Position numbers and translations under genes: made by a program. The notes under the pieces are model-generated. The model did no database searches. It saw only the letters and a list, made by a program, of their open reading frames with translations, and was not told the origin of the DNA. DNA of 64,000 nucleotides from Pleurocapsa sp. PCC 7319 (GTDB lineage Bacteria > Cyanobacteriota > Cyanobacteriia > Cyanobacteriales > Xenococcaceae): positions 1 through 64,000 of the forward strand of contig NZ_KB235920.1 in the NCBI RefSeq assembly GCF_000332195.1, given 5' to 3'. Below are positions 1 to 64,000 of the stretch, in pieces (the first letter of the stretch is position 1; each line of letters opens with the position of its first letter).

Positions 1-115
1 TGACTCAGTATGAGCTTCACCAGTTCCTTTTTTGTACTAACTGGTTGAGTTTTTCTAGTTCGTTTAACTCAGGTTCCTGGTTCATCTTACCGTTACATTA
101 CCCAGTTTTCTTAAC
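1..115 (-). pseudogene. IS66-family transposase, N-terminal end (fragment, cut by window edge)
   Basis: The sequence is nearly identical to 39418-39529, the N-terminal end of a second IS66-type transposase copy, and both copies diverge from each other just after the same TTAAC, so the element end is at 115. The reading frame starts with MNQEPELNELEKLNQL on the minus strand. It then carries a 2-nt net insertion near position 35 compared with the other copy, which breaks the frame. The body would continue left of the window. It abuts ISAs1-type transposase sequence at 116, so this IS66 copy appears to have inserted into that gene. Confidence 0.75.
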
Positions 116-871
116 GAGTGCAACCTTATCTCTCTTTTTAATACCTGAATCCTTACAGTAAGCAGTACTAACTCTGCGTTTTTCGATTCTTCCGTGACCT
201 TTAAAAATATTGGTAAAACTTGTCATGTTGGACAAAATTTCGTTTTTACAGCTTGATCTAGTTTGGGTTGATTTCCTTTGACAGCAGCAAGATAGTGATT
301 TCCGCTATTGATAATTGTTTCAATAGTTTTTTGTGTATTGATTGCATCAAATGCAAAAACTACCCCTTCAACGGCTAAAAGCCTCAATAAATTTGGGTAT
401 TGCGGTAATTTCATTACTCTTGTTTTTAACTTTTTCTGGTCTTAGGATTAGTCCTCTTTCAACTAGGTAAGCCGTAACTAATGTGATTGCCTTGTGTGGC
501 TCACAATGAGGGTTGTCTGACGAAAGTAAGTATGAGCCTTTTAACACTTTTCCGTCCAATGCCAAAGTCTCACCTGCTAACGGTTTGATTTCAAAAAAAC
601 TTGCTAATCTAGCTGAATACTCCTCGTAATCCAAATTTAATAATGCTCTCCTAATTGTGCTGTAAGAAGGGATTCTTCTGACTTCAAATAACTCTTTTAA
701 TTCTTCACTGTACGATTTTAGCCAATCTCCGAGCGCAAGAAAGCCTTGGTTGCCTGCTGTCACCCCCAGTGTAAACAGAGCCAAACATAATTGTAATGAA
801 TGCCTTGTTCCCTGTTTTCTTCTACGATCTGGCATTCGAGAGAATGCTTCTATTATCGCTATTTCACTCAC
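116..871 (-). pseudogene. ISAs1-family transposase, frameshifted and truncated
   Basis: The N-terminal part (871 to about 390) has the ISAs1-type transposase-associated domain followed by the start of the DDE domain (LALDGKVLKGSY; the D of DGK is the likely first catalytic Asp). A frameshift near 370-400 moves the frame to a stretch reading VFAFDAINTQKT and AAVKGNQPKL, the second conserved block of this family. A further shift near 225 leads to KGHGRIEKRRV, also typical of ISAs1 transposases. The C-terminus is missing because IS66 sequence begins at 115. At least two frameshifts plus truncation make it non-functional. Confidence 0.8.
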
Positions 872-928
872 TTTTCTAGTTTATTTACACTACCACAATT
901 ACAATATCACCTAGAATGAAATAGCCCT

Positions 929-1190
929 GACAATATAATTGAACAAGATCATAGATTTCCCAAAAAGCTAGCTAAATATAAATCATATTTTCAATATTTT
1001 CATACAGCATGGCGAACATTGAGAGGATATGAAATTATGAATGCTATTCGTAAAGGTCAAGTTCAAAATGTAGAGAAACATGACGTTTTAGGACAAAGAG
1101 ATTTTATTCATTCTCTTTTTGGGATTGCTGTCTGAAAAATCAGTTATTCAAAGAGTTTTTCTGTCCGTTAAAACTTTTTGCAACAGAACC
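929..1190 (+). pseudogene. IS6-family transposase C-terminal fragment with right inverted repeat
   Basis: The plus-strand frame from about 929 to the stop at 1133-1135 reads IIEQDHRFPKK, then TAWRTLRGYEIMNAI, and ends in LFGIAV. It aligns with the C-terminus of the complete IS6 transposase at 40721-41431 (VEQDHRGVKK, TAWRTIRGIEIM, LFGIAI). The terminal sequence ACTTTTTGCAACAGAACC (to 1190) resembles the IS6 inverted repeat ending in GCGACAGAACC. The N-terminal two thirds, with most of the DDE domain, are absent. Confidence 0.8.
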
Positions 1191-1213
1191 AAACAGATTT
1201 AGCATAACCTAGC

Positions 1214-2326
1214 CTAACGAGCGATCGCATTTTGGGTTTTTGAAACTAGATCGTGAACAGCCAGGCGGTCTGAGCGAATCAACATCGAAGTAAATAAACA
1301 CAAAAATTCAATAGTAATCAGACTCAGAAAAATTATTCCAGATACTCCATCAACATATCCTAACTGTTCTAATTGTCGCTCAAAAAGATAGTGAAAAAAC
1401 AAGTCGGTAATAACAGGAAAATATACTAACAAGCCATAGCGAAGACAGAGTGTCAAAAACTTGACGGATTTTCCATTGGCACGAACTAGATGAATAAATA
1501 CCAATTTTTTCCCAGGAGTTTGTCCCTGCCATAGCCAGGGAACGATAATAAAATAAGCAAAATAGACCAGAAAATAGATTCCAGCCTTATACTTTCCTTC
1601 CCAATCACCAAACAATAGTGAAGATATTCCTTGTGCCAAGGTATTAGCTAAAAACCAATCAATAACAAAAGCCACCAAACGACGCATCGGACTTACTTTC
1701 TGGGGAATTTTCTCGGGTTGATGCTGTAAGTTTGGCAAAAACTGAAATAAAGGCATAATCAAATATCCTACTACTGCCCCCGAAGTATTTAAGATCAAGT
1801 CATCTACATCAAAATAACGATAAGGACAAGGATAAATGCCATAAATCCCCGTAAGCTGAGTCATTTCAAAAGTTGCGGTAGTGGCGATCGCAATCAACAA
1901 TGCTAGTCTAAAACTAGTTTTAAAATAATAGTGCAGATAAAAACCTAGAGGCATCAACAATAAGAAGTTAAAAAATGCCTGTAAAAATACCGAGCTTTCC
2001 AAAATAGAAATCAAGTTAAAGTGCCGTAATGAAATCTGATTTCTAGTTACAGTATCTCTTATAAATTGCAGCGGAATTAGTTGAACTTGGGAAGCTAAAG
2101 AATGAACTTGACAAAAATTTGTAGTTATTTCAGGTAACGGCAGAATAACCAGAAAAATAGCACAAAGACCATAAAATAAGAACGAATAGAAGACTAAAGC
2201 ACGATCAAATCTTAGGTAGCCAAATCGCCGATAATGAACAACACAAATAGGAATTAGTAATCCAATTCCTAGTAACAAGAAAATATATGCAGCTTCCTCA
2301 ATAGGTACTAAATAAACTTTGAACAT
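1214..2326 (-). CDS. VanZ-like / RDD-domain fusion membrane protein
   Basis: This is a 370-aa polytopic membrane protein. Residues 1-190 look like a VanZ-type domain: several hydrophobic helices, with the PYRYFDVDDLILNTSGAVVG segment typical of VanZ proteins. Residues about 210-365 look like an RDD domain: RRLVAFVIDWFLAN at the start of the first helix, then WQGQTPGKKLVFIHLVRANG before the next. Fusions of these two domains are known in bacteria, but their biochemical role is not settled. VanZ homologues are linked to glycopeptide resistance and RDD proteins to transport or ion exchange. It is transcribed alone, with a 564-nt gap upstream. The function here is not inferred beyond an inner-membrane location. 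Confidence 0.8.
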   Translation of the reverse strand: MFKVYLVPIEEAAYIFLLLGIGLLIPICVVHYRRFGYLRFDRALVFYSFLFYGLCAIFLVILPLPEITTNFCQVHSLASQVQLIPLQFIRDTVTRNQISLRHFNLISILESSVFLQAFFNFLLLMPLGFYLHYYFKTSFRLALLIAIATTATFEMTQLTGIYGIYPCPYRYFDVDDLILNTSGAVVGYLIMPLFQFLPNLQHQPEKIPQKVSPMRRLVAFVIDWFLANTLAQGISSLLFGDWEGKYKAGIYFLVYFAYFIIVPWLWQGQTPGKKLVFIHLVRANGKSVKFLTLCLRYGLLVYFPVITDLFFHYLFERQLEQLGYVDGVSGIIFLSLITIEFLCLFTSMLIRSDRLAVHDLVSKTQNAIAR

Positions 2327-2890
2327 AAGTCATAAGAATACTAACTTTTGATTTTAGAAATATTCACTAGAGCCATCAAAAAGTAATTTTCAGTTATCCT
2401 TGGCTTTAGTTAGCCAGTCTCAACCAATCACTATAACTTCTTTTATTTTGATCAAAAAAGTGGTGTATTCAAGCATTATACTAACGCTTATATACTTTTT
2501 AAAGTAATGATAGTAGTTGTTAGCTACTAGTTAGTAAGTAGTACTTCCAATTTAGTCGACGATTCTAAAATCATGAGCTATATTCTTGTATGAGAAACGA
2601 TAGGTTAAAGAGGTTAAATAAAGATGTCCTATGACGATAAATTTCTTATGCAAGTCAATGATTGATCAAGTGAATTAGTGAAAAATACTAGTCTTATCTT
2701 GATTTACTTATGCTTTTTGCATTGAAATTTAAAGTAGAAGTATGCCCCAAAATTGTGCAGTAAATTGCAATTTTTCTAGTTAAATTTAACTAGGGAATAC
2801 TATCTATATATTTAGTGCTTTTTAATATTGTATTACCTATATTGGTAAATCTAAAATTTCTCAAATCACTATATTACCAAATATAATTTC
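2327..2890. other. Intergenic region, no gene seen
   Basis: This is an AT-rich spacer between divergently oriented genes (VanZ/RDD on minus, secreted protein on plus) and must hold both promoters. The only structure noticed is a set of TTACC/GGTAA half-sites at 2833-2837, 2844-2848 and 2874-2878, just upstream of the start at 2891. They could be an operator, but this is weak. No open frame of interest was seen. Confidence 0.4.
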
Positions 2891-3418
2891 ATGAACAAGA
2901 AATTCCGAAAATATTCAGCAATTTCAACTGTTGTAGCAACAGTTTTTCCCAGTATTTTTATTGCCACAATTAAGCCTGTATTAGCCTCAAATTACTTGCC
3001 TGAGCAGCGTCCTGGCTGGTGTAAGAATGAGGTGCTAGATCGTTACAACACCTATATGGCAGATGTCACTATTACTGGTCAAAAGAATAGAGAAGTTTCT
3101 TGGAAGCTGGATAGCACTGGTAGAAAAGGAACTTGTCTATTTAACAGTAACAATGAATTTGTCAGGATTAAAGTTAGCCCGCATGAACTCCATTACAAGG
3201 CTACAGGTGCCATTTATTGGAATAAGAGAAAGAAAAAATGGATTGCTCCAGATGGGGGGATTTGTCATACTTGTTCTCCAGAGAATGGCTTTCCTATGTC
3301 TCCAAAAACACAAGATGGATTTTTCTTTCTCCCAGACGATAATCTTTGGTATGACCCCGATGGTCATGAGTGCTATAGTTGCAATCCAGCAAACGGTTTT
3401 CCTATTCCTCCCTCTTAA
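2891..3418 (+). CDS. Small secreted protein with duplicated Cys-x-x-Cys/NGFP motif, unknown function
   Basis: This 175-aa protein has an N-terminal hydrophobic segment (about residues 10-32) ending in a plausible signal-peptidase site after VLAS, so it is probably exported. The mature part has a repeated C-terminal motif: CHTCSPENGFP and then CYSCNPANGFP, about 40 residues apart and each preceded by a W-x-x-PDG-type turn. The paired CxxC motifs could bind metal or form disulphides. I do not recognise a named family. It is transcribed alone and convergent with the META-domain gene. An ORF in another frame (3063-3422) is judged a shadow because this frame has the signal peptide and repeat. Confidence 0.65.
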   Translation: MNKKFRKYSAISTVVATVFPSIFIATIKPVLASNYLPEQRPGWCKNEVLDRYNTYMADVTITGQKNREVSWKLDSTGRKGTCLFNSNNEFVRIKVSPHELHYKATGAIYWNKRKKKWIAPDGGICHTCSPENGFPMSPKTQDGFFFLPDDNLWYDPDGHECYSCNPANGFPIPPS

Positions 3419-3428
3419 ATAACTATCA

Positions 3429-3480
3429 GCTCTTGACTTTTTACTTTTAGGCAAATTACCAAAAAACACAAGTCAAGAGC
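3429..3480. terminator. Candidate bidirectional terminator between convergent genes
   Basis: GCTCTTGACTT at 3429-3439 is the exact reverse complement of AAGTCAAGAGC at 3470-3480, giving an 11-bp stem with a 30-nt loop just after the stop at 3418. The downstream gene is on the opposite strand. The loop is long and there is no clean T-run directly after the stem, so confidence is limited. Confidence 0.35.
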
Positions 3481-3522
3481 GTCACTAGATAGTGATGATT
3501 CCTGGTCAAAAAAGCAAAGCTT

Positions 3523-4524
3523 CTAGTTCGAGGAAGTTCTGAGGGTATGAAAATTTTGAGGTTCTAGAACCATACCTTTCGAGGTTTCTTTAAAACTATA
3601 GTACATGCTAGTTTCGCTAGAAGCACAGCATTGAGGATCAGAATCTTGATAGCGGTCAAAAACTGCTACGATTTCATCTTCTCGAAAGAGATAAATTTGA
3701 GAAAGGCTGCCATCGCTATGAGAGTTCATCACAGAAGGTGAAAGAGTACCCACAAAATCGCCTTCTTTAAAGACAAAATATTGAAAATTCATTGGTCGAC
3801 ATTGAGCATCTGCATTGACCATCCCTGAGATGATTGTAGTAGAACCAAATACTTGAGCAGGACCATAAAGCATCCAACCACCAATTTCTACGGATCTATC
3901 TTCGGGTAGAGATGCAGTGCGAAATGATTCAGTGCAATAGGGTAAATTGTCTTCAACTTGAATTGGAGCTCGAGGAACGGCTTGACCAGGTAGATTCCAG
4001 TTCTGACTAGCTGTATCGAGCCATGATTCATTACTAGTTTGTGAGCCTGATTGCTCAAACACCAATACTCCTGAACCTTTAACAGATTGATAAGATATGC
4101 GTAATTTACCTGCTTTTGTAATCTCAAATCTCTGCGCTCCTTGAAGAGCAGCCATATATTGGAATTCTTGTTCCATCACTTGAGGCAGACAAGCTTTACG
4201 AGTTGCAGCAAGATCGCCCACTTTTAATTGCATTTTAGAGATATTAAAAGAACCATTATAGTTATTGCACCCTCCTGAGCCACTAATCGTTTCTTCGCTA
4301 AATTGAACTGTAATTTCTGTATCTCTAGCCACTGGTTTGGTTGTATTACCTTCTTCCCACTGCATTAATTGCCAAGGGTCTTCTAAATTTGAATCGGAGA
4401 CAGGAGGTGGAACGGCGATCGCTGGAGGACTTAATAGAGGATTGAAGAGCGATTGAGCTAATCCAATTGATAATAAGCCAAGCCCTGAATTACACAAAAT
4501 TGATAAACAGTTGTTTGTATTCAT
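3523..4524 (-). CDS. META (HslJ-like) domain exported protein
   Basis: This 333-aa protein has a hydrophobic N-terminus (residues about 8-35) that may be a signal sequence. Residues about 48-160 match the META domain also found in HslJ: W-x-L near the start, SGSGGCNNYNGSF, then a TRKAC segment and EQEFQYMAAL, followed by G-x-L-x-I-x-Y. In this family the domain is extracytoplasmic, with no defined enzymatic role. Residues about 190-333 form a second region that I do not recognise, with repeated W/F-rich beta-like stretches. It is a single gene, separated by a 297-nt divergent promoter region from the hydrolase gene on the other strand. Confidence 0.75.
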   Translation of the reverse strand: MNTNNCLSILCNSGLGLLSIGLAQSLFNPLLSPPAIAVPPPVSDSNLEDPWQLMQWEEGNTTKPVARDTEITVQFSEETISGSGGCNNYNGSFNISKMQLKVGDLAATRKACLPQVMEQEFQYMAALQGAQRFEITKAGKLRISYQSVKGSGVLVFEQSGSQTSNESWLDTASQNWNLPGQAVPRAPIQVEDNLPYCTESFRTASLPEDRSVEIGGWMLYGPAQVFGSTTIISGMVNADAQCRPMNFQYFVFKEGDFVGTLSPSVMNSHSDGSLSQIYLFREDEIVAVFDRYQDSDPQCCASSETSMYYSFKETSKGMVLEPQNFHTLRTSSN

Positions 4525-4821
4525 TAAATTTATCCGTCAAATAAGAATCAATTCAGTTATAGTTTATTCCTAAAAATATAGCTCCCTTAAAAACACTTAT
4601 AAACAAATATTTGAGTTTCTAAAATGAGTATATTTGACTTCAAAATTAAAAATGAAGTAAATCAATGATATCTACAAAAATAAGTCAAAGCCTTTATTAT
4701 TTATCGATTGGTAGTATTTCAACAATCATTTTTTTTGATGTAAAAATATTTTTTAAATTAATTAATTCTAGCTTTACCTCTATCTACTAACTCTAAAAAA
4801 TCTAAGCCTACAATTATTATT
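4525..4821. other. Divergent promoter region
   Basis: This AT-rich spacer separates the minus-strand META-domain gene from the plus-strand hydrolase gene. No convincing regulatory motif or small ORF was identified. Confidence 0.4.
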
Positions 4822-6912
4822 ATGAACAGGTTTTCCCGTTGGTTATTAATTTGTTTGATAACTGTCTCGTTTATTTTGTGCGAGCAAAATATTTTGTTTA
4901 GTCAGACTCCAGATTCAGTTATAAGTTCTACTAAAAGCAATGCCTTTGAAAAAATAGCCTGTTCCCAACTGGGTGCTACTTCAGAGTTTAATTCTGAACC
5001 TAATAATAGTAATCTTTTCCCGATTCCAGGTACCGAGGAAGGTAAAGATTATGAATGTGGCTCATTAACCGTACCTGAACATCATAGTGAACCTAATGGC
5101 AAAACAATTACAGTAGGAGTTGTTATTGTTAAAAGTTCTAATCCTAATCCAGCAGAACCATTGGTTATGTTTCAGGGAGGACCAGGGGGCTCTAGTGTTG
5201 GTATTTTTACGTCTTTTGCTTCACCAGATAATGAAACAGGCGAAATACTGAGAGCTGATCGAGATTTAATTGTATTCGATAAACGCGGAAATCGATATTC
5301 AAAGCCCTGGTTAAGTTGTCCAGAACTAAAACAGGTCAATGATACAGAAGATGGAATAGAAGTAAGGGTAAGAGCTTTACAAGCTTGTCGCGATCGCCTA
5401 ACTGAATCAGGTGTGAATTTAGCAGCTTTCAATAGTGTCGAAAGTGCCCACGATGTTGCAGTATTGGTAGACTCCCTAGGATATGACAAGGTTAACCTCT
5501 ATGGCGTATCCTACGGAACCGAATTAGTATTCAATATTATGCGTGAGCATCCTGAAATTATTCGCAGTGTGATAGTAGATGGCATTGTTCCCCCAAATCC
5601 TAGTATTGATTCCCAGTATGCTGTAATTCTTGATCGGCTAATTAATAATATTGATCAAGCCTGTGCTGATGATGCAGACTGCGATGAATTGTATCCTGAT
5701 GTTAAACAGATTTTTGAGGAAACCTTTCATCAATTGAATCAGACACCAGCTTCGATTCAAATAGTTGGTAAAGAGGGCATCAAACAAGAATCTATTACAG
5801 GAATTGATTTTGCCTCTGTGTTATTTCAGATGGCTTATTCATCTGGTGCACCATTCGTGATGCCCGCCATGATTTATCAAGTTCACGATCGCGAATATTC
5901 TCTGATTACTCAATTTTATTACCTTAATGCTTTACTGGAAGGAGCTGACGATTCTGCTGATGGCACTTACTTTTCGGTAAAGTGTTCTGAAGATAAGTTC
6001 TATGCTGATCGATTAGTAGTTGAGGGTGTTTCTGATGTTGCCCAAGATTGGGGAACGCAAACCTTTCAGGAAATGGAGCAGTCTTGTCAAGCGTGGAATG
6101 TTCCAGCAGTCAAATCCTCTGATCGTGACTTGGTAGTTAGCGATATTCCATCACTACTATTCAATGGGAACTTTGATCCCATTACACCCCCGCCTTTTGG
6201 CAAGTTAGTAGCTCAAGGCTTAAATAACAACACTAATGTTATATTTCCTGCCAACGGACATGGTGCAATTTTGAGTGGCTCTTGTGCCACGGGCATTATG
6301 ACTAAATTCCTTGATCGCCCTAATCAGTCTCTAGATACCAGTTGTACCAATAGGCAAAAAATATCTTTTATTACGAAGAGAAATACCTTAATTGCCCCAG
6401 GAACTACTTGGTTAGCTCAATCTCTTCTCGATTTAGCATGGGGAGATATTCTTCGGCGCTTAGTGCTACTTATTTTATTGATGCTCTTTCCTTTAGTTTG
6501 GTTCATCATTTGGTTAATTACTCGAATGCGCCATAAAGGACAATTACCCAAAAAATCATCTAGTGGGGCACTTTGGGCAGCTTGGTTTGGTACATTGCTA
6601 GCAGCATGTAGTGCGTCTTGGATTGTACTTCAGTTAGTTCAGATTGGGATGACAGCGACTTCTGGTGGGCATGGTAATTTTGGGTTCACTCGCATTTTTG
6701 TTGGGGTAGACCGCAGTTTTGCTTGGGTCTATGTAATTCCAATTTTGATAGCTTTACTCTCTGTGATTGTGGCAGTAATGGCGATACTTTCTTGGAAGCA
6801 CCATTACTGGGGTAAAAGAAGGCGATTCTACTACTCCTTTACAGCAGGAGTGGCGATCGCTTACAGTTTTTACCTGGCTATGGCTGGGCAACTGACTGTT
6901 TTCTTCCACTAA
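4822..6912 (+). CDS. Alpha/beta hydrolase (peptidase S33 / tripeptidyl-aminopeptidase-like) with C-terminal membrane helices
   Basis: This 696-aa protein starts with a hydrophobic signal-like segment (residues 6-22). Residues about 80-515 form an alpha/beta hydrolase of the S33 type that includes secreted tripeptidyl aminopeptidases and proline iminopeptidases. The oxyanion-region motif FQGGPGGSS is at about 117-125, the nucleophile elbow GVSYGT has Ser230, FNGNFDPITPP has the acid Asp452, and NGHGAI has the catalytic His480. The substrate is presumably peptides cleaved outside the cytoplasm (inference). Unusually, about 170 more residues follow, with at least four hydrophobic segments (about 535-560, 580-605, 640-665 and 675-695) that would anchor the enzyme. 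No operon partner is evident. Confidence 0.85.
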   Translation: MNRFSRWLLICLITVSFILCEQNILFSQTPDSVISSTKSNAFEKIACSQLGATSEFNSEPNNSNLFPIPGTEEGKDYECGSLTVPEHHSEPNGKTITVGVVIVKSSNPNPAEPLVMFQGGPGGSSVGIFTSFASPDNETGEILRADRDLIVFDKRGNRYSKPWLSCPELKQVNDTEDGIEVRVRALQACRDRLTESGVNLAAFNSVESAHDVAVLVDSLGYDKVNLYGVSYGTELVFNIMREHPEIIRSVIVDGIVPPNPSIDSQYAVILDRLINNIDQACADDADCDELYPDVKQIFEETFHQLNQTPASIQIVGKEGIKQESITGIDFASVLFQMAYSSGAPFVMPAMIYQVHDREYSLITQFYYLNALLEGADDSADGTYFSVKCSEDKFYADRLVVEGVSDVAQDWGTQTFQEMEQSCQAWNVPAVKSSDRDLVVSDIPSLLFNGNFDPITPPPFGKLVAQGLNNNTNVIFPANGHGAILSGSCATGIMTKFLDRPNQSLDTSCTNRQKISFITKRNTLIAPGTTWLAQSLLDLAWGDILRRLVLLILLMLFPLVWFIIWLITRMRHKGQLPKKSSSGALWAAWFGTLLAACSASWIVLQLVQIGMTATSGGHGNFGFTRIFVGVDRSFAWVYVIPILIALLSVIVAVMAILSWKHHYWGKRRRFYYSFTAGVAIAYSFYLAMAGQLTVFFH

Positions 6913-7050
6913 AAGTCACACTGAAACTTTTGAGCACTGGTATTTAAATAGAGTTTTCTATTATAGCTAACTGAAATAAGTTTGAATCGCTGAAGAATTA
7001 AAGCTAAATTGGGATAATAACCCTTAAACAATCGAAAATAAAACCTAAAA

Positions 7051-7230
7051 ATGGCATATTCTTTAGATATGCGGCAACGTGCATTAGACCTGTTAGAAGA
7101 AGGCAAAAGCAAAACAGAAATATCAAGAATGCTTGGAGCTAGTAGAACAAGTATTCTTCGATGGGAAAAAAGAGCCTTAAGAGGAGAGCTTGCAGCTATT
7201 TACCCCAAAAAAAGAGGTGGGTTTAGAGCT
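7051..7230 (+). pseudogene. IS630-type transposase N-terminal HTH remnant
   Basis: The frame opens with MAYSLDMRQRALDLLEEGKS and a helix-turn-helix (SKTEISRMLGASRTSILRWEKR), typical of the first ORF of IS630-family elements. At 7231 the sequence switches to the duplicated inverted end of the neighbouring IS, after which the frame continues by chance to 7365. The catalytic DDE part is absent. Confidence 0.7.
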
Positions 7231-7366
7231 GGTTCTAACGGATTTTGTGGATCAACCACTTTGAAGGGTTTGGCGACCGTTCATCGAGCTAGCAATCAAC
7301 AAATTGTGAAGCCAATTGTGATGATAGCTAAAACCATTGAGATCGCTAAACGGCGATATCCGTGAC
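7231..7366. repeat. Inverted duplicate of the IS right end (136 bp)
   Basis: This stretch is the exact reverse complement, as far as I can read, of 8616-8751, the right end of the adjacent IS including the last codons of its transposase. It begins with the terminal sequence GGTTCTAACGGATTTTGTGG, and the same 20-mer recurs two bases after its end, at 7369-7388. Confidence 0.85.
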
Positions 7367-7368
7367 CT

Positions 7369-8751
7369 GGTTCTAACGGATTTTGTGGGTAGTAGAAATA
7401 CTCAGGATAATGGGGCTTGAAGCACAAAAGAAATCAAATTGAGATAAAGTCAACAAACAATCAATTGATTTTCAGTAAAAATTCAAGCATGGCAGTTTCT
7501 ATCAGAGGAGATAAAAGTATTTGTTTACCCGTTAGCAGTGAAGAACAATATCAACAACTAATCGCCAATAATCACAATTATAGAGCCTATTTGCTGCAAC
7601 TTTATGCCAAGTATCCTGAAATTTTTCCCAGAGAAATGGAAGCAGGGTTCAGCTTTCATGATTGGGTGGTCTCCAGCAAACAGGAACTGTCAATGCGCCG
7701 CATTAAGCTCAAAGCTAATCAGCAGGTCTATCAATTGCGTCCTGACTTCATTATGCCTTATATGGTAGGAAAAACCGACGAAATAGACAAACCAATGTAT
7801 TTAAGACAATTTGGTGTGCCTTTTGACGCTTTAAGTTATGTTTTCGGTCGTAATGCCATGTACTGGTATCGTATTTACCTGTCTTTAGGTCGAGCCTCGA
7901 TTGTGGGAACGACAATCAAAGACGCTCAAAAACTGCCTCCACATCTGGTAGCGGATGAAAAACATACTTGGTTAGGGGGTTCACGAGTTTATCTTCCTAC
8001 TACCGTAGCATCTGGCTGTATTTTGGGAGTTAGCTTGACCGAATCAGCTAGTGCGCCAGCTTTAACTAAAGGATACGCAGAATTTCAAACCGAAGCTCGT
8101 CTTCTCGACCCCAATTATACCCCAGTGACAGTCAATACAGATGCTTGGGACGGAACTAAACAGGCTTGGCTTAATCTATTTCCCACGGTGACTTTGGTAC
8201 TGTGCTTTTTGCACGCGGTGCTAAAAGTGCAGAAAGGAAGCCCCAGTTATCGCAATTTAAGAAACAAGCTCAAAGCTCTGCTCTGGAAAGCTTATAAATC
8301 CTCTACTGCTGCTAAATTCTTGCAAGGAATACGATTAGCTTTGATTTGGAGCAAAAAACATATCAGACGGAAACGCACTTTAAGCAAGATGCGTCAATTA
8401 TGCCGTCGTGCTGCTCAATTCACAGTCGCTTATCAATTTCCCCAAGCTCATCGCACTAGCAATATGGTAGACCGGTTGATGAATCACCAAGACCGTTTAC
8501 TCTACACTATGCAATACTTTCATGGTGACAAGGAGTCGGCAAGATTATATCTACGTTCGATGGCACTGATCTGGAATTTCCATCCCTACGCAGCTAGAAC
8601 TCGCTCAAAATGCTCGTCACGGATATCGCCGTTTAGCGATCTCAATGGTTTTAGCTATCATCACAATTGGCTTCACAATTTGTTGATTGCTAGCTCGATG
8701 AACGGTCGCCAAACCCTTCAAAGTGGTTGATCCACAAAATCCGTTAGAACC
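7369..8751 (+). mobile_element. Insertion sequence with GGTTCTAACGG ends, family not assigned
   Basis: The element is about 1383 bp. Its left end is GGTTCTAACGGATTTTGTGG at 7369-7388 and its right end is the reverse complement, ending at 8751. It carries one transposase gene. The left side is flanked by an extra inverted copy of the right end (7231-7366), so the outermost repeat pair is 7231-7366 / 8616-8751. It has removed the C-terminal part of a parD-like gene on its right and the rest of an IS630 gene on its left. I saw no clear target-site duplication, which suggests a deletion accompanied or followed insertion. Confidence 0.7.
7489..8730 (+). CDS. DDE-type transposase of the IS at 7369-8751
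   Basis: I start this gene at ATG 7489 (MAVSIRGDKS); an upstream TTG at 7417 in frame would give 437 aa. The central region has ADEKHTWLGGSRVY and later VNTDAWDGTKQAWLNLFP, which place acidic residues like those of DDE/MULE-like transposases, followed by a CFLHAVLKV motif. The C-terminal region ends in a segment (DLNGFSYHHNWLHNLL) encoded inside the terminal inverted repeat. I do not recognise the IS family with certainty. The gene looks intact, so the element may be active. Confidence 0.7.
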   Translation: MAVSIRGDKSICLPVSSEEQYQQLIANNHNYRAYLLQLYAKYPEIFPREMEAGFSFHDWVVSSKQELSMRRIKLKANQQVYQLRPDFIMPYMVGKTDEIDKPMYLRQFGVPFDALSYVFGRNAMYWYRIYLSLGRASIVGTTIKDAQKLPPHLVADEKHTWLGGSRVYLPTTVASGCILGVSLTESASAPALTKGYAEFQTEARLLDPNYTPVTVNTDAWDGTKQAWLNLFPTVTLVLCFLHAVLKVQKGSPSYRNLRNKLKALLWKAYKSSTAAKFLQGIRLALIWSKKHIRRKRTLSKMRQLCRRAAQFTVAYQFPQAHRTSNMVDRLMNHQDRLLYTMQYFHGDKESARLYLRSMALIWNFHPYAARTRSKCSSRISPFSDLNGFSYHHNWLHNLLIASSMNGRQTLQSG

Positions 8752-8924
8752 AGGGCTAAACCTTCAATTAACAGGTAATCTAACTTTTCTTGAGCTGCTT
8801 GTTTTTGTGCTTGACGAATTAGAGTCCGAATATATTCACTAGCTGTACTATATCCTCCCTGAGCGATTTGTTCGTCAATAAAGGTACGCATAGAGTCAGG
8901 AAGAGAGATGTTTAGAGATGTCAT
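8718..8924 (-). pseudogene. parD-like: ParD-type antitoxin gene, C-terminus replaced by IS sequence
   Basis: The first 57 codons (8924 down to about 8752) encode a ribbon-helix-helix antitoxin of the ParD/CC2985 type: MTSLNISLPDSMRTFIDEQI, then GGYSTASEYIRTLIR and QEKLDYLLIEGL. At 8751 the frame runs into the IS right end, and the last 11 residues are IS-encoded. The parE-type toxin gene expected just downstream (to the left) is missing. The DNA-binding half is intact, so a truncated antitoxin could still be made, but a working toxin-antitoxin pair is not present. Confidence 0.8.
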
Positions 8925-8996
8925 GGCATTGCAATAGGAAACAATCTAAGCGTACAAATATATTATGGCAAATATTGCCAATTTTTGTTATTCATC

Positions 8997-11744
8997 ATGA
9001 ATAGAAACTCTCATAACAAAATGAAGTTCAGTAACAAAGTCCATTCGTTCCTGGTCTTAATCTGCTTATTTTTCTTGGCTATAGCTATGACTCCTGTAGT
9101 AGCAGAAATCTCGACGCATTCTGCTATGGTGCAAACCCAACTAAATCCTAATCAGTTAGTAACTAAGGCACGAGAACTATACAAAAAACAGGATTTTGAG
9201 GCAGCTTTACCCCTATGGCAACAGGCAGCAAATGAATTTGCTAGGTCTGGAGATAGTTTAAATCAGGCAATGTCGTTAAGTAATTTGTCTTTGACTAATC
9301 AACAGTTGGCTCAATGGCAAGCTGCGGATACGGCTATTAGAAAAAGTATCGAGGTATTAAATTCTAATCAAGCCGATAATTTACCTATTTTCGCTCAAAC
9401 ATTAGATATTAAAGCTAAATTACAGCGAGAAACTGGTCAATCGGCAGAGGCGATCGCATCTTGGCAACAGGCAGCTAAAATTTATCAACAATCAGGTACT
9501 TCTCAAGCACTTGCCCAAATCAAACTCAATCAAGCCCAAGCTTTACAAGACTTGGGTTTATATCCCCGTGCTTGCAAGCGTCTGTTAAATATATTACTTT
9601 TAGAAAATATTTCTACCTGCAAACAACTTAGCCAACTTACCCCAAAGGAATTAGAAGCGGAACTTAAACCTCTTACCTCAAAGCCATCTTTGACCGAAGT
9701 ATCGGCACTGGGAAACTTGGGGGATATATTACTAATTATTGGTCAACCAAAACAGTCAGAAACCATCCTCAAGACTACCCTAAGCCTAGCAAAGAAAATC
9801 AATGCCCCCGAAGAACTGGCAATTAACAGTCTTAGTTATTTAAATATCTCCCAAGCATTGCAAATCCAAGCAGGGGACGTTCGAGGTAAAAGTCAAATAT
9901 ATAGCCAACAAGCAATAGAGGCTTATAACCAGGTGATGTCTTTAGCTACTTCGCCAGCTACTAGACTTCAGGCACAACTCAATCGCCTCAATTTTCTGAT
10001 CGAGCAGGAAGAATGGCAAGAAACTGATTTATTATGGCGATCGCTTTATGCTCAAATTAGCCAATATAATTTACCTGCAAATCGTGACAATATCTATGCC
10101 AGTATTAACTACGGACAGAATTTAATCGAATTAATTGCTCAAGATAATCCAGAGATTTCTGCTCCTTCCATAGTCGGCATAGAGAAAATTCTGGTTGGCG
10201 CTGCTGAAAAAGCGCAGGCATTGGGAGATCGACGCTTAGAAGCTTATGCTTGGGGGAGTCTGGGTAAACTAAAGGAAATCACTAATGACTATACTGCTGC
10301 GAAAAAAATTACCCAAAAAGCACTGAGTTTAGAATCTAGTTTTGATGCTCCCGATCTTAGTTATCAGCACTTTTGGCAATTAGGACGTATCCACAAAAAT
10401 CAAAATAATATCAAAGAAGCGATCGCCGACTACACCAAAGCCTATGATGCCTTACAATCCCTGCGAAGAGATATTGCTACTATCAATCCAGAAGTCCAGT
10501 TTTCTTTTCGAGATGAAGTCGAGCCAGTCTATCGTGAATTAGTGGCACTGGATGTCAAATATACAGAAGGCTTAAATACTAAAAATAACAATCAACAAGT
10601 TCAAGAGAGGCTAATTCAAGCCCGTGAAGTGATTGAGTCTTTACAAATAGCCCAGTTAAACAACTTCTTTCGCGAAGCCTGTATTGATGTTAACCCTCAA
10701 GTAGTTGATGCGATCGATCCCAATACTGCGGTTATATATCCCATTATTCTGCCAGATGAATTAGCAATCATTTTAAGTCTGCCAGATCGACAGCCCCAAT
10801 TATATTCAAGTAAAGTCTCTCAAGCCGAGTTAGAAGAAACGGTAAGAAAAATTAGATCGTCACTGCTGCAAAACTACGATCTAAAGTCAGATTTACCTCA
10901 GTATCAACAAGCTTATAATTGGGTGATTCGTCCTTTAGAATCTGAGCTAGCAACCAATAAAATTAAAACCATTGCTTTCGTCTTAGATGGTGCTTTAAGG
11001 AACATTCCTATGTCGGTACTGCACGATGGCAACCAATATCTAGTGGAGAAATATGCCTTAGCTTTAACACCAGGATTACAGCTTTTTGATACTGAACCTG
11101 TGGGAGCGATTCAACTAGATGCTACTACCGCAGGCTTAAGTAAAGTTCGTCCTAATTTTAAACCTCACAGCGGTTACAACGACTTAAAGGAAGTACCAGT
11201 AGAGTTAGAGCAAATCGAAAAAATTGGACTGACTAAACGTTCTTTACTTAACAATCAATTCACCCAAAAAAATCTCAAGCAAAGTATTGAAGATTCTGGC
11301 TCTCCCATCGTACATCTTGCTACCCATGCCAAATTTAGCTCTAAAGCAGAAGACACCTTTATTCTTGCTTGGGATAAACGCATCAATATTAAAGAGATCG
11401 ATGACCTATTGCGAGATGATACCTATAACCGCAAAAATGCGATCAAACTTTTAGTTTTGAGTGCTTGTGAAACTGCCAGTGGCGATCCGCGAGCTACCTT
11501 TGGTTTAGCGGGATTGGCTGTGCAGTCAGGAGCAAAAAGTACCTTGGCAACATTGTGGTCGGTAGTAGATAAGAGTACCGCTAAATTTATGGGAGATTTT
11601 TATCGCCAACTTCAAAAATCAGGGGAAAATAAAGCTAATAAAGCCGAAGTTCTCCGTCAAGCACAGCTCGATCTAATGGACAATCAAGAGTTTAATCATC
11701 CCCACTTTTGGGCTCCATTTATTTTGTTAGGCAACTGGCAGTAA
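8997..11744 (+). CDS. Exported TPR-CHAT domain protein
   Basis: I choose ATG 8997 (915 aa) over the upstream TTG at 8985 because it precedes a good signal peptide (positive N-terminus, hydrophobic core about residues 15-33, cleavage near VVA-EI). Residues about 45-500 are helical repeats of the tetratricopeptide type (for example ARELYKKQDFEAALPLWQQA). The C-terminal about 300 residues are a CHAT (caspase-like) domain with the dyad His777 in HLATHAKF and Cys824 in LSACETASG, then the conserved GLAGLAVQSGAKSTLATLW. CHAT proteins are clan CD cysteine protease relatives, and many cyanobacterial TPR-CHAT proteins carry a signal peptide. The substrate is unknown. It is transcribed alone, convergent with the fasciclin gene. 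Confidence 0.85.
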   Translation: MNRNSHNKMKFSNKVHSFLVLICLFFLAIAMTPVVAEISTHSAMVQTQLNPNQLVTKARELYKKQDFEAALPLWQQAANEFARSGDSLNQAMSLSNLSLTNQQLAQWQAADTAIRKSIEVLNSNQADNLPIFAQTLDIKAKLQRETGQSAEAIASWQQAAKIYQQSGTSQALAQIKLNQAQALQDLGLYPRACKRLLNILLLENISTCKQLSQLTPKELEAELKPLTSKPSLTEVSALGNLGDILLIIGQPKQSETILKTTLSLAKKINAPEELAINSLSYLNISQALQIQAGDVRGKSQIYSQQAIEAYNQVMSLATSPATRLQAQLNRLNFLIEQEEWQETDLLWRSLYAQISQYNLPANRDNIYASINYGQNLIELIAQDNPEISAPSIVGIEKILVGAAEKAQALGDRRLEAYAWGSLGKLKEITNDYTAAKKITQKALSLESSFDAPDLSYQHFWQLGRIHKNQNNIKEAIADYTKAYDALQSLRRDIATINPEVQFSFRDEVEPVYRELVALDVKYTEGLNTKNNNQQVQERLIQAREVIESLQIAQLNNFFREACIDVNPQVVDAIDPNTAVIYPIILPDELAIILSLPDRQPQLYSSKVSQAELEETVRKIRSSLLQNYDLKSDLPQYQQAYNWVIRPLESELATNKIKTIAFVLDGALRNIPMSVLHDGNQYLVEKYALALTPGLQLFDTEPVGAIQLDATTAGLSKVRPNFKPHSGYNDLKEVPVELEQIEKIGLTKRSLLNNQFTQKNLKQSIEDSGSPIVHLATHAKFSSKAEDTFILAWDKRINIKEIDDLLRDDTYNRKNAIKLLVLSACETASGDPRATFGLAGLAVQSGAKSTLATLWSVVDKSTAKFMGDFYRQLQKSGENKANKAEVLRQAQLDLMDNQEFNHPHFWAPFILLGNWQ

Positions 11745-11745
11745 C

Positions 11746-11781
11746 TAGCAATTAGCGAGTAGCGAGTAATTCTAATTGCTA
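11746..11781. terminator. Candidate bidirectional terminator
   Basis: TAGCAATTA (11746-11754) and TAATTGCTA (11773-11781) form a 9-bp inverted repeat in the 55-nt gap between the convergent CHAT and fasciclin genes. No strong T-run follows on the plus strand, so this is tentative. Confidence 0.35.
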
Positions 11782-11799
11782 CTTTACTCTCCTACTTAA

Positions 11800-12378
11800 C
11801 TAAAATCCAGGGGGGAGTAATACGCGATCTATTTCAATAATTACTCCATTACTAGCTACAGTAGGAGGATATATAGGCAAGGCATTATTTAGGGTATACC
11901 CACTTTTGTCACTAGTTATTGTGACCATCTCTCCCGCTAACGTTTGAACTTTACCGCGATCGATATCCTTTTGGCTAACTTTCCCAGATATCAGGTGATA
12001 TTGTAGTACTTTCTGACGATTTTTTGACTCACTAAATCTCTCAAATACATCATCTGATAAAGCATTGAATGCATCATCGCTGGGAGCAAGTAAGGTCAAT
12101 TCCTCTTTTTTGAGTTTTTCAGTTAAACCTGCCGATTCTATTTCTGCCACAAGATTTTCAAAATCAGGATTATTCTCCAAGCTATCAACTAAATTTCCAT
12201 TTCTGTAGAAGTAGTCAGAATTAGCATTGGGTTGAAATAAATTGATGAGAGGATAAGATGCTTGGGGAAAAACAGGAATGTCAGTGAAGATAATGATACC
12301 TGCAATACCAATCGTGTAGATTAATCTTTTTACCCACTTATTGGTGAAAGAAAAATTTGTGTTGGAGTTTGTCATCAT
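11800..12378 (-). CDS. Fasciclin (FAS1) domain exported protein
   Basis: This 192-aa protein has a hydrophobic N-terminal segment (about residues 15-38) and one FAS1 domain (about 75-190). The diagnostic pieces are LTLLAPSDDAFNAL, YHLISGKVSQKDI, the H1-like TLAGEMVTI, and NGVIIEIDRVLLPP at the end. FAS1 domains are extracellular adhesion or surface-binding modules. It is convergent with the CHAT gene. It lies 31 nt downstream of the AAA-WD40 gene on the same strand, so the two may share a transcript. Confidence 0.85.
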   Translation of the reverse strand: MMTNSNTNFSFTNKWVKRLIYTIGIAGIIIFTDIPVFPQASYPLINLFQPNANSDYFYRNGNLVDSLENNPDFENLVAEIESAGLTEKLKKEELTLLAPSDDAFNALSDDVFERFSESKNRQKVLQYHLISGKVSQKDIDRGKVQTLAGEMVTITSDKSGYTLNNALPIYPPTVASNGVIIEIDRVLLPPGF

Positions 12379-12409
12379 ATTTCTAGATTAAAGATGCCTA
12401 AATAATTAT

Positions 12410-15400
12410 CTATTGGTCAACTAAAGCTCTATCTCCCGCGATTTTGTCGTCATATTTTCGACAAACTTTTAATTTATCTGACTCTTTAGGACTTTCTAGG
12501 AAATAACCGTATTTTTTGAGATTTTGGCAACCTTGCTTTAATTGATTGACTAAGTTTGGTATTTGCCAAATTCTGATAGTTTTATCGGCAGAAGCAGATG
12601 CAATAAATTTACCGTTTGGACTATAGCTTAAATCTAGTATCTTATCTTCATGACCATTTAGAACGTAAAGTAGTTGACTAGTGTTAGCATCCCAGATTCT
12701 GATGGTTTTATCCGAAGAAGCAGAAGCGATCGTCTCTCCATCTGGACTATATTGTACTGCTGTTACATAACCTTGATGACTGCGAAGCTGTTTCAGTTCT
12801 TGACCAGTGTTAGCATCCCAGATTTTGATGGTGTTATCCGAAGAAGCAGAAGAGATCTTTTTTCCATCTGGACTAAAGCTCACACTTACTACATGACCTT
12901 GATGACCGCGAAGTTCTTTGAGTTCTTGACCAGCAGCAACATCCCAAATTTTGATGGTGTTATCCCAGGAAGCAGAAGAGATCTTTTTTCCATCTGGACT
13001 ATAATTTATACCCATTACACGATTAGTATGACTAGAGAGCTGTTTCAGTTCTTGACCAGTGTTAGCATCCCAGATTTTGATGGTGTTATCCGAAGAAGCA
13101 GAAGCTATCTTTTTCCCATTTGGACTATAGGTCACATCCTCCACATAACTTTGATGACCGCGAAGCTCTCGAAGTTTTTGACCCGTATTAGTATCCCAGA
13201 TTTTGATGGTGTTATCCGAAGAAGCAGAAGCTATCTGTTTCCCATTTGGACTATAAATCACTCTTTCTACATTATCTTCATGACCTTTGAATTCTTGGAG
13301 TTCCTTTCTAGGAGTAGCATCGACATCCCAAATTCTAATTGTGCCATCGGCAGAAGCAGAAGCTATCTTTTTGCCATCTGGACTATAAGTTAAACTTTCT
13401 ACACTATCTTCATGACCTTTGAACTTTCGGAGTTCTTCACTAGGAGTAGCATCAGCATCCCAGATTCTAATTGTGCCATCGGCAGAAGCAGAAGCTATGG
13501 TTTTGCCATCTGGACTATAAATCACTCTTTCTACATTATCTTCATGACCAGATAAAATTTGAAGTGTATTATCAGTCGCCACGTCCCAAATTCTAATGGT
13601 TTTATCGGCAGAAGCAGTAGCTATCTGTTTCCCATCTGGGCTATAAATTACACTTTCTACACTATCTTCATGACCAGTTAAAATCTGAAGTATATTGCCA
13701 GTAGTCACATCCCAAATTCGGATAGTTTTATCTGAAGAGGCAGAAGAGATCTGTTTCCCATCTGGGCTATAAATTACACTTTCTACACTATCTTCATGAC
13801 CAGTTAAAATCTGAAGTGTATTGCCAGTAGTCACATTCCAAATTCTAATGGTTTTATCGGCAGAAGCAGTAGCAATTGTCTTGCCATCTGGACTATAACT
13901 TAAATCGTTTACATAACGAGTATGACCGCTTAAAGTCTGGAGTTCTTGACCAGTAGCCACATCCCAAATTCTAATGGTTTTATCAGTAGAAGCAGATGTA
14001 ATCGTTTTGCCATCTGGACTATAAGTCACATTGTTTATAGAGTTTTCATGACCAGTTAAAACCTGAAGTATATTGCCAGTAGTCACATCCCAAATTCTAA
14101 TGGTTTTATCGGCAGAAGCAGAAGCAATTGTCTTGCCATCTGGACTATAGCTTATGCTTGTCACAGAGCGATCGTGACCATTTAAGACCTGAAGTATATT
14201 GCCAGTAGTCACATCCCAAATTCTAATGGTTTTATCGGCAGAAGCAGAAGCAATTGTCTTGCCATCTGGACTATAACTTATGCTTTTAATAGAACTTTTA
14301 CTCTCATGACCTCGAAGTAATTCTATTTCTCGAAACTTACTATTGATCTTATATAGAGAAAGAATTGTAGACGAAGTATTTTCCTGCAAGAGTTTATCAT
14401 TACTGACAAAGGGATATAGTTTTTGACCTAGTTCCATTGCCAAGGATAATAAACTCATTCCTTCGCTATTACTGCCAAAATATTCATTATCTTTAATTTC
14501 ATTAATAATGTTAGTTCCCTGTAATTCTGTTCGAGCTATTCTTACTTGATTTTGAGTTATTCTCAATTTACGCTGAGTATAAAAGATAGTAAAAACAGCA
14601 ATAACTATAAGTAAAGAAGTAATACCCAAACTCCATCGAATAGTTTTCTTATTATTATTTTTCGTTTTTTCTAGAGTTAATTCAGCTTTTTGGATTTTTA
14701 TATTTAAATTATTATTAGCTTCAGTTAAAATATACCTTTCTTTTTTTTGGTCGATTAGTTTATGTTGAAGTTGAAGTTTTTCAGCTTTCTGACATGCCTT
14801 TAAAAAGTTATAATCAACAGAGGAAAGAATTTTATCTTCTGCCCAGTTTAAGGCATCTGTCAATTCATCACCTTTTATAAGTTGAGAATCATCTATTTCT
14901 TTAGAATCCAACCATTTCTTTAAGCTTGCTGCATAAGGGCGTAGTTTTTCTAACTCTTTTTCTATCCAACACTGATTAAAGACTTCACTATAGATACGAT
15001 TATAAATTTTTATTATACCTTGTCTTTTGAAGACTAAACCTGTTAAGAGTAATTCTTCTTGTTCTGGAGAATTATCAGTTCTAACTGCTTCTCCATTTAA
15101 TAATTTTTGATATATTTTTAATAAACCAATTGTTATTTTTGGATTATTTAACAATCTATGCTTGATAGTTCTGAGATGCTGAGGACTATCTTTTATTTCA
15201 TCTAGACCATTAATAATAATTTTTTCTCTTAATACTTTTTCAACATATTTTTCAATTAAGTCATTAGTACAATTATCTTCACAAAGAACTAAGTAGCATA
15301 CTTTTTGGGTTAAAAATGGCTGCCCCCCTGTCCAATACAATATGTTTTCCATAACTTGTTCAGGATTATCAAACTTACATTTCAATCCTTTAGTCAAAGG

Positions 15401-16045
15401 TGATACTTCTTTTAGTTTAAATTCCTCTAAATTTATTGCTTTTCCAATATTAAATGGAGTACGATTTTTATCTTGAATAAGATCAGAAGGAGTAGTTGAA
15501 CCAAGCAAGCAAAAATTTAATCTTTTATATCTAAAGTCATTAGCTCTTTCATTATAAAAAGATCTTATTAATGCGAAAAAGCCATCAGAATCTACTTTGT
15601 CAATGCTCAAGATAGAATCAATTTCATCTATGAATATAACTATTGGGCAATTGATATATTTCAAGATAATATCTTGAATAAATAATGCTAATTTATTTGG
15701 TGAGGCTAATAATTCTTGAATTCTCCACCATTGATTTAAGTCTAGTTCTTTCTTAAGCCCCAAGCTTCTGAGTAAATTATTAGCAATAACCCCATAGAAT
15801 TGTTCTTCTGTAATATTTCTATTAGTGCTACTCAAATCAATAAACACACAAGCAAATCCATCCTCTTCTAATCTTTTTTTTGTTTGAAGTGAAAGACTGG
15901 ATTTTCCCATTTGTCTGCAATTAAGTACGTAGCAAAATGAACCTTCTTTAAGAGCTTGGAAAAGTTGTTCATCTGCTTGGCGTTTAACATAGGTAGGGCT
16001 ATCTATTTCTAGAGTTCCTCCTAGCTGATACTTAATTGTATTCAT
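12410..16045 (-). CDS. AAA-like ATPase with 14 WD40 repeats
   Basis: This is a 1211-aa protein. Residues about 1-340 are an AAA-like (AAA_35-type) P-loop domain with NCRQMGKSSL as Walker A (Lys48, Ser49) and IVIFIDEIDSI as Walker B. A helix-rich linker and one membrane-spanning segment (about 470-492) follow. Residues about 570-1170 hold 14 WD40 repeats of about 42 residues, each with GH near the start, YSPDGK, and DKTIRIWD or a close variant, so two seven-bladed propellers are possible. The repeats are unusually alike at both DNA and protein level. The family is common in cyanobacteria and thought to act in signalling or NLR-like sensing, but no partner is known here. The long plus-strand ORF over the repeats is a shadow. 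Confidence 0.85.
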   Translation of the reverse strand: MNTIKYQLGGTLEIDSPTYVKRQADEQLFQALKEGSFCYVLNCRQMGKSSLSLQTKKRLEEDGFACVFIDLSSTNRNITEEQFYGVIANNLLRSLGLKKELDLNQWWRIQELLASPNKLALFIQDIILKYINCPIVIFIDEIDSILSIDKVDSDGFFALIRSFYNERANDFRYKRLNFCLLGSTTPSDLIQDKNRTPFNIGKAINLEEFKLKEVSPLTKGLKCKFDNPEQVMENILYWTGGQPFLTQKVCYLVLCEDNCTNDLIEKYVEKVLREKIIINGLDEIKDSPQHLRTIKHRLLNNPKITIGLLKIYQKLLNGEAVRTDNSPEQEELLLTGLVFKRQGIIKIYNRIYSEVFNQCWIEKELEKLRPYAASLKKWLDSKEIDDSQLIKGDELTDALNWAEDKILSSVDYNFLKACQKAEKLQLQHKLIDQKKERYILTEANNNLNIKIQKAELTLEKTKNNNKKTIRWSLGITSLLIVIAVFTIFYTQRKLRITQNQVRIARTELQGTNIINEIKDNEYFGSNSEGMSLLSLAMELGQKLYPFVSNDKLLQENTSSTILSLYKINSKFREIELLRGHESKSSIKSISYSPDGKTIASASADKTIRIWDVTTGNILQVLNGHDRSVTSISYSPDGKTIASASADKTIRIWDVTTGNILQVLTGHENSINNVTYSPDGKTITSASTDKTIRIWDVATGQELQTLSGHTRYVNDLSYSPDGKTIATASADKTIRIWNVTTGNTLQILTGHEDSVESVIYSPDGKQISSASSDKTIRIWDVTTGNILQILTGHEDSVESVIYSPDGKQIATASADKTIRIWDVATDNTLQILSGHEDNVERVIYSPDGKTIASASADGTIRIWDADATPSEELRKFKGHEDSVESLTYSPDGKKIASASADGTIRIWDVDATPRKELQEFKGHEDNVERVIYSPNGKQIASASSDNTIKIWDTNTGQKLRELRGHQSYVEDVTYSPNGKKIASASSDNTIKIWDANTGQELKQLSSHTNRVMGINYSPDGKKISSASWDNTIKIWDVAAGQELKELRGHQGHVVSVSFSPDGKKISSASSDNTIKIWDANTGQELKQLRSHQGYVTAVQYSPDGETIASASSDKTIRIWDANTSQLLYVLNGHEDKILDLSYSPNGKFIASASADKTIRIWQIPNLVNQLKQGCQNLKKYGYFLESPKESDKLKVCRKYDDKIAGDRALVDQ

Positions 16046-16187
16046 TAATCTGTGCCTTAGTTAATTGTTTCTTTTGATCTTCTTTTAACTTTTGACACAA
16101 ACTATTTTATGATCCCAGTTATACAGAAGATGAAGATACTTAATGTCAGTCTGTTTAAAAGTTCTCCCTACCAAGAATAAAGAATAT

Positions 16188-19082
16188 TTACATTTGCCTT
16201 TGCATTAAATTAGCAAAGACTCCTGGAGTATTAACTAATTGATCAAAGCTACCCTGCTGAATAACTCTACCTGATTGCAATACATAAATGCGATTTGCTT
16301 TACGAATAGTACTAAGTCTATGAGCGATAACAATACGAGTTACCTGAAGTTTATCCAGGCTGTCGCTGACAATTGCCTGAGTTTTATTATCTAAAGCGCT
16401 TGTAGCCTCATCGAAGAAAAGAATATTAGGTTTGAGAACCAAAGCTTTGGCAATTAATAGTCGTTGTCTTTGTCCTCCTGAAAGATTGCCTCCTCCTTCA
16501 CTAATTACGGTGTGCATTCCCATAGGCATTTTGGAAATATCGTCTTTTAAACCGGCCATTCTAGAAGCATTCCAAGCTTCTTCCAGGTTTATTCGCGCCC
16601 CTCCAGCCAGATTATCAAAAATAGGACCTGACATAATTTTGCCATTTTGTAACACAACTCCTAATTGTCGACGAACAGCACTAATATCTAAACCAGTTAA
16701 ATCTTGACCATCGTAGTGAATACTTCCCTCTTCTGGGGTTTCAAAACCAAGTAGTAATCTTAGAAGTGTTGATTTCCCACTACCAGAACTGCCTACAAGC
16801 GCAATAAATTCCCCTGGCTCGATCTGAATGTTGATATCTTCTAGGGTAAGAGGAATGTCTGGGCGATAGCGAAATGAAACATGCTCAATGTTAATTCTAC
16901 CAATGAGTTTGCCTGGATCGGCTTTGGTAAGTTCTATCTCTGGAATTGTTTTTAAAATTGGTTGGGCACGATGCCATTGGGGAACAACTTCTAAAGTGTT
17001 TGTGACCGTATTACTAACGCTGGTGACCCCCTGAAGAAAGGTTCTAAATGCGGTATTAAAAGCTAAAAAAGTCCCGACTGTTAGACCAATTTGACCTTGG
17101 GTTTGAGCATCTGTGAGTAATTTAAGAGTAAACCAAAACAATACCCCAGAAATAATTGTCGGGATGACGGTATTAAATACTGCCACTATATCTTCTACCA
17201 GTTGAGTGCTTAATTCTAGCTGAATTTGCTGACTATAGTTTTTACTCCAAGCTGCAAAAGCGCGTTTTTCTGCCCCTGCTACCCTTAATTTGGATATGCC
17301 GTTGATTAGTTGAACAATCTGTCCGAAGATATTACCTTCAAGCTCTAGTAGAGGACGAACTTTGCGTACCAAAATGACACCAGAAATAGATGTTATGATT
17401 GCAACTATAAACGCCACAGCTACTGCAACTAAAGCCAATTTAACGCTGTAGTAAAATAGTAGTACTAAATTAAGTAACCCAAACAATCCTGTAATCAGTT
17501 GGATGAGAGTATTACCTCCTAAATGACGGCGAATAGTACTTACGGAACTGACACGAGACTGCAAGTCTCCAGTAGTATAATGACGGAAAAAAGATACTGG
17601 TAAGTTGAGCAGACGATCCCATACCGCAGCTTGGGTATAAGCATCAGAGGTTGTTTCTACTCGCAGTAAAGAGAACCCTTGGGTGAGTCGGAATAAGGAG
17701 ATAGCGATCGCTGCTAAAACTAAACCACCACCAATTTGTAAGAGTAATCCGCGATCGCTGTCGGGAATGGCATTATCGATTAGAATCCTCGTAGCATGAG
17801 GTGTTAGCATTCCTAATAATGTGGCTGCAATCCCTGTTAAAATAATTACTATGAGGTCTTTCACTCTACCAGAAAGAGCGAATCGCAGCACATCAATTAC
17901 ATTAAGAGCTTTATCGGGTAAAGAACGATAAAATATATATGCCATCGGGTTTAGAGTGACTGCATTTTCTTTGTTAACTAAAATACGAGTTTGAGTTGTG
18001 GGATCTAACATTTCATAGCGATCGCTTTTGACAGGCAAAAGTGCTACGGGTATTTCTTTTTTGTAAGCTACTAATGCCCCACAATCAGTCAACCACCATT
18101 TATCTCGAAGTAAAACCTGTCGCACTCGTAAACGAGAAGCACGAGCGATCGCTTCTAAAGGCTCTTTAACTCGATCAAGATCTTCTGAAACAGAAGGAGG
18201 TCTAATAGTAACTCCTAAAACTTTTCCCACTGCACCAGCAGCTACTAACAATGGTGCATCACCGCTCGATAGTTCGTTTGATTGGGACATCAAGGGCGAT
18301 GCTAACTCTCTTAAAGCAGTTACAGTTATTCGATTGTTGAGGCTTTCTCGATCTTTTAATCTCTGTAGTTCTTCAGTATGTTCTTGTTGAGTTTGAAACT
18401 TAACGTAATTGAGCAGCAGTTTATGGAGTTGAGATAAACCTAAAAGTAAAGTATTGGTATCTTGCAGTTTCTTGGTAGTATGAGTTGTTAACTGAACTGC
18501 ACCATCTGCTGATAACCACATTGCATCGTTGATAGGCATGGTTACAGTCGCATTAGTCAGTGTGAGTTCTTCCCAACCTAGCCAGCGTAAATAGCCCTGT
18601 TGAATCTTAATCCAAACCACCCTATCTGCTTCTGGTTGCCAAGTTTGACCGTTACTTAGAGAAAAGCGTTCCTGAGTTTCTGCTTTTACTTGAATTGGTG
18701 GCAGAGAAATAGTGGCAAGAACATCGCTAAATTTATCCAGCCAGTTTTTTATCCACGTGTCAACTCGAATATCTGCATTACTAACCAAGCAATTGAGAAA
18801 TTCTCGATCTAGTTTTAATAATTCTGTTTCACCAATTGGGACTGCCAGTATTTGACTGTCGGTTTTACCAAGACTAGGAATTGTACCAAAAAGAGCTTCA
18901 TTGGGTTCGCAGTTAAACAAATAACGGCGATTGCCCAGAATTAAATCATCTTGTACTGTTACCATAAAGATAGCGATCGCTCCAGTTCGAACTAACCATA
19001 CTGTCTGTGGATCGTTTAGCAATATCGGTTCGTTACCTCGTATTTTGGATATTTGTCCTGGTAAATCCTGTTTATTAATCAT
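16188..19082 (-). CDS. NHLP-type peptide export ABC transporter, permease/ATPase subunit
   Basis: This 964-aa protein is of the kind found paired with a C39-peptidase ABC protein in NHLP-leader RiPP clusters. The first about 380 residues are a soluble region, partly like a cyclic-nucleotide-binding fold, without peptidase motifs. Residues about 410-690 are a six-helix ABC exporter domain. The nucleotide-binding domain has Walker A (LVGSSGSGKST), signature (LSGGQRQRLL), Walker B (ILFFDEATSALD) and the H-loop (VIAHRLST). It is the last gene of the cluster, 18 nt downstream of its partner, and is expected to form a heterodimeric exporter with it. The assignment rests on length, architecture and context. 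Confidence 0.9.
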   Translation of the reverse strand: MINKQDLPGQISKIRGNEPILLNDPQTVWLVRTGAIAIFMVTVQDDLILGNRRYLFNCEPNEALFGTIPSLGKTDSQILAVPIGETELLKLDREFLNCLVSNADIRVDTWIKNWLDKFSDVLATISLPPIQVKAETQERFSLSNGQTWQPEADRVVWIKIQQGYLRWLGWEELTLTNATVTMPINDAMWLSADGAVQLTTHTTKKLQDTNTLLLGLSQLHKLLLNYVKFQTQQEHTEELQRLKDRESLNNRITVTALRELASPLMSQSNELSSGDAPLLVAAGAVGKVLGVTIRPPSVSEDLDRVKEPLEAIARASRLRVRQVLLRDKWWLTDCGALVAYKKEIPVALLPVKSDRYEMLDPTTQTRILVNKENAVTLNPMAYIFYRSLPDKALNVIDVLRFALSGRVKDLIVIILTGIAATLLGMLTPHATRILIDNAIPDSDRGLLLQIGGGLVLAAIAISLFRLTQGFSLLRVETTSDAYTQAAVWDRLLNLPVSFFRHYTTGDLQSRVSSVSTIRRHLGGNTLIQLITGLFGLLNLVLLFYYSVKLALVAVAVAFIVAIITSISGVILVRKVRPLLELEGNIFGQIVQLINGISKLRVAGAEKRAFAAWSKNYSQQIQLELSTQLVEDIVAVFNTVIPTIISGVLFWFTLKLLTDAQTQGQIGLTVGTFLAFNTAFRTFLQGVTSVSNTVTNTLEVVPQWHRAQPILKTIPEIELTKADPGKLIGRINIEHVSFRYRPDIPLTLEDINIQIEPGEFIALVGSSGSGKSTLLRLLLGFETPEEGSIHYDGQDLTGLDISAVRRQLGVVLQNGKIMSGPIFDNLAGGARINLEEAWNASRMAGLKDDISKMPMGMHTVISEGGGNLSGGQRQRLLIAKALVLKPNILFFDEATSALDNKTQAIVSDSLDKLQVTRIVIAHRLSTIRKANRIYVLQSGRVIQQGSFDQLVNTPGVFANLMQRQM

Positions 19083-19100
19083 TGGTCAATTTAATTTTAG

Positions 19101-21335
19101 TTATGTCAGTCCACTTTTAATCAACCGTGCGTAAATTCCTTTTTGTGGAGATAACTCTTCGTGAGTACCCCGCTGGACTATCTTGCCGCGATCGAGAACG
19201 ATAATTTCATCACAGTCACGGATAGTGCTTAGACGGTGAGCCACAATTAGACAAGTGCATCCTCTGCGTCTTAGGTTGTGGTCTACCATCTTTTCCGTTT
19301 CCGCATCCAAGGCACTGGTAGCTTCATCCATAATTAAAATCGAAGGATTATTCACTAAAGCGCGGGCGATTTCCAATCGTTGTCTTTGTCCGCCACTTAG
19401 ATTAGCTGCCCCCTCTAATAATTCTGCGTTGTATCCTCCAGGTAGGGATTGGACGACATCGTCAATCAAGGCATCTTGACAAGCCTGCTTGATATATTTG
19501 TCAGGGATAGTTGTATCCCAAAGAGTTAGATTATCTCTTACCGTTCCTGAAAACATCAATATATCTTGTTCAACCATAGCTAAAGAGTTAGTTAATAACT
19601 GGTTAGAGATTAGAGATTTTGGTTGATTGTCGAGCAAAATTTCTCCCGACCAAGGTTCGTAAAGTCCGCTAACTAATTTGGCAACGGTAGACTTACCAGA
19701 ACCACTACCACCAACTAGGGCAACTCTTTGTCCTGGTTTTAATTTGAGGCTAAAGTTTTCAACTAGAGGTGCCTCCAAACGACTATAGCCAAAAGTTAGA
19801 TCTTTTAATTCTAAGTGTCCTTCTAACTTGGGCGTTGATGAAATTTCTCTATTGTTTGCTTCTCTGAGTCGGTGCTCTAATCCTGTATCAGTAGGATTAT
19901 CTAACACATCATCCAGACGAATTAAATTACCATCTAATTCCTGAAGAGTTCTACCAAAACTTACTAAATTATTGACAGGCTGTTGAAAGTTTACCATCAT
20001 ACTTTGAAAAGCTACTAGCATCCCAATACTGAGATGCCCATCCATAACTCTCAATCCACCAACAGCAAGAAGAAAAGCTGTTGAGAGTGAAGACAACAAT
20101 ACGGGTAATACTGATAAAGTCTGGTTTGTAACTCCCAATTCCTGTTGAGAATTAATTGCTTTGGTGTAGTATCCTGACCAACGAGCGAAAATATCCGACT
20201 CTAAACCCGAAGCTTTAATATTTTCAATACTTTGTAGAGCAGCAATAGAGGTACCTGCGGCTTTACCATAGTCTTGAATTAATCGCTGATTAGCATCTTT
20301 ACGTTGGCGAGAAATCTTTTGAAGAGTGATTACATTAATCGCAGCAAAACCAAATACGATAACTGTCAATACCAAATCATACTGACTCATGACTATGACA
20401 TAAAAACCAAGCATCACTGTATCGATGATGGTGGTTGCTAACTGTCCTGAGAGAATATCGGCAACTTGATTGTTTAAATTAGTTCTATTACTAATTTCTC
20501 CTGCAAATCTTTGAGCATAAAAACTGACGGGAAGTCTTAAAATATGCCAGAGAAAACGACTCGACATTCCCACAGCCAGTTTGATTTTAAGACGACGTAA
20601 ATAGCGCAATCGCAATAAAGTTAAACCACATTGAAAGATAGCCGCGATCGCCATTGCTAATAGTAGGGGTCGCAGCCAATGTTGTCTTCCTTGAATTAAG
20701 ATTTCATCGATGAATACTTGAGTGAATACAGGAACTACCAACCCTACTAAAGTGAGTAAAAATCCCGCTAACATACAGTATGCCAGTGCTCCTGTTGTCC
20801 CTTTAAGTCGCGACCAGATAGCTAGCAGCATACTCGCTTTACGGCCGCCTTTTTTAAATTCTTTTCCTGGTTGGATTACCAGGACTACACCAGTGTATGC
20901 CTCGTCGAATTCCTGTAGAGAAACAGTGCAAGGTCCTGTAGCAGGATCGTTGAGATAAACTTTTTCTTTACCCCAACCTTCTACGACTAAAAAGTGATTG
21001 AAGTTCCAAAACACAATATAGGGTAAGGGAAGTTCTCGCAACTGAGCTAGTTCTTTTTTAAAGCCTTTAGCTTCCAACCCATAACGTCTGGCAGCTTTGA
21101 GCATATTCGAAGCTTTAGAACCATCCCTCGAAACGCCACATTCTCTTCGTAGCTCTGGTAATGGTACTATTTGACCGAGATAATACATAATTATCCCCAA
21201 AGTAGCAGCACCACACTCCACCGCTTCCATTTGCAGGAGAGTAGGAGTTTTGACGCGTCGCCGACGAGATGGCAATAGTTTCTGGAGTTGTTGCCAAGGA
21301 TTAGAGAGATTTAAAGTAGAATTAGTAGATACCAC
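19101..21335 (-). CDS. C39-peptidase ABC exporter of the NHLP bacteriocin type
   Basis: This is a 744-aa protein. Residues about 28-170 form a C39 double-glycine peptidase with catalytic Cys41 in MEAVECGAATLG, a His in FNHFLVVEGW and an Asp in YLNDPATG. A transmembrane exporter domain (about 190-470) and an ABC ATPase domain follow, with Walker A LVGGSGSGKST, signature LSGGQRQRLE and Walker B ILIMDEATSALD. This family cleaves leaders after GG (or GA) while exporting the core peptide. The three precursors at 29378-32115 all carry GG after an acidic, alanine-rich ELEAIAGG-like segment and are the likely substrates. Its start overlaps the HlyD gene by 14 nt. Confidence 0.93.
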   Translation of the reverse strand: MVSTNSTLNLSNPWQQLQKLLPSRRRRVKTPTLLQMEAVECGAATLGIIMYYLGQIVPLPELRRECGVSRDGSKASNMLKAARRYGLEAKGFKKELAQLRELPLPYIVFWNFNHFLVVEGWGKEKVYLNDPATGPCTVSLQEFDEAYTGVVLVIQPGKEFKKGGRKASMLLAIWSRLKGTTGALAYCMLAGFLLTLVGLVVPVFTQVFIDEILIQGRQHWLRPLLLAMAIAAIFQCGLTLLRLRYLRRLKIKLAVGMSSRFLWHILRLPVSFYAQRFAGEISNRTNLNNQVADILSGQLATTIIDTVMLGFYVIVMSQYDLVLTVIVFGFAAINVITLQKISRQRKDANQRLIQDYGKAAGTSIAALQSIENIKASGLESDIFARWSGYYTKAINSQQELGVTNQTLSVLPVLLSSLSTAFLLAVGGLRVMDGHLSIGMLVAFQSMMVNFQQPVNNLVSFGRTLQELDGNLIRLDDVLDNPTDTGLEHRLREANNREISSTPKLEGHLELKDLTFGYSRLEAPLVENFSLKLKPGQRVALVGGSGSGKSTVAKLVSGLYEPWSGEILLDNQPKSLISNQLLTNSLAMVEQDILMFSGTVRDNLTLWDTTIPDKYIKQACQDALIDDVVQSLPGGYNAELLEGAANLSGGQRQRLEIARALVNNPSILIMDEATSALDAETEKMVDHNLRRRGCTCLIVAHRLSTIRDCDEIIVLDRGKIVQRGTHEELSPQKGIYARLIKSGLT

Positions 21336-23298
21336 TGACCGACCTCAATAAAGGAATAACATAACTAATAGGTGACCTTTCCTCTACCTTGACGCGAGCA
21401 ATAGTTGTAGTTCCAGGGGAAATTTTTAAGTTTGGTCCAGAAGAAGAAGACCACCGATAGCCACTATAAGTATTGGCATCAGATTGCAGAGTAGCAGATA
21501 CTTGCATTAATCCCGGTCGGTCTTTTGACACTAAACCTTCAACCACTTCGGGATTGCCAACAATATTGGCAGCAGCTTCTTTCGTAATGGGAAAGGGTGA
21601 AATTCGCTTAACTTCCCCTATAATACCGCCAAATCTTTCTCTTTTAATTGTCTGAGGGGTAATTTGAATATTCATATCTGGCTGAATTTTTTTGCCATCT
21701 TCAACGGGAAAATAGGTAATTCCCACCATTTTGCCCCTTGGATTATCGATATCTATATTGGCAATACGATTGCCTGGCTGAACTACTTGACCGAGATTGG
21801 TGGTAATTTCTAAGATTTTGCCGTTATGTTGGCTAATAATTTGGCTATTATCTGTAATTTGTTCGGATAATCGAGCAATTTCTCGCTCAGTTTCCTGTAT
21901 TTCTTTAGTGCGGTTATTAGAATTTTCCCAATCTTGTTGGGCGAGATTAGCTTTTTTACTCCGAAGCTCTTGTAATTGAGCTTTAATATTTTTAATTTCG
22001 TTTAAATTTGAAAGATATTCTTTTAAAGCATCTGCTTCTTTGACATCTAGTTGCTTTAGTTGAGATTCAGCCTCGCTAATCTGGGCGGTGTTATCGAAAT
22101 ATTCTTGTCTCGCCTGCAAAAGTACGTCATCGGAGATTGCTCCTTCATCAAATAGCCTCTTTCGTGTCTTTAATCTTTGTTCAAAGGTGGGTAATAATTC
22201 CCTCAAAGTTTTTAAGCGAGTTTTAACAGCCTCGCGATCGCGTTCTATGGATACTAACCCTTTATCTCTTAAAGTTGGGGTAAGTTCTTCTAAAATGTTT
22301 AATCTTTGTTCTAAAGTCTGACGCTGTTCCGATATCGACTCTAAATCCCGATCTTGTCGTTGGTTTTGCAGCAGATTAATATCGCGATCTTGATTTTGTA
22401 ACTGAATTAATTTAGCTTGAGCTAATTCTAATTGTTTGCGAAGATCTATCTGAGCTATGGTAGCAATGACTTCTCCTTTTTTGACTTGATCTCCTGGTCT
22501 AATTTTGAGTTCTAATAATTGTCCCGTACTTTTGGCTTGAAGAGGCACGACTTTACTGGGAAAAATCAAAACACCTCGACCTTCTACCGTTACAGGAAGC
22601 TTCCCATAAACGCTCCAAATCCCTGCTGCCAATATTAAAGAACCAAGAGTCGCCAAGGGCAGCCAGCTTTTGGGATTGACTACCCGCATCAACAGGTCGA
22701 GTTTTTCGGGAGATGCCAAACGTTCTAGAGATTTTTGGCGAAACAATTTGCTTTCTTGAGGAGGCGATTGAGTAGAACTATTTTTTATTTGTATCTTGGA
22801 TGCTGGAGTTTCTAAAGTCGTTTGGGATTTATTCTGATGAAATTTTTCCCATAATCCTGGAGCTAAATGGAAATATCCTCTGTTTACTGAGTGAATTGCA
22901 TTATTTAACTCTTCTATAGGAGCATTTTTTAGTAAGTACCCCCTTGCCCCCGCATCTATAGCCCGATCAATATATTCACTGGTTTCGTGAGAACTAAGAA
23001 TCAAAATTCGACATTCAGGAAAGCGTTTTGAGATGATTCTGGTTACTTTGATTCCATTCATTCTCGGCATTTCCAGATCGAGCAGAATGACGTCAGGTTT
23101 TAATGACTCTATTTGCTCGATCGCGATTTCGCCATCTTCGGCAGTCCCTACTACTTCCAAATCTGCTTCAGTTTCTATTAACAGTTTAAGTCTCTGACGT
23201 ACTAAATTTTGGTCGTCTACAATTAGTACGCGAATCTTAAGACTACGAGAATTTTTATCTGAATTAGATGAAATTAACCTAACGATTTTATCGCTCAT
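21322..23298 (-). CDS. HlyD-type secretion protein fused to an N-terminal response-regulator receiver domain
   Basis: This is a 658-aa protein. Residues 22-140 are a complete receiver domain: acidic pair Asp28-Asp29, phospho-acceptor Asp74 in VILLDLEMPRMNG, Ser102 and Lys124 in GYLLKNAP. There is no DNA-binding domain. A linker, one transmembrane helix (about 211-232) and a HlyD/membrane-fusion body follow: a biotinyl-like half (PLQAKSTGQLLELKIRPGDQVKKGEV), a long coiled coil (about 275-480), the returning half (NGKILEITTNLGQVVQPG) and a beta barrel. HlyD proteins of NHLP systems bridge the ABC exporter to the envelope. The receiver should face the cytoplasm and could gate export by phosphorylation (inference). 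It overlaps the ABC peptidase gene. Confidence 0.9.
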   Translation of the reverse strand: MSDKIVRLISSNSDKNSRSLKIRVLIVDDQNLVRQRLKLLIETEADLEVVGTAEDGEIAIEQIESLKPDVILLDLEMPRMNGIKVTRIISKRFPECRILILSSHETSEYIDRAIDAGARGYLLKNAPIEELNNAIHSVNRGYFHLAPGLWEKFHQNKSQTTLETPASKIQIKNSSTQSPPQESKLFRQKSLERLASPEKLDLLMRVVNPKSWLPLATLGSLILAAGIWSVYGKLPVTVEGRGVLIFPSKVVPLQAKSTGQLLELKIRPGDQVKKGEVIATIAQIDLRKQLELAQAKLIQLQNQDRDINLLQNQRQDRDLESISEQRQTLEQRLNILEELTPTLRDKGLVSIERDREAVKTRLKTLRELLPTFEQRLKTRKRLFDEGAISDDVLLQARQEYFDNTAQISEAESQLKQLDVKEADALKEYLSNLNEIKNIKAQLQELRSKKANLAQQDWENSNNRTKEIQETEREIARLSEQITDNSQIISQHNGKILEITTNLGQVVQPGNRIANIDIDNPRGKMVGITYFPVEDGKKIQPDMNIQITPQTIKRERFGGIIGEVKRISPFPITKEAAANIVGNPEVVEGLVSKDRPGLMQVSATLQSDANTYSGYRWSSSSGPNLKISPGTTTIARVKVEERSPISYVIPLLRSVSGIY

Positions 23299-23359
23299 TT
23301 TAGGATGATAAGAAAATTAAAGACATTGTTTTTATCTTTGCAGCCAGAAAATCATCTTT

Positions 23360-24457
23360 TTAGCTGACTTTGGATTGTTCCAAGATCCAATCAAATCTTT
23401 TTCCAGCTAATGCCATTCGATCTAAAGCAACATTATTTAATTCATCAGCATATGTTTCGGTATGATCTAGAGAATCTCCCTTGTGATACATTCTCCTACT
23501 GTGAGCTAATCGAGATAACATCCCTTGCAGTCTATCTGCCGATAATGCGGAAATAGTTCGGTAGAAACGGGCTGCAAAGCTAATATCTTGCTGTAACTTA
23601 ACTGACAATAATGAGCGAGATATAAACAAAATAGTTGTATTTTTAGTGGTTGTAGCATTAATCGCAGACAAGCGGCCATCAACAAGAGCTGTCTCTCCAA
23701 TCGTTTCGCCTTGAGAGAGTTTTGCTATTTCAATTTCTGGGTTTGAGCTATTTTCGATCGCCGAGAAGATTCGAGTTAAAGGATTGCGTTTATCTTCGGT
23801 AACAGACAAAGATATTTGACCGCTAAGGATTATATAAAGTGCCTCTATGGGTCTACCTTCTTGAATTAAAGTAGTATTTGCCTTGATTTTTTGACGATCG
23901 CCATTAGCAATTAACCAATCGAGATCGCTATCATTGAGTTCGCCAAAAACATATAGTACATCTTTAATTGAATTGTCTGGAGCAATTTTACTGCGACCCA
24001 AGCGATTGATAATCGTTTCTAATTTATTGGCAAGTAAAATATTGAGCGCTTGATAAAATCGGGCTGCAAAATCAATATCTGATTCTAACTTAGCTTCAAT
24101 TTGTAACAGCGGAATAGACAAAATTTGTGAATTTTCTAGGGCTATAATATCCGTCATCGGAGGATGCAAATTAATCAAGGACATTTCTCCTACTACTTCG
24201 CCACTAGATAGACGAGCTATTTCTATTCCTGTAGTTGGCTGGTCGTCATTAAGCGCGATAAAAGCACGGGATAGAGGATTATTATCAATCTCAGATACAT
24301 AAGATCCTAAACTTCCTTCAATTAATATATGCAAGCAATCTAGAGATTTGCCAGCTCGAACAAGTTGAGTCCCCGAAGCTAGATCTTGACGGCGACCAGT
24401 CTTGAGCAACCATTCAATATCGCTATTATTTAATTCCTTGAGTAAAATTTCCGTCAT
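23360..24457 (-). CDS. Protein with two cyclic-nucleotide-binding domains
   Basis: This 365-aa soluble protein has two tandem cNMP-binding-like domains (about 10-150 and 175-315). Each begins with a D-x-x-WL segment, has a beta-roll core (GTQLVRAGKSLDCLHILIEGS; TLIQEGRPIEALYIILSGQ) and the phosphate-binding-cassette region GEVVGEMSLI or GETIGETALV. The canonical RxA arginine of the cassette is not evident, so nucleotide binding is uncertain. There is no helix-turn-helix or kinase domain. Such proteins are often found with NHLP exporters. It lies between the zincin-like and HlyD genes with short gaps, in the same apparent operon. Confidence 0.8.
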   Translation of the reverse strand: MTEILLKELNNSDIEWLLKTGRRQDLASGTQLVRAGKSLDCLHILIEGSLGSYVSEIDNNPLSRAFIALNDDQPTTGIEIARLSSGEVVGEMSLINLHPPMTDIIALENSQILSIPLLQIEAKLESDIDFAARFYQALNILLANKLETIINRLGRSKIAPDNSIKDVLYVFGELNDSDLDWLIANGDRQKIKANTTLIQEGRPIEALYIILSGQISLSVTEDKRNPLTRIFSAIENSSNPEIEIAKLSQGETIGETALVDGRLSAINATTTKNTTILFISRSLLSVKLQQDISFAARFYRTISALSADRLQGMLSRLAHSRRMYHKGDSLDHTETYADELNNVALDRMALAGKRFDWILEQSKVS

Positions 24458-24519
24458 GATTTTTCTCTCATGTTTTAATCTCTATAAGGGTCTAATTCTC
24501 CGCCCTTTGAAGCGTAAGT

Positions 24520-25659
24520 TTAATTTGAACAAGTTGATAGTTGAGATTCCATCTTCTTCTTTAGGTAATTGTGAGACGAGGCTAATTCTTCGATCGTCAC
24601 AGAAGTTAATGCCACAAGCATTGTTGTTTGATTTTCCGTAGTTTTTAGCTGGTGGGCATAGTTGCGGTCAAAATCTTCTAAATTTTCCGCTGCTGACTTT
24701 ACCAATTTTTGTAAAATCGTAAAAGCCCCTTCTGATAGTTGTCCGCGATAGTTTTGTAATCTTCCTCCTTCTCGATAATGGGGAAAAGACTCTAAACCCA
24801 TAAAGCGAAGAAACCAATCAGCTTTATAACTTCCTGTGGCAGCAACAATTCCTCTATAGTCGGCAATAAATTCGTCTAGCAGGTTATTTTGCATCGAATT
24901 AAAGACACGACGAGTAAAGTAATGAGTGCATTCATGCTCCAAGCGAATAGTTAAAGATAGACGCTTCCACTCTGTTTTTGATATTCCTAATTCTTCTGGA
25001 GCAACATTACTGTAAAAGCCATCGCTAAGAATGATAAATTTATCTTGATAAAGTTCTTTATGTGCAATCAGTTGTTTGAATGCTCTTGACCAAGCTGATT
25101 CTGAATTATCAATATTATTAGCCGACCATTTCCGACGATAACGACGAATTCTATCCCAGTTGTTGTAGCCAGCTACCATACAAGCTCCCATAGAATCGGG
25201 AATAGCTACTGGCTCGTTACGCTTTGTTATTGCCCTTACCAGAGATACAAAGTCTTCGCGGTTTGTAGTTAGTAATACAGGTATTTTACCTGCCAAACTT
25301 TGATGAATAGTTAACTGTAATTCTTCTGGCTTTTGTAAAATCAAACCATTCGTTAAATTAGGCTCAATTCCTTTAAGAGTTGCACCACGATAGGATGCAG
25401 TTTGACTAATACCCGATTGAATCGGAAATTTTAGCTGTACCAAAACATTCTTAAGGGTTTCCCAGCTACTTTGTGTTTTTGCTTGGGTAACATATTCTTG
25501 CCATACAGCTATATGAGATTCTGATGCTAAAGGAAACTGAGGTAAAGTTTTTATATCATTTTGCTGAAAAATATTTTGATTGTATGCCAACAGTTCTGCT
25601 ACCTCTTGTTCATCAGCATCAAAATCTCTCAATATTTTGGTACGTTCTTCTAGTTTCAC
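24520..25659 (-). CDS. Putative zincin-like (HExxH) protein of the RiPP cluster
   Basis: This is a 379-aa cytoplasmic-looking protein with no signal peptide. Residues 240-270 contain EHECTH (His242, Glu243, His246) followed by DEFIADYRG with Glu263, the arrangement expected of a gluzincin-type zinc site. The N-terminal about 230 residues are not recognised. It could be a leader peptidase or other processing enzyme, or an inactive relative. The motif is seen in the sequence and activity is inferred. The start codon overlaps the stop of the MinD-like gene (ATGA-type), so the two are translationally coupled within the operon. Confidence 0.65.
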   Translation of the reverse strand: MKLEERTKILRDFDADEQEVAELLAYNQNIFQQNDIKTLPQFPLASESHIAVWQEYVTQAKTQSSWETLKNVLVQLKFPIQSGISQTASYRGATLKGIEPNLTNGLILQKPEELQLTIHQSLAGKIPVLLTTNREDFVSLVRAITKRNEPVAIPDSMGACMVAGYNNWDRIRRYRRKWSANNIDNSESAWSRAFKQLIAHKELYQDKFIILSDGFYSNVAPEELGISKTEWKRLSLTIRLEHECTHYFTRRVFNSMQNNLLDEFIADYRGIVAATGSYKADWFLRFMGLESFPHYREGGRLQNYRGQLSEGAFTILQKLVKSAAENLEDFDRNYAHQLKTTENQTTMLVALTSVTIEELASSHNYLKKKMESQLSTCSN

Positions 25660-26447
25660 TTAATTTCTCCTGCCAGAACTGCTTCAGGTTTGCTAGCAAT
25701 TTGCTGGGAAATTTCCCTGATTGTCTGACTAAAAAAATGGTCGGGATGTCGCAAACAGAAGACATCACTGCTAGCGAGTTGAATAATATCTTCTGAAAGA
25801 GGAATAATTCCCGCAACGTCAGTTTTATAACTGCGTTGTACTTTAGTTATCAAGGCTGCAAAATCATAAGCAGATAGTACTTTATTCACTACCAGCAACA
25901 TCTTGGGAACTTGTAATTTACGGGCAACATCTACCGTTACCGCTGTACCTTGAAAATCTTGACTATCTGGACGGAAAATTACAACTAAAACGTCAGAAAT
26001 AGCGATCGATAACAAAGTTTCTTCGTTCAACCCAGGATGAGTATCAATTAATAGATAATCTAGTTTGAGGCAACGAATTAATTCCTGAAAACCGTCATTT
26101 AACCTACCAACGTCATAGCCTTCTCTTAAAACCCGAGAAATTTCTCCAGCTTTGATACTTGAAGGAATTAAATAGAGTTCGCCATCAACTGGTTCGGAAT
26201 TAAAAACACAAGTAACATCATAAGCAGCCTCTTGAATATTGCACTTGCCCCACAGATAGTCATTTAGAGAAAGATTTATTTGGTCTTCATCTAGCCCAAA
26301 AATAACGTGAATACCTGGAGATTGAAGATCGGTATCGATAATTCCTACTTTTTGTCCTTGTTGAGCCATAGTTGCAGCAACATTAGCAACCATATTTGAT
26401 TTACCAGTACCGCCACGGAATGAGTGAATTGAGACTATTTTGCACAT
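25656..26447 (-). CDS. MinD/ParA-family ATPase
   Basis: This 263-aa protein has a deviant Walker A motif (FRGGTGKSNMV, residues 10-20, with Lys16), a switch region containing GIIDTDLQSPG, and YLLIDTHPGLNEE as Walker B/switch II. It belongs to the MinD/ParA/CpsD group of dimerising ATPases that position or partition cargo at membranes. In this operon it could place the exporter or regulate the dCache sensor upstream (inference). The gene overlaps the zincin-like gene by 4 nt and follows the dCache gene by 36 nt. Confidence 0.88.
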   Translation of the reverse strand: MCKIVSIHSFRGGTGKSNMVANVAATMAQQGQKVGIIDTDLQSPGIHVIFGLDEDQINLSLNDYLWGKCNIQEAAYDVTCVFNSEPVDGELYLIPSSIKAGEISRVLREGYDVGRLNDGFQELIRCLKLDYLLIDTHPGLNEETLLSIAISDVLVVIFRPDSQDFQGTAVTVDVARKLQVPKMLLVVNKVLSAYDFAALITKVQRSYKTDVAGIIPLSEDIIQLASSDVFCLRHPDHFFSQTIREISQQIASKPEAVLAGEIK

Positions 26448-26483
26448 AATTTATAAACCTCTTGGAAAATTTAGAATATAAGA

Positions 26484-27902
26484 TTAATTACTTATGGTTG
26501 ACTGCTTCATTCTTAGCGCTTGCTGCTTTATTTGCTGGTAATATTCAGCTTCAATATTTCTGCCTACAGGAGATCTATTTCTGAGTCGTTGTGCTTTTTG
26601 TTGTAGTTGTTGAAAGTATTCTGTTCCTGTAACCGCTGCTACCTGACGTTCTCTTTTTACTTCATCAATTTCAAAATTTAGCTGTACTACCTTTTGCTTG
26701 AGCCTTTGTTCTTTAGCTTTGACTCGATGAGCCATATGGATAAATATGCGAACCAAACGCCCAATATCGTTTTGGTTATTGGCAAGTTTAAGCAAACGAT
26801 CAAATTCAAAGCTATCTTGTTCAATCGCTTCTGCCATTACCGAAAGTTCTTTGATTGGCTTAGTAATACTATGTGCCAAGACAATTGACAGAATTGACGC
26901 GATCGCACCAACAACTAGCAGATTCAGGCAGTTTTGCCACATTAAATATCTTAAAGGTGCAGTAAAATCGGTTTCAGAAAGGTTAATTCCCAATATCCAA
27001 GGCTTGATTGCTAAAGTAGCGAAACCGACTCTCTGACGTTGTTTCTCGGAAGAAGACTTATAGCTCAGATAACCTGATTTTGTTGTCCCTGCTATATCTT
27101 TAGCAAACTTTTTTAAATCTAGGCTAGCTATTTGGTCGCGGTTATAGTGTTGGTCGAATTTAACTTGTTTTTGCGTCTTCCTAGATGAATTACCCAGACT
27201 ATGATGTAGCAAAGATTTATTCGGATGGCTGGTAACTATGCCAATCTGATCGATTAAAAAAGCATAGCTTTTTGGGTCTAAATTTAACCTATTAAAAGTC
27301 TTGGTAATAAATTCTTCCCTTATTTTCATGACAGCCACACCGATAATTTTGCCAGTGGAGGCACGTACAGGATTAGCAAGATAAATTGCCGATCTTTGGT
27401 TAGTATTCTCGTTTAAGAAGTTAGAAATATAAATTTTTCCCTTCATTGCTTGACGAAAATACTCGTGAAAACCATAGTTATTGCCTATAAATGACTCATC
27501 AGTTGAGGCAACACATTCTCCGTTTGGATCTATCAGATAGACTGCATCATAGATCAAGCTAGAGTGAGTAGTATTACCCAAGAAGCCTTGTAAATTGGAC
27601 TGTATTACTTTCTGTCCCTGAATATTATTCGTCGATAAAAAAGCGCTCGCGTCACTTTCCTGACTAACTTGAACTACTATTTGCTGAGCATCAAGAATCA
27701 ATCGTTCCAAACGGCTGGCTTCGCGAGTTGCTAAAAGCTCTAGCTTTTGTTGTTCTAACTCTTCCGCATTTTTTAAGCCCTGATGCAGATTGTAAAAAGA
27801 ATTGAGGCTCATCGGTATTAATGCCAATGCTAGCAAGGCAGCAAGAACTTTTACTGTGATCGACCAAGCAGAAGGATAAAATAACCGATGTATACGTTTC
27901 AT
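26484..27902 (-). CDS. dCache-HAMP membrane sensor without output domain
   Basis: This 472-aa protein has one transmembrane helix at residues about 14-36. An extracytoplasmic double-Cache sensing domain follows (about 40-320; for example DAVYLIDPNGECVAS, IYLANPVRASTGKIIGV and SYAFLIDQIGIVTSHPN). A second helix lies at about 325-348, then a HAMP-like segment (SITKPIKELSVMAEAIE) and a charged coiled coil to the end. There is no kinase, cyclase or chemoreceptor signalling domain. The start overlaps the stop of the small upstream ORF. It may pass an external signal to the MinD-like, cNMP or receiver-HlyD proteins encoded next (inference). Confidence 0.85.
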   Translation of the reverse strand: MKRIHRLFYPSAWSITVKVLAALLALALIPMSLNSFYNLHQGLKNAEELEQQKLELLATREASRLERLILDAQQIVVQVSQESDASAFLSTNNIQGQKVIQSNLQGFLGNTTHSSLIYDAVYLIDPNGECVASTDESFIGNNYGFHEYFRQAMKGKIYISNFLNENTNQRSAIYLANPVRASTGKIIGVAVMKIREEFITKTFNRLNLDPKSYAFLIDQIGIVTSHPNKSLLHHSLGNSSRKTQKQVKFDQHYNRDQIASLDLKKFAKDIAGTTKSGYLSYKSSSEKQRQRVGFATLAIKPWILGINLSETDFTAPLRYLMWQNCLNLLVVGAIASILSIVLAHSITKPIKELSVMAEAIEQDSFEFDRLLKLANNQNDIGRLVRIFIHMAHRVKAKEQRLKQKVVQLNFEIDEVKRERQVAAVTGTEYFQQLQQKAQRLRNRSPVGRNIEAEYYQQIKQQALRMKQSTISN

Positions 27903-28069
27903 GTCAGAAAATTGCTAATTTCAGCAATTTCTAAACTTTGTTTTGCTTTAATTAATGCTTTGATAAAAGCTTGCTTGTCTTGCCAACCCTGACGAGGTAA
28001 AACCGAGCTGGAATCATCTGATTTTTGAGCTGCTGTGGCTACTTTATTTGGTATTTGATTAGAGTTCAT
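27899..28069 (-). CDS. Small 56-aa ORF between splicease and sensor genes
   Basis: The frame runs from ATG 28069 to TGA at 27901-27899. It begins MNSNQIPNKVATAAQKSDD and continues through LPRQGWQDKQAFIKALIKAK to the end. The stop overlaps the ATG of the dCache gene (ATGA), and the start lies 12 nt after the stop of the radical SAM gene, so it fits the operon exactly. The C-terminal half is probably helical. I recognise no family. It could be an accessory protein for the radical SAM enzyme, since the known PlpX needs a partner, PlpY, but I have no sequence support for equating them. Confidence 0.55.
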   Translation of the reverse strand: MNSNQIPNKVATAAQKSDDSSSVLPRQGWQDKQAFIKALIKAKQSLEIAEISNFLT

Positions 28070-28081
28070 CTGAAAAAATAT

Positions 28082-29341
28082 TTACTTTGCTAAAGCGTAA
28101 GCAGATTCAGAATTTTGCCAGTTTTCTGGCCACTGAATGTGATCGCTATTAAAATGAAGCAAATCGTTCTCTGGCAAAGGTGCGTTGAAAGGTTCTTCTA
28201 TAATGACAAATTCCCCATTATCAAAAGGATTCCCTTTTGCTTTTACTTTTAAATAGAATCTTTCTCTGATGTCTTTTTGTGCCTGTTTCAAAGCACGATG
28301 ATGGCAGTAGGGATTATTCCCACGGCGATCAAAGAAGACATGAGCCGTCCAAGAACAACCACCTCGACAGAGTTCAGCAAATTCACAGGTTTTACAAAAT
28401 CCCCACATGTGGTCTGTGCCCTGTTCAGTCCCAGCCTTCAGATTAAATTTAAGCTCTTCAGTCTGTTCGACTATTTCTCTTAAAGGGCGATCGCGGATAT
28501 TACCGCCCGTATAAGCAGCCGTAGGTAAAGAAGGACAACCTTTAATTTTGCCATCAGCTTCGATACCCAAGGTATTTAAACCCGCTCCGCAACCCTGCCA
28601 AAATGTCCATTCATCACTACCACGCAGCAGTCTTTCATAAGGGCCATAATAGCCAATATTATTTCCCGCCTGTATGCGAACACCTTCCTGTTTAGCTCGT
28701 TTAGCAACACGAGCTAACATGGGATAAATATCTAATAGTTCGTATGGTTGCAATAACATGTCTGCATTATCTGCCGCATTACCCATAGGTACAGTTAATT
28801 GAATCTGCCAAGCTCTTGCTCCAGCGTCCCTTATTCGTTCGTAAATTATTGGGAATTCAGAGGCAGATAAACGGTTTATCTGGGTATTGCAGCCAAAATA
28901 GATGCCGACTTCTTTTAGATGGCTCATGGTTCTAAAAGCAGAATGCCAAGCACCTTTTTTCCCTCGCTGGCGATCGTGGGTTTCTGGTATGCCACCATCG
29001 ATAGATACAGAAACTGTTTTAATTCCAGCTTCTTTCATTTTTCTGGCAGTTTCCAAACTGACACCAAATCCACCTGTAGTCATACCGCAGATCATCCCTG
29101 CCTCAGTAACAGCCTTGGCAATTTCTAGCCAATCAGAGCGCATAAAGGCTTCGCCACCGATTAGAGTAACCTCTTTGATTCCTACATCGGCTAGTTGCCG
29201 AACCAGATTAAAAGCTTCTTCTGTAGATAGTTCCTTGGTTCTTGCCTGCCCTGCTCTCGAACCACAGTGACTACAAGCTAGATTGCATTTCAAGGTAATT
29301 TCCCAAACTGCATAACTAACTCGTCTGTATTTTTTAGTCAT
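28082..29341 (-). CDS. plpX-like: PlpX-like radical SAM/SPASM enzyme (putative splicease)
   Basis: This 419-aa protein has the radical SAM motif CNLACSHC (Cys19, Cys23, Cys26) right at the N-terminus, an SAM-binding TLIGGEAF, and a C-terminal SPASM region with cysteines in QGCGAG, GKIKGCPSLP and FCKTCEFAELCRGGCSW for auxiliary iron-sulphur clusters. It fits radical SAM maturases associated with Nif11-type precursors. The characterised member PlpX excises tyramine from an XYG motif, leaving an alpha-keto-beta-amino acid. The two upstream precursors each contain one XYG (LYG, MYG), which supports this activity here. It is immediately downstream of the precursor genes (36 nt). Confidence 0.85.
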   Translation of the reverse strand: MTKKYRRVSYAVWEITLKCNLACSHCGSRAGQARTKELSTEEAFNLVRQLADVGIKEVTLIGGEAFMRSDWLEIAKAVTEAGMICGMTTGGFGVSLETARKMKEAGIKTVSVSIDGGIPETHDRQRGKKGAWHSAFRTMSHLKEVGIYFGCNTQINRLSASEFPIIYERIRDAGARAWQIQLTVPMGNAADNADMLLQPYELLDIYPMLARVAKRAKQEGVRIQAGNNIGYYGPYERLLRGSDEWTFWQGCGAGLNTLGIEADGKIKGCPSLPTAAYTGGNIRDRPLREIVEQTEELKFNLKAGTEQGTDHMWGFCKTCEFAELCRGGCSWTAHVFFDRRGNNPYCHHRALKQAQKDIRERFYLKVKAKGNPFDNGEFVIIEEPFNAPLPENDLLHFNSDHIQWPENWQNSESAYALAK

Positions 29342-29377
29342 TTATCTTATTGTCTGTTAAGTTATTTAATCGAGATT

Positions 29378-29686
29378 CTATATTGGTAAACCATACAGAG
29401 GTCTGATAGGAAATAATGGTTCTTCATCTAATAACTCAAAAATAGATAAATCAACTCCACCACTTACCGCCGTTAATTCTGCTTCACTTAATTCACCATT
29501 ATTAGATTCAGATGTTGCTAAAATCTGCTCTTTAGCAATTTCCCATTCTTGATTTGTAAATTCAAAACCAGCAGCTTGGATAATTTTCTGACGTTCTTCT
29601 GCTGAAGCTGTATTTTCGAGTTGAGTACGAAATTGCTTATCCGTAGATACTCGTTCATAAAATGATTTTGCGTTTTCGATAGACAT
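29378..29686 (-). CDS. plpA-like: Nif11-leader RiPP precursor with LYG splice motif (precursor A1)
   Basis: This is a 102-aa precursor. Residues 1-77 are a Nif11-type leader (MSIENAKSFYERVSTDKQFR, later AAGFEFTNQEWEIA) ending in ELTAVSGG. The core of about 25 residues starts VDLSIFELLDEE and ends PIRPLYGLPI, so an XYG site (Leu-Tyr-Gly) lies four to six residues from the C-terminus. A PlpX-type enzyme would remove tyramine from it. A GGAG ribosome-binding site sits about 8 nt before the ATG. It is one of two tandem paralogues upstream of the radical SAM gene. Confidence 0.85.
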   Translation of the reverse strand: MSIENAKSFYERVSTDKQFRTQLENTASAEERQKIIQAAGFEFTNQEWEIAKEQILATSESNNGELSEAELTAVSGGVDLSIFELLDEEPLFPIRPLYGLPI

Positions 29687-29797
29687 AGTTTTTCTCCATA
29701 ATTTACGGACTTTTCTTTAAAGGATGAAAACCTTTGCAAAGCTTATTATTTTTGGCTATTTTAGAGAAGGCACTCTTTAATAGCCAAAGGCTAAGTA

Positions 29798-30094
29798 TTA
29801 TCCCCCCCACCTAGGCCAAGGAAATTCATTATCCCAAGGAAAAACTACGCCATACATTGCTGCTACAGCACCACCTGCGATCGCTTCAAGTTCTTCTTCA
29901 TTCAATTCCTCATTAGACCTAGCAGCTTGAATTTCTGTCATCGCTTGCTGCCATTCCTCGGCAGTGAAATCATAGCCAGAGTCTTTAATTAGTTGTTGGC
30001 GTTCTTCTTTAGATAATTCTGCTTCAAATGGTGTGCGAAAGGATGCATCATCGGTCATTCTTTGGTAAAAAGCTTTTGCACTTTCAATAGACAT
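29798..30094 (-). CDS. plpA-like: Nif11-leader RiPP precursor with MYG splice motif (precursor A2)
   Basis: This is a 98-aa precursor. The Nif11 leader (MSIESAKAFYQRMTDDASFR, DSGYDFTAEEWQQAM) ends in ELEAIAGG. The 23-residue core begins AVAAMYGVVFPW and ends in FPWPRWGG. It has one XYG site (Met-Tyr-Gly) near the N-terminus of the core and is rich in Trp, Pro and Phe. The C-terminal part differs strongly from paralogue A1 while the leaders are alike, as expected for substrates of shared enzymes. A strong AGGAG lies 7-8 nt before the ATG. Confidence 0.87.
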   Translation of the reverse strand: MSIESAKAFYQRMTDDASFRTPFEAELSKEERQQLIKDSGYDFTAEEWQQAMTEIQAARSNEELNEEELEAIAGGAVAAMYGVVFPWDNEFPWPRWGG

Positions 30095-30228
30095 GAGTCT
30101 TTCTCCTGGATTATTAATTAATTGGACAAATTTTTACTATTCAATATGAAGCTAGAGAATAGTTATTCGGTCGTAAACTATGAAAAGTAAAATTAAGCTT
30201 CAATGAAATTATGCTAAGAAAATAGCGA

Positions 30229-31686
30229 TTATTTTAGCTTTGGCTCATCGTCCAAAACTCCTTTCTCAAACATCAGATTAAGATAATAATTTGTGAAAGC
30301 GGAAGAAATGTTATTTTGTTCAAGAATAGAAACAATTTCTCTAGCAGTTCTGTTACCCTTGTGAATAATTGCACCTAATTCACGAAGAGAAAAATCATGT
30401 TTGAACTTAAAAGTTTTAAATTTAGTTGTTAATTGAAAACCATCTTCAAAACTTTCATATCTAAGATCGCGACGAAAATTAATGACATCATTTGGTTTGA
30501 TTGTTAGAGACATATTATCCCTTATCATTCTTTCAAGAAGAGCTTTCAGCTCATCAATATCATCAAAAGTTCCCTCATCATACGTTATATAGCCTAGAGG
30601 CCAGCGTTCATTTGCATTACAAGGACTTATGAGCTTAACACTGCGGTCTACCATGTTAAATAAAAATCCAGACACACAAGCAATTGTTCCCTGTTCAGGA
30701 AATTCGTCATCTTCTTCTCCTCTGCTGATATTTCTTTCACGTACTCTTCCACTATTGGCTTTGTTTTTTTTTGCTTCTTTATTTTGGAGAACCAAATTTA
30801 CAAAAGCTAACTCCTTAGCGCTAAATTCTTTATGGACTCGATCAAGCATATTCAAAGAAAGAATAGAAAATCTATTAAGCGGACACCCTCTTTCTCTGGA
30901 AAGCTTTAGAAGTGAACGAGTACGAGCAATATCTTTAAGAGGTTGTGCAGTAGTAGTTTGAGGGAACAAACCAAAAGTTTCATAAAAATCGAGACAAAAT
31001 TTTTCATAATCTGGGTTGTCAAGTGGATCGCTTGCCCAATAACAAAAACCAGCACCAGCAGACTGCCCCAGGGTTTCTTTCATTAATTCCAGTACTTCAC
31101 GCCATAATTGCGCATTCTCTGAATTATATAAAAAGATATCGCCCAGACGAGGAGCAGAGACACCACAAAACCAACATCCAATCGAACATCCTTTACTAAG
31201 TTCAAATGAAACTGGAGCGTGCATAATTGCATCTTGTACTCCTTTTTTAAACTGACTTGTAGTACGAGAGATTTGTTGTTCACGCCATGCTTTATAATGG
31301 GGTTCAATTGAAGCAGCAGCAATAGATTTTAGTCGTTTAAGTTCTTTAGAACTTTCAGTTTGTTTTGAAGATTGTTTTAGATTCGTGAAAATGTTGGCTA
31401 ACTCACTATTCTTTTTACTACTATTTTCTTCCCATAAAGGTTCAACTTCATTTAAATTAACTTGTAAGCCATGATAATTAATAGCTTCATAAGGTTTAGC
31501 AGATACCCAACTTTGAAAAGATGGATCTGCTGTCCATCTTTCTAAAAAACGCTTTATATTACTTGCACGTACTATTTTAAACTCTTTAGGATTCTCTAAT
31601 TTTGTATTTCGGTTATCCTTAGTACAAGAAATAACCTTATCTGAGTTACTATTAGAAATATTGATTTTGGTTACCATATTTTTCAA
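30229..31686 (-). CDS. plpD-like: PoyD-type radical SAM peptide epimerase
   Basis: This 485-aa protein has the CxxxCxxC motif CSIGCWFC (Cys167, Cys171, Cys174) after an about 160-residue N-terminal extension, as in RiPP-maturation amino-acid epimerases of the PoyD/OspD/AvpD/PlpD family. These enzymes convert L-residues to D-residues by hydrogen abstraction at C-alpha and use a cysteine as hydrogen donor. The conserved region with FCYWASDPLDNPDYEKF follows the motif. It lies between the NHLP-leader precursor (upstream) and the two Nif11 precursors (downstream), so any of the three could be its substrate. Confidence 0.88.
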   Translation of the reverse strand: MKNMVTKINISNSNSDKVISCTKDNRNTKLENPKEFKIVRASNIKRFLERWTADPSFQSWVSAKPYEAINYHGLQVNLNEVEPLWEENSSKKNSELANIFTNLKQSSKQTESSKELKRLKSIAAASIEPHYKAWREQQISRTTSQFKKGVQDAIMHAPVSFELSKGCSIGCWFCGVSAPRLGDIFLYNSENAQLWREVLELMKETLGQSAGAGFCYWASDPLDNPDYEKFCLDFYETFGLFPQTTTAQPLKDIARTRSLLKLSRERGCPLNRFSILSLNMLDRVHKEFSAKELAFVNLVLQNKEAKKNKANSGRVRERNISRGEEDDEFPEQGTIACVSGFLFNMVDRSVKLISPCNANERWPLGYITYDEGTFDDIDELKALLERMIRDNMSLTIKPNDVINFRRDLRYESFEDGFQLTTKFKTFKFKHDFSLRELGAIIHKGNRTAREIVSILEQNNISSAFTNYYLNLMFEKGVLDDEPKLK

Positions 31687-31779
31687 AAAAAGCTAACGAG
31701 TAAATATTAAAAGTTCTTAGCTATTACTTGTTTTTTACTGCAAGCAATAGCTACACTTATAATTGGAAAAAGAGAGTAT

Positions 31780-32115
31780 TTAATTTGAATCTGAACCTAC
31801 TATAGCTCCTTCATCATCATTCGTAACAAAATACCATCCTCCTGCAATAGCTTCTAATGCTTCATCAGACAACTCTTCTGAAACATCAGGTTTTTTTGGT
31901 ATGACTAGATAGTAAGTATCATTAGATTCTTCAAGGACTTGAATATTTGTAGATTCTGGTATTTCTTGATTAAATTCACTCGCAAAAACTTTTCTAGGAT
32001 TGCTCATTAATTCTTGTCTAAAGTCATCATTTTGCCAGGCTTTTGCAACTAAAGTTGCTTCAATTTCAGTTCTTGATTTTTGAGAATTTTGATTTGCGCC
32101 TTGTTGGTTTTCCAT
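31780..32115 (-). CDS. NHLP-leader RiPP precursor
   Basis: This 111-aa protein has a nitrile-hydratase-alpha-like leader: a helix with EATLVAKAWQNDDFRQELMSNPRKVFASEF, then IQVLEESNDTYYLVIPKKP, and ELSDEALEAIAGG. The predicted core after GG is 18 residues, WYFVTNDDEGAIVGSDSN. It has no XYG motif, so it should not be a splicease substrate; epimerisation by the adjacent PoyD-type enzyme is possible. It is the first gene of the minus-strand cluster. AGAGGA lies about 12 nt before the start, and a 241-nt AT-rich divergent promoter region precedes it. Confidence 0.85.
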   Translation of the reverse strand: MENQQGANQNSQKSRTEIEATLVAKAWQNDDFRQELMSNPRKVFASEFNQEIPESTNIQVLEESNDTYYLVIPKKPDVSEELSDEALEAIAGGWYFVTNDDEGAIVGSDSN

Positions 32116-32356
32116 AGGTTACTTATTCCTCTGGTTTTAAATTATTTTACTGTAATTAATATATTTTTTTTTATTATTTAAATCAATATTAATTATTTAG
32201 TTAAAAATTGCATTTGTTTCTTCAATCTTGCATAAAGATTAATATAATTTTGTATTTTTCATATAAACATATGTCATTGAAAAATAATAATATGCATATT
32301 ATTATTTTTATCTGGTGAAGAAAGACTAGTAAAAAAGAATAATCAAGGAGTCAGTA

Positions 32357-33295
32357 ATGTCAAAAAAAGCTGTTGTTGAACTTTTGACAAATAATAAAAC
32401 CAAAGAAATGGTAAGAGCTACTACTGCTTTCAAAGAAGTTGCGAATATCGGTCGTAAAAATAACCTATTTTTTACTAATTATGAATATGAAAAAGTTCTT
32501 GAAGAAGTAGTTAAGTATATCAATAAAAAAAGAAATAAAAAAGAAAATATAATTTCTCTCGAACAATCATATGACAATAAAAATAATTTTTCTGCTGAAT
32601 GTTATGAATTTAATTTAAGAGATATAAAAGAATTTAAAGCACTGCTTAATGAATTAGATAAAATAAAAATAAAACCTAACGCAGCTGATCTAAGTCTGTT
32701 TAACAAAACATTTAAAGATGAGGATTTAAATTTTACTTCTATTTCTCCAGATTCAGAAAATTTTCAAGCTAAATACAAAGAAATTATGGATTATATTTCT
32801 ATAAAATCAAAGTGTTTTTCTGAACAAAAAAAATTTAATCGTCGTGATTTTCATTTAATAGGTTTAGACAACTATGTTAATGAAGAACTTTATGAAGATT
32901 ATTTTCAGTCTAAGCTAAACATAGTAAGAATTCTCTCAAATTTTTTTGATGCTGAAGTAAAACTTTCAGGTAGTTTTTGCTATCCTCCAAATGCCTACAG
33001 ACTTTGGCATACTAATGAAGAAGCAGCAGGTTGGAGAATGTACGTAATTGATTTCGACGAACCAGAAATACTAAAAAGCGGTTCTTCATTTTTCCGCTAT
33101 ATGCATCCTGAAACTAAGAAGATAGTTGATTTAGAAGATAAACCAAAGTTAGTTAGATTTTTTAAAATAGAGAACCAGAAAGATAGATTATTCTGGCATT
33201 GTATCGTCAATAGATCCAAAACTTTTAGATGGAGTTATGGGTTTAAAGTTCCAGATAATTGGATGGAAAAAATCAAACTACATACATCAAAGTAA
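32357..33295 (+). CDS. Nif11-like N-terminus fused to a putative beta-helix (Fe/2OG-oxygenase-like) domain
   Basis: This 312-aa protein is divergently transcribed from the RiPP cluster, with AAGGAG 8 nt before its ATG. Residues 1-55 resemble a Nif11 leader: a start helix, then AFKEVANIGRKNNLFFTNYEYEKVLEE, which parallels the G-F-x-F-T-x-E-E core of the precursors. Residues about 200-300 look like a double-stranded beta-helix: LWHTNEEAAGWRMYVIDF, SSFFRYMHPET, LVRFFKI, RLFWHCIV and FRWSYGFKVP. His218, Asn220, His281 and Arg291 sit where an Fe/2-oxoglutarate oxygenase would have HxD, distal His and the co-substrate Arg. Asn replaces Asp, so catalysis is doubtful. Base composition is very AT-rich. 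Confidence 0.5.
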   Translation: MSKKAVVELLTNNKTKEMVRATTAFKEVANIGRKNNLFFTNYEYEKVLEEVVKYINKKRNKKENIISLEQSYDNKNNFSAECYEFNLRDIKEFKALLNELDKIKIKPNAADLSLFNKTFKDEDLNFTSISPDSENFQAKYKEIMDYISIKSKCFSEQKKFNRRDFHLIGLDNYVNEELYEDYFQSKLNIVRILSNFFDAEVKLSGSFCYPPNAYRLWHTNEEAAGWRMYVIDFDEPEILKSGSSFFRYMHPETKKIVDLEDKPKLVRFFKIENQKDRLFWHCIVNRSKTFRWSYGFKVPDNWMEKIKLHTSK

Positions 33296-33379
33296 TAAGG
33301 AATATATTAACTTTCTAACATAAAATATCTGGGCATTGCATAATTTGAGTAAGTGCAATGCTCATCCTTAAATAAGCGT

Positions 33380-34159
33380 TTAATAACCCCGATGTATTTT
33401 ACGCCAAACTTTCGGTGTCGTATCTCTATATTGACGAAACTGACGATAGAAATGACTAGGATTAAAATACCCTACTTCCTCAGCGATCGTCTCTAATGAA
33501 TAATTAGTTCCCTTAAGTAAAGCTTCAGCAGCAGCCAGACGACGTTTGATAATCCAGCAATGAAGTGATGTTCCTGTTTGACGTTTTACTAAATTAGTGA
33601 GATAGCATTTAGAATAGCCCATTGCATTTGCCACATCTATCAAGCTAATTGATTCCTGATAATGAGCTTCGATATAGTCAAAAATTTCTTGTATTTTCGG
33701 ATCTTGAGAAGAAGGTAAAATCGAATTAGTCTCAGTTTCAGGCTTAATTTCTGATCGCTTATACTTTTTTGTGTAAAATTCTTTGAGGGCTTCTCTTTTT
33801 CTTAGCTGTGCCGCGATCGCTCCCAAAAATTCCTCTTCTGTAGAAGCTTTTGATAAATAATCGTCTGCTCCTAATTGCATACCTTGTCGGAATTCCGCCC
33901 TATTAATATTACTCGTTAATAGAATAAAGGGAATAATTGCTGTAGTCGGTTCTTGGCGTAAGGTTTTGAGTACTCCGTAACCGTTAAGTTCTGGCAAAAG
34001 AATATCGCAAACTACTAATTCTGGTAGTTGCTCTTGTGCTTTTTGAACTCCCATGTAGCCATCTGTAGCTTCAATTCCTTTAAATCCTCCTGTTTCCAGA
34101 CATCCTAGGAAATTTTCTCTGGCTTTTATTTCATCTTCAATCACTAAAACTTTTATCAT
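33380..34159 (-). CDS. Response regulator with AraC-type DNA-binding domain
   Basis: This is a 259-aa protein. The receiver domain (about 1-120) has acidic Glu8-Asp9 (plus Glu10), phospho-acceptor Asp52 in VVCDILLPELNG and the lysine in DDYLSKAS. The C-terminal AraC/XylS domain (about 155-259) has two helix-turn-helix units: ISLIDVANAMGYSKCYLTNLVKR and YSLETIAEEVGYFNPSHFYRQFR. No histidine kinase gene is adjacent. It is a candidate regulator of the RiPP cluster or the RTX gene, by position only. Confidence 0.9.
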   Translation of the reverse strand: MIKVLVIEDEIKARENFLGCLETGGFKGIEATDGYMGVQKAQEQLPELVVCDILLPELNGYGVLKTLRQEPTTAIIPFILLTSNINRAEFRQGMQLGADDYLSKASTEEEFLGAIAAQLRKREALKEFYTKKYKRSEIKPETETNSILPSSQDPKIQEIFDYIEAHYQESISLIDVANAMGYSKCYLTNLVKRQTGTSLHCWIIKRRLAAAEALLKGTNYSLETIAEEVGYFNPSHFYRQFRQYRDTTPKVWRKIHRGY

Positions 34160-34593
34160 TATTCTTACTCTAAATTCTGGATGATTATGCGTAAATGTGA
34201 GGATTTAATCGATGAATATTGATGAAATATGGAAAAGTATTACTTGCAAAATTTAACCAAGTATCATTATTACTATTGCCATGTATCTCATCTGTGAAAT
34301 TATCAGCATTGAAGGTAGATACCAGCTCGAACTTAAAGGCTTCAAGCTGTTTTCAAGAAATGGCTCGGTGTTGGAGATCATGACAAATATGTGTTTAGGG
34401 CATCTTTTGAGCGATCGCCTGATGAGAAGGACGAAAGTTTGCAATGCAAGAACTAATTTTAACTACAGTTTCAGAACTAAAAAAACACTGGCAGGATAGT
34501 CCTTTCGGTGAAGATTTTCTTAATATCGACACATGCGATCGCCGTAATTTAATTAGAAGAGTTCAATGAGGTTGTTATTTCTAAGCCTCTTCG
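34160..34593. other. Intergenic region with only doubtful ORFs
   Basis: The region lies between two minus-strand genes. Short ORFs on both strands overlap and none has a family match. A plus-strand 41-codon frame from ATG 34444 to the stop at 34567-34569 (starting MQELILTTVSELKKHWQDSP) could be a gene fragment. The upstream part should contain the promoter of the response regulator. Confidence 0.3.
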
Positions 34594-35859
34594 TCAAAAT
34601 TCTTCTGTGGGAAAAGCAAAATAAGCAATTCCTTCGTACTCAAATTCAGCTAGATTGTCTTCTACGTTATCCCTTTCTGCTGCCGAGGGAGTATAAAAAT
34701 GTGCTCCTGTATCGGCATTGAAAAAGCGATAGATGGGAATTGTTCCCTCTATCTGGGTATCGAATGCAGAAAAAACTTCACCCTTAAAGCTAAAGTTATC
34801 CAATTCCTCAACAGCTTCTTTTTCTGTTTCCGAAGTAGTATAAAGATGAACCCCAGTATCTTGATTCAGAAAACTATAGACAGGAACAGCTCCCTCTGCC
34901 CCAGACAGAGGATCTAATACATTGTAAGATTCTCCTTCAAAACTGAAGTGATCTAAATTTTGAACGGAGTCTCGTTCATTTTCGTCTACTGTATAAAAGT
35001 GAACTCCTGAATTATTGTTAAAAAAACGATAGACAGTTATTTCTGCCTCATCTCCGGCAACTTCAGGGATAGTTTGCTCGGCAAAAAAGTCAATAATATC
35101 TAGGGAATTAGCATTGTTGATGAACTCTATAAAGCCAGAACCAGGATTGCCCTCTGCATCAAAAAAATTAGAGACAGTTAAGTCGTCAGCAGGTTCAGCT
35201 ACACCATCACGGTTAAGATCGATAATTAATTCTGTATCAGATTTAAACAGTCCTACTATGCCTTCTTGGGGTAAGGATAATGCGATCGCAGAATCTCCAT
35301 AGGTAGCAGGATCTTCAAAAACTTCTATGGTTGAAAAAGAACTACGTATTGCATCAAAGTCACTAGTGGAATCCTCAATAATTAAAGTATCAAATTCTCC
35401 TGAAACGTCAACAATTTCACTACCACCGGAAAATTCACGAGATAAAAGGTATACATCATTACCTTCCCCTCCTTCTAGGATATCTCTACCCCCGATAAAA
35501 TTATTGAAGATACCAGACTCATCTTGACGAATGGTTCCCCCATAAAGTACATCATCTCCTGTTCCACCAAACAGGAGATCGTTTCCCTCCTCACCATATA
35601 AAAAGTCATTTCCCAAACCACCATTCAAAGTATCATTGCCACCTTCAGCTTCGAAAGATGCAATTCCATCAAGAATTGGAGTATCACTATTAATTTCATC
35701 ATTTCTTTCCCCAATACCACCTAGGATTAGATCATCTCCCTCAAGTCCAGCTAGACTATCGTTTCCTAATCCTCCTGAAAGGGTTTCGTTTTCTGCGCCT
35801 CCTCTCAAATCGTCATTTCCTTCTGTTCCTTCAATAAACAGATTCATTTCTTCGTCCAT
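34594..35859 (-). CDS. RTX-type calcium-binding repeat protein with C-terminal FxxxxGxHFYT repeats
   Basis: I choose ATG 35859 (421 aa, MDEEMNLFIEG) because AAGAGG lies 6 nt upstream; an in-frame ATG at 35892 would add 11 residues. Residues about 8-115 hold hemolysin-type GGxGxDxL nonapeptide repeats (GLGNDSLAG, GGLGNDFLYG, GGTGDDVLYG), which bind calcium and usually mark type I secretion. Residues about 280-421 hold three copies of a 45-50 residue repeat with VYRFFNNNSGVHFYT, VYSFLNQDTGVHLYT and IYRFFNADTGAHFYT, like the DUF5648-type repeats of secreted proteins. No signal peptide is evident, consistent with type I export. The role is unknown. Confidence 0.8.
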   Translation of the reverse strand: MDEEMNLFIEGTEGNDDLRGGAENETLSGGLGNDSLAGLEGDDLILGGIGERNDEINSDTPILDGIASFEAEGGNDTLNGGLGNDFLYGEEGNDLLFGGTGDDVLYGGTIRQDESGIFNNFIGGRDILEGGEGNDVYLLSREFSGGSEIVDVSGEFDTLIIEDSTSDFDAIRSSFSTIEVFEDPATYGDSAIALSLPQEGIVGLFKSDTELIIDLNRDGVAEPADDLTVSNFFDAEGNPGSGFIEFINNANSLDIIDFFAEQTIPEVAGDEAEITVYRFFNNNSGVHFYTVDENERDSVQNLDHFSFEGESYNVLDPLSGAEGAVPVYSFLNQDTGVHLYTTSETEKEAVEELDNFSFKGEVFSAFDTQIEGTIPIYRFFNADTGAHFYTPSAAERDNVEDNLAEFEYEGIAYFAFPTEEF

Positions 35860-35892
35860 GTCAAACCTCTTGTTCAAAATATGATTTTGCAA

Positions 35893-36772
35893 TTTATTGA
35901 TTAAGAAATTTTTCGATATTTACCTCTGCATAGATGCGATGAATCAACTAAGTGGAAAATAAGTCAAATCTTCAGAGAATTTAGAATTTGTCAGAACTAG
36001 ATAGCCAAAATCATTCAAAAGCTCTGTCAAATAAACTTTTTTTTGTGTTTAAGCATCATGAAATAGGATTTCTAATTTTTCTATTTCTTGGAGAATTTTT
36101 TTTTGCGCTCATTAAAAGTATGACGATAGCTTTTGCATCAGAACATTTAACAGCCCAAATATGTAACCCTATGAAGTTGAGAGACAGCTATGGAATTACA
36201 GTGTGGAAAGTTCATGTTCTGGACTTGAAGATAATAAATTCTTAATCTCAGCTTATCTGAATCCACCTTTAGCTAACTAAATTTGACAGTTTACCCAGCA
36301 TTATTTTGAAATGTCTTTGATTTTACTATTAAATAATCAAAATAATAGCTTCTTGAGGAGACAAGTCTAACTCCTGTGATTACTTTTGCTTCTTCTGACT
36401 GTAATTTAGAGAAGAGCTTTTCTTTGGGATTGTTTTTAAAAATAGTCATTATTTTTCCTTTTCAGATAAATTTTTTTGATATGAAGTTAATTTTTAAACC
36501 AAGCTTCATTTTTTACCAAGCAGTGAAAAGGTCAAGTTTTTGAGTCATTTTGTTTTCTCTAGATGCTTGTTATGAATTAACGATAGCAACATATATTTCG
36601 TAATTCTGTAGGAAAATATAGGTTGATCTAATCAGTTAATTAAAGCAGTTGTAGTAATCTGTAGGATTTTTGGTTTTAAGTGTTGTTCCTACTATTTATA
36701 GACAGACGTTATCGATGAGGCTCAAAAGCCTTTATTTACAAGCCATATAATTTATCTAACTGGAGTTACCTA
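35893..36772. other. Long AT-rich intergenic region with one candidate small ORF
   Basis: This 880-nt gap lies upstream of both the RTX gene (minus) and the AAA-like gene (plus). It holds the 52-codon minus-strand ORF listed separately. A plus-strand 85-codon frame at 35988-36245 starts with TTG, has a hydrophobic middle and no ribosome-binding site, and is probably spurious. Confidence 0.35.
36291..36449 (-). CDS. Candidate 52-aa small protein or peptide precursor
   Basis: The frame runs from ATG 36449 to the TAA at 36293-36291 and starts MTIFKNNPKEKLFSKLQSEE, then AKVITGVRLVSSRSYYFDYL. AAAAGGAAAA, 5-15 nt upstream of the ATG, could serve as a ribosome-binding site. The charged, helical N-terminal half followed by a different C-terminal half gives it the look of a leader-core peptide, but no known leader family is recognised. 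It may be a chance ORF. Confidence 0.3.
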   Translation of the reverse strand: MTIFKNNPKEKLFSKLQSEEAKVITGVRLVSSRSYYFDYLIVKSKTFQNNAG

Positions 36773-36775
36773 GTG

Positions 36776-38134
36776 ATGCTTTTAATGAGTTCATTTGCAG
36801 AAGAAAACGAAAGAGAGGAATTTACAAGAGAGGAAAAAGTATCCTTTGCTCGCGAACTTATTTTGAAACATACAGATGAACCATTAAGCGATAGTAAAAC
36901 AGCAATTTTACGATTTTCTCTACCGCCTCAACCTCAAACTTACAGAGAAATGGGAGATGCTATATATCTAGATGAACAAACTATCAGAGAATATGGAGCC
37001 GATCTTTGGAATAGTCTTTCAGAAATTTTAGAAAGAAGAGTTACCAAGAACACTATTAATGAAATTCTGAATGAGGCAATGAAAAAGCCTCCAGAAAAAG
37101 ATTATAGAAACCAATCGCCCTATTTAGAACGCATAGATCAGGACAGAAGTAATCGAACAATTGAAAGCATCTGCGATGAAGAAGTTCTTCAGCCCTTCGC
37201 TTTAATTAAAATCAAAGCTCCAAGATTTATGGGAAAAACATCTCTGCTTTCGAGAATTAAGTCTGTTGCCGAACGAGAGTGCCATGTTGTATCTATTGAC
37301 ATGAGAGTAATGGCTGATCATGCTGTTTTAAATAATCTTCAAACATTTCTTCAGACATTCTGCGCTAACGTCATTCATGCCCTGAATTTAGAGGCTAATA
37401 TTGCCAAGCATTGGGAAAGTTCTTTTTTAGGTGCAAATACTTTATGCAACGATTTTTTTGAAGATTATATTCTCGAAGTAATAGACAAACCTTTAGTCTT
37501 AATTTTTGATGAAATAAATCACCTTTTTCCCTATGAAGAAATTTCTATCGATTTTTTCTCATTACTAAGAGCTTGGCACGAACAAGGGAAATCCAATCCT
37601 TTATGGAGCAAGATTCGTTTGGTTTTAGCCTATTCCACTGAGCCATCGATAAATCTACCTAAAAATCAGTCACCTTTTGACAATGTGGGAACATTCATCA
37701 ATTTGCCTGAATTTACTTTTGAGCAAGTGACAGATTTAGCTAATGTATATTATTCATTATCATTAGAACCAACAGAAATTGCTTCAGTCATGGATTTAGT
37801 AGGAGGTCATCCTCATCTAATTACACTTACATTTAATGCTTTGAAAAAGGAAATTACTTCTCTTCAAAAACTACTGAAACAAGCTCCCTATACTGAAGGA
37901 ATATATTACGAGCATTTACAGAGTGTGCATAGACAATTGAGAGAGGTCACTAATTTAGAAGATATTTATCGAGAAATTGTAAATACTGAAGATTGGTTAG
38001 AAATAAATACTACAGAAGCTAACGATCTTTACCGTTTAGGTCTAATCAAAAGACAGCAAGGAAAAGTTAAAATTAGTTTTGAGCTTTACCGACTTTATTT
38101 TCGCAACACTGCCTGGCTTATGCACCTCAAATAA
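36776..38134 (+). CDS. AAA-like (AAA_35-type) ATPase domain protein
   Basis: This protein is about 452 aa from ATG 36776 (GTG 36773 and ATG 36785 are alternatives; GGAG lies 10 nt before 36776). Residues about 10-105 are a helical region like the sigma-70-type HTH that precedes AAA-like domains in other cyanobacterial proteins. Residues about 120-430 are a P-loop domain with APRFMGKTSLLSR and Walker B LVLIFDEINHLFP, followed by LVGGHPHLI, typical of the family. It lacks the WD40 tail of its relative at 12410-16045. The stop codon lies only 2 nt before the IS1 element, so part of the original 3' end could have been lost. Confidence 0.8.
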   Translation: MLLMSSFAEENEREEFTREEKVSFARELILKHTDEPLSDSKTAILRFSLPPQPQTYREMGDAIYLDEQTIREYGADLWNSLSEILERRVTKNTINEILNEAMKKPPEKDYRNQSPYLERIDQDRSNRTIESICDEEVLQPFALIKIKAPRFMGKTSLLSRIKSVAERECHVVSIDMRVMADHAVLNNLQTFLQTFCANVIHALNLEANIAKHWESSFLGANTLCNDFFEDYILEVIDKPLVLIFDEINHLFPYEEISIDFFSLLRAWHEQGKSNPLWSKIRLVLAYSTEPSINLPKNQSPFDNVGTFINLPEFTFEQVTDLANVYYSLSLEPTEIASVMDLVGGHPHLITLTFNALKKEITSLQKLLKQAPYTEGIYYEHLQSVHRQLREVTNLEDIYREIVNTEDWLEINTTEANDLYRLGLIKRQQGKVKISFELYRLYFRNTAWLMHLK

Positions 38135-38136
38135 AT

Positions 38137-38911
38137 GGCATTGCTGAATAGAGAGTGGATCAAACAGGAATAGGAATTTGTTTAAATTTTAAATAATGCA
38201 TCAAAAGTCTAACGGAATACCTCAGCATTTGAATCGATTTGGAATAACATAAAGTGGCTCGATGTAATCTTGCTAAGTAGTGTCTTAATCTGGTATTTTC
38301 CCCTTCGACTCTGGTTAACTTGGTTTTCGGCAAAACTTGATGCTTGCTTGATGGAATGTAAATCGCGTAGATACAGTATCCATCACTGAAATACTTTCGA
38401 CTATCCCAAATTTTAATTCTTTGCCAAAGTTGCTTAAAAGTTGAACCACTTCGATCTCCTATTTCCATAGCAATAATTCCTGGGGCAAGATGATTAATAG
38501 CTGTCCAAATCCAAATTTTATCGGTTTTGCGACCAATATAAGTTTGTAATTCATCCAACTCAGCAAGTTCTGGTTCTCCCGATTCGTCTTCTGGTAACTC
38601 TTCTCCAGATTCTTTGACCCAGTTTATAATAGTTGTATGATGAATTCCTGTGACTCTTTCAATACCTCGAAATCCCATGCCATTTAGGTACATATTGAGG
38701 CAAATTTTCTTGACTTGAGGATGATAACCCTTGCTGGAATAAGAGTCCCGAAAAATACGACCACAATCCTTACATTCCCATCTTTGCTTGCCATTAGCAT
38801 GACCATCTTTTTGCGTATTGTCAGATTGACACCGAGGACATTTCATATTCATCAAAAGAGTTTTTCTCTACTCTTTCTTTTTAACAAATCCACTCTCTAT
38901 TCAGCAATGCC
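38137..38911 (-). mobile_element. IS1-family element (775 bp)
   Basis: Perfect 24-bp terminal inverted repeats lie at 38137-38160 and 38888-38911 (outer end GGCATTGCTGAATAGAGAGT). The element carries one full transposase gene. On its right is truncated IS66 sequence and on its left the end of the AAA-like gene. The flanks show no direct repeat, so a deletion probably accompanied or followed insertion. Confidence 0.9.
38160..38855 (-). CDS. IS1-family transposase
   Basis: This 231-aa protein has an N-terminal zinc finger (CPRCQSDNTQKDGHANGKQR then WECKDCGR), a helix-turn-helix (GMGFRGIERVTGIHHTTIINW) and a DDE-type domain with ELDELQTYIGRK, WTAINHLAPG and a conserved YFSDGYCIY. InsA- and InsB-like parts are in a single frame, unlike classical IS1, where a -1 frameshift joins them. 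It looks intact. Confidence 0.9.
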   Translation of the reverse strand: MMNMKCPRCQSDNTQKDGHANGKQRWECKDCGRIFRDSYSSKGYHPQVKKICLNMYLNGMGFRGIERVTGIHHTTIINWVKESGEELPEDESGEPELAELDELQTYIGRKTDKIWIWTAINHLAPGIIAMEIGDRSGSTFKQLWQRIKIWDSRKYFSDGYCIYAIYIPSSKHQVLPKTKLTRVEGENTRLRHYLARLHRATLCYSKSIQMLRYSVRLLMHYLKFKQIPIPV

Positions 38912-39529
38912 CGCAATAGTTCCTGCTGCTTTTTATAGGGTAGATGCCCATAGTTTCCTAGCCATCCTAGTAATCCCTGTAACTTAATTCCCAAGTCTTG
39001 TCCTGGTACAATCTGATGAGACCATTGTGGCGATGTTATTTCTCCACAACACTGACATAGAGAGTGATGACGTTGATACTCAACTATTTCTATTGGTCTT
39101 TCTACTAATACTGCTGCTGAGTTGGTTTCAATCTTGATTGATTCTGCTGAGGCTAACAGTTCTCCACAACTCAAGCACTTTTCTGCTTTGAGTACTTCGC
39201 AGCGATCTACTCGCCCAAATCCTTTTCTTGTTTTCCCTTGATGTCCTAATTGCCCCCCGGGTACTTTTTTTCGGTTTTTGAGACGATGACTTTTCTTTTC
39301 TTTCTGGTTTTTTGAGTAAATCTGATGATGGAGGCTTTGACGATATTTTACTGTCTAGGCTTCTGCTTATTTTTAGCTTCTCTATTTCTATTTTTAGCTG
39401 CTCGATGATTTCTTGTTGACTCAGTATGAGCTTCACCAGTTCCTTTTTTGACAACTGGTTGAGTTTTTCTAGTTCGTTTAACTCAGGTTCCTGGTTCATC
39501 TTACCGTTACATTACCCAGTTTTCTTAAC
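38912..39529 (-). pseudogene. IS66-family transposase N-terminal half, frameshifted, cut by IS1
   Basis: The gene starts at 39499 with MNQEPELNELEKLNQLSKKE and a coiled N-terminus. A frameshift near 39240-39260 separates it from the zinc-binding part (SLCQCCGEI; HQIVPGQDLGIK), and it ends at 38911, where IS1 begins. The catalytic DDE domain is missing. The element end (to 39529) is shared with positions 1-115. Confidence 0.85.
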
Positions 39530-39560
39530 CTGACTTTTCACGGCATCTTTGGAAAAGAGT

Positions 39561-40649
39561 AGAACTCTTGCAAAAATATTTTGTGGTATGCTAAGAAGTT
39601 TTACTTTTTTATTAATCAAACATGAAATATTGGCAAGCTATTAAACTTCCGTCAAGAGAATTTAAGCGGCTTACTGGAGTTAAACGACAAACTTTTCGGT
39701 TAATGGTACGCTTGGTAAAAGCAGAAGAAAAACAGAAGAAAAAACCAGGGCGTCGAGCCAAATTAATTATTGAAGATCGGGTTTTAGTAACACTTCAATA
39801 CTGGAGAGAATATCGAACCTACTTTCATATATCAAAAGATTGGAAACTAGCCGAATCTACAGTATGTCGTATAGTCAAAAAAGTTGAAAATATTTTAATT
39901 CAATCTCGAAAATTCAGTTTACCAGGGAAGAAAAAGTTATTGAAAAATGCTCTTAATGAAAAATTAATTTTAATGGATGTCATGGAAAGTCCAATTGAAA
40001 GACCCAAAAAACATCAAAAAAGATTTAATGCGTGGAAAACAAGGAGAGCATACTTTAAAAACCCAAGTAGTCTTTGGAGAAAAAACAGGAAAGATAATAT
40101 GTCTAGATCATGAAAAAGGGAGAACTCATGATTTTAGATTATTTAAAAGTAGTCAGGTAAGATTTCATCAATTGCTTAAAGTTATAGGGGATAAAGGATA
40201 TCAAGGAATCACTAAAATTCATGGGAATAGTGAAACCCCTATCAAAAAACCCCGAGGCGGAAAATTAACCAAGGAACAGAAAAAATATAATCGTCAATTA
40301 AATCGATTAAGAATTGCTGTTGAGCATATTAATCGTCGTTTAAAAATCTTTAAAATTTTGTCGTATCGATATAGAAATCGGCATCGCAGGTTTGGCTTAA
40401 GAGCGAATTTAATTGCTGGTATTTATAATCATGAATTAGCCTAATAATCGCGGTTTTAAAATTAAACTATTCCAATTTTTTCAGTAATCAATTAATTACT
40501 GAAATAGATTTTGCTGTCAATTTTTAATATAGCGATCGCCCAATAATAGTTAATCGAAAAAAATAGCTCGATTCTTACTATTTCAATCAACAAAAATTCA
40601 AACAAAAATAACCCCTTATCAGATCACAAAATATTTTTGCAAGAGTTCT
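39561..40649 (+). mobile_element. IS5-family element (1089 bp)
   Basis: Perfect 25-bp inverted repeats lie at 39561-39585 and 40625-40649 (outer end AGAACTCTTGCAAAAATATT). The element encloses one frameshifted transposase gene. It lies between the IS66 end at 39529 and the IS6 start at 40666, with only short gaps. Confidence 0.88.
39622..40444 (+). pseudogene. IS5-family transposase, disrupted by a +1 frameshift
   Basis: The first frame (39622-40113) gives the HTH part and the start of the DDE domain (DVMESPIERPKKHQKRF). Alignment with the usual family sequence requires a switch to the +1 frame around 40025-40035, where the second frame (ORF to 40444) continues GKQGEHTLKTQVV, then VIGDKGYQGI and the final NRRLKIFKILSYRYRNRHRR. 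A single inserted base explains this; a programmed shift is less likely because the known IS5-type shifts are in the -1 direction. Confidence 0.75.
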
Positions 40650-40665
40650 TACCTGCCAACATTTC

Positions 40666-41511
40666 GGTTCTGTCGCAAAAAGTAGAGAAAGACAAAATAA
40701 CCCGATGGTTATCTGATTTTTTAGATAGCAATCCCAAAGAGAGATTCAACAAATTTCTTCTGACCTAAAACATCCTTTTTAGTAACTCCTTCTACCTGAC
40801 CTTTATCGATTACGTGCATAATTTCAATGCCTCTAATTGTCCTCCAAGCTGTGTAAAATGACTTATATCCTAGACCATAATTTGTAATTTTTTTGACTCC
40901 TCTATGGTCTTGTTCCACTAAGTTATTGAGGTATTTAACTTGCCTTAATTCACTATTTTCTTCTAAGAGTTTGTCTTCTTTAAGTTCATCAATGGCTGGA
41001 GGATAAGCCGCATTCTTATCTACATTTATAACTCTAGGCTGTTTGTTTTGTCTGGCTTTTAGTACTTTTTTAAAAAACCTTTTTGCTGCTTTTTTATTTC
41101 TTCTTGCACTGAGCATAAAGTCCAAAGTATTGTCCTCACTATCTACGGCGCGATACAGATATTTCCATTTCCCATTCACTTTAATGTAGGTTTCATCTAC
41201 TTTCCAAGAATCGTTGGTAGGCTTGAGAAAACGACGAGTTCTTTTCTCTATTTCGGGAGAATAAGTCAGAACCCAACGGCAGATAGTAGAATGATCTACT
41301 TTTAAACCTCTCTCTAACATCATTTCTTCTAAATTACGATAGCTCAAAGGATATCGAAGATACCAACGAACATTCAGCAAAATAATTTCTTGTTGAAAAT
41401 GCCGCCATTTGAAAGGTTCTTTGGAATTCATCAGAAGAGTCGAAGTCGTGGATACTATTAGTGATTTTCACTATACTACACGTTAACTCTCATTTTTTTG
41501 CGACAGAACCG
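40666..41511 (-). mobile_element. IS6-family element (846 bp)
   Basis: Terminal repeats GGTTCTGTCGCAAAAA (40666-40681) and its reverse complement (41496-41511) bound one complete transposase gene. No 8-bp target duplication is visible at the flanks. A fragment of a related element is at 929-1190. Confidence 0.9.
40721..41431 (-). CDS. IS6-family transposase
   Basis: This 236-aa protein has an N-terminal HTH (MMLERGLKVDHSTICRWVLTY) and a DDE domain with WKVDETYIKVNGKWKYLYRAVD (first D), VINVDKNAAYPPA (second D) and NNLVEQDHRGVKK (E). The length and motif spacing are standard for IS6/IS26-type transposases. It appears intact. Confidence 0.93.
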   Translation of the reverse strand: MNSKEPFKWRHFQQEIILLNVRWYLRYPLSYRNLEEMMLERGLKVDHSTICRWVLTYSPEIEKRTRRFLKPTNDSWKVDETYIKVNGKWKYLYRAVDSEDNTLDFMLSARRNKKAAKRFFKKVLKARQNKQPRVINVDKNAAYPPAIDELKEDKLLEENSELRQVKYLNNLVEQDHRGVKKITNYGLGYKSFYTAWRTIRGIEIMHVIDKGQVEGVTKKDVLGQKKFVESLFGIAI

Positions 41512-42010
41512 GAAATATTTCACTTACTTGGATTTTTGGAGCAATACGAGTTAAAGGTTTGAGTTCCATACTATTTCGGGTACGAATACTCTCATTAACT
41601 CATCTTTTTGGCTTAACCGAACAGTATCGGAACGAGAGTTTACGGTTAAATCCATTACCTACATGGCTTGTTGAGTTTTGTCCGTCAACCAGGGTTTACC
41701 CTCTATTAAAAATAAAAATTTTCTACATTGCAACCCGCTCAATGAGAGCTAAAGGATAGATAATTTGAAATCTAGAACTCATTTTAACTTCGTTTTACTG
41801 ATAATTTAGATGCGTTTGCCCTACCAAAATGGGATGCTCCCTCGCTAACTGTAGCTTTTATGAGTTTTTATATGAGTTTTACTATGAAATACATGAGATT
41901 AATAGACTAGAAATCTTACTAGTATAAAACGTAGATTAAAAACAGCAAGTTGAATTTTCTTCAGAAATTGCTGGCTCTTAAAATTTTAGAAGTTTGTAGG
42001 GTTAAAATAT
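41512..42010. other. Region between IS6 and the injection-system operon
   Basis: On the minus strand next to the IS6 end (41600-41512) there is an open stretch reading NESIRTRNSMELKPLTRIAP and on to the element, which could be the broken remains of a host gene. A plus-strand 66-codon frame at 41559-41759 looks spurious. The right part should hold the promoter of the injection-system operon; TAGTATAAAA near 41920-41930 could be a -10 region, but this is weak. Confidence 0.35.
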
Positions 42011-42970
42011 ATGTACGCTAATGCCACTTCCAAAGATGAAGAAAACTTTGTTCTCTGTACAATTCCAGAATTAGAATCACTCAAGCAATGTTCTACAATT
42101 GGACGTTTGCTTCCCGAACTAGAAAAAATACTCCATTATGAGTTAGAAACCAATCCTACTTCGGAAGCAACTAAGAATTTAGAAAAGAATTTAGCAATTC
42201 TTGATAAAGAATACCAAGAAGAAATTCCCAAAATTGTCGATGATTATCAACAGGAGTATCCGTCTTGGATTAGAGAAAAGTTACCCAAAGCTGAGGAACA
42301 ATATAAAAAGCTAGTTAACTGGTCTGATGATATTGATAACCCTGGAAAAGAATTTAGGCAAGCTATCAAAGAGTTGAGAGAAAAATACTATGATGATCGA
42401 GAAAATTGTCTTAAGGTTGAATGGGAACGCACTCAACAACAGTTAAAAAATGGAAAATGTTGTCGCGATCGCGCTTCTGAACTGAAAAAAAGAGCAGAGC
42501 AAGAATTTGACAATTTTAAAAAATATAAGGACACCATAAACAATTGGTTCAAAGAACTTGACAAGATTTATAAACAAGCAGAAGTACTTCTCGACCAAGA
42601 AAATTATAAAGCTTTATACGCTTATCGTCTTGAATTTGATTCTATTTTGTGTGAAGTCAAACAACTGAAATCAGATGAATCCAAAAGACGAAGACAGCCT
42701 GGGACTGAAGTAAAAGACCACGAATGGCTCAAGAGTATGTTGACTAAATATCTGCAGAATTATTGTCTGAGAACCTACGAATATTTTCACTGGCAAAAGA
42801 ACTGGATCGAACTTATAGAACAAGAAGACAAAGCAGCTACCAACTACCGAGACTTTAAAAAGAGCCGTGCAGAGGACTTTGTGCGAGAAGCACAAGATGT
42901 TGAGTTACCTGAAGACGATGGTTGCAACGATCAACCTCCTGCGAGATATCAAGATACTGTTGCTATTTGA
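42011..42970 (+). CDS. Coiled-coil protein at the head of the injection-system operon, unknown function
   Basis: This 319-aa protein is highly charged and alpha-helical, with long heptad-like stretches (about 45-200) rich in Glu, Lys and Gln, no signal peptide and no membrane segment. I recognise no family. It is the first gene of the plus-strand array and is separated from the cap gene by a G-rich/C-rich repeat spacer like those between later genes, which supports its membership in the operon. It could be a structural or regulatory accessory. Confidence 0.6.
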   Translation: MYANATSKDEENFVLCTIPELESLKQCSTIGRLLPELEKILHYELETNPTSEATKNLEKNLAILDKEYQEEIPKIVDDYQQEYPSWIREKLPKAEEQYKKLVNWSDDIDNPGKEFRQAIKELREKYYDDRENCLKVEWERTQQQLKNGKCCRDRASELKKRAEQEFDNFKKYKDTINNWFKELDKIYKQAEVLLDQENYKALYAYRLEFDSILCEVKQLKSDESKRRRQPGTEVKDHEWLKSMLTKYLQNYCLRTYEYFHWQKNWIELIEQEDKAATNYRDFKKSRAEDFVREAQDVELPEDDGCNDQPPARYQDTVAI

Positions 42971-43047
42971 AAGGGTGTCGGGTGTTGGGTGTTGGGCGTT
43001 GGAGTTATTTCTTCCGTACCCCTTAATCCCTACCACCTAACCCCTAA
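42971..43047. repeat. G-rich/C-rich heptamer spacer 1
   Basis: A G-rich arm of GGGTGTT-type units (from 42974) is followed by a C-rich arm (TACCACCTAACCCCTAA, to about 43030). The two arms are partly complementary, so a hairpin is possible in the mRNA. Confidence 0.6.
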
Positions 43048-43059
43048 TTGTAAAAACTT

Positions 43060-43635
43060 ATGTTTAGAGACTTAGATGATAGCCTGAAAAAACTGCTGGA
43101 AGCTGAATTATTAGGGGTTTTGTCTGATTCGGTAACAGTGGTCTTTGATACGCCAGATGACAAATTTAATCCTCCTAACCAAAGAACAGTCAATTTTTTT
43201 CTTTATGACATTCAAGAAAATAGAGATTTGCGTAATAACGAGTGGTTTATTCGGCGACAACCTAATGGAGTTGTGCAGAAAAATTTACCGCCCGTGCGTG
43301 TGGACTGTTCTTATATGGTGACAGCTTGGTCGGGTGATGCAGAAAGCGAACACAGTTTACTGGGAGAAGTTATGAAAGTTTTACTACGCCATCCCACGCT
43401 TCCAGATAGCGTGCTAACGGGTAGTTTAGCAGGACAAGAACCTCCACTGCCAACCAGTGCCCTACAGCCAGCCAAATTACAAAGCCTGGGGGAGTTTTGG
43501 CAAGCATTGGGAGGTAAGCCAAAAGCAGCATTACATTACACTGTAACCATTGGCGTAAATCCCTTTGTCCCTGTAGAAGCAAGATTGGCTACAGAACACC
43601 AAATTACGATCGCCTCAAGATTACAGGAGGATTAA
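43060..43635 (+). CDS. DUF4255 / Pvc16-like tail terminator (cap) protein
   Basis: This 191-aa protein matches the N-terminal domain of Afp16/Pvc16 (DUF4255): the start region with a conserved LLEAEL, FDTPDDKFNPPNQRTVNFFLYDIQENRDLRNNEW, a VDCSYMVTAWS segment, EHSLLGEVMKVLLRHPTLP and the final LHYTVTIGVNPFVP. In contractile injection systems this protein caps the sheath-tube at the distal end and sets or terminates length. It lies 2 nt upstream of the next gene. Confidence 0.9.
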   Translation: MFRDLDDSLKKLLEAELLGVLSDSVTVVFDTPDDKFNPPNQRTVNFFLYDIQENRDLRNNEWFIRRQPNGVVQKNLPPVRVDCSYMVTAWSGDAESEHSLLGEVMKVLLRHPTLPDSVLTGSLAGQEPPLPTSALQPAKLQSLGEFWQALGGKPKAALHYTVTIGVNPFVPVEARLATEHQITIASRLQED

Positions 43636-43637
43636 TC

Positions 43638-44372
43638 GTGCCAAAAGTAATAATTAACCGTCGAGTTGCCATAGCTGGCAAAGTTAACAATTCTCAAACA
43701 AATCGGGCGATCGCTATGGCTCAAGTCAAGATTATCGATGCGCCAGAAACTTTTGTTAGTTCTCTTGTCACTACAGCCAAGTTAGTTGTCTCAATTAATG
43801 AAACTACAGAAGTCAAGCAAGCACGTACAACCCTTAAGGATTCTTCTCTCAGTAAGAGACAAAAGCTAGAAGCTGCACGGACTATTTTAGACTTATTGAC
43901 TGCTCGTCAGATATTAACAAATTTCAGAACTGATGTTACCTTAACTGCCGGTGATGGTCTGTTTTATTTCCTTAACTTACCTCCAGGGGAGTACAGTTTG
44001 CAGGCTTCAATGCCTAATATGACTAGACGTTATGGTATTGGTTCGATAAAAACTGTAACCGTAAGCGATCGCGGTAATACTCAAATCGCCGTTGCCGATC
44101 TAACTCTGCCATCGACCAATTTAACAGGCAAAATTACCCACAATGCCGAACCGATAACTTTAGCAGAAGTCAGAATTAAAGGTAGTCAGGAAAGCGCATT
44201 TAGTAACAGTAAAGGGGAATATATTTTCAGCGAGTTAGAGTCATCTGCGCGATCGCGCATCATCTTAGTTCGGGCAAAAGGATATCAACCAAGTGAAAAG
44301 AAAATTTTACTCTCTCGATCTGGGGAACAAAAGACTTTGAATTTTGACTTAACAACTGGTTTGAGGGGTTAG
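43638..44372 (+). CDS. Carboxypeptidase-regulatory-like (Ig-fold) protein next to the cap gene
   Basis: This 244-aa protein starts with GTG (43638), two nucleotides after the cap gene stop, so it is translationally coupled. It contains two beta-sandwich modules of the carboxypeptidase regulatory-like type: VAIAGKVNNSQTNRAIAMAQ with FYFLNLPPGEYSLQASMPN, and LTGKITHNAEPITLAEVRIK with GEYIFSELESSARSRIILV. Such domains are also found as C-terminal extensions of Pvc16-like proteins. Here the extension is a separate gene. It is probably an accessory of the cap. Confidence 0.75.
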   Translation: MPKVIINRRVAIAGKVNNSQTNRAIAMAQVKIIDAPETFVSSLVTTAKLVVSINETTEVKQARTTLKDSSLSKRQKLEAARTILDLLTARQILTNFRTDVTLTAGDGLFYFLNLPPGEYSLQASMPNMTRRYGIGSIKTVTVSDRGNTQIAVADLTLPSTNLTGKITHNAEPITLAEVRIKGSQESAFSNSKGEYIFSELESSARSRIILVRAKGYQPSEKKILLSRSGEQKTLNFDLTTGLRG

Positions 44373-44463
44373 GGAATAGGGGTTAGGGGATAGGGGTTAA
44401 ATCGATTACAACCCGACATCTAAACCCCAACACCCAACACCCAACACCTAGCACCCAACATCC
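44373..44463. repeat. G-rich/C-rich heptamer spacer 2 with ATCGAT centre
   Basis: GGGATAGGGGTTAAATCGAT is followed by ACCCGACATC and a run of CACCCAACACCCAA-type units. The layout is the same as in spacers 4, 5, 7 and 8. Confidence 0.65.
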
Positions 44464-44492
44464 AAAAACAAACAATTTATTTAAGGAATATC

Positions 44493-45752
44493 ATGCCAGA
44501 GTATAAAGCACCAGGAGTATATGTTGAAGAGATACCTTCACTCATTCAACCAATAGTTGGAGTTAGCACTTCCACGGCAGGTTTCATTGGGATCATGCCA
44601 GATTCGTTCCGAGTTCTAGAGAACGATACCTCAACTTATACAACTAAATTAAAGGAAATAACACGCGATCGGGATAAGTTAGCCGATCCTGGAGAGGTGA
44701 AACTATGTACAAACTTCAGTGAGTTTAAGCGATTTTTTGGTGGCTTCTCCGATAACGAAAAGCACAATATGTTAACTCACGCAGTTTACGGTTTTTTCAA
44801 TAATGGCGGTAAGCGTTGCTATGTGGTAACTGTTTTGGATGAAGCAAACATTACTGCGGAATTTTTAGAGAAAAAATTGGCAGTTATCGATGAGATTGCT
44901 ATTGTTGCTGCTCCTGGTATTACCAATAAAGTTGTACGGGACAATATTGTAACTCACTGTCAACAAACAACAGGCGATCGCTTTGCGATTTTCGATAGTC
45001 CAGAGGAAGTAGTTGATGATGACGGCAATTTGGATTTAATCAAGCTTAATCCTCCTAGCGAAGATGACGATGATGAAACAAATGTTTTACCAAAGTATTC
45101 AAATTATGCTGCTTTTTACTTTCCCTGGATTGAAGTTAACGATTTGGTAGAGAAAAATCTAAATTCAGATAGTAACGGACACATATATGTACCCCCTAGT
45201 GGACATATAGCAGGTATTTATGCTCGTACCGACGTTAATCGAGGCGTTCACAAAGCTCCTGCTAACGAAATAGTGATGGGTGCATTGGGTCTAAAGTACA
45301 AAATCAGTAAAAATCAGCAAGAAGGGTTGAACCCTCAAGGTGTTAACTGTATCCGCGATATGAATGGCAATATCCGCGTTTGGGGGGCGCGTACTATTGG
45401 TGGCGATGCCAACGGAGAGTTTAAATACATCAACGTTCGTCGCGTCTTACTTTACCTGCGGGAATCAATTGAAGAGGGTACTCAGTGGGCGGTATTTGAA
45501 CCCAACGATTATAAACTATGGGCAAAAATTCGCCGTAATATCACAGCTTTTCTGACTAACGTTTGGCGAGACGGGGCTTTATTTGGCAATACTCCTGCTG
45601 AAGCTTTTTATGTCAAATGTGATGAAGAAACTAATCCCCCTGAAGTACGCGAGTTAGGTCAAGTTATTACGGAAATTGGCGTAGCAGTGGTTAGACCAGC
45701 GGAGTTTGTTATTTTCCGCATTACTCAATGGACGGGGTCGGAAAATAATTGA
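44493..45752 (+). CDS. Contractile tail sheath protein 1
   Basis: This 419-aa protein begins with MPEYKAPGVYVEEIPS, the classic sheath N-terminus, and has VSTSTAGFIGI, AVYGFFNNGGKRCYVV and the C-terminal sheath core: PSGHIAGIYARTDVNRGVHKAPANE, NCIRDMNGNIRVWGARTIG, YINVRRVLLYLRESIEEG and AEAFYVKCDEETNPP. It forms the contractile outer tube. AAGGA lies 7 nt before the ATG. A central acidic insert (about 170-200, rich in Asp/Glu) is absent from sheath 2. Confidence 0.95.
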   Translation: MPEYKAPGVYVEEIPSLIQPIVGVSTSTAGFIGIMPDSFRVLENDTSTYTTKLKEITRDRDKLADPGEVKLCTNFSEFKRFFGGFSDNEKHNMLTHAVYGFFNNGGKRCYVVTVLDEANITAEFLEKKLAVIDEIAIVAAPGITNKVVRDNIVTHCQQTTGDRFAIFDSPEEVVDDDGNLDLIKLNPPSEDDDDETNVLPKYSNYAAFYFPWIEVNDLVEKNLNSDSNGHIYVPPSGHIAGIYARTDVNRGVHKAPANEIVMGALGLKYKISKNQQEGLNPQGVNCIRDMNGNIRVWGARTIGGDANGEFKYINVRRVLLYLRESIEEGTQWAVFEPNDYKLWAKIRRNITAFLTNVWRDGALFGNTPAEAFYVKCDEETNPPEVRELGQVITEIGVAVVRPAEFVIFRITQWTGSENN

Positions 45753-45773
45753 TGGTTGCGAAGGTAAATAGTT

Positions 45774-46886
45774 ATGTATCAAGCACCAGGAATTTATAAG
45801 GATAAGGAGGATATATTTCCTCAACCTAAAGTAGACGTTGATACTGGCGTACCCGCTTTTCTGGGAATTGTAAATACTTCAGATAAAAACATTACTGTTA
45901 ATGTTCCGCAGCAATTAAGATTGTGGTCTGAGTTGGAAACGTTCTTCGGTCAACCTGCATCTAATAGTTATCTAGCTGATGCGGTAAAGGGTTTCTTCCA
46001 AAATGGCGGTCGCTTGTGTTACGTAGTAGGGTTAAAAAACTCTAGTTTAAAAGCTCTAGAAGATGGTCTGGAAGCATTAAAAGAATTGAACGCGATCGAT
46101 CTAGTATGTGCGCCAGATATTATGGCTTTATCTTTACAAGACATAAATCGAGAGGAAGTACGAACTAAGCAATTAGCCATCTTAAATCATTGTCATCGTT
46201 TCGGCGATCGCTTTGCAATTCTCGATTCTCTACCTCAAGCCGACATACCAGAAGTTTTAGAGCAAAAGGAAGGATTAACAGCCACTCATGGTGCTTTGTA
46301 TTATCCCTGGATTCGTTCCCAAGAAAGTGGTTATCTTATCCCACCCTGCGGTCATCTTGCTGGTATTTATGCCCGTAGTGACGATCGCGCTGGAGTACAT
46401 AAAGCACCCGCTAACGAAATTCTCCAAGGGGTTTTGGAATTGGAGATTACTTTAACTGATGCCCAACAGTCACAACTCAACCCCGAAGGAGTAAACTGCC
46501 TCAGAGTTTTTCCAGGACGGGGAATTAGAGTCTGGGGAGCGAGAACTCTCAACTCAAATCCTAACTGGCGTTATATCAACGTACAGCGACTCTTTCTTAC
46601 AGTGAGACGTTGGATCGAACAAAATATGACAGTTTACTTGTTTGAATCCAACAACACAGAATTATGGGCAAATATTCGGCGGGATCTGACAGCTTACTTT
46701 AACGGTCTATTTACACAGGGAGCATTAAAAGGGCGATCGCCAGCAGAGGCTTTTTACGTTAAATGCGATGAGGAAACTAACTCTGCTGAGGTTAGAGAGA
46801 TCGGAAAGGTAGTCACTGAAATCGGCTTGGCTGCTGCCGTACCCGGAGAATTTATCGTTGTTCGTATTTTGCATGGCTTTAACTGA
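45774..46886 (+). CDS. Contractile tail sheath protein 2
   Basis: This 370-aa protein is a paralogue of the preceding gene: MYQAPGIYKDKEDIFPQP, TGVPAFLGI, AVKGFFQNGGRLCYVVG, PPCGHLAGIYARSDDRAGVHKAPANE, RGIRVWGARTL and AEAFYVKCDEETNSAEVRE. Two or three sheath paralogues are usual in eCIS-type systems, where the minor one may sit next to the baseplate or cap. It lies 21 nt after sheath 1. Confidence 0.95.
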   Translation: MYQAPGIYKDKEDIFPQPKVDVDTGVPAFLGIVNTSDKNITVNVPQQLRLWSELETFFGQPASNSYLADAVKGFFQNGGRLCYVVGLKNSSLKALEDGLEALKELNAIDLVCAPDIMALSLQDINREEVRTKQLAILNHCHRFGDRFAILDSLPQADIPEVLEQKEGLTATHGALYYPWIRSQESGYLIPPCGHLAGIYARSDDRAGVHKAPANEILQGVLELEITLTDAQQSQLNPEGVNCLRVFPGRGIRVWGARTLNSNPNWRYINVQRLFLTVRRWIEQNMTVYLFESNNTELWANIRRDLTAYFNGLFTQGALKGRSPAEAFYVKCDEETNSAEVREIGKVVTEIGLAAAVPGEFIVVRILHGFN

Positions 46887-47015
46887 GATAGGGCATAGGG
46901 CATAGGGCATAGGGCATAGGGCATAGGGCATAGGGCATAGGGCATAGGGCATAGGGCATAGGGCATAGGGCATAGGGGTTAGAGATTACAACCCACCACC
47001 CATTACCCAACACTC
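46887..47015. repeat. GGGCATA tandem array (12 copies) plus C-rich tail, spacer 3
   Basis: Positions 46891-46974 are twelve consecutive copies of the heptamer GGGCATA with no visible mismatch, followed by GGGGTTAGAGATTACAACCC and CACCCATTACCC-type sequence. It sits right after the sheath 2 stop and before the tube gene. The minus-strand ORFs here (MPYALCP repeated) are a by-product of the repeat. Confidence 0.95.
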
Positions 47016-47046
47016 AAAAAAACATTCATATTAAGGAGATTCAATT

Positions 47047-47484
47047 ATGGTAGTTGGAATTCGGAAAGATCCATATCGTGCATATAATTTTTTAGTCGAA
47101 ATTGACGGTATTACTCGCGCTGGTTTTCGGGAGTGTTCGGGGCTAGATTCTGCTCAAGATCCGATTGAATATCGTGAAGGCAACGATAAATATCTCACCG
47201 TTCGTAAATTGCCTGGCTTGGTTAAGTATTCCAATATTTCTCTCAAATATGGCGTTACCGATGACGAAGAACTTTGGCAATGGCGCACTAAAGCTGTATC
47301 GGGTCAGGTGGAACGTAAAAATGGCTCAATTGTTTTGTTAGACGATTTGGGACAGGAAAAGAAACGCTGGAATTTTCGCGAAGCTTGGCCCACTAAATGG
47401 ACTGGTACTAGCTTCAATGCTACGGGTAATGAAGTGGCGATTGAAACTTTAGAAATTGCTCACGAGGGGGTGGCTAAAGGCTAA
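47047..47484 (+). CDS. Inner tube protein 1 (gp19-like)
   Basis: This 145-aa protein is of the T4 gp19 / Pvc1-type tail tube family: DPYRAYNFLVEIDGITRAGFRECSGLD, VRKLPGLVKYSNISLKYGVTDDEELWQWR, a short VERKNGSIVLLDD and KRWNFREAWPTKWTGTSFNA, ending VAIETLEIAHEGV. It forms the inner tube that is driven out on contraction. AAGGAG lies 8-9 nt before the ATG. Its stop overlaps the chaperone start (TAATG). Confidence 0.95.
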   Translation: MVVGIRKDPYRAYNFLVEIDGITRAGFRECSGLDSAQDPIEYREGNDKYLTVRKLPGLVKYSNISLKYGVTDDEELWQWRTKAVSGQVERKNGSIVLLDDLGQEKKRWNFREAWPTKWTGTSFNATGNEVAIETLEIAHEGVAKG

Positions 47485-47864
47485 TGCTACAAACAGAATT
47501 TACTTTTACTTTACCCCGTGGCTATGTGGACTCTGAAGGGAATCTACATCGAGAAGGCGTGATGCGTTTGGCAACTGCCTATGATGAAATCGCTCCTTTA
47601 AAAGACCCCCGTTGTACGTCTAATCCTGGCTACTTAATTGTGATTATTTTCTCGCGAGTAATTACCCGTTTGGGAAGTATAGAGCAAATCAATCCTAAAG
47701 TAATTGAAGGACTATTTGCTGCGGACTTGGCTTTTTTACAAGACTTCTATCGTCACATCAACGAAGATGGTACGCCCAATATTAAAACAGTTTGTCCTAA
47801 ATGTGGACAAGAACATGAAGTGGAGGCGATCGCCTCGGGGGAAGTATCCCAGGCTACCCCTTAG
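47484..47864 (+). CDS. Tail assembly chaperone-like protein (T4 baseplate-hub-chaperone type) with zinc-knuckle
   Basis: This 126-aa protein begins MLQTEFTFTLPRGYVDSEGN and has GVMRLATAYDEIAPLKDPR, VIIFSRVITRLGSIEQI and LFAADLAFLQDFYRHIN, all typical of the small chaperone found after the tube gene in phage-like injection systems. A CPKCGQEHEVE zinc-knuckle-like motif is at about 110-120. It overlaps the tube gene by one nucleotide. The end of the gene overlaps a -1-frame ORF that has no start codon of its own (see next entry), and a GGGGG run occurs at codons 118-120. Confidence 0.8.
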   Translation: MLQTEFTFTLPRGYVDSEGNLHREGVMRLATAYDEIAPLKDPRCTSNPGYLIVIIFSRVITRLGSIEQINPKVIEGLFAADLAFLQDFYRHINEDGTPNIKTVCPKCGQEHEVEAIASGEVSQATP

Positions 47865-48013
47865 AACAAATCTATGAGGAGGTAGCCTTTATTGCTTACC
47901 ATTTCCCTTGGTCGCAGGACGAAATTATGAACCTTGAACATCGCGATCGCCGAATGTGGTGTGAGGAAATTTCTAAGATTAATCGTCAATTGAATAGTAA
48001 TCCAGCTCAGTAA
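47819..48013 (+). CDS. DUF6760-like ORF lacking a start codon, possibly made by -1 frameshift
   Basis: This frame opens after a TGA at 47816-47818 and ends with the TAA at 48011-48013. The conserved part begins GYPLEQIYEEVAFIAYHFPW (from 47852) and ends with the EHRDRRMWCEEISKIN segment, as in the short proteins that follow the chaperone gene in other eCIS operons. No ATG, GTG or TTG lies before the conserved part. The first in-frame ATG (47929) would remove it. The frame is -1 relative to the chaperone, and G-GGG-GAA-G at 47837-47844 is a plausible slip site that would yield a fusion of about 176 aa. Confidence 0.6.
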   Translation, partial: SGGDRLGGSIPGYPLEQIYEEVAFIAYHFPWSQDEIMNLEHRDRRMWCEEISKINRQLNSNPAQ

Positions 48014-48235
48014 TTCTTAGGTAGCAGGAGTTAGGGATTAGGGGTTAGGGATTAGGGGTTAGGGATTAGGGGATAGGGGTTAGGGATTAGGGATTAGGGG
48101 TTAGATCGATGAATACTTAACACCCAACACCCAGCACCCAACACCCAGCACCCAGCACCCAGCACCCAGCACCCAACACCTAAAACCCAACACCCAGCAC
48201 CCAACACCTAAAACCCAACATTTATCACCAAGTAT
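48014..48235. repeat. G-rich/C-rich heptamer spacer 4 (longest), ATCGAT centre
   Basis: About 70 nt of GGGGTTAGGGATTA-type units is followed by AGATCGATGAATACTTAAC and then about 120 nt of CACCCAACACCCAGC-type units. No ORF was recognised here. Confidence 0.75.
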
Positions 48236-48239
48236 TCCC

Positions 48240-48656
48240 ATGTCTCCCTATACAGCTTTTAATTTTTCTATTGAAATTCGAGGTTTAGTAGTTGGTAGTT
48301 TTTCAGAGGTTTCTGGACTACAGGCGGAAACTGAAACAGAAGACTATCAAGAAGGAGGGCGTAATAATTTTGTCCATAAGTTACCTAAGGTCACTAAATA
48401 TCCCAATCTGGTTCTGAAGCGGGGAATTACAGACTCAACTGAACTTTGGCAGTGGCATCAACGGGTAATTGCGGGACAAATTCAACGGCAAAACGGTTCG
48501 ATAATTTTACTCGACTCTAGTGGTAGCGAAAAGTGGCGGTGGAATTTTGCCGAGGCTTATCCAGTCAAATGGATTGGACCCGATTTGAAAGGAGATAGCA
48601 ATGCTGTAGCGGTGGAAACCCTAGAGTTGGCTCATAACGGTTTATACCAGGCTTGA
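48240..48656 (+). CDS. Inner tube protein 2 (gp19-like)
   Basis: This 138-aa paralogue of tube 1 has PYTAFNFSIEIRGLVVGSFSEVSGL, VHKLPKVTKYPNLVLKRGITDSTELWQWHQ, IQRQNGSIILLDSSG and WRWNFAEAYPVKWIG, ending VETLELAHNG. The second tube paralogue in such systems usually forms the first ring on the baseplate (Pvc5-like). It lies immediately upstream of the linker gene. Confidence 0.93.
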   Translation: MSPYTAFNFSIEIRGLVVGSFSEVSGLQAETETEDYQEGGRNNFVHKLPKVTKYPNLVLKRGITDSTELWQWHQRVIAGQIQRQNGSIILLDSSGSEKWRWNFAEAYPVKWIGPDLKGDSNAVAVETLELAHNGLYQA

Positions 48657-48661
48657 TAACC

Positions 48662-49954
48662 ATGAGATGTATTCAACCATATATTTCTCAATTTGGGAAA
48701 TTTGGACAACAAATTCAGCGATCGCATTATATATATGGGAATTCTTTAAGTCAAAAAATTGCCAGTAAATATGGTGGTTTCCAACTAGGCAAGTTTTCTT
48801 CGCTTGTTTTAAGTTGGTTGCGACAGAGAAATTCCGAAACTATTGTTTGTAATCTAATTCAGATATTAAACAATCAGCTAGTAAATCTTTTTCCTGTTGC
48901 CAATTTGCTAAAGATCGATTTCAATCTGTTTGGTCATTCTCTAACTGGGTCAACAGCGATCGCCAATAATTACTTGGGAGATAACTTAGTTACTAAGATT
49001 CAGTTATTTATCAATACAAAGTCTATTCAAACTTTAGTAAATAACTTCCTCCAACAGTCTAGAAATGTTAGCCCAAGAAAAATTAATATCCAACCAGTAA
49101 ATAGATCTGAAAGTTCAAACTTTTTAATTCTGCCACAGCATAAGTCTGTATCAAGTCCAAAAATTCCAAGGCGATCATTAACTAATTTTATTGTTCCAAA
49201 ACAGAATTCGGAGTCGATCCAGTTTGATTCTATTGTTTCATCTAACTTTGGCGATCGCCCTATAAATACAGCTATTAGCGACAGCATCAAAGAGGTAATA
49301 GACGACAATAATCGCGATCAAAATGAAACATCGGATTTTTCTCTTGTAGTAACCAAAACTAAAACATCGAAATTGATTGAGGCAGTAACTATAAAATGGA
49401 ATGTATCTGAATTTAAATCTAAGTTTGGTTTATCGAGAAAAAGTGATTTTAATCCTACTCTAAAACCACTTGCTACTGAGGAAAAAATAGCCTTTAGTTT
49501 CTCTCATAACTTGCCCTTAGAATCTGCTAGCAAACAAACTAAAAGATTTAAGCAACTTAGTTCTAATACTGAGAATTTTAAACAACAAGTAGATCGTACA
49601 GTCGTAAAAACTAACAGCGAAACTTATTATAAAGATACCCTTTTCTCTTCCAAATTAAAAAGAGAATTAGTAAATACTAATTTTAAAAATTCTGGCTATA
49701 AATCAATTTCTCAGTCTCCCAGTTTTCTAGTCTCACCTTCACTTGTTTATAGTCACAATCGACAAAAACAAGATAACTTTCCAGTAACTACGACACCTCA
49801 GATCGGTCAAGAAAAAAGACCAAAAAGCTGGAAACAATCAAAATCAACAAATTTCGACCCTTCCAGTATTGATGTTAATAATCTTGCAGATCGGGTATTT
49901 CAAGTAATAGAGCGAAAACTAAAAATAGAAAGGCAAAGAAGAGGTATTTTATAA
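48662..49954 (+). CDS. Low-complexity linker-type protein of the injection system with conserved C-terminal tail
   Basis: I start at ATG 48662 (430 aa); the in-frame TTG at 48653 overlaps the tube gene. The first about 110 residues look folded. The middle (about 130-390) is rich in Ser, Asn, Lys and Gln and probably disordered. The C-terminal 30 residues (IDVNNLADRVFQVIERKLKI and on to RQRRGIL) form a helix I know from small proteins at this operon position in other eCIS loci. No enzymatic motif is seen. It is probably a structural or assembly factor at the baseplate. Confidence 0.6.
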   Translation: MRCIQPYISQFGKFGQQIQRSHYIYGNSLSQKIASKYGGFQLGKFSSLVLSWLRQRNSETIVCNLIQILNNQLVNLFPVANLLKIDFNLFGHSLTGSTAIANNYLGDNLVTKIQLFINTKSIQTLVNNFLQQSRNVSPRKINIQPVNRSESSNFLILPQHKSVSSPKIPRRSLTNFIVPKQNSESIQFDSIVSSNFGDRPINTAISDSIKEVIDDNNRDQNETSDFSLVVTKTKTSKLIEAVTIKWNVSEFKSKFGLSRKSDFNPTLKPLATEEKIAFSFSHNLPLESASKQTKRFKQLSSNTENFKQQVDRTVVKTNSETYYKDTLFSSKLKRELVNTNFKNSGYKSISQSPSFLVSPSLVYSHNRQKQDNFPVTTTPQIGQEKRPKSWKQSKSTNFDPSSIDVNNLADRVFQVIERKLKIERQRRGIL

Positions 49955-49955
49955 A

Positions 49956-50585
49956 ATGGCTCTAGAAAAAGCATTTATTCAGCCTATTAATGGCAAATTC
50001 GGTGGCAAAAATATAGGGGTTTTATTTAACCCAACTGAATATTCTCTGGAAACCAGCAATCAGTTTCAACGTACTGCCGTACCTGGAACAGCAACCCCTG
50101 CTACTCAGTTTGTCAGTGGTAATACTCAAACTCTAACTATGGACTTGTTTTTCGATTCCTACGAACAAGGAGAAGATGTTAGAAAATATACCAGACAAAT
50201 AACTTCTTTACTAGATATCGATCCAGCCCTCCACGCTCCGCCAATTTGTCAATTTCATTGGGGTTCGCTCGATTTCAAAGCAACTTTAGAACAAGTCAAT
50301 CAAAAATTCACCCTGTTTTTAGAATCAGGAATTCCCGTTAGAGCAACTCTCAGTGTCACTTTTAAAGAATATAAAACCCTAACGGAACAGTTACAAGGAG
50401 TAAGAAAAGAATCAAGCGATCGCACGAAAAGAGTAACTATCAAACAAGGAGATTCTCTTTGGATGGTAGCCAATAAAGAGTATGAAGATTCCAGTTTGTG
50501 GCGACCAATAGCTAACGCTAATAATATTGATAATCCTCGTATTTTAGCAGTAGGTAAAGAACTTATTGTCCCAGTTTTAAACTGA
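49956..50585 (+). CDS. LysM-domain baseplate protein (Pvc7/Afp7-like)
   Basis: This is a 209-aa protein. Residues 1-150 match the CIS tail-protein domain (KAFIQPINGKFGGKNIGVLFNPTEYSL, FFDSYEQGEDVRKYT, PPICQFHWGSLDFKATLEQV). Residues about 158-208 are a LysM module (VTIKQGDSLWMVANKEYEDSS then RPIANANNIDNPRILAVGKEL). In phage and eCIS baseplates this protein (gp53-like role) joins the hub to the inner baseplate. It starts one base after the preceding stop. Confidence 0.92.
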   Translation: MALEKAFIQPINGKFGGKNIGVLFNPTEYSLETSNQFQRTAVPGTATPATQFVSGNTQTLTMDLFFDSYEQGEDVRKYTRQITSLLDIDPALHAPPICQFHWGSLDFKATLEQVNQKFTLFLESGIPVRATLSVTFKEYKTLTEQLQGVRKESSDRTKRVTIKQGDSLWMVANKEYEDSSLWRPIANANNIDNPRILAVGKELIVPVLN

Positions 50586-50589
50586 CATT

Positions 50590-51720
50590 ATGGATATTGT
50601 AGCCTTAGAGAAAAAATATCAAGATTTATACGCTCCAACTTTTGAAATCTCGATCGAAGGACAGAATATTCTTCAGTCAGGAGTAGAGGTAACAAATGTC
50701 AATGTTGACAATACTTTGGATGGTGCTGATACTTTTTCTTTTACTGTTTTTAATGCCTTCGATCCGATTAATCGAGAACTACAATCCTTTGTTGAAAGTG
50801 TTTTTTCTTTTGATGCCGAAGTTGAAATTAAATTTGGCTATGGCAGTCAAACTAAAACTATTATGTTGGGCATAATCACTGCCGTGAAGATTGATTTTCC
50901 TAGTGGCGGTTCTCCTCAAGTAGAAGTTAGTGGTTTCGATCTTTCTTATCGGATGATGAAGGAAAAAAAACCTCGTTCTTGGAACGATAAAAAAGATAGC
51001 GAAGTTATACGAAATATAGCTCAAGAATATCAATTAACAGAAAATATTGATGATACCGGTTCACAACACGAGCAAATTGTCAAACAAGAAAAAGAAAATG
51101 ATTTTGAATTTTTGAATAGATTAGCTGAAAGAAATTATTATGAGTTTTTTGTTTTCAACAAAACATTATATTTCCGCAAGCCTCAATATAGATCGGCAGC
51201 AATCGTAACTTTAGAATGGCAAAAAAGTCTTGTGAGTTTTAGTCCAGATTTTAATATTGCTGAGCGTGTCTTTACTATAGAAGTGATAGGACAAAATACC
51301 GAGAAAAAGAAAAATATTGTCGCCACAGCACAAATATTTAATGATGAAATTGCCAAAATATTTATCAATAAAGCTAAACGTGCTAGCCAAGGAAGACAAA
51401 CAACCGAACAACTCTTAAAGGAACAAGTAAAGCAACCTTTAAAATCGGAAGAACACGCCAAAAAGTTGGCACAATCTATTCTATTAAAAAAACACGAAGA
51501 TATTCTTAAAGGTAGCGGAGAATCTCTCGGCATTCCCGACATTATAGCTGGAACAAATATTGAATTAATAGGTTTGGGAAGTCAATTTAGCAATACTTAT
51601 TACATCGAACAAACCAATCATAGTATTAGCAACTCTGGCTATAAAACAACTTTTAATGTCAAACGAGTTCCCAATGAAGACGAAATTGAAGTAACAACAA
51701 CAATAACATCATTATCATGA
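50590..51720 (+). CDS. Hub protein (phage late control gene D / Pvc8-like)
   Basis: This 376-aa protein has the gpD/gp27-like hub fold: APTFEISIEGQNILQSGVEVTNVNVDNTLDGADTF-type start (about 14-48), VEIKFGYGSQTKTIMLGIITAVKIDFP, the conserved NDFEFLNRLAERNYYEFFV (about 180-200) and LYFRKPQ. It would form the trimeric hub beneath the tube. Unlike VgrG, the spike part is a separate gene, whose ATG overlaps this stop (ATGA). Confidence 0.93.
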   Translation: MDIVALEKKYQDLYAPTFEISIEGQNILQSGVEVTNVNVDNTLDGADTFSFTVFNAFDPINRELQSFVESVFSFDAEVEIKFGYGSQTKTIMLGIITAVKIDFPSGGSPQVEVSGFDLSYRMMKEKKPRSWNDKKDSEVIRNIAQEYQLTENIDDTGSQHEQIVKQEKENDFEFLNRLAERNYYEFFVFNKTLYFRKPQYRSAAIVTLEWQKSLVSFSPDFNIAERVFTIEVIGQNTEKKKNIVATAQIFNDEIAKIFINKAKRASQGRQTTEQLLKEQVKQPLKSEEHAKKLAQSILLKKHEDILKGSGESLGIPDIIAGTNIELIGLGSQFSNTYYIEQTNHSISNSGYKTTFNVKRVPNEDEIEVTTTITSLS

Positions 51721-52028
51721 ACAATTTATATAATTCTTTAATTCAATCTCAAGATAATACTAATGGAGCTTCAATTCCAGGAGTAGCTCTAGCAACAGTG
51801 ACAAATATCTCGGAGCTAAGTAATGGAAAAGTAAAAGTCAAATTTCAATGGAGAAAACAGGGAGGAAATAATGATGAAATTTGGGCGCGCATTATTATTG
51901 CTAATAAAGGTATCGAGCCTCTGTTTGAAGTTCACGATGTTGTATTAGTGGCATTCGAGCAAGGTAATTTTGAATATCCTTTTATACTTGGTTTAATTTA
52001 TCCGAATTTAAAAGATACAGAAATGTAA
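51717..52028 (+). CDS. Spike base protein (gpV / gp5 OB-fold type)
   Basis: This 103-aa protein is an OB-fold spike domain: GVALATVTNISELSNGKVKVKFQWRKQG, then WARIIIANKGIEPLFEVHDVVLVAFEQGNFEYPFILGLIYP, the standard gpV/VgrG beta-barrel. It lacks the long beta-helix needle of phage spikes, so a separate tip protein is expected. It overlaps the hub gene by 4 nt. Confidence 0.92.
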   Translation: MNNLYNSLIQSQDNTNGASIPGVALATVTNISELSNGKVKVKFQWRKQGGNNDEIWARIIIANKGIEPLFEVHDVVLVAFEQGNFEYPFILGLIYPNLKDTEM

Positions 52029-52193
52029 GTAGTAAGTAGTAAGTAATGAGAATGAGTAATGAGTATAAAATAGAGATTTTGTTAGATCTATTTTCTTGTC
52101 TTTTTTGCTCATATTTTGCCTCAATATTGTATTTAGAAACAGTTTTTTAATTATTTTCAAAATGGCTTTCAGAGTTTAAGAAACATAGAAAAG
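52029..52193. other. Spacer with AGTAAGT direct repeats
   Basis: It starts with three copies of AAGTAGT-type units and AATGAG repeats (52027-52065), followed by AT-rich sequence before the gp25 gene. It does not show the G-rich/C-rich layout of the other operon spacers. Confidence 0.5.
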
Positions 52194-52589
52194 ATGTCTA
52201 AAGAATTTTTAGGAATAGGTTGGAAATTTCCCATAAAAATAGATAGTATCACGGGAAAAATAGTGATGTCTGAGTATGAAGAGGATATTCGAGAATCAAT
52301 CTGGATTATTTTAGCTACTGTCAAAGGCGAGCGAGTGATGCAACCCGATTTTGGTTGTGGTATTCATAACTTTGTCTTTGCAACTATGAGTATGACAACG
52401 ATGGGATTAATTGAGTCGAGCGTGCGTGAATCTTTAATCCGTTGGGAACCCAGAATTGATTTGAATGAAGTTAACGTTTTGCCGATTCAAGACACTTTAG
52501 GAAAGCTAGATATTGAAATAAACTATCGAGTTCGCACCACCAATAACGAATTTAATTTAGTTTATCCGTTTTATCTTCAAGGAGGATGA
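52194..52589 (+). CDS. gp25/gpW-family baseplate wedge protein (Pvc9-like)
   Basis: This 131-aa protein shows the gp25-like lysozyme-fold motifs: LGIGWKFPIKIDSITGKIVMSEYEEDIRESIWIILATVKGERVMQPDFGCGIHNFVF, then VRESLIRWEPRIDLNEVNV. The EREM-like GERVMQPDFG motif is the family signature that anchors the sheath to the baseplate. Confidence 0.95.
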   Translation: MSKEFLGIGWKFPIKIDSITGKIVMSEYEEDIRESIWIILATVKGERVMQPDFGCGIHNFVFATMSMTTMGLIESSVRESLIRWEPRIDLNEVNVLPIQDTLGKLDIEINYRVRTTNNEFNLVYPFYLQGG

Positions 52590-52692
52590 AATTAGGGGAT
52601 AGGGATTAGGGATTAAGGATTAAATCGATTACAACCCAGCACCCGACACCCAACACCCAGCACCTAACACCTAAAACCCAACACCTAAAACC
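52590..52692. repeat. G-rich/C-rich heptamer spacer 5 with ATCGAT centre
   Basis: GGGGATAGGGATTAGGGATT, then AAATCGATTACAACCC, then CACCCAACACC and CACCTAAAACCC units up to the next gene. Confidence 0.7.
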
Positions 52693-52707
52693 CAATTATT
52701 TAGAAAA

Positions 52708-55518
52708 ATGAAAACTCATCACAGAAATAAATCCTTATCACCGCCAAAAATTGACGCAAGAGATTTTTCGACTCTCGTGTCAGAAATTAAACAATTAATT
52801 CCTTTCTATACTCCAGAATGGCAGGTTTCTCAGGATAGGAATTCTGGTTCGGCTTTGTTAAATATATTCGCCCGTATGGTTGCAGGTACGATAGAGCAAC
52901 TTAACCAAGTGCCTGAGAAAAATTTTATTGCTTTTTTAAATTTGTTGGGGGTAAAACTTTTGCCCGCACAACCTGCTAGAGTTCCAGTATCTTTTTCTTT
53001 GAGTGAAGGAACAAAGGAAAACATTTTAGTTCTAGCTAGAACTAAGGTATCTGCTGAAAGAAATACGATAAAAAACGAGTCAATTGTATTTGAAACAGAA
53101 AGAAGTACGACCAAAAATGAGCCGATTGTATTTGAAACAGAAAAAAGTATTTCAGTTACTCCAGGAAAATTAGTTACTGCTTATAGTGTTAACCCTAAAA
53201 TAGATAGTATCTTCCCCGCACCACCTGGCTTTTTGACGGGAGAATCAACTCCTGTAGTGACTCAATTGATTGAAGATGGCAAATTGAATGACACTCGCTT
53301 ATTTTTGGAAGATGCCTCAGAAACTGAAGCTGGTGACATACTCAAAATCGGCAACGATCTATATTATGAGTACCTAGAAATAGACGAAGTTAAAGATCGC
53401 CAGATTAAACTCCAAGATCGGCTAACTGCTAACTACTTAGTAGATAATACTGTAGTTGAAAAAGTTGTCAATTTTGAGCTATTTACAGGTAAAAACCAAC
53501 AGGAACACAGTCTGTATTTAGGACATTCAACTCTTTTTAACCTTACAGGTAATGCACGCTTAACCCTTGAAATTCAGCCAGAGGATTCTTTAACGCAACT
53601 AGCAGATACTAACCTAGTTAGTTGGCAATATTGGGGAGAAGATCGAGCAACTAAAACTTTAAGATGGTATCCTTTTGATAATGTTGCGATCGCGTCTAAC
53701 AGGCTAATTCTAGAGAAGAATGGCGATCGCCAAACCAAACCCACAAAGATTAATAACATTGATAGTTTTTGGATTCGTTGCACTAGCGTCGCCCGCTCTT
53801 TAGACACGAATCTACAACTAATTAGCGATTTAACAGATATTCAAATAGACAATATTGAAGTGACAGTAGACCCTTCACCAGAAGTCGAGACAACAGCTAG
53901 TTCACTAGATTATTGCTTGATCTACAACAATCTGCAATATGAAAACAAAACTGGTATGTCTTTTCAACCTTTCCAATCTTTAGAAGATGAATACCAAACT
54001 ATTTATTTAGGGTTTGATGCTCCTCTGTCTAAAGGATTAATTAGTCTTTTCTTTTCCTTAGCAAGAGAAAGCGATCGCCAAAAGAATAGACCGCGTTTAA
54101 ATTGGTCATATTACCGAAAACAAAAAGCCAAAAGGGAATGGACTAAATTAAATTTACGAGATGAAACCAATAGTTTGGCTCAAAGTGGAACGGTAGAACT
54201 TATTGGTTCGTCGGATTTTGCTAGAGTCTCGCTGTTTAATCAATCCCTTTACTGGATAAGAATTGTCTACCCAGAAAAGCAGTCTAGTTCACTCCCCAAT
54301 CCTATATTTAGAGGTATTTATCTTAATACTACCTGGGCGAGTCAGATAGAAACAATCGAACGAGAAACTGTTGGCTCTAGTAACGGTAAAGCAGACCAAA
54401 CTTTTACTTTATACAGATATCCCGTACTTTCAGAAGAAGTCTGGGTTAATGAGTTTGCTGCTCTAACTGTAAAAGATAGAGAGCAACTATTAGCTCGATC
54501 GCAGCAACTTAAAACTAAGGAAATTAAAAACAAACTCGGAAACGTCACCGAATTTTGGGTTAAATGGCAACCTGTAGCTGATTTATTAGATTCAACTACA
54601 AGCGATTGCACAGCTAGCCGTTTGCGAAGCAAGTCCCGTCAAGCGGGATCGAGATCCGAAGGACTCGGGCATCGCCATTATGAAATTGATCGCTTTCTGG
54701 GAAAAATTACTTTTGGCGACGGTAAAAATGCCATGATTCCCCCAACAGGATTCAATAATATTCAGGTTACTTATCGAGTGGGTGGTGGCAAACAGGGAAA
54801 TGTCCCTCGCGGACAAATTAATCGCTTAAACACTTCTATTGCCTATATTGATCGCATTACCAATCCCGAACCCGCCAAAGGAGGCATAGATAGTGAATTA
54901 ATCGAGCGGGCTTTAAAAAGAGGTACGCAATTTTTAAAACATCGCCACCGTGCCGTAACTACATCTGATTTTGAAAGACTCAGCCAACAAGCAGATCGCA
55001 GTGTTGCCAAAGTTAAGTGTCTGCCTAATATTAATAATCAAGGACAACCAGAGTTAGGTTGGGTGAGTATCGTAATTGTTCCCAACAGCAAAGAAACTAA
55101 ACCCTATCCTTCTCTACAACTAAAACAACGAGTTAAAACATATCTGCAACAGCGAACGACGAATCTCGTCACAGTCCCCAAACGGCTTGATGTCAGGAGT
55201 CCAGTATATGTCGAGATTGCCATAAAAACTCAGATTATCGCGATCGCTTTCGATCTAGTTCCAGAGGTGGAACTAATGGCAAAACAAAGACTAGATGCCT
55301 TTCTTCATCCTCTGACGGGAGGAGATCGAGGTCGGGGCTGGGCATTCGGGCGATCGCCCTGTAAATCAGATTTTTACGCCTTGTTAGAGTCAATTCCTGG
55401 TGTCGATCGCGTTGATTCTCTTTCTCTAGTTTCTGCCAATAACAGAGCAATTACCGTCCCTGACTACGCCTTAGTTTCTACTGGCGAACATCAAATTAAA
55501 GTAACTTCGACCTGGTAA
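52708..55518 (+). CDS. J-like baseplate wedge protein 1 (Pvc11-type)
   Basis: This 936-aa protein of the putative baseplate assembly (gp6/J-like) family starts with IDARDFSTLVSEIKQLIPFYTPEW and has the C-terminal J core: FGDGKNAMIPPTGFNNIQVTYRVGGGKQGNVPRGQINRL, ALKRGTQFLKHRHRAVTTSDFERLSQQADRSVAKVKC and PLTGGDRGRGWAFGR. It forms the baseplate wedge with the next gene product. A 22-residue in-frame insert (SDCTASRLRSKSRQAGSRSE and on to HRHYEI, about 632-655) lies just before the FGDGK motif and is encoded by an interspersed repeat placed in a HIP1 site. Confidence 0.92.
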   Translation: MKTHHRNKSLSPPKIDARDFSTLVSEIKQLIPFYTPEWQVSQDRNSGSALLNIFARMVAGTIEQLNQVPEKNFIAFLNLLGVKLLPAQPARVPVSFSLSEGTKENILVLARTKVSAERNTIKNESIVFETERSTTKNEPIVFETEKSISVTPGKLVTAYSVNPKIDSIFPAPPGFLTGESTPVVTQLIEDGKLNDTRLFLEDASETEAGDILKIGNDLYYEYLEIDEVKDRQIKLQDRLTANYLVDNTVVEKVVNFELFTGKNQQEHSLYLGHSTLFNLTGNARLTLEIQPEDSLTQLADTNLVSWQYWGEDRATKTLRWYPFDNVAIASNRLILEKNGDRQTKPTKINNIDSFWIRCTSVARSLDTNLQLISDLTDIQIDNIEVTVDPSPEVETTASSLDYCLIYNNLQYENKTGMSFQPFQSLEDEYQTIYLGFDAPLSKGLISLFFSLARESDRQKNRPRLNWSYYRKQKAKREWTKLNLRDETNSLAQSGTVELIGSSDFARVSLFNQSLYWIRIVYPEKQSSSLPNPIFRGIYLNTTWASQIETIERETVGSSNGKADQTFTLYRYPVLSEEVWVNEFAALTVKDREQLLARSQQLKTKEIKNKLGNVTEFWVKWQPVADLLDSTTSDCTASRLRSKSRQAGSRSEGLGHRHYEIDRFLGKITFGDGKNAMIPPTGFNNIQVTYRVGGGKQGNVPRGQINRLNTSIAYIDRITNPEPAKGGIDSELIERALKRGTQFLKHRHRAVTTSDFERLSQQADRSVAKVKCLPNINNQGQPELGWVSIVIVPNSKETKPYPSLQLKQRVKTYLQQRTTNLVTVPKRLDVRSPVYVEIAIKTQIIAIAFDLVPEVELMAKQRLDAFLHPLTGGDRGRGWAFGRSPCKSDFYALLESIPGVDRVDSLSLVSANNRAITVPDYALVSTGEHQIKVTSTW
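54607..54672 (+). repeat. 66-bp repeat inserted in a HIP1 octamer inside the J-like gene
   Basis: The flanks AGCGAT and CGCCATTATG rejoin to AGCGATCGCCATTATG, a perfect HIP1 site coding SDRHY. The insert contains TCCCGTCAAGCGGGA (stem-loop) and GATCCGAAGGACTCGGGC, has a higher GC content than its surroundings, and is exactly 22 codons long, so the frame is kept. Confidence 0.65.
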
Positions 55519-55739
55519 ACACAGTTAATAACGAGGAAGAGGGGTCAGGGGTTAGGGGGTGGGTGATAGGGAAAAATTTAATTTCTGTTCTCTAAAGCGC
55601 GAATTAAAGCGGATAACAATCTACCTACTGATCTCTATAGGATTTTATTTCCATTTCTCTTCTCAATGATTTTCTCTATTTTCCACCCCCTCATCCCCAA
55701 CACCTAACACCTAACACCTAACACCTAACACCTAATCCC
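55519..55739. repeat. G-rich/C-rich heptamer spacer 6
   Basis: A G-rich arm (GGGGTCAGGGGTTAGGGGGTG, 55540-55570) and a C-rich arm of CACCTAACACCTAACAC units (55690-55735) enclose about 110 nt of ordinary sequence with no ORF. The TAACACC heptamer array leads directly into the next start codon. Confidence 0.65.
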
Positions 55740-58277
55740 ATGACCCTCCCACTCCCCCAACTAGATAACCAAACATTTGAAGAATTAGTAGCAGAGGCGC
55801 GGAAATTAATTCCCCGTTATGCTCCTGAATGGACGGATTACAATATCCACGATCCTGGTATTACCTTCATCGAATTGTTTGCTTGGCTGACCGAACTCCA
55901 GCGTTACTATCTCGATCGCGTTAGAGATGAAAATTACCTCAAATTCCTGAAACTTTTGGGTATAAAACTCCAAGATGCTCGTCCAGCTAGCACTGATGTC
56001 ACTTTTTACTTTGTTGAGCGGCAGATGTTGACACCAGTTATAGTTCCCCAGAGAACAAAGCTCGTTACTCAAGAAGAGATGGTTTTTGAGACAGACACTT
56101 CTATTTCACTCGTTTCCACCCAAATAGATCAGATTATTCGTTCTTCTGCCACAGGACTTAAAGAAAACCTTGATAGCGATCGCACGAAAGGACTGTGTTT
56201 CTCTGCTTTCGGTGAAGATGCCGAGGTGGGTAGTTCTTTATCTTTGGGGTTGGAGCCTATTTATCTTTTTGACTGGGATAAAGTAGCAAGCTGTGAAGAA
56301 AACGCAGATACCGAGCGACTGAAACAATATTTAGATCGGTATTTAGATATTAATTGGGTTAAAAATCTAGGCAATCGCAATATTTATAAAATTGATGAAG
56401 GTAAAACTATTTTAATTATCTATGGCGATCAGGAGTTAACTTTAGATTTAGATCGATCACATCAACAAGTTAAAATTACTGGTTCGGGCATAAGGGAATC
56501 TATTTATTTCTTTGCCAGCGAAGAAGAAGACAAGCTATTTATCTACGCTCAACCATTTTCCATTAATCAAAAAATTCCTTTAACTTTTAACCTGTTTGAA
56601 AATTATCCAGTACCTAAAGGCAAACATCGAGAAGAACCTGTTGATTTTGTCCCCTCGGTTGTTTTGCGGTGGGAATATTACAGTACGGCTGGGTATTGGC
56701 GATCGCTAGAAATAGAGCGAGATGAAACCCAGATGCTGTATCAAAGCGGACGGGTTTGGTTTCGTGTTCCTCTCGATCTGAAAGTGAGAAACATCTTCCC
56801 TTTTGCCGAACAATTATACTGGCTGCGAGTTACAGTAGAACGCTCTGAATACGAACTACCGCCCAAAATCAATTCGATTGCGCTAAATACGATTTCTGCA
56901 TCTGGGGTCAATACTCTAGCAGAAATCATAACCCATTCTAGTAATGGCGATCGCAGACAAACATTTCCCTCTTCTTATTTAGTTTTAAAAGGCGACAATA
57001 TTCTGCAAGTAAAAATGTCCTATGAAGACTGGAGAGCTAAATTAGGTCATGAGTTAGACGAAACGGAAATACAAGAACTTATAAAAATCGAATATTGGCA
57101 AGATTGGTACGACTATGAGTTAGATAAGACAGAAAATTCAGAATTTATCCCTATTACCTTCAGAGAAGACATTCCCCCTAGAGAAAAAGATAACGTTCGA
57201 GTAGTTTCTGTTGCCGAATCAGACAATTTTCAGAGATCGTTCCACAGTAATGGCTTACCCTATCAAACTTTCTCCCTCAAACAATTTCCCATTGTTACTA
57301 CAACATTCAAAATTCAAGTTAAAGAGAAAATAGATAACGAATACTACTGGCGAGATTGGATTCGGGTTAATGATTTTGATGCTTCCGGGTCGCAAGATAA
57401 CCATTACATTTTAGAAGCTCAAAAGGGTGAAATTTGTTTTGGCGATGGAGTTAATGGCAAAATTCCCCCCCCAGACAACCAAGACAACATTCGCGTTATT
57501 TCTTGTCAGCTTGTTCGAGGAGAAAGAGGAAATATAGAAGCCAATGCGATCAACACAATTTACAATCCCGTATCTGGCTTATTAGGTAAAGAATTCATCA
57601 CCATTAACAACGATCGCGCAGCTACTGGAGGAACTAGCCATGAATCCCTAGCCACAGCCAAACGACGTATGAGACAAGAACTAAAGACAAGCGATCGCGC
57701 CATTACGGAACAAGATCTAGAGCAATTAGCTATAAATACCCCTGGGCTGCGCGTTGCCAGAGCCAAAGCTATTGTATCCTCCAAAGATGAACCAAGTTCC
57801 TTGATTAAAGTTGCGATCGTCCCTTACAGCGAAACTCCAATACCAACCGAGCCAAGTGAAGGATTTTTAAAAGCTATTCGGCAACATCTCAATAAACACA
57901 GATTAATTACTACTCAAATTGAAGTCATTAAGCCTCATTTCGTTGAGATAAGTGTTAAAGCGGTAGTGCGTATTTATCCCGAACATAACCCCGAACAAAC
58001 TCGCCAAAAAATAGAACATTGCCTCACTCAGCAATTTTTAAATCCCCTAACTGGAGGAGATGAAGGCAAAGGCTGGAGTTTTGGGCGTACTGTTTATCGT
58101 TCAGAAGTTTACCAAGCAATTGCCAACAGCACCGAAGCAGTAGATTGCGTTGAAAACTTAAAACTAATAGTTGTCAATCCTAGCCAAAAAATTAAAGTCG
58201 ATCGCGCTGGCAATATCCCTCTTGTAACCCACAGCCTTGTTTATTCAACAAAACACCAAATAGAGATCGAGGTTTAG
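55740..58277 (+). CDS. J-like baseplate wedge protein 2 (Pvc11-type)
   Basis: This 845-aa paralogue has PLPQLDNQTFEELVAEARKLIPRYAPEWTDYNIHDPGITFIELFAWLTELQRYYLDRV, the classic N-terminus, and a C-terminal J domain with ICFGDGVNGKIPPPDNQDNIRV, ERGNIEANAI, SLATAKRRMRQELKTSDRAITEQDLEQLAINTPGLRVARAKA and NPLTGGDEGKGWSFGRTVYRSEVYQAI. Two J proteins, one following the canonical N-terminus better than the other, are common in eCIS operons. Confidence 0.94.
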   Translation: MTLPLPQLDNQTFEELVAEARKLIPRYAPEWTDYNIHDPGITFIELFAWLTELQRYYLDRVRDENYLKFLKLLGIKLQDARPASTDVTFYFVERQMLTPVIVPQRTKLVTQEEMVFETDTSISLVSTQIDQIIRSSATGLKENLDSDRTKGLCFSAFGEDAEVGSSLSLGLEPIYLFDWDKVASCEENADTERLKQYLDRYLDINWVKNLGNRNIYKIDEGKTILIIYGDQELTLDLDRSHQQVKITGSGIRESIYFFASEEEDKLFIYAQPFSINQKIPLTFNLFENYPVPKGKHREEPVDFVPSVVLRWEYYSTAGYWRSLEIERDETQMLYQSGRVWFRVPLDLKVRNIFPFAEQLYWLRVTVERSEYELPPKINSIALNTISASGVNTLAEIITHSSNGDRRQTFPSSYLVLKGDNILQVKMSYEDWRAKLGHELDETEIQELIKIEYWQDWYDYELDKTENSEFIPITFREDIPPREKDNVRVVSVAESDNFQRSFHSNGLPYQTFSLKQFPIVTTTFKIQVKEKIDNEYYWRDWIRVNDFDASGSQDNHYILEAQKGEICFGDGVNGKIPPPDNQDNIRVISCQLVRGERGNIEANAINTIYNPVSGLLGKEFITINNDRAATGGTSHESLATAKRRMRQELKTSDRAITEQDLEQLAINTPGLRVARAKAIVSSKDEPSSLIKVAIVPYSETPIPTEPSEGFLKAIRQHLNKHRLITTQIEVIKPHFVEISVKAVVRIYPEHNPEQTRQKIEHCLTQQFLNPLTGGDEGKGWSFGRTVYRSEVYQAIANSTEAVDCVENLKLIVVNPSQKIKVDRAGNIPLVTHSLVYSTKHQIEIEV

Positions 58278-58424
58278 GTTTTGGGTTTTGGGTGCTGAGT
58301 GTTAAGTATTCATCGATCTAACCCCTACCACCTAACCCCTACCACCTAACCCCTACCACCTAACCCCTACCACCTAACCCCTACCACCTAACCCCTACCA
58401 CCTAACCCCCAACCCCTAATCCAA
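58278..58424. repeat. Heptamer spacer 7: CTAACCCCTACCAC 14-mer array
   Basis: A short G-rich arm (TTTTGGGTTTTGGGTGCTGA) is followed by ATTCATCGATCTAACCCC and about six tandem copies of the 14-mer CTACCACCTAACCC, up to about 58410. Confidence 0.8.
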
Positions 58425-58425
58425 A

Positions 58426-60351
58426 ATGAAATCACCAGAATTCAAATTTTTAGTTTTAAATACCAAAGCAGATTGGGAACTAGGTGAACCAAGCAATCTG
58501 ACTGTTGATGATAAAGGAATACGAATCAAATCTGGTTTGCAGTTTGTCCCCCAGCATCTGCTCAATCGCTTTCCAATTGTGGACTTTGCCGTAGGCGACT
58601 TGACCCAAGTTTATTTACTCGATGCCCAAAATCGGCGAATCGTCCTGTTTGATTCGCGGCAAAACTATTACGAATCAATCGATCTTCTGCAAGATTTAGT
58701 TCAACGTCCTACCTATATCGCCTATAGTCCTGCAACTGTCTACGTTGCCGATGAATTTAGCCCCTCAAATCAAACTCGTATTTATGCCTTTGCTCAAAGA
58801 GATAATTGGCAAGTACGCTGGATAGTGACGCTTCCTGTTGGGCTTAAACCAGTCGCAATGGTGGCAGATCGCGAAGGGAACTTATATGTTTTATTAAATA
58901 TTGGCGAACAGTTAATTGTTAAGTACAATGCTGCGGGACAACAAATACCGACAACGGAATTCACCAGAGACAACCTAAGCGACCCTCAAGCAATGGCGAT
59001 CGCTTCTAATGGCAATCTCTACGTTCTGACTGCTGAAGCGATAGTAAAGTTCAAGCCCGATAACGATCATGCCTATACCTGCGCCATTATTGGTTTAGAA
59101 GAACTAATTTCTAGAGGTATACAACCTTCTGGATTAACTATAGATTCTAACGAGAATCTCTATATTGGCGATCGCCGTAACCGAAATATAGCAGAAGAGG
59201 AAGAACGATTTATTTTTCGTCTCGACCCATCGGAAAAAACCACCCAACCAATTATGGGATATCGGGGTGTGGTGACTAAACTTATTTTAGATTCGACAAA
59301 TCATTTAGTTGTTTTCAATTCCCAACGACAAGAAATCAGAATTTTACAGGGAGAAAAGCAATTTTTACGAACTCCGTTGCAAAAACTACCTAGAGGAGAA
59401 TTCACTTCTCAAGTTCTCGACAGCACCAAATTGGGACAATGTTGGCACAAAATTGTTTTAGATGCCGAGATTCCAGATAATACTCAAATAAAAGTTTATT
59501 ATGCCAGTAGCGATGAATTAACTAGCGATCGTTCTTGGTCAGAACCGATAATTAATCCCCAAGATGCTCTATTCAGGGAAGCAACAGGGCGTTATCTTTA
59601 TTTAAAAATAGAATTAATCGGCAACGATTGGCACACGCCGACAATTAGAAGCTTGAGGGTATATTTTCCTCGTCTTTCTTATCTGCGCTATTTACCTGCT
59701 GTCTATCAAGAAGACGAAACCAGTCGCGATTTTCTCGAACGTTTTCTCTCTATTTTTGAAACCTATTTTAATAACATAGAAACGCAGATCGATCAGGTCG
59801 GACGTTATTTTGATGCTGAAGTAGTTCCCTCGAACTTCTTACCCTGGCTGGCTAGCTGGATGGCGATCGCTGTAGATGAAAATTGGACGGATAGCCAACT
59901 GCGTCAACTAATTCAAAAAGCCCCTTACCTTTACCGTCAGCGCGGTACGAGAGAAGGTATTGCTGCTACGGTGGAAATTTTAACGGGTTCTCCTCCTTTA
60001 ATCGTCGAGTCATTTCAACAGACAGATCGCGAAGAATCAAACCAGAATAACCCTTTCCGTTTTTGGGTTTTACTCGCTCCTGCCGATCTCGATAACAAAG
60101 GACTGCAAAGCATACAACGCCAAATCGAAGCCGAAAAACCCGCCCATACAGAAGCCGTTCTTAAAGTCTTACCACCTTGGACTGCTTTAAATCGGCAAAG
60201 CTATCTAGGAGTCAACTCTCGCATTCTCGATCCTGCTTTGCGTCTCGATCGCGGTGCAGTAATTTCTCAAGATAGCATTCTAACCGATCCAGAGGAATAT
60301 GGGCAGGTCGGTAGGCGAGCGAGATTGGAATTAGACACGGTAATTAATTAG
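58426..60351 (+). CDS. Beta-propeller / phage tail protein I fusion (Pvc12-like)
   Basis: This is a 641-aa protein. Residues about 45-330 contain NHL-like propeller repeats (VAMVADREGNLYVLLNIGEQLIVKYNAAGQ; PQAMAIASNGNLYVLTAEAIVKFKPD; SGLTIDSNENLYIGDRRNR). A beta-sandwich-like stretch follows (about 345-420). The C-terminal about 200 residues are gpI-like: LRYLPAVYQEDETSRDFLERFLSIFETYFNNIETQ, PSNFLPWLASWMAIAVDENW and RQRGTREGIAATVEILTG. gpI-type proteins close the baseplate wedge and connect to fibres, and the propeller could provide surface or membrane contact. Confidence 0.88.
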   Translation: MKSPEFKFLVLNTKADWELGEPSNLTVDDKGIRIKSGLQFVPQHLLNRFPIVDFAVGDLTQVYLLDAQNRRIVLFDSRQNYYESIDLLQDLVQRPTYIAYSPATVYVADEFSPSNQTRIYAFAQRDNWQVRWIVTLPVGLKPVAMVADREGNLYVLLNIGEQLIVKYNAAGQQIPTTEFTRDNLSDPQAMAIASNGNLYVLTAEAIVKFKPDNDHAYTCAIIGLEELISRGIQPSGLTIDSNENLYIGDRRNRNIAEEEERFIFRLDPSEKTTQPIMGYRGVVTKLILDSTNHLVVFNSQRQEIRILQGEKQFLRTPLQKLPRGEFTSQVLDSTKLGQCWHKIVLDAEIPDNTQIKVYYASSDELTSDRSWSEPIINPQDALFREATGRYLYLKIELIGNDWHTPTIRSLRVYFPRLSYLRYLPAVYQEDETSRDFLERFLSIFETYFNNIETQIDQVGRYFDAEVVPSNFLPWLASWMAIAVDENWTDSQLRQLIQKAPYLYRQRGTREGIAATVEILTGSPPLIVESFQQTDREESNQNNPFRFWVLLAPADLDNKGLQSIQRQIEAEKPAHTEAVLKVLPPWTALNRQSYLGVNSRILDPALRLDRGAVISQDSILTDPEEYGQVGRRARLELDTVIN

Positions 60352-60424
60352 GGGATAGGGGTTAAATCGATTAAAACCAATTAAAATTTACAACCCAAAA
60401 CCCAAAACCCAACACCCGACCCCC
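60352..60424. repeat. G-rich/C-rich heptamer spacer 8 with ATCGAT centre
   Basis: GGGGATAGGGGTTAAATCGA, then TTAAAACC and ACAACCCAAAACCCAAAACC units. AGAGGAAGC before the next start provides a ribosome-binding site. Confidence 0.6.
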
Positions 60425-60457
60425 AATAATCAATAACCAACAGAGGAAGCAATCATC

Positions 60458-61831
60458 ATGAAAAATAGTAATGGATACTCGATATCATCTTTCGAGCGCA
60501 ACAAATATTTTTACAGCAAACTGCTAACGGTTCGCGACTTTGAACTCGAACAAAAATATGGCATTGAAAAGAACCACCTGATTAATCGCTTGATTTTAGG
60601 GGAAGGTATTGTTTGTGGTTTAGAAATTGAATTAGATCAACAAACAGAACCAGATGTTTTAAGCGTTACCCTCACTCCAGGGGTAGCTTTAGATCGCAAT
60701 GGCAGAGAAATTGTCGTCGGTAAAACTATATCCGAACCATTGGAAATTAAATCTTCCGAGACGCAATATATTTATATTGAATATCAAGAACACGATCGCG
60801 AACCCATTGCAGACATAGCTAATGGTACTTCTGAAGAATCAGGCGATCGCTATAATCGAGTTTTGGAAAGTTTTCATCTTTTCTTGAGTTCGGAAGCACC
60901 TCCAGAATTAGAATCCAAGTCAGACTTAACTTTAGAATCTTTAGAATCTCTAGACCAACTGGTACGAGAATATTACGATCGCTCTTTAAAAACTGGTTCT
61001 CATAATAAATACGAACACATACCCTTAGCAGTCGTAGATATTACTGACAATAAACCCGTTCTCAACGAGGAAGAAACTCAAAAAGTACGCCCTATCCTCC
61101 GCAGCAACCCCATGCTGTACGATCTTTTAGAGCGAGTTTACGATCTGACTCAACAGGCGATCGATCTTCCTCAAATCGATGCTAATAGCTTTACTTCCTC
61201 CGATGAAAGTATCAAAATCACTCCCACCGAAGAACCCAAAGGATTTGACTTTACCCTAGCATCTGAGACAGAGCGATCGCATAATAAGATGTTTACAGGG
61301 AAAAGAGTCCTAGAGTTGACCACAGAGGAAAATTTACCCCCAGGTACTCTCCAACCCGTTACCGTTCGGATCGACGAACTAGCAGAAAAAGAACCCTTCA
61401 CGGTAATTTTAGCTCCCCAACTTCCTGCCACTATTCCCCCTGTTTTCACTCCCACTTTAGGAGAGCAAGATGGGGATGGGCTGCGTTTTGCCTTTGGTTC
61501 TCATCCCGAACTACCCCGTAGCTATGTGGCATATGTACCCCAACCCTACAATAAAACCTTTGAAATTCATGGTTGCGATCGCAATCTCAGCGAACTCAAT
61601 CTTAAGCAGGTAGAAGTAGTTTACTGGGTTATGGCAGGGGTAAAAGAACCTTCTTTAAAAGACAGAATTTTAGAGCTTCTAGCCAATAACCCCGAAGGAA
61701 TGGGCATTGGCTTAATCGGTAGAGAATTAGATGTCGAACGTTCTATTTTACAGGAAGAACTAACTCAATTAATGGATAACGAACTAATTCGACGCAACAA
61801 CGGCACTAATGGTAAATATTTCTTAGTTTAA
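60458..61831 (+). CDS. Conserved injection-system protein with winged-helix-like C-terminus, unknown function
   Basis: This is a 457-aa protein. Residues 1-110 have the pattern FERNKYFYSKLLTVRDFELEQKYGIEKNHLINRLILGEGIVCGLEIEL and TLTPGVALDRNGREIVVG, which I know from proteins encoded beside baseplate genes in other eCIS loci. The middle (about 250-390) is beta-rich. Residues about 398-457 read as a winged helix: LKDRILELLANNPEGMGIGLIGRELDVERSILQEEL and then LMDNELIRRNNGTNGKYFLV. It could be a tail-associated structural protein; whether the last domain binds DNA or is a structural adaptor is not known. Confidence 0.65.
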   Translation: MKNSNGYSISSFERNKYFYSKLLTVRDFELEQKYGIEKNHLINRLILGEGIVCGLEIELDQQTEPDVLSVTLTPGVALDRNGREIVVGKTISEPLEIKSSETQYIYIEYQEHDREPIADIANGTSEESGDRYNRVLESFHLFLSSEAPPELESKSDLTLESLESLDQLVREYYDRSLKTGSHNKYEHIPLAVVDITDNKPVLNEEETQKVRPILRSNPMLYDLLERVYDLTQQAIDLPQIDANSFTSSDESIKITPTEEPKGFDFTLASETERSHNKMFTGKRVLELTTEENLPPGTLQPVTVRIDELAEKEPFTVILAPQLPATIPPVFTPTLGEQDGDGLRFAFGSHPELPRSYVAYVPQPYNKTFEIHGCDRNLSELNLKQVEVVYWVMAGVKEPSLKDRILELLANNPEGMGIGLIGRELDVERSILQEELTQLMDNELIRRNNGTNGKYFLV

Positions 61832-61880
61832 GCCGTTTTTTAACTCCGAACTCCTCATTCCGAATTCCCAACTCAAAGCC

Positions 61881-64000
61881 ATGCACGCAGCAAAACTCAA
61901 AACCGCCAATAAAAAGTCTCCATCAACTCCGAAAAAAGATAGATCGAGTCCCGCTAAAAGTAATCCACTATTACAGCAAGTCTTGCGGATGGGCAATACT
62001 CCTAATCCCAAAGAACACGCTGCTGTTTTAAAGCGCGCCCCAGCAAATCAGCAAGCTTCTAAGCAGCAATTATTGTTACTGCTACAGCAAAAATATGGCA
62101 ATAATTATGTGAATCAGGTGATGCAGTTAACACAGCCTAATGGTGGAGAAACAAAAGCATCGCCAACTCAGAAGCCTGTAGTTCAGGCAAAGTTAACGGT
62201 TAATCCAGCAGGGGATAAATACGAACAAGAGGCGGATCGGGTAGCGGATAATGTAGTGCAGCGTATGAATGAACCTGCTACTGGGGATGATCGGGACAAA
62301 ATTCAGCATCAGGAAATGTCTCCGCAGAAGAATAAGGAGGAAGAGAAAACTGCCCAAACTAAACCAGAGATTACCTCTCTTCAACGTCAGGCAATGAACT
62401 CTGATATGGAGCAGGAGGAGGATAAAACTGCTCAGACTAAATCCGAACAACAGGAGGAGTCAAAAGAAGAGGAAGAGAAAACTGCTCAAACCAAGCCAGA
62501 AATTAGTTCCCTTCAACGTCAGGAAATGAACTCTGACATGGAGCAAGAGGAGGATAAAACTGCTCAGACTAAATCCGAACCTCAAGAGGAGTCACAAGAA
62601 GAGGAAGAGCAAACTGCTCAAACCAAGCCAGAAATTACTTCTCTTCAACGTCAAGAAGTGAACTCTGACATGGAGCAAGAGGAGGATAAAACTGCTCAGA
62701 CTAAATCCGAACCTCAAGAGGAGTCACAAGAAGAGGAAGAGCAAACTGCCCAAACCAAGCCAGAAATTACTTCTCTTCAACGTCAGGAAATGAACTCTGA
62801 CATGGAGCAAGAGGAGGATAAAACTGCTCAGACTAAATCCGAACCTCAAGAGGAGTCACAAGAAGAGGAAGAGAAAACTGCTCAAACTAAACCTGAAATT
62901 ACCTCTCTTCAACGTCAGGAAATGAACTCTGACATGGAGCAAGAGGAGGATAAAACTGCTCAGACTAAACCCGAACCTCAGGAGACAACTTCTGAGGATA
63001 AAGAGGAGAGAACTGTTCAAACTAAACCTCAGTCCAATGCTAAAAAACAGCAATTAATGGCTCAGGAAAAACAGTCACAAGCTAAAAATCAGGACGAACA
63101 AGAAAATAAACTCCTCGTCCAAATGAAGTCGGCAACAAAATCTCGGAGTAAAAAGGTTGCTCCAGCAGATTTAGAATCCTCGGTACAGAAAGAAAAAGGA
63201 AGAGGACAACCTATTAGCGATAAGGTTCGCGGAAAGTTAGAGCAAGGATTTGGTGCTGACTTTAGTGATGTCAGAATACACACAGACACTCAATCCGATC
63301 GCCTCAATCAATCTATTCAAGCTCGTGCTTTTACCACAGAACAGGATATTTTCTTCCGCCAGGGAGCTTACGATCCTAGCAGCAAACAAGGACAACAATT
63401 ACTCGCTCATGAATTAACTCATGTTGTCCAGCAAAGTGGTGGTGCAGTTCAGGCAAAATCAGATGTCAACCAGGCAGCAGACAATCAAATACAAACAAAA
63501 ATATCTTCTGCTCCATCTTCTGTATCTCAACCAAAAATTCAGCGTAAGGAAAACCCAGATGAAAAAACCGATCTAGAGCAGCAACCAGAACCCAGCCAAC
63601 CAGAGCAAAAAGCTGACGCAGGTACAGCAGAACAGCCTCAACCGCCAGCAGATAGTAACCCTGAAGCCAACCAGCCTCCAGCCGATAGCGGTACGCCCAA
63701 TCAACCACCAGCAGCATCAGACGAATCGGGTTCTAATCCCCAAGCAACATCTGAAACTAGAGATAGTAAAGATAGTAAGGATGAAAAAGCTCCCACTTCT
63801 TCAGAAGACGATCCGGCATTCCAAGAAGTTGTTAATGCCACTCAAGAATTAGCCACCCAACAGCAAGAACACCCACCAGGAACAGAAAAAGCAGATGAAG
63901 CCCAAGCAGCAGCAGAACCTCCTACTAATGAAGTAGAAAGTAAGGCTCAAGCTAACCAAGTTGAGGAGATGCAACAGGCTGAAACCCCTGAATTTGATGC
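61881..64000 (+). CDS. DUF4157 (HExxH) injection-system-associated protein with 44-residue tandem repeats, 3' end beyond window
   Basis: This gene is open from ATG 61881 to the window edge (over 706 codons). Residues about 70-130 contain LTVNPAGDKYEQEADRVADNVVQRM, the signature that precedes DUF4157. Residues about 150-375 are five tandem repeats of 44 residues (132 nt; anchor LQR codons at 62379, 62511, 62643, 62775 and 62907) with alternating acidic runs and KTAQTKPE. Residues about 430-530 are DUF4157: ISDKVRGKLEQGFGADFSDVRIHTD and LLAHELTHVVQQSG, with His510-Glu511-x-x-His514 as zinc motif. The rest is Pro/Gln/Glu-rich. Such proteins are the most frequent cargo- or toxin-linked component of eCIS loci and may be an effector or an adaptor. 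Confidence 0.88.
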   Translation, partial: MHAAKLKTANKKSPSTPKKDRSSPAKSNPLLQQVLRMGNTPNPKEHAAVLKRAPANQQASKQQLLLLLQQKYGNNYVNQVMQLTQPNGGETKASPTQKPVVQAKLTVNPAGDKYEQEADRVADNVVQRMNEPATGDDRDKIQHQEMSPQKNKEEEKTAQTKPEITSLQRQAMNSDMEQEEDKTAQTKSEQQEESKEEEEKTAQTKPEISSLQRQEMNSDMEQEEDKTAQTKSEPQEESQEEEEQTAQTKPEITSLQRQEVNSDMEQEEDKTAQTKSEPQEESQEEEEQTAQTKPEITSLQRQEMNSDMEQEEDKTAQTKSEPQEESQEEEEKTAQTKPEITSLQRQEMNSDMEQEEDKTAQTKPEPQETTSEDKEERTVQTKPQSNAKKQQLMAQEKQSQAKNQDEQENKLLVQMKSATKSRSKKVAPADLESSVQKEKGRGQPISDKVRGKLEQGFGADFSDVRIHTDTQSDRLNQSIQARAFTTEQDIFFRQGAYDPSSKQGQQLLAHELTHVVQQSGGAVQAKSDVNQAADNQIQTKISSAPSSVSQPKIQRKENPDEKTDLEQQPEPSQPEQKADAGTAEQPQPPADSNPEANQPPADSGTPNQPPAASDESGSNPQATSETRDSKDSKDEKAPTSSEDDPAFQEVVNATQELATQQQEHPPGTEKADEAQAAAEPPTNEVESKAQANQVEEMQQAETPEFD

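Follow-up and report, generated by a model that had tools for sequence, protein, structure and literature searches.

The window, that is, the whole stretch of 64,000 nucleotides of Pleurocapsa sp. PCC 7319 that was analyzed, most likely holds the prototype plp spliceotide/proteusin cluster of this strain. The probability of this reading, taking identity and biosynthesis jointly, was estimated from sequence comparison at about 0.85, because the cores of two Nif11 precursors match published tags and the order of published accession numbers fits the gene order. The biosynthetic half is the published prototype and is already known, the primary paper on the cluster reportedly being that in Science in 2018. 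The secretion module with its receiver-exporter fusion is less explored than this half. Comparison of gene neighborhoods showed the predicted module of dCache sensor, MinD-like ATPase, DUF7005 protein, and cyclic-nucleotide-binding (cNMP) protein to be general to NHLP export rather than specific to the splicease.

Architecture and Identity of the Cluster

The block at positions 16188–32115 consisted of 13 ORFs, all on the minus strand according to their coordinates, and the gaps between neighboring genes were −14 to +134 bases. Strand and spacing suggest that the 13 genes form one operon. Consensus matches to promoters and terminators at the block were no commoner than in shuffled sequences, and the window scan found no tRNAs and no RNA families at gathering thresholds. 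The family scores of the block genes with curated profile models were far beyond chance, by which a chance or mis-annotated block was ruled out. The ORFs and scores confirmed that the genes named in the sequence-only reading were all present in one minus-strand block, and its description as a splicease/epimerase RiPP cluster was borne out by TIGR04103, TIGR04517, and the Nif11 cores. The term "PlpX-like enzyme" in that reading gave the right splicease family and understated the case, since core motifs and accession order point to the published plp prototype itself.

The plp cluster of PCC 7319 includes PlpA2, PlpA3, PlpD, PlpX, and PlpY. The window agreed with it in cores, enzyme families, and accession order, and no difference was found in a comparison made on these points. 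In the available part of PMC11002830, the accession numbers of PlpY, PlpX, and PlpD end in ...879, ...880, and ...883, those of PlpY and PlpX being adjacent. This order fits the block order of PlpY, PlpX, two precursors, and PlpD.

Precursor Peptides and the XYG Motif

Three precursor genes were present in the block. The NHLP-leader precursor (31780–32115, 111 aa; TIGR03793 89.0 bits, cut-off 50.9) probably corresponds to PlpA1. Its core after GG, WYFVTNDDEGAIVGSDSN, has no XYG motif, and PlpA1 is therefore not a predicted splicease substrate. The Nif11-leader precursor PlpA3 (29798–30094; TIGR03798 72.0 bits, cut-off 32.3) carried the splice site M-Y-G in the core GG-AVAAMYGVVFP..., the fifth residue of the core being Met, in agreement with PlpA3-M5G from the literature. 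Except for the engineered G, this core was the same as the tag AVAAGYGVVFP given in the accessible portion of PMC10533398. The second Nif11-leader precursor (29378–29686; TIGR03798 70.7 bits, cut-off 32.3), named PlpA2 by elimination, had the splice site L-Y-G in the core ...PLFPIRPLYGLPI, which equals the tag PLFPIRPGYGLPI from the same portion of PMC10533398, again except for the engineered G.

The XYG motif was found in 118 of the 124 Nif11-class ORFs near PlpX relatives, where every ORF with its best match to PlpA2 or PlpA3 was counted, only positions after residue 60 were considered, and a 70-aa ORF of locus L059 with LYG before residue 60 was accordingly scored as lacking the motif. The control gave 2 of 16 ORFs from 15 chosen loci without intact PlpX, among them L118, a locus with a PlpX fragment that yielded no ORF.

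Radical SAM Enzymes

The SPASM radical SAM splicease PlpX (28082–29341, 419 aa) scored 824.4 bits with TIGR04103 (cut-off 725). A different maturase subfamily, which the sequence-only reading had regarded as the outcome speaking against it, was not found, as the next model, TIGR03913, reached only 395.3 bits and stayed under its cut-off of 591.75. The genome contig search gave 198 matched stretches for PlpX relatives, and the best 79 of these were used as loci, each ended at 10 kb flanks or at contig ends. The search for a solved structure of PlpX gave only distant radical SAM enzymes. Directly downstream of PlpX, a 56-aa ORF (27899–28069) is the candidate for PlpY, the truncated RRE partner. 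Related ORFs occurred in at least 15 of the best 79 PlpX loci, and the ORF had no family match in profile scans.

The PoyD-type radical SAM peptide epimerase PlpD (30229–31686, 485 aa) contained the CxxxCxxC motif as CSIGCWFC. With 617.8 bits for TIGR04517 (cut-off 325), it belongs to the same family as the PoyD-type epimerases of proteusins, and no difference from them was found. PlpD was published as WP_019503883.1, and L-to-D conversion by it is reported in the part of that review available (PMC11002830); the accessible text of PMC8326336 also counts it among the characterized epimerases. Loss of tyramine (135 Da) by PlpXY has been reported on engineered PlpA3, as far as the available part of PMC10533398 covers it. 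Because this loss and the epimerization by PlpD are already reported, the co-expression work proposed earlier is largely spared. The enzymes of the cluster would excise a piece of the peptide backbone and convert residues to their mirror-image form.

Export Cassette and Accessory Genes

The NHLP export cassette comprised adjacent genes for ABC1, ABC2, and HlyD, each over its curated cut-off. ABC1 (19101–21335, 744 aa; TIGR03796 1169 bits, cut-off 853.3) contains a C39 leader peptidase domain (PF03412), and ABC2 (16188–19082, 964 aa) scored 1019.6 bits with TIGR03797 (cut-off 709.4). The same set of TIGR03794, TIGR03796, and TIGR03797 describes the NHLP bacteriocin export cassette of Haft et al. 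2010, in the available part of the paper (PMC2887384). The window differs from that cassette in the N-terminal receiver of its HlyD, and the part of PMC2887384 available makes no mention of the sensor, MinD-like, and DUF7005 genes. From the families, the C39 domain of ABC1 would cleave the leaders at the double-glycine site. ABC1/ABC2 and the HlyD adaptor would then export the product together with an outer-membrane channel whose gene lies elsewhere.

Further genes of the block code for a double cyclic-nucleotide-binding transport-associated protein (23360–24457, 365 aa; TIGR03896 301.4 bits, cut-off 161.05) and a MinD/KGGVGR-like ATPase (25656–26447, 263 aa; PF13614 67.7 bits), the latter also matching TIGR01969 (90.7 bits) and NF047398 (83.2 bits), each under the NCBIfam cut-off. 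The dCache-HAMP membrane sensor (26484–27902, 472 aa; PF02743 79.3 bits, PF00672 27.8 bits) showed two TM-like segments by hydropathy, and the family scan found no kinase or other output domain in it. The dCache sensor of some relatives bears its own Nif11 leader. In addition, a receiver-AraC response regulator (PF00072 and PF12833) is encoded on the minus strand at 33380–34159, 1.26 kb upstream of the block with one plus-strand ORF between. It was 48–55% identical to its counterparts at five module loci (C4, L184, L028, L025, and L005) and is a possible transcriptional regulator of the plp locus.

Genomic Context of the Export Module

The sequence-only reading had taken the export and sensing genes as the cluster's own, serving peptides with beta-amino acids and D-residues. 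A module dedicated to spliceotides and co-evolved with PlpX would agree with the finding that dCache, MinD-like, and DUF7005 genes lay beside PlpX and a PlpY-like ORF in at least 6 of the best 79 PlpX-relative loci, a lower bound because many loci end at contig ends. However, 11 of the 12 full-length DUF7005 sites were found by NHLP exporters, and 9 of these 11 had no intact PlpX in the stretches covered, one of the nine (L118) having a 46-residue PlpX fragment. Moreover, PlpX was over the cut-off in only 5 of the 27 genomes of the window's family. The close relative G406 kept the MinD-like, DUF7005, cNMP, receiver-HlyD, and ABC genes at 73–87% identity to the window, with the sensor at 50%, and no match to PlpX was found in it. 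The dedicated module is very improbable and was rejected on genome context; the claim of ownership was not upheld, since NHLP loci that lack intact PlpX also carry this module.

The genome of the window has another NHLP locus (G000:C4, about 308–358 kb), which is also consistent with a general NHLP-export module. This second locus contains dCache, MinD-like, DUF7005, cNMP, receiver-HlyD, ABC1, and ABC2 genes, its receiver-HlyD being 58% identical to that of the window, and it has no PlpX over the cut-off. Unlike the window, it possesses a permease-like gene between the sensor and the MinD-like gene, a LanM-type gene (PF13575 and PF05147), and a histidine kinase adjoining the sensor. The general module may regulate peptide export.

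The DUF7005 Protein

The DUF7005 protein (24520–25659, 379 aa) scored 556.9 bits with PF22541 (cut-off 27) and contained a HEXXH motif in the form RLEHECTHY..NN..DE.IADY. HEXXH with the downstream NN..DE.IAD was present in all 17 aligned DUF7005 rows, of which 16 are distinct because L028 and L114 (equal length 35353) probably come from a single contig. All eight distant relatives had HEXXH as well, with some variation in the motif. The protein is therefore predicted, from this motif, to be metallopeptidase-like. Its AlphaFold2 model had a pLDDT of 44.6 and was too poor to use. The earlier designation "zincin-like protein" is supported at the level of the motif.

These motif counts also argue for a role in maturation, either as an additional protease for leaders or as an oxygenase of the HEXXH type, instead of export control. 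Two of the eight distant relatives adjoin ABC exporters alignable over all of ABC1, one of them lying also beside many Nif11-class ORFs, and HEXXH oxygenases have been reported in RiPP pathways in the available part of PMC12636437. On the other side, DUF7005 accompanies the genes for the sensor, the MinD-like ATPase, and the cNMP protein whether or not a locus has PlpX, and the unusable fold prediction lends the maturation role nothing. Such a role is quite possible, though we would put it somewhat below even odds.

The Receiver-HlyD Fusion

The receiver-HlyD fusion (21322–23298, 658 aa; PF00072 103.6 bits; TIGR03794 415.3 bits, cut-off 156.2) consists of a NarL-like receiver at residues 24–135 and an NHLP-type HlyD adaptor at 193–652, with one TM-like segment from about residue 212 by hydropathy. 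The receiver residues D28, D29, D74, S102, and K124 were intact. In an alignment of 19 fusions, which left out L186 with its gene in pieces, the acceptor Asp was present in 18 and missing in one. All 19 had the S/T and the Lys, and 17 had the second acidic residue, which was Ala in the other two. Over 125 pairs whose HlyD parts were less than 35% identical (median 19%, values near 20% resting on a hard alignment), the receivers had a median identity of 47.5%. Since receiver identity stays high while HlyD diverges, with Asp and Lys kept, the conservation suggests selection on a catalytic receiver.

Stand-alone receiver-HlyD was found in 26 of the 27 genomes of the window's family, and outside the family there was none, both among the matches listed and with the first 3–4 candidates per genome scored. 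Five of the seven NHLP-type fusion sites belong to the window's own genus. Up to 45 candidates per genome were scored for the HlyD site sample of the family, and seven sites had the receiver, whereas 12 sites at 43–48% identity matched only past it; the receiver is therefore dispensable for such adaptors.

The N-terminal receiver is predicted to be cytoplasmic, where a histidine kinase encoded elsewhere could phosphorylate it, so that secretion would be gated directly and not via transcription. With one kinase, that of C4, as the query, no related ORF of at least 80 aa was found in the window. That receiver phosphorylation directly gates type 1 secretion is proposed tentatively from the sequences, and we consider it rather unlikely. 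A similarly low likelihood is given to the wider scenario, in which a NarL-type receiver was fused to a type 1 adaptor in the common ancestor of the family and such fusions are now present on a number of secretion systems, NHLP/RiPP exporters among them. In this scenario, phosphorylation would open or close secretion, and the NHLP sensing module would couple detection of a signal or of the exported peptide to the exporter. A purely structural or localization domain, acting in dimerization or in docking of the MinD-like ATPase or an ABC protein without any phospho-switch, would account for the Ala substitutions and the one missing acceptor Asp, for the sites matching only past the receiver, and for the class 3 orthologues outside the family, which had no receiver among the matches listed. 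The receiver conservation in pairs with diverged HlyD and the nearly invariant Asp and Lys stand against it, and this alternative is possible but doubtful.

If gating by phosphorylation is true, two-component signaling would act on the secretion channel itself and not on gene expression, which would amount to post-translational two-component control of peptide export. No paper title describing the gating of type 1 secretion by a receiver-HlyD was found in the literature searched. The conserved module together with the receiver-HlyD makes it directly testable why and when spliceotides are secreted.

Other long HlyD proteins were considered as fusions and rejected. No match to the receiver was obtained for the long HlyD ORFs that the phylum search gave in G021, G129, G320, and G314, nor for the N-termini of the HlyD proteins of 770–786 aa from three genomes of family f13. 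By eye, these f13 N-termini displayed a TM segment and a repeat resembling a peptidoglycan-binding one.

Gene Content and Identity of the Cluster

The block at 16188–32115 contained 13 genes, all on the minus strand, with intergenic gaps of −14 to +134 bases. The order as read was NHLP precursor, PoyD-type epimerase, two Nif11 precursors, TIGR04103 radical SAM enzyme, 56-aa ORF, dCache-HAMP protein, MinD-like ATPase, DUF7005 protein, double cNMP protein, receiver-HlyD (21322–23298), NHLP ABC1 with a C39 peptidase, and NHLP ABC2. The family assignments of the genes agreed with the gene list of the sequence-only reading. A 1211-aa protein with many WD40 repeats was encoded immediately downstream of the exporter genes (12410–16045, minus strand).

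PMC10533398 prints splice tags that originate from the PlpXY precursors of Pleurocapsa sp. In the window, one Nif11 precursor core ended in PLFPIRPLYGLPI and the other held GG-AVAAMYGVVFP. The second was assigned to PlpA3 because of the Met at core position 5, and the first, by elimination, to PlpA2. Furthermore, PMC11002830 lists PlpY (WP_019503879.1), PlpX (WP_019503880.1) and PlpD (WP_019503883.1), and the two accession numbers absent between PlpX and PlpD leave room for exactly the two Nif11 precursors of the window. These correspondences argue strongly that the block is the already published prototype spliceotide cluster of Pleurocapsa sp. PCC 7319. The primary report of the plp cluster is reportedly a Science paper of 2018. 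Splicing by PlpXY and epimerisation by PlpD are described as demonstrated in PMC10533398 and PMC11002830.

The genome-contig scan gave 198 stretches encoding relatives of the splicease PlpX, and the best 79 of the 198 were kept as loci. At these 79 loci, the splice motif XYG occurred after residue 60 in 118 of 124 ORFs best matching PlpA2 or PlpA3, compared with 2/16 such ORFs in the control, 15 loci without intact PlpX. PlpY-like ORFs were found at 15 of the 79. The genome of the window (7,386,997 bases, 10 contigs) had seven Nif11 leaders over the cut-off; of the four inspected, the two plp precursors carried XYG and the two on contig C4 did not. XYG was also absent from the NHLP precursor, presumably PlpA1, which would be a substrate of the epimerase.

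Distribution of the Export and Sensing Module

The dCache, MinD-like and DUF7005 genes were detected by tblastn with the window proteins at six of the 79 PlpX-relative loci (L005, L007, L013, L025, L028 and L047), and the cNMP gene at five of these six; L005 ends at a contig edge. In the phylum, DUF7005 was found in 19/386 genomes; 12 of the sites, spread over 10 genomes, were full-length. NHLP exporter genes lay around 11 of the 12, the window counted in. For genome G376, the exporter was counted via L028, presumed to be the same contig because length and gene order agree; at the site on C4 of the window's genome it was about 25 kb off, and in G129 part of it was found at a distance of about 10 kb (L158). 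Only G251 (L116) had no NHLP exporter nearby; elsewhere, this genome had an NHLP locus (L180) with a 60-aa ORF carrying a 21-residue DUF7005 match. A thirteenth site, in G064 (L124), was truncated and also lay amid NHLP exporter genes.

Intact PlpX was seen at two of the 12 full-length sites, the window and G376, and none was found within the stretches seen at the other nine of the 11 exporter-linked sites. Maturases were seen at two family-scanned sites: C4 has a LanM-type gene, and G129 a PoyD-type epimerase. In G406, the MinD-like, DUF7005, cNMP, receiver-HlyD and ABC genes were 73–87% identical to those of the window, and the sensor 50%; there was no PlpX match, and the sole Nif11-like piece, at the stretch edge, was without XYG. 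Moreover, at L118 an ORF (L118:12237–12581) between module and exporter genes held a 46-residue PlpX fragment, 71% identical, as if the splicease gene had been lost there. The module was separable from the splicease. The sequence-only reading had described a complete splicease/epimerase cluster with its own export and sensing module; the finding was real and its biosynthetic part was read rightly, but the export genes make up a general module of their own.

A second NHLP locus with the same module was observed in the window's genome (G000:C4:308500–358499; L117, L155, L156), together with a receiver-HlyD fusion, a LanM-type gene, a histidine kinase and a receiver-AraC gene. The receiver-AraC gene of the window (33380–34159) had 48–55% identical counterparts at five other module loci (C4, L184, L028, L025 and L005). 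In addition, of 11 other loci in which the sensor precedes the MinD-like gene, nine had an intervening gene (about 870 aa) that weakly resembles Trp/Tyr permeases (L007, L013, L025, L028, L047, L115, L117, L118 and L119); this gene was absent from L005, L113 and the window.

DUF7005 and the Sensor Leader

All 17 aligned DUF7005 rows (16 distinct) kept HEXXH as RLEHE[CS]THY, followed by NN and DE.IADY. RLEHEL[TA]H and the downstream DE..AD were likewise kept in 8/8 distant picocyanobacterial relatives, from eight genomes (L172–L179). Two of these (L172 and L173) adjoin ABC exporter genes that align with ABC1 along its full length, and one of this pair also adjoins eight Nif11-class ORFs; the remaining six had no such exporter within 17–20 kb. 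On the simplest reading of these motifs, DUF7005 is predicted to be a metallopeptidase-like protein. The name DUF7005 occurred in none of the open-licence papers searched.

The dCache sensor of L005, from a Nostoc indistinguendum MAG (L005:10194–11903), had an N-terminal Nif11 leader ending in the double-glycine motif AIAGG. The dCache-HAMP sensor of G167 (L113:6608–8422) likewise started with a Nif11 leader, and the sensor matches in G389:C34 and G428:C37 extended over the leader too. Among 18 sensor matches in 16/291 genomes, three included the leader, L005 being additional, and 15 began after it. In the sensors of L005 and L113, no XYG was found within 40 residues after the GG, and LYG occurred far downstream, inside the dCache domain. 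One idea is that sensor and exporter are physically connected through this leader, which might be recognised by the C39 domain of the exporter.

Classes and Conservation of the Receiver-HlyD Fusion

The window fusion, a NarL-like receiver joined to an NHLP-type HlyD adaptor, was searched against 27 family and 291 order genomes, and the stand-alone fusion of the same genome served as a second query against the 291. Three classes emerged. Class 1, beside NHLP ABC1/ABC2, comprised seven sites in six genomes, 59–100% identical to the window's, with 5/7 sites within its genus. Class 2, of about 660 aa, was adjoined by a large ABC gene in 7/7 loci fetched; the one such protein scanned had cNMP, C39 and ABC domains. 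Class 3, of about 757 aa, had no adjoining exporter gene in five loci fetched, and includes the stand-alone fusion (757 aa; G000:C7:424107–426377, L193:9108–11381). It was family-wide, being present in 26/27 family genomes at 57–100% identity; the remaining genome, 78% complete, had a fragment at a contig edge.

Among the matches listed, class 3 orthologues outside the family were mostly about 500–650 aa and started at query residue 176 or later, past the receiver (36–148). Similarly, when the window protein was the query against the order, no listed match outside the family started before residue 140 (receiver, 24–135). Twelve further family HlyD sites, 43–48% identical, aligned only beyond the receiver. 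The class 3 HlyD of a second family was extended differently at its N-terminus, where inspection by eye suggested a peptidoglycan-binding-like part and a TM segment (L199:2421–4763, L200:3617–5977 and L201:3103–5415). In another genome of the window's family, the fusion partner of a NarL-like receiver was a different membrane protein that did not resemble HlyD by BLAST (L203:2514–4385).

Across 19 aligned fusions, the median identity was 50% for receivers versus 21% for HlyD parts, and the receiver was higher in 144/171 pairs; where HlyD identity was under 35% (125 pairs), receivers had a median of 47.5%. By alignment counts, the acceptor Asp was kept in 18/19, the S/T and Lys in 19/19 each, and the second acidic residue in 17/19. 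Phosphorylation of the adaptor may gate export, in which ABC1 would cleave the leader and the peptide would leave through an outer-membrane channel encoded elsewhere; the MinD-like ATPase, DUF7005, cNMP and dCache proteins may have roles in controlling export. Among the open-licence matches listed, no title described this module or the HlyD-receiver combination; PMC8277102 concerns two-component systems that control the expression of efflux genes. Of all parts of the cluster, the receiver-HlyD fusion most deserves experimental study.

Other Features of the Window

A contractile-injection-type gene cluster occupied 43060–63998 (plus strand), encoding a Pvc16_N protein, two tail sheath proteins, a gp19-like tube protein, two baseplate-J proteins, a Tail_P2_I protein and, at the window edge, an eCIS core domain protein. 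Between it and the plp cluster lay genes for an RTX/DUF5648 protein and two transposases (34594–35892, 38160–38855 and 40721–41431, all minus strand). A strong AT skew of 0.368 was observed at the window edge (62001–64000), over the eCIS core domain gene.
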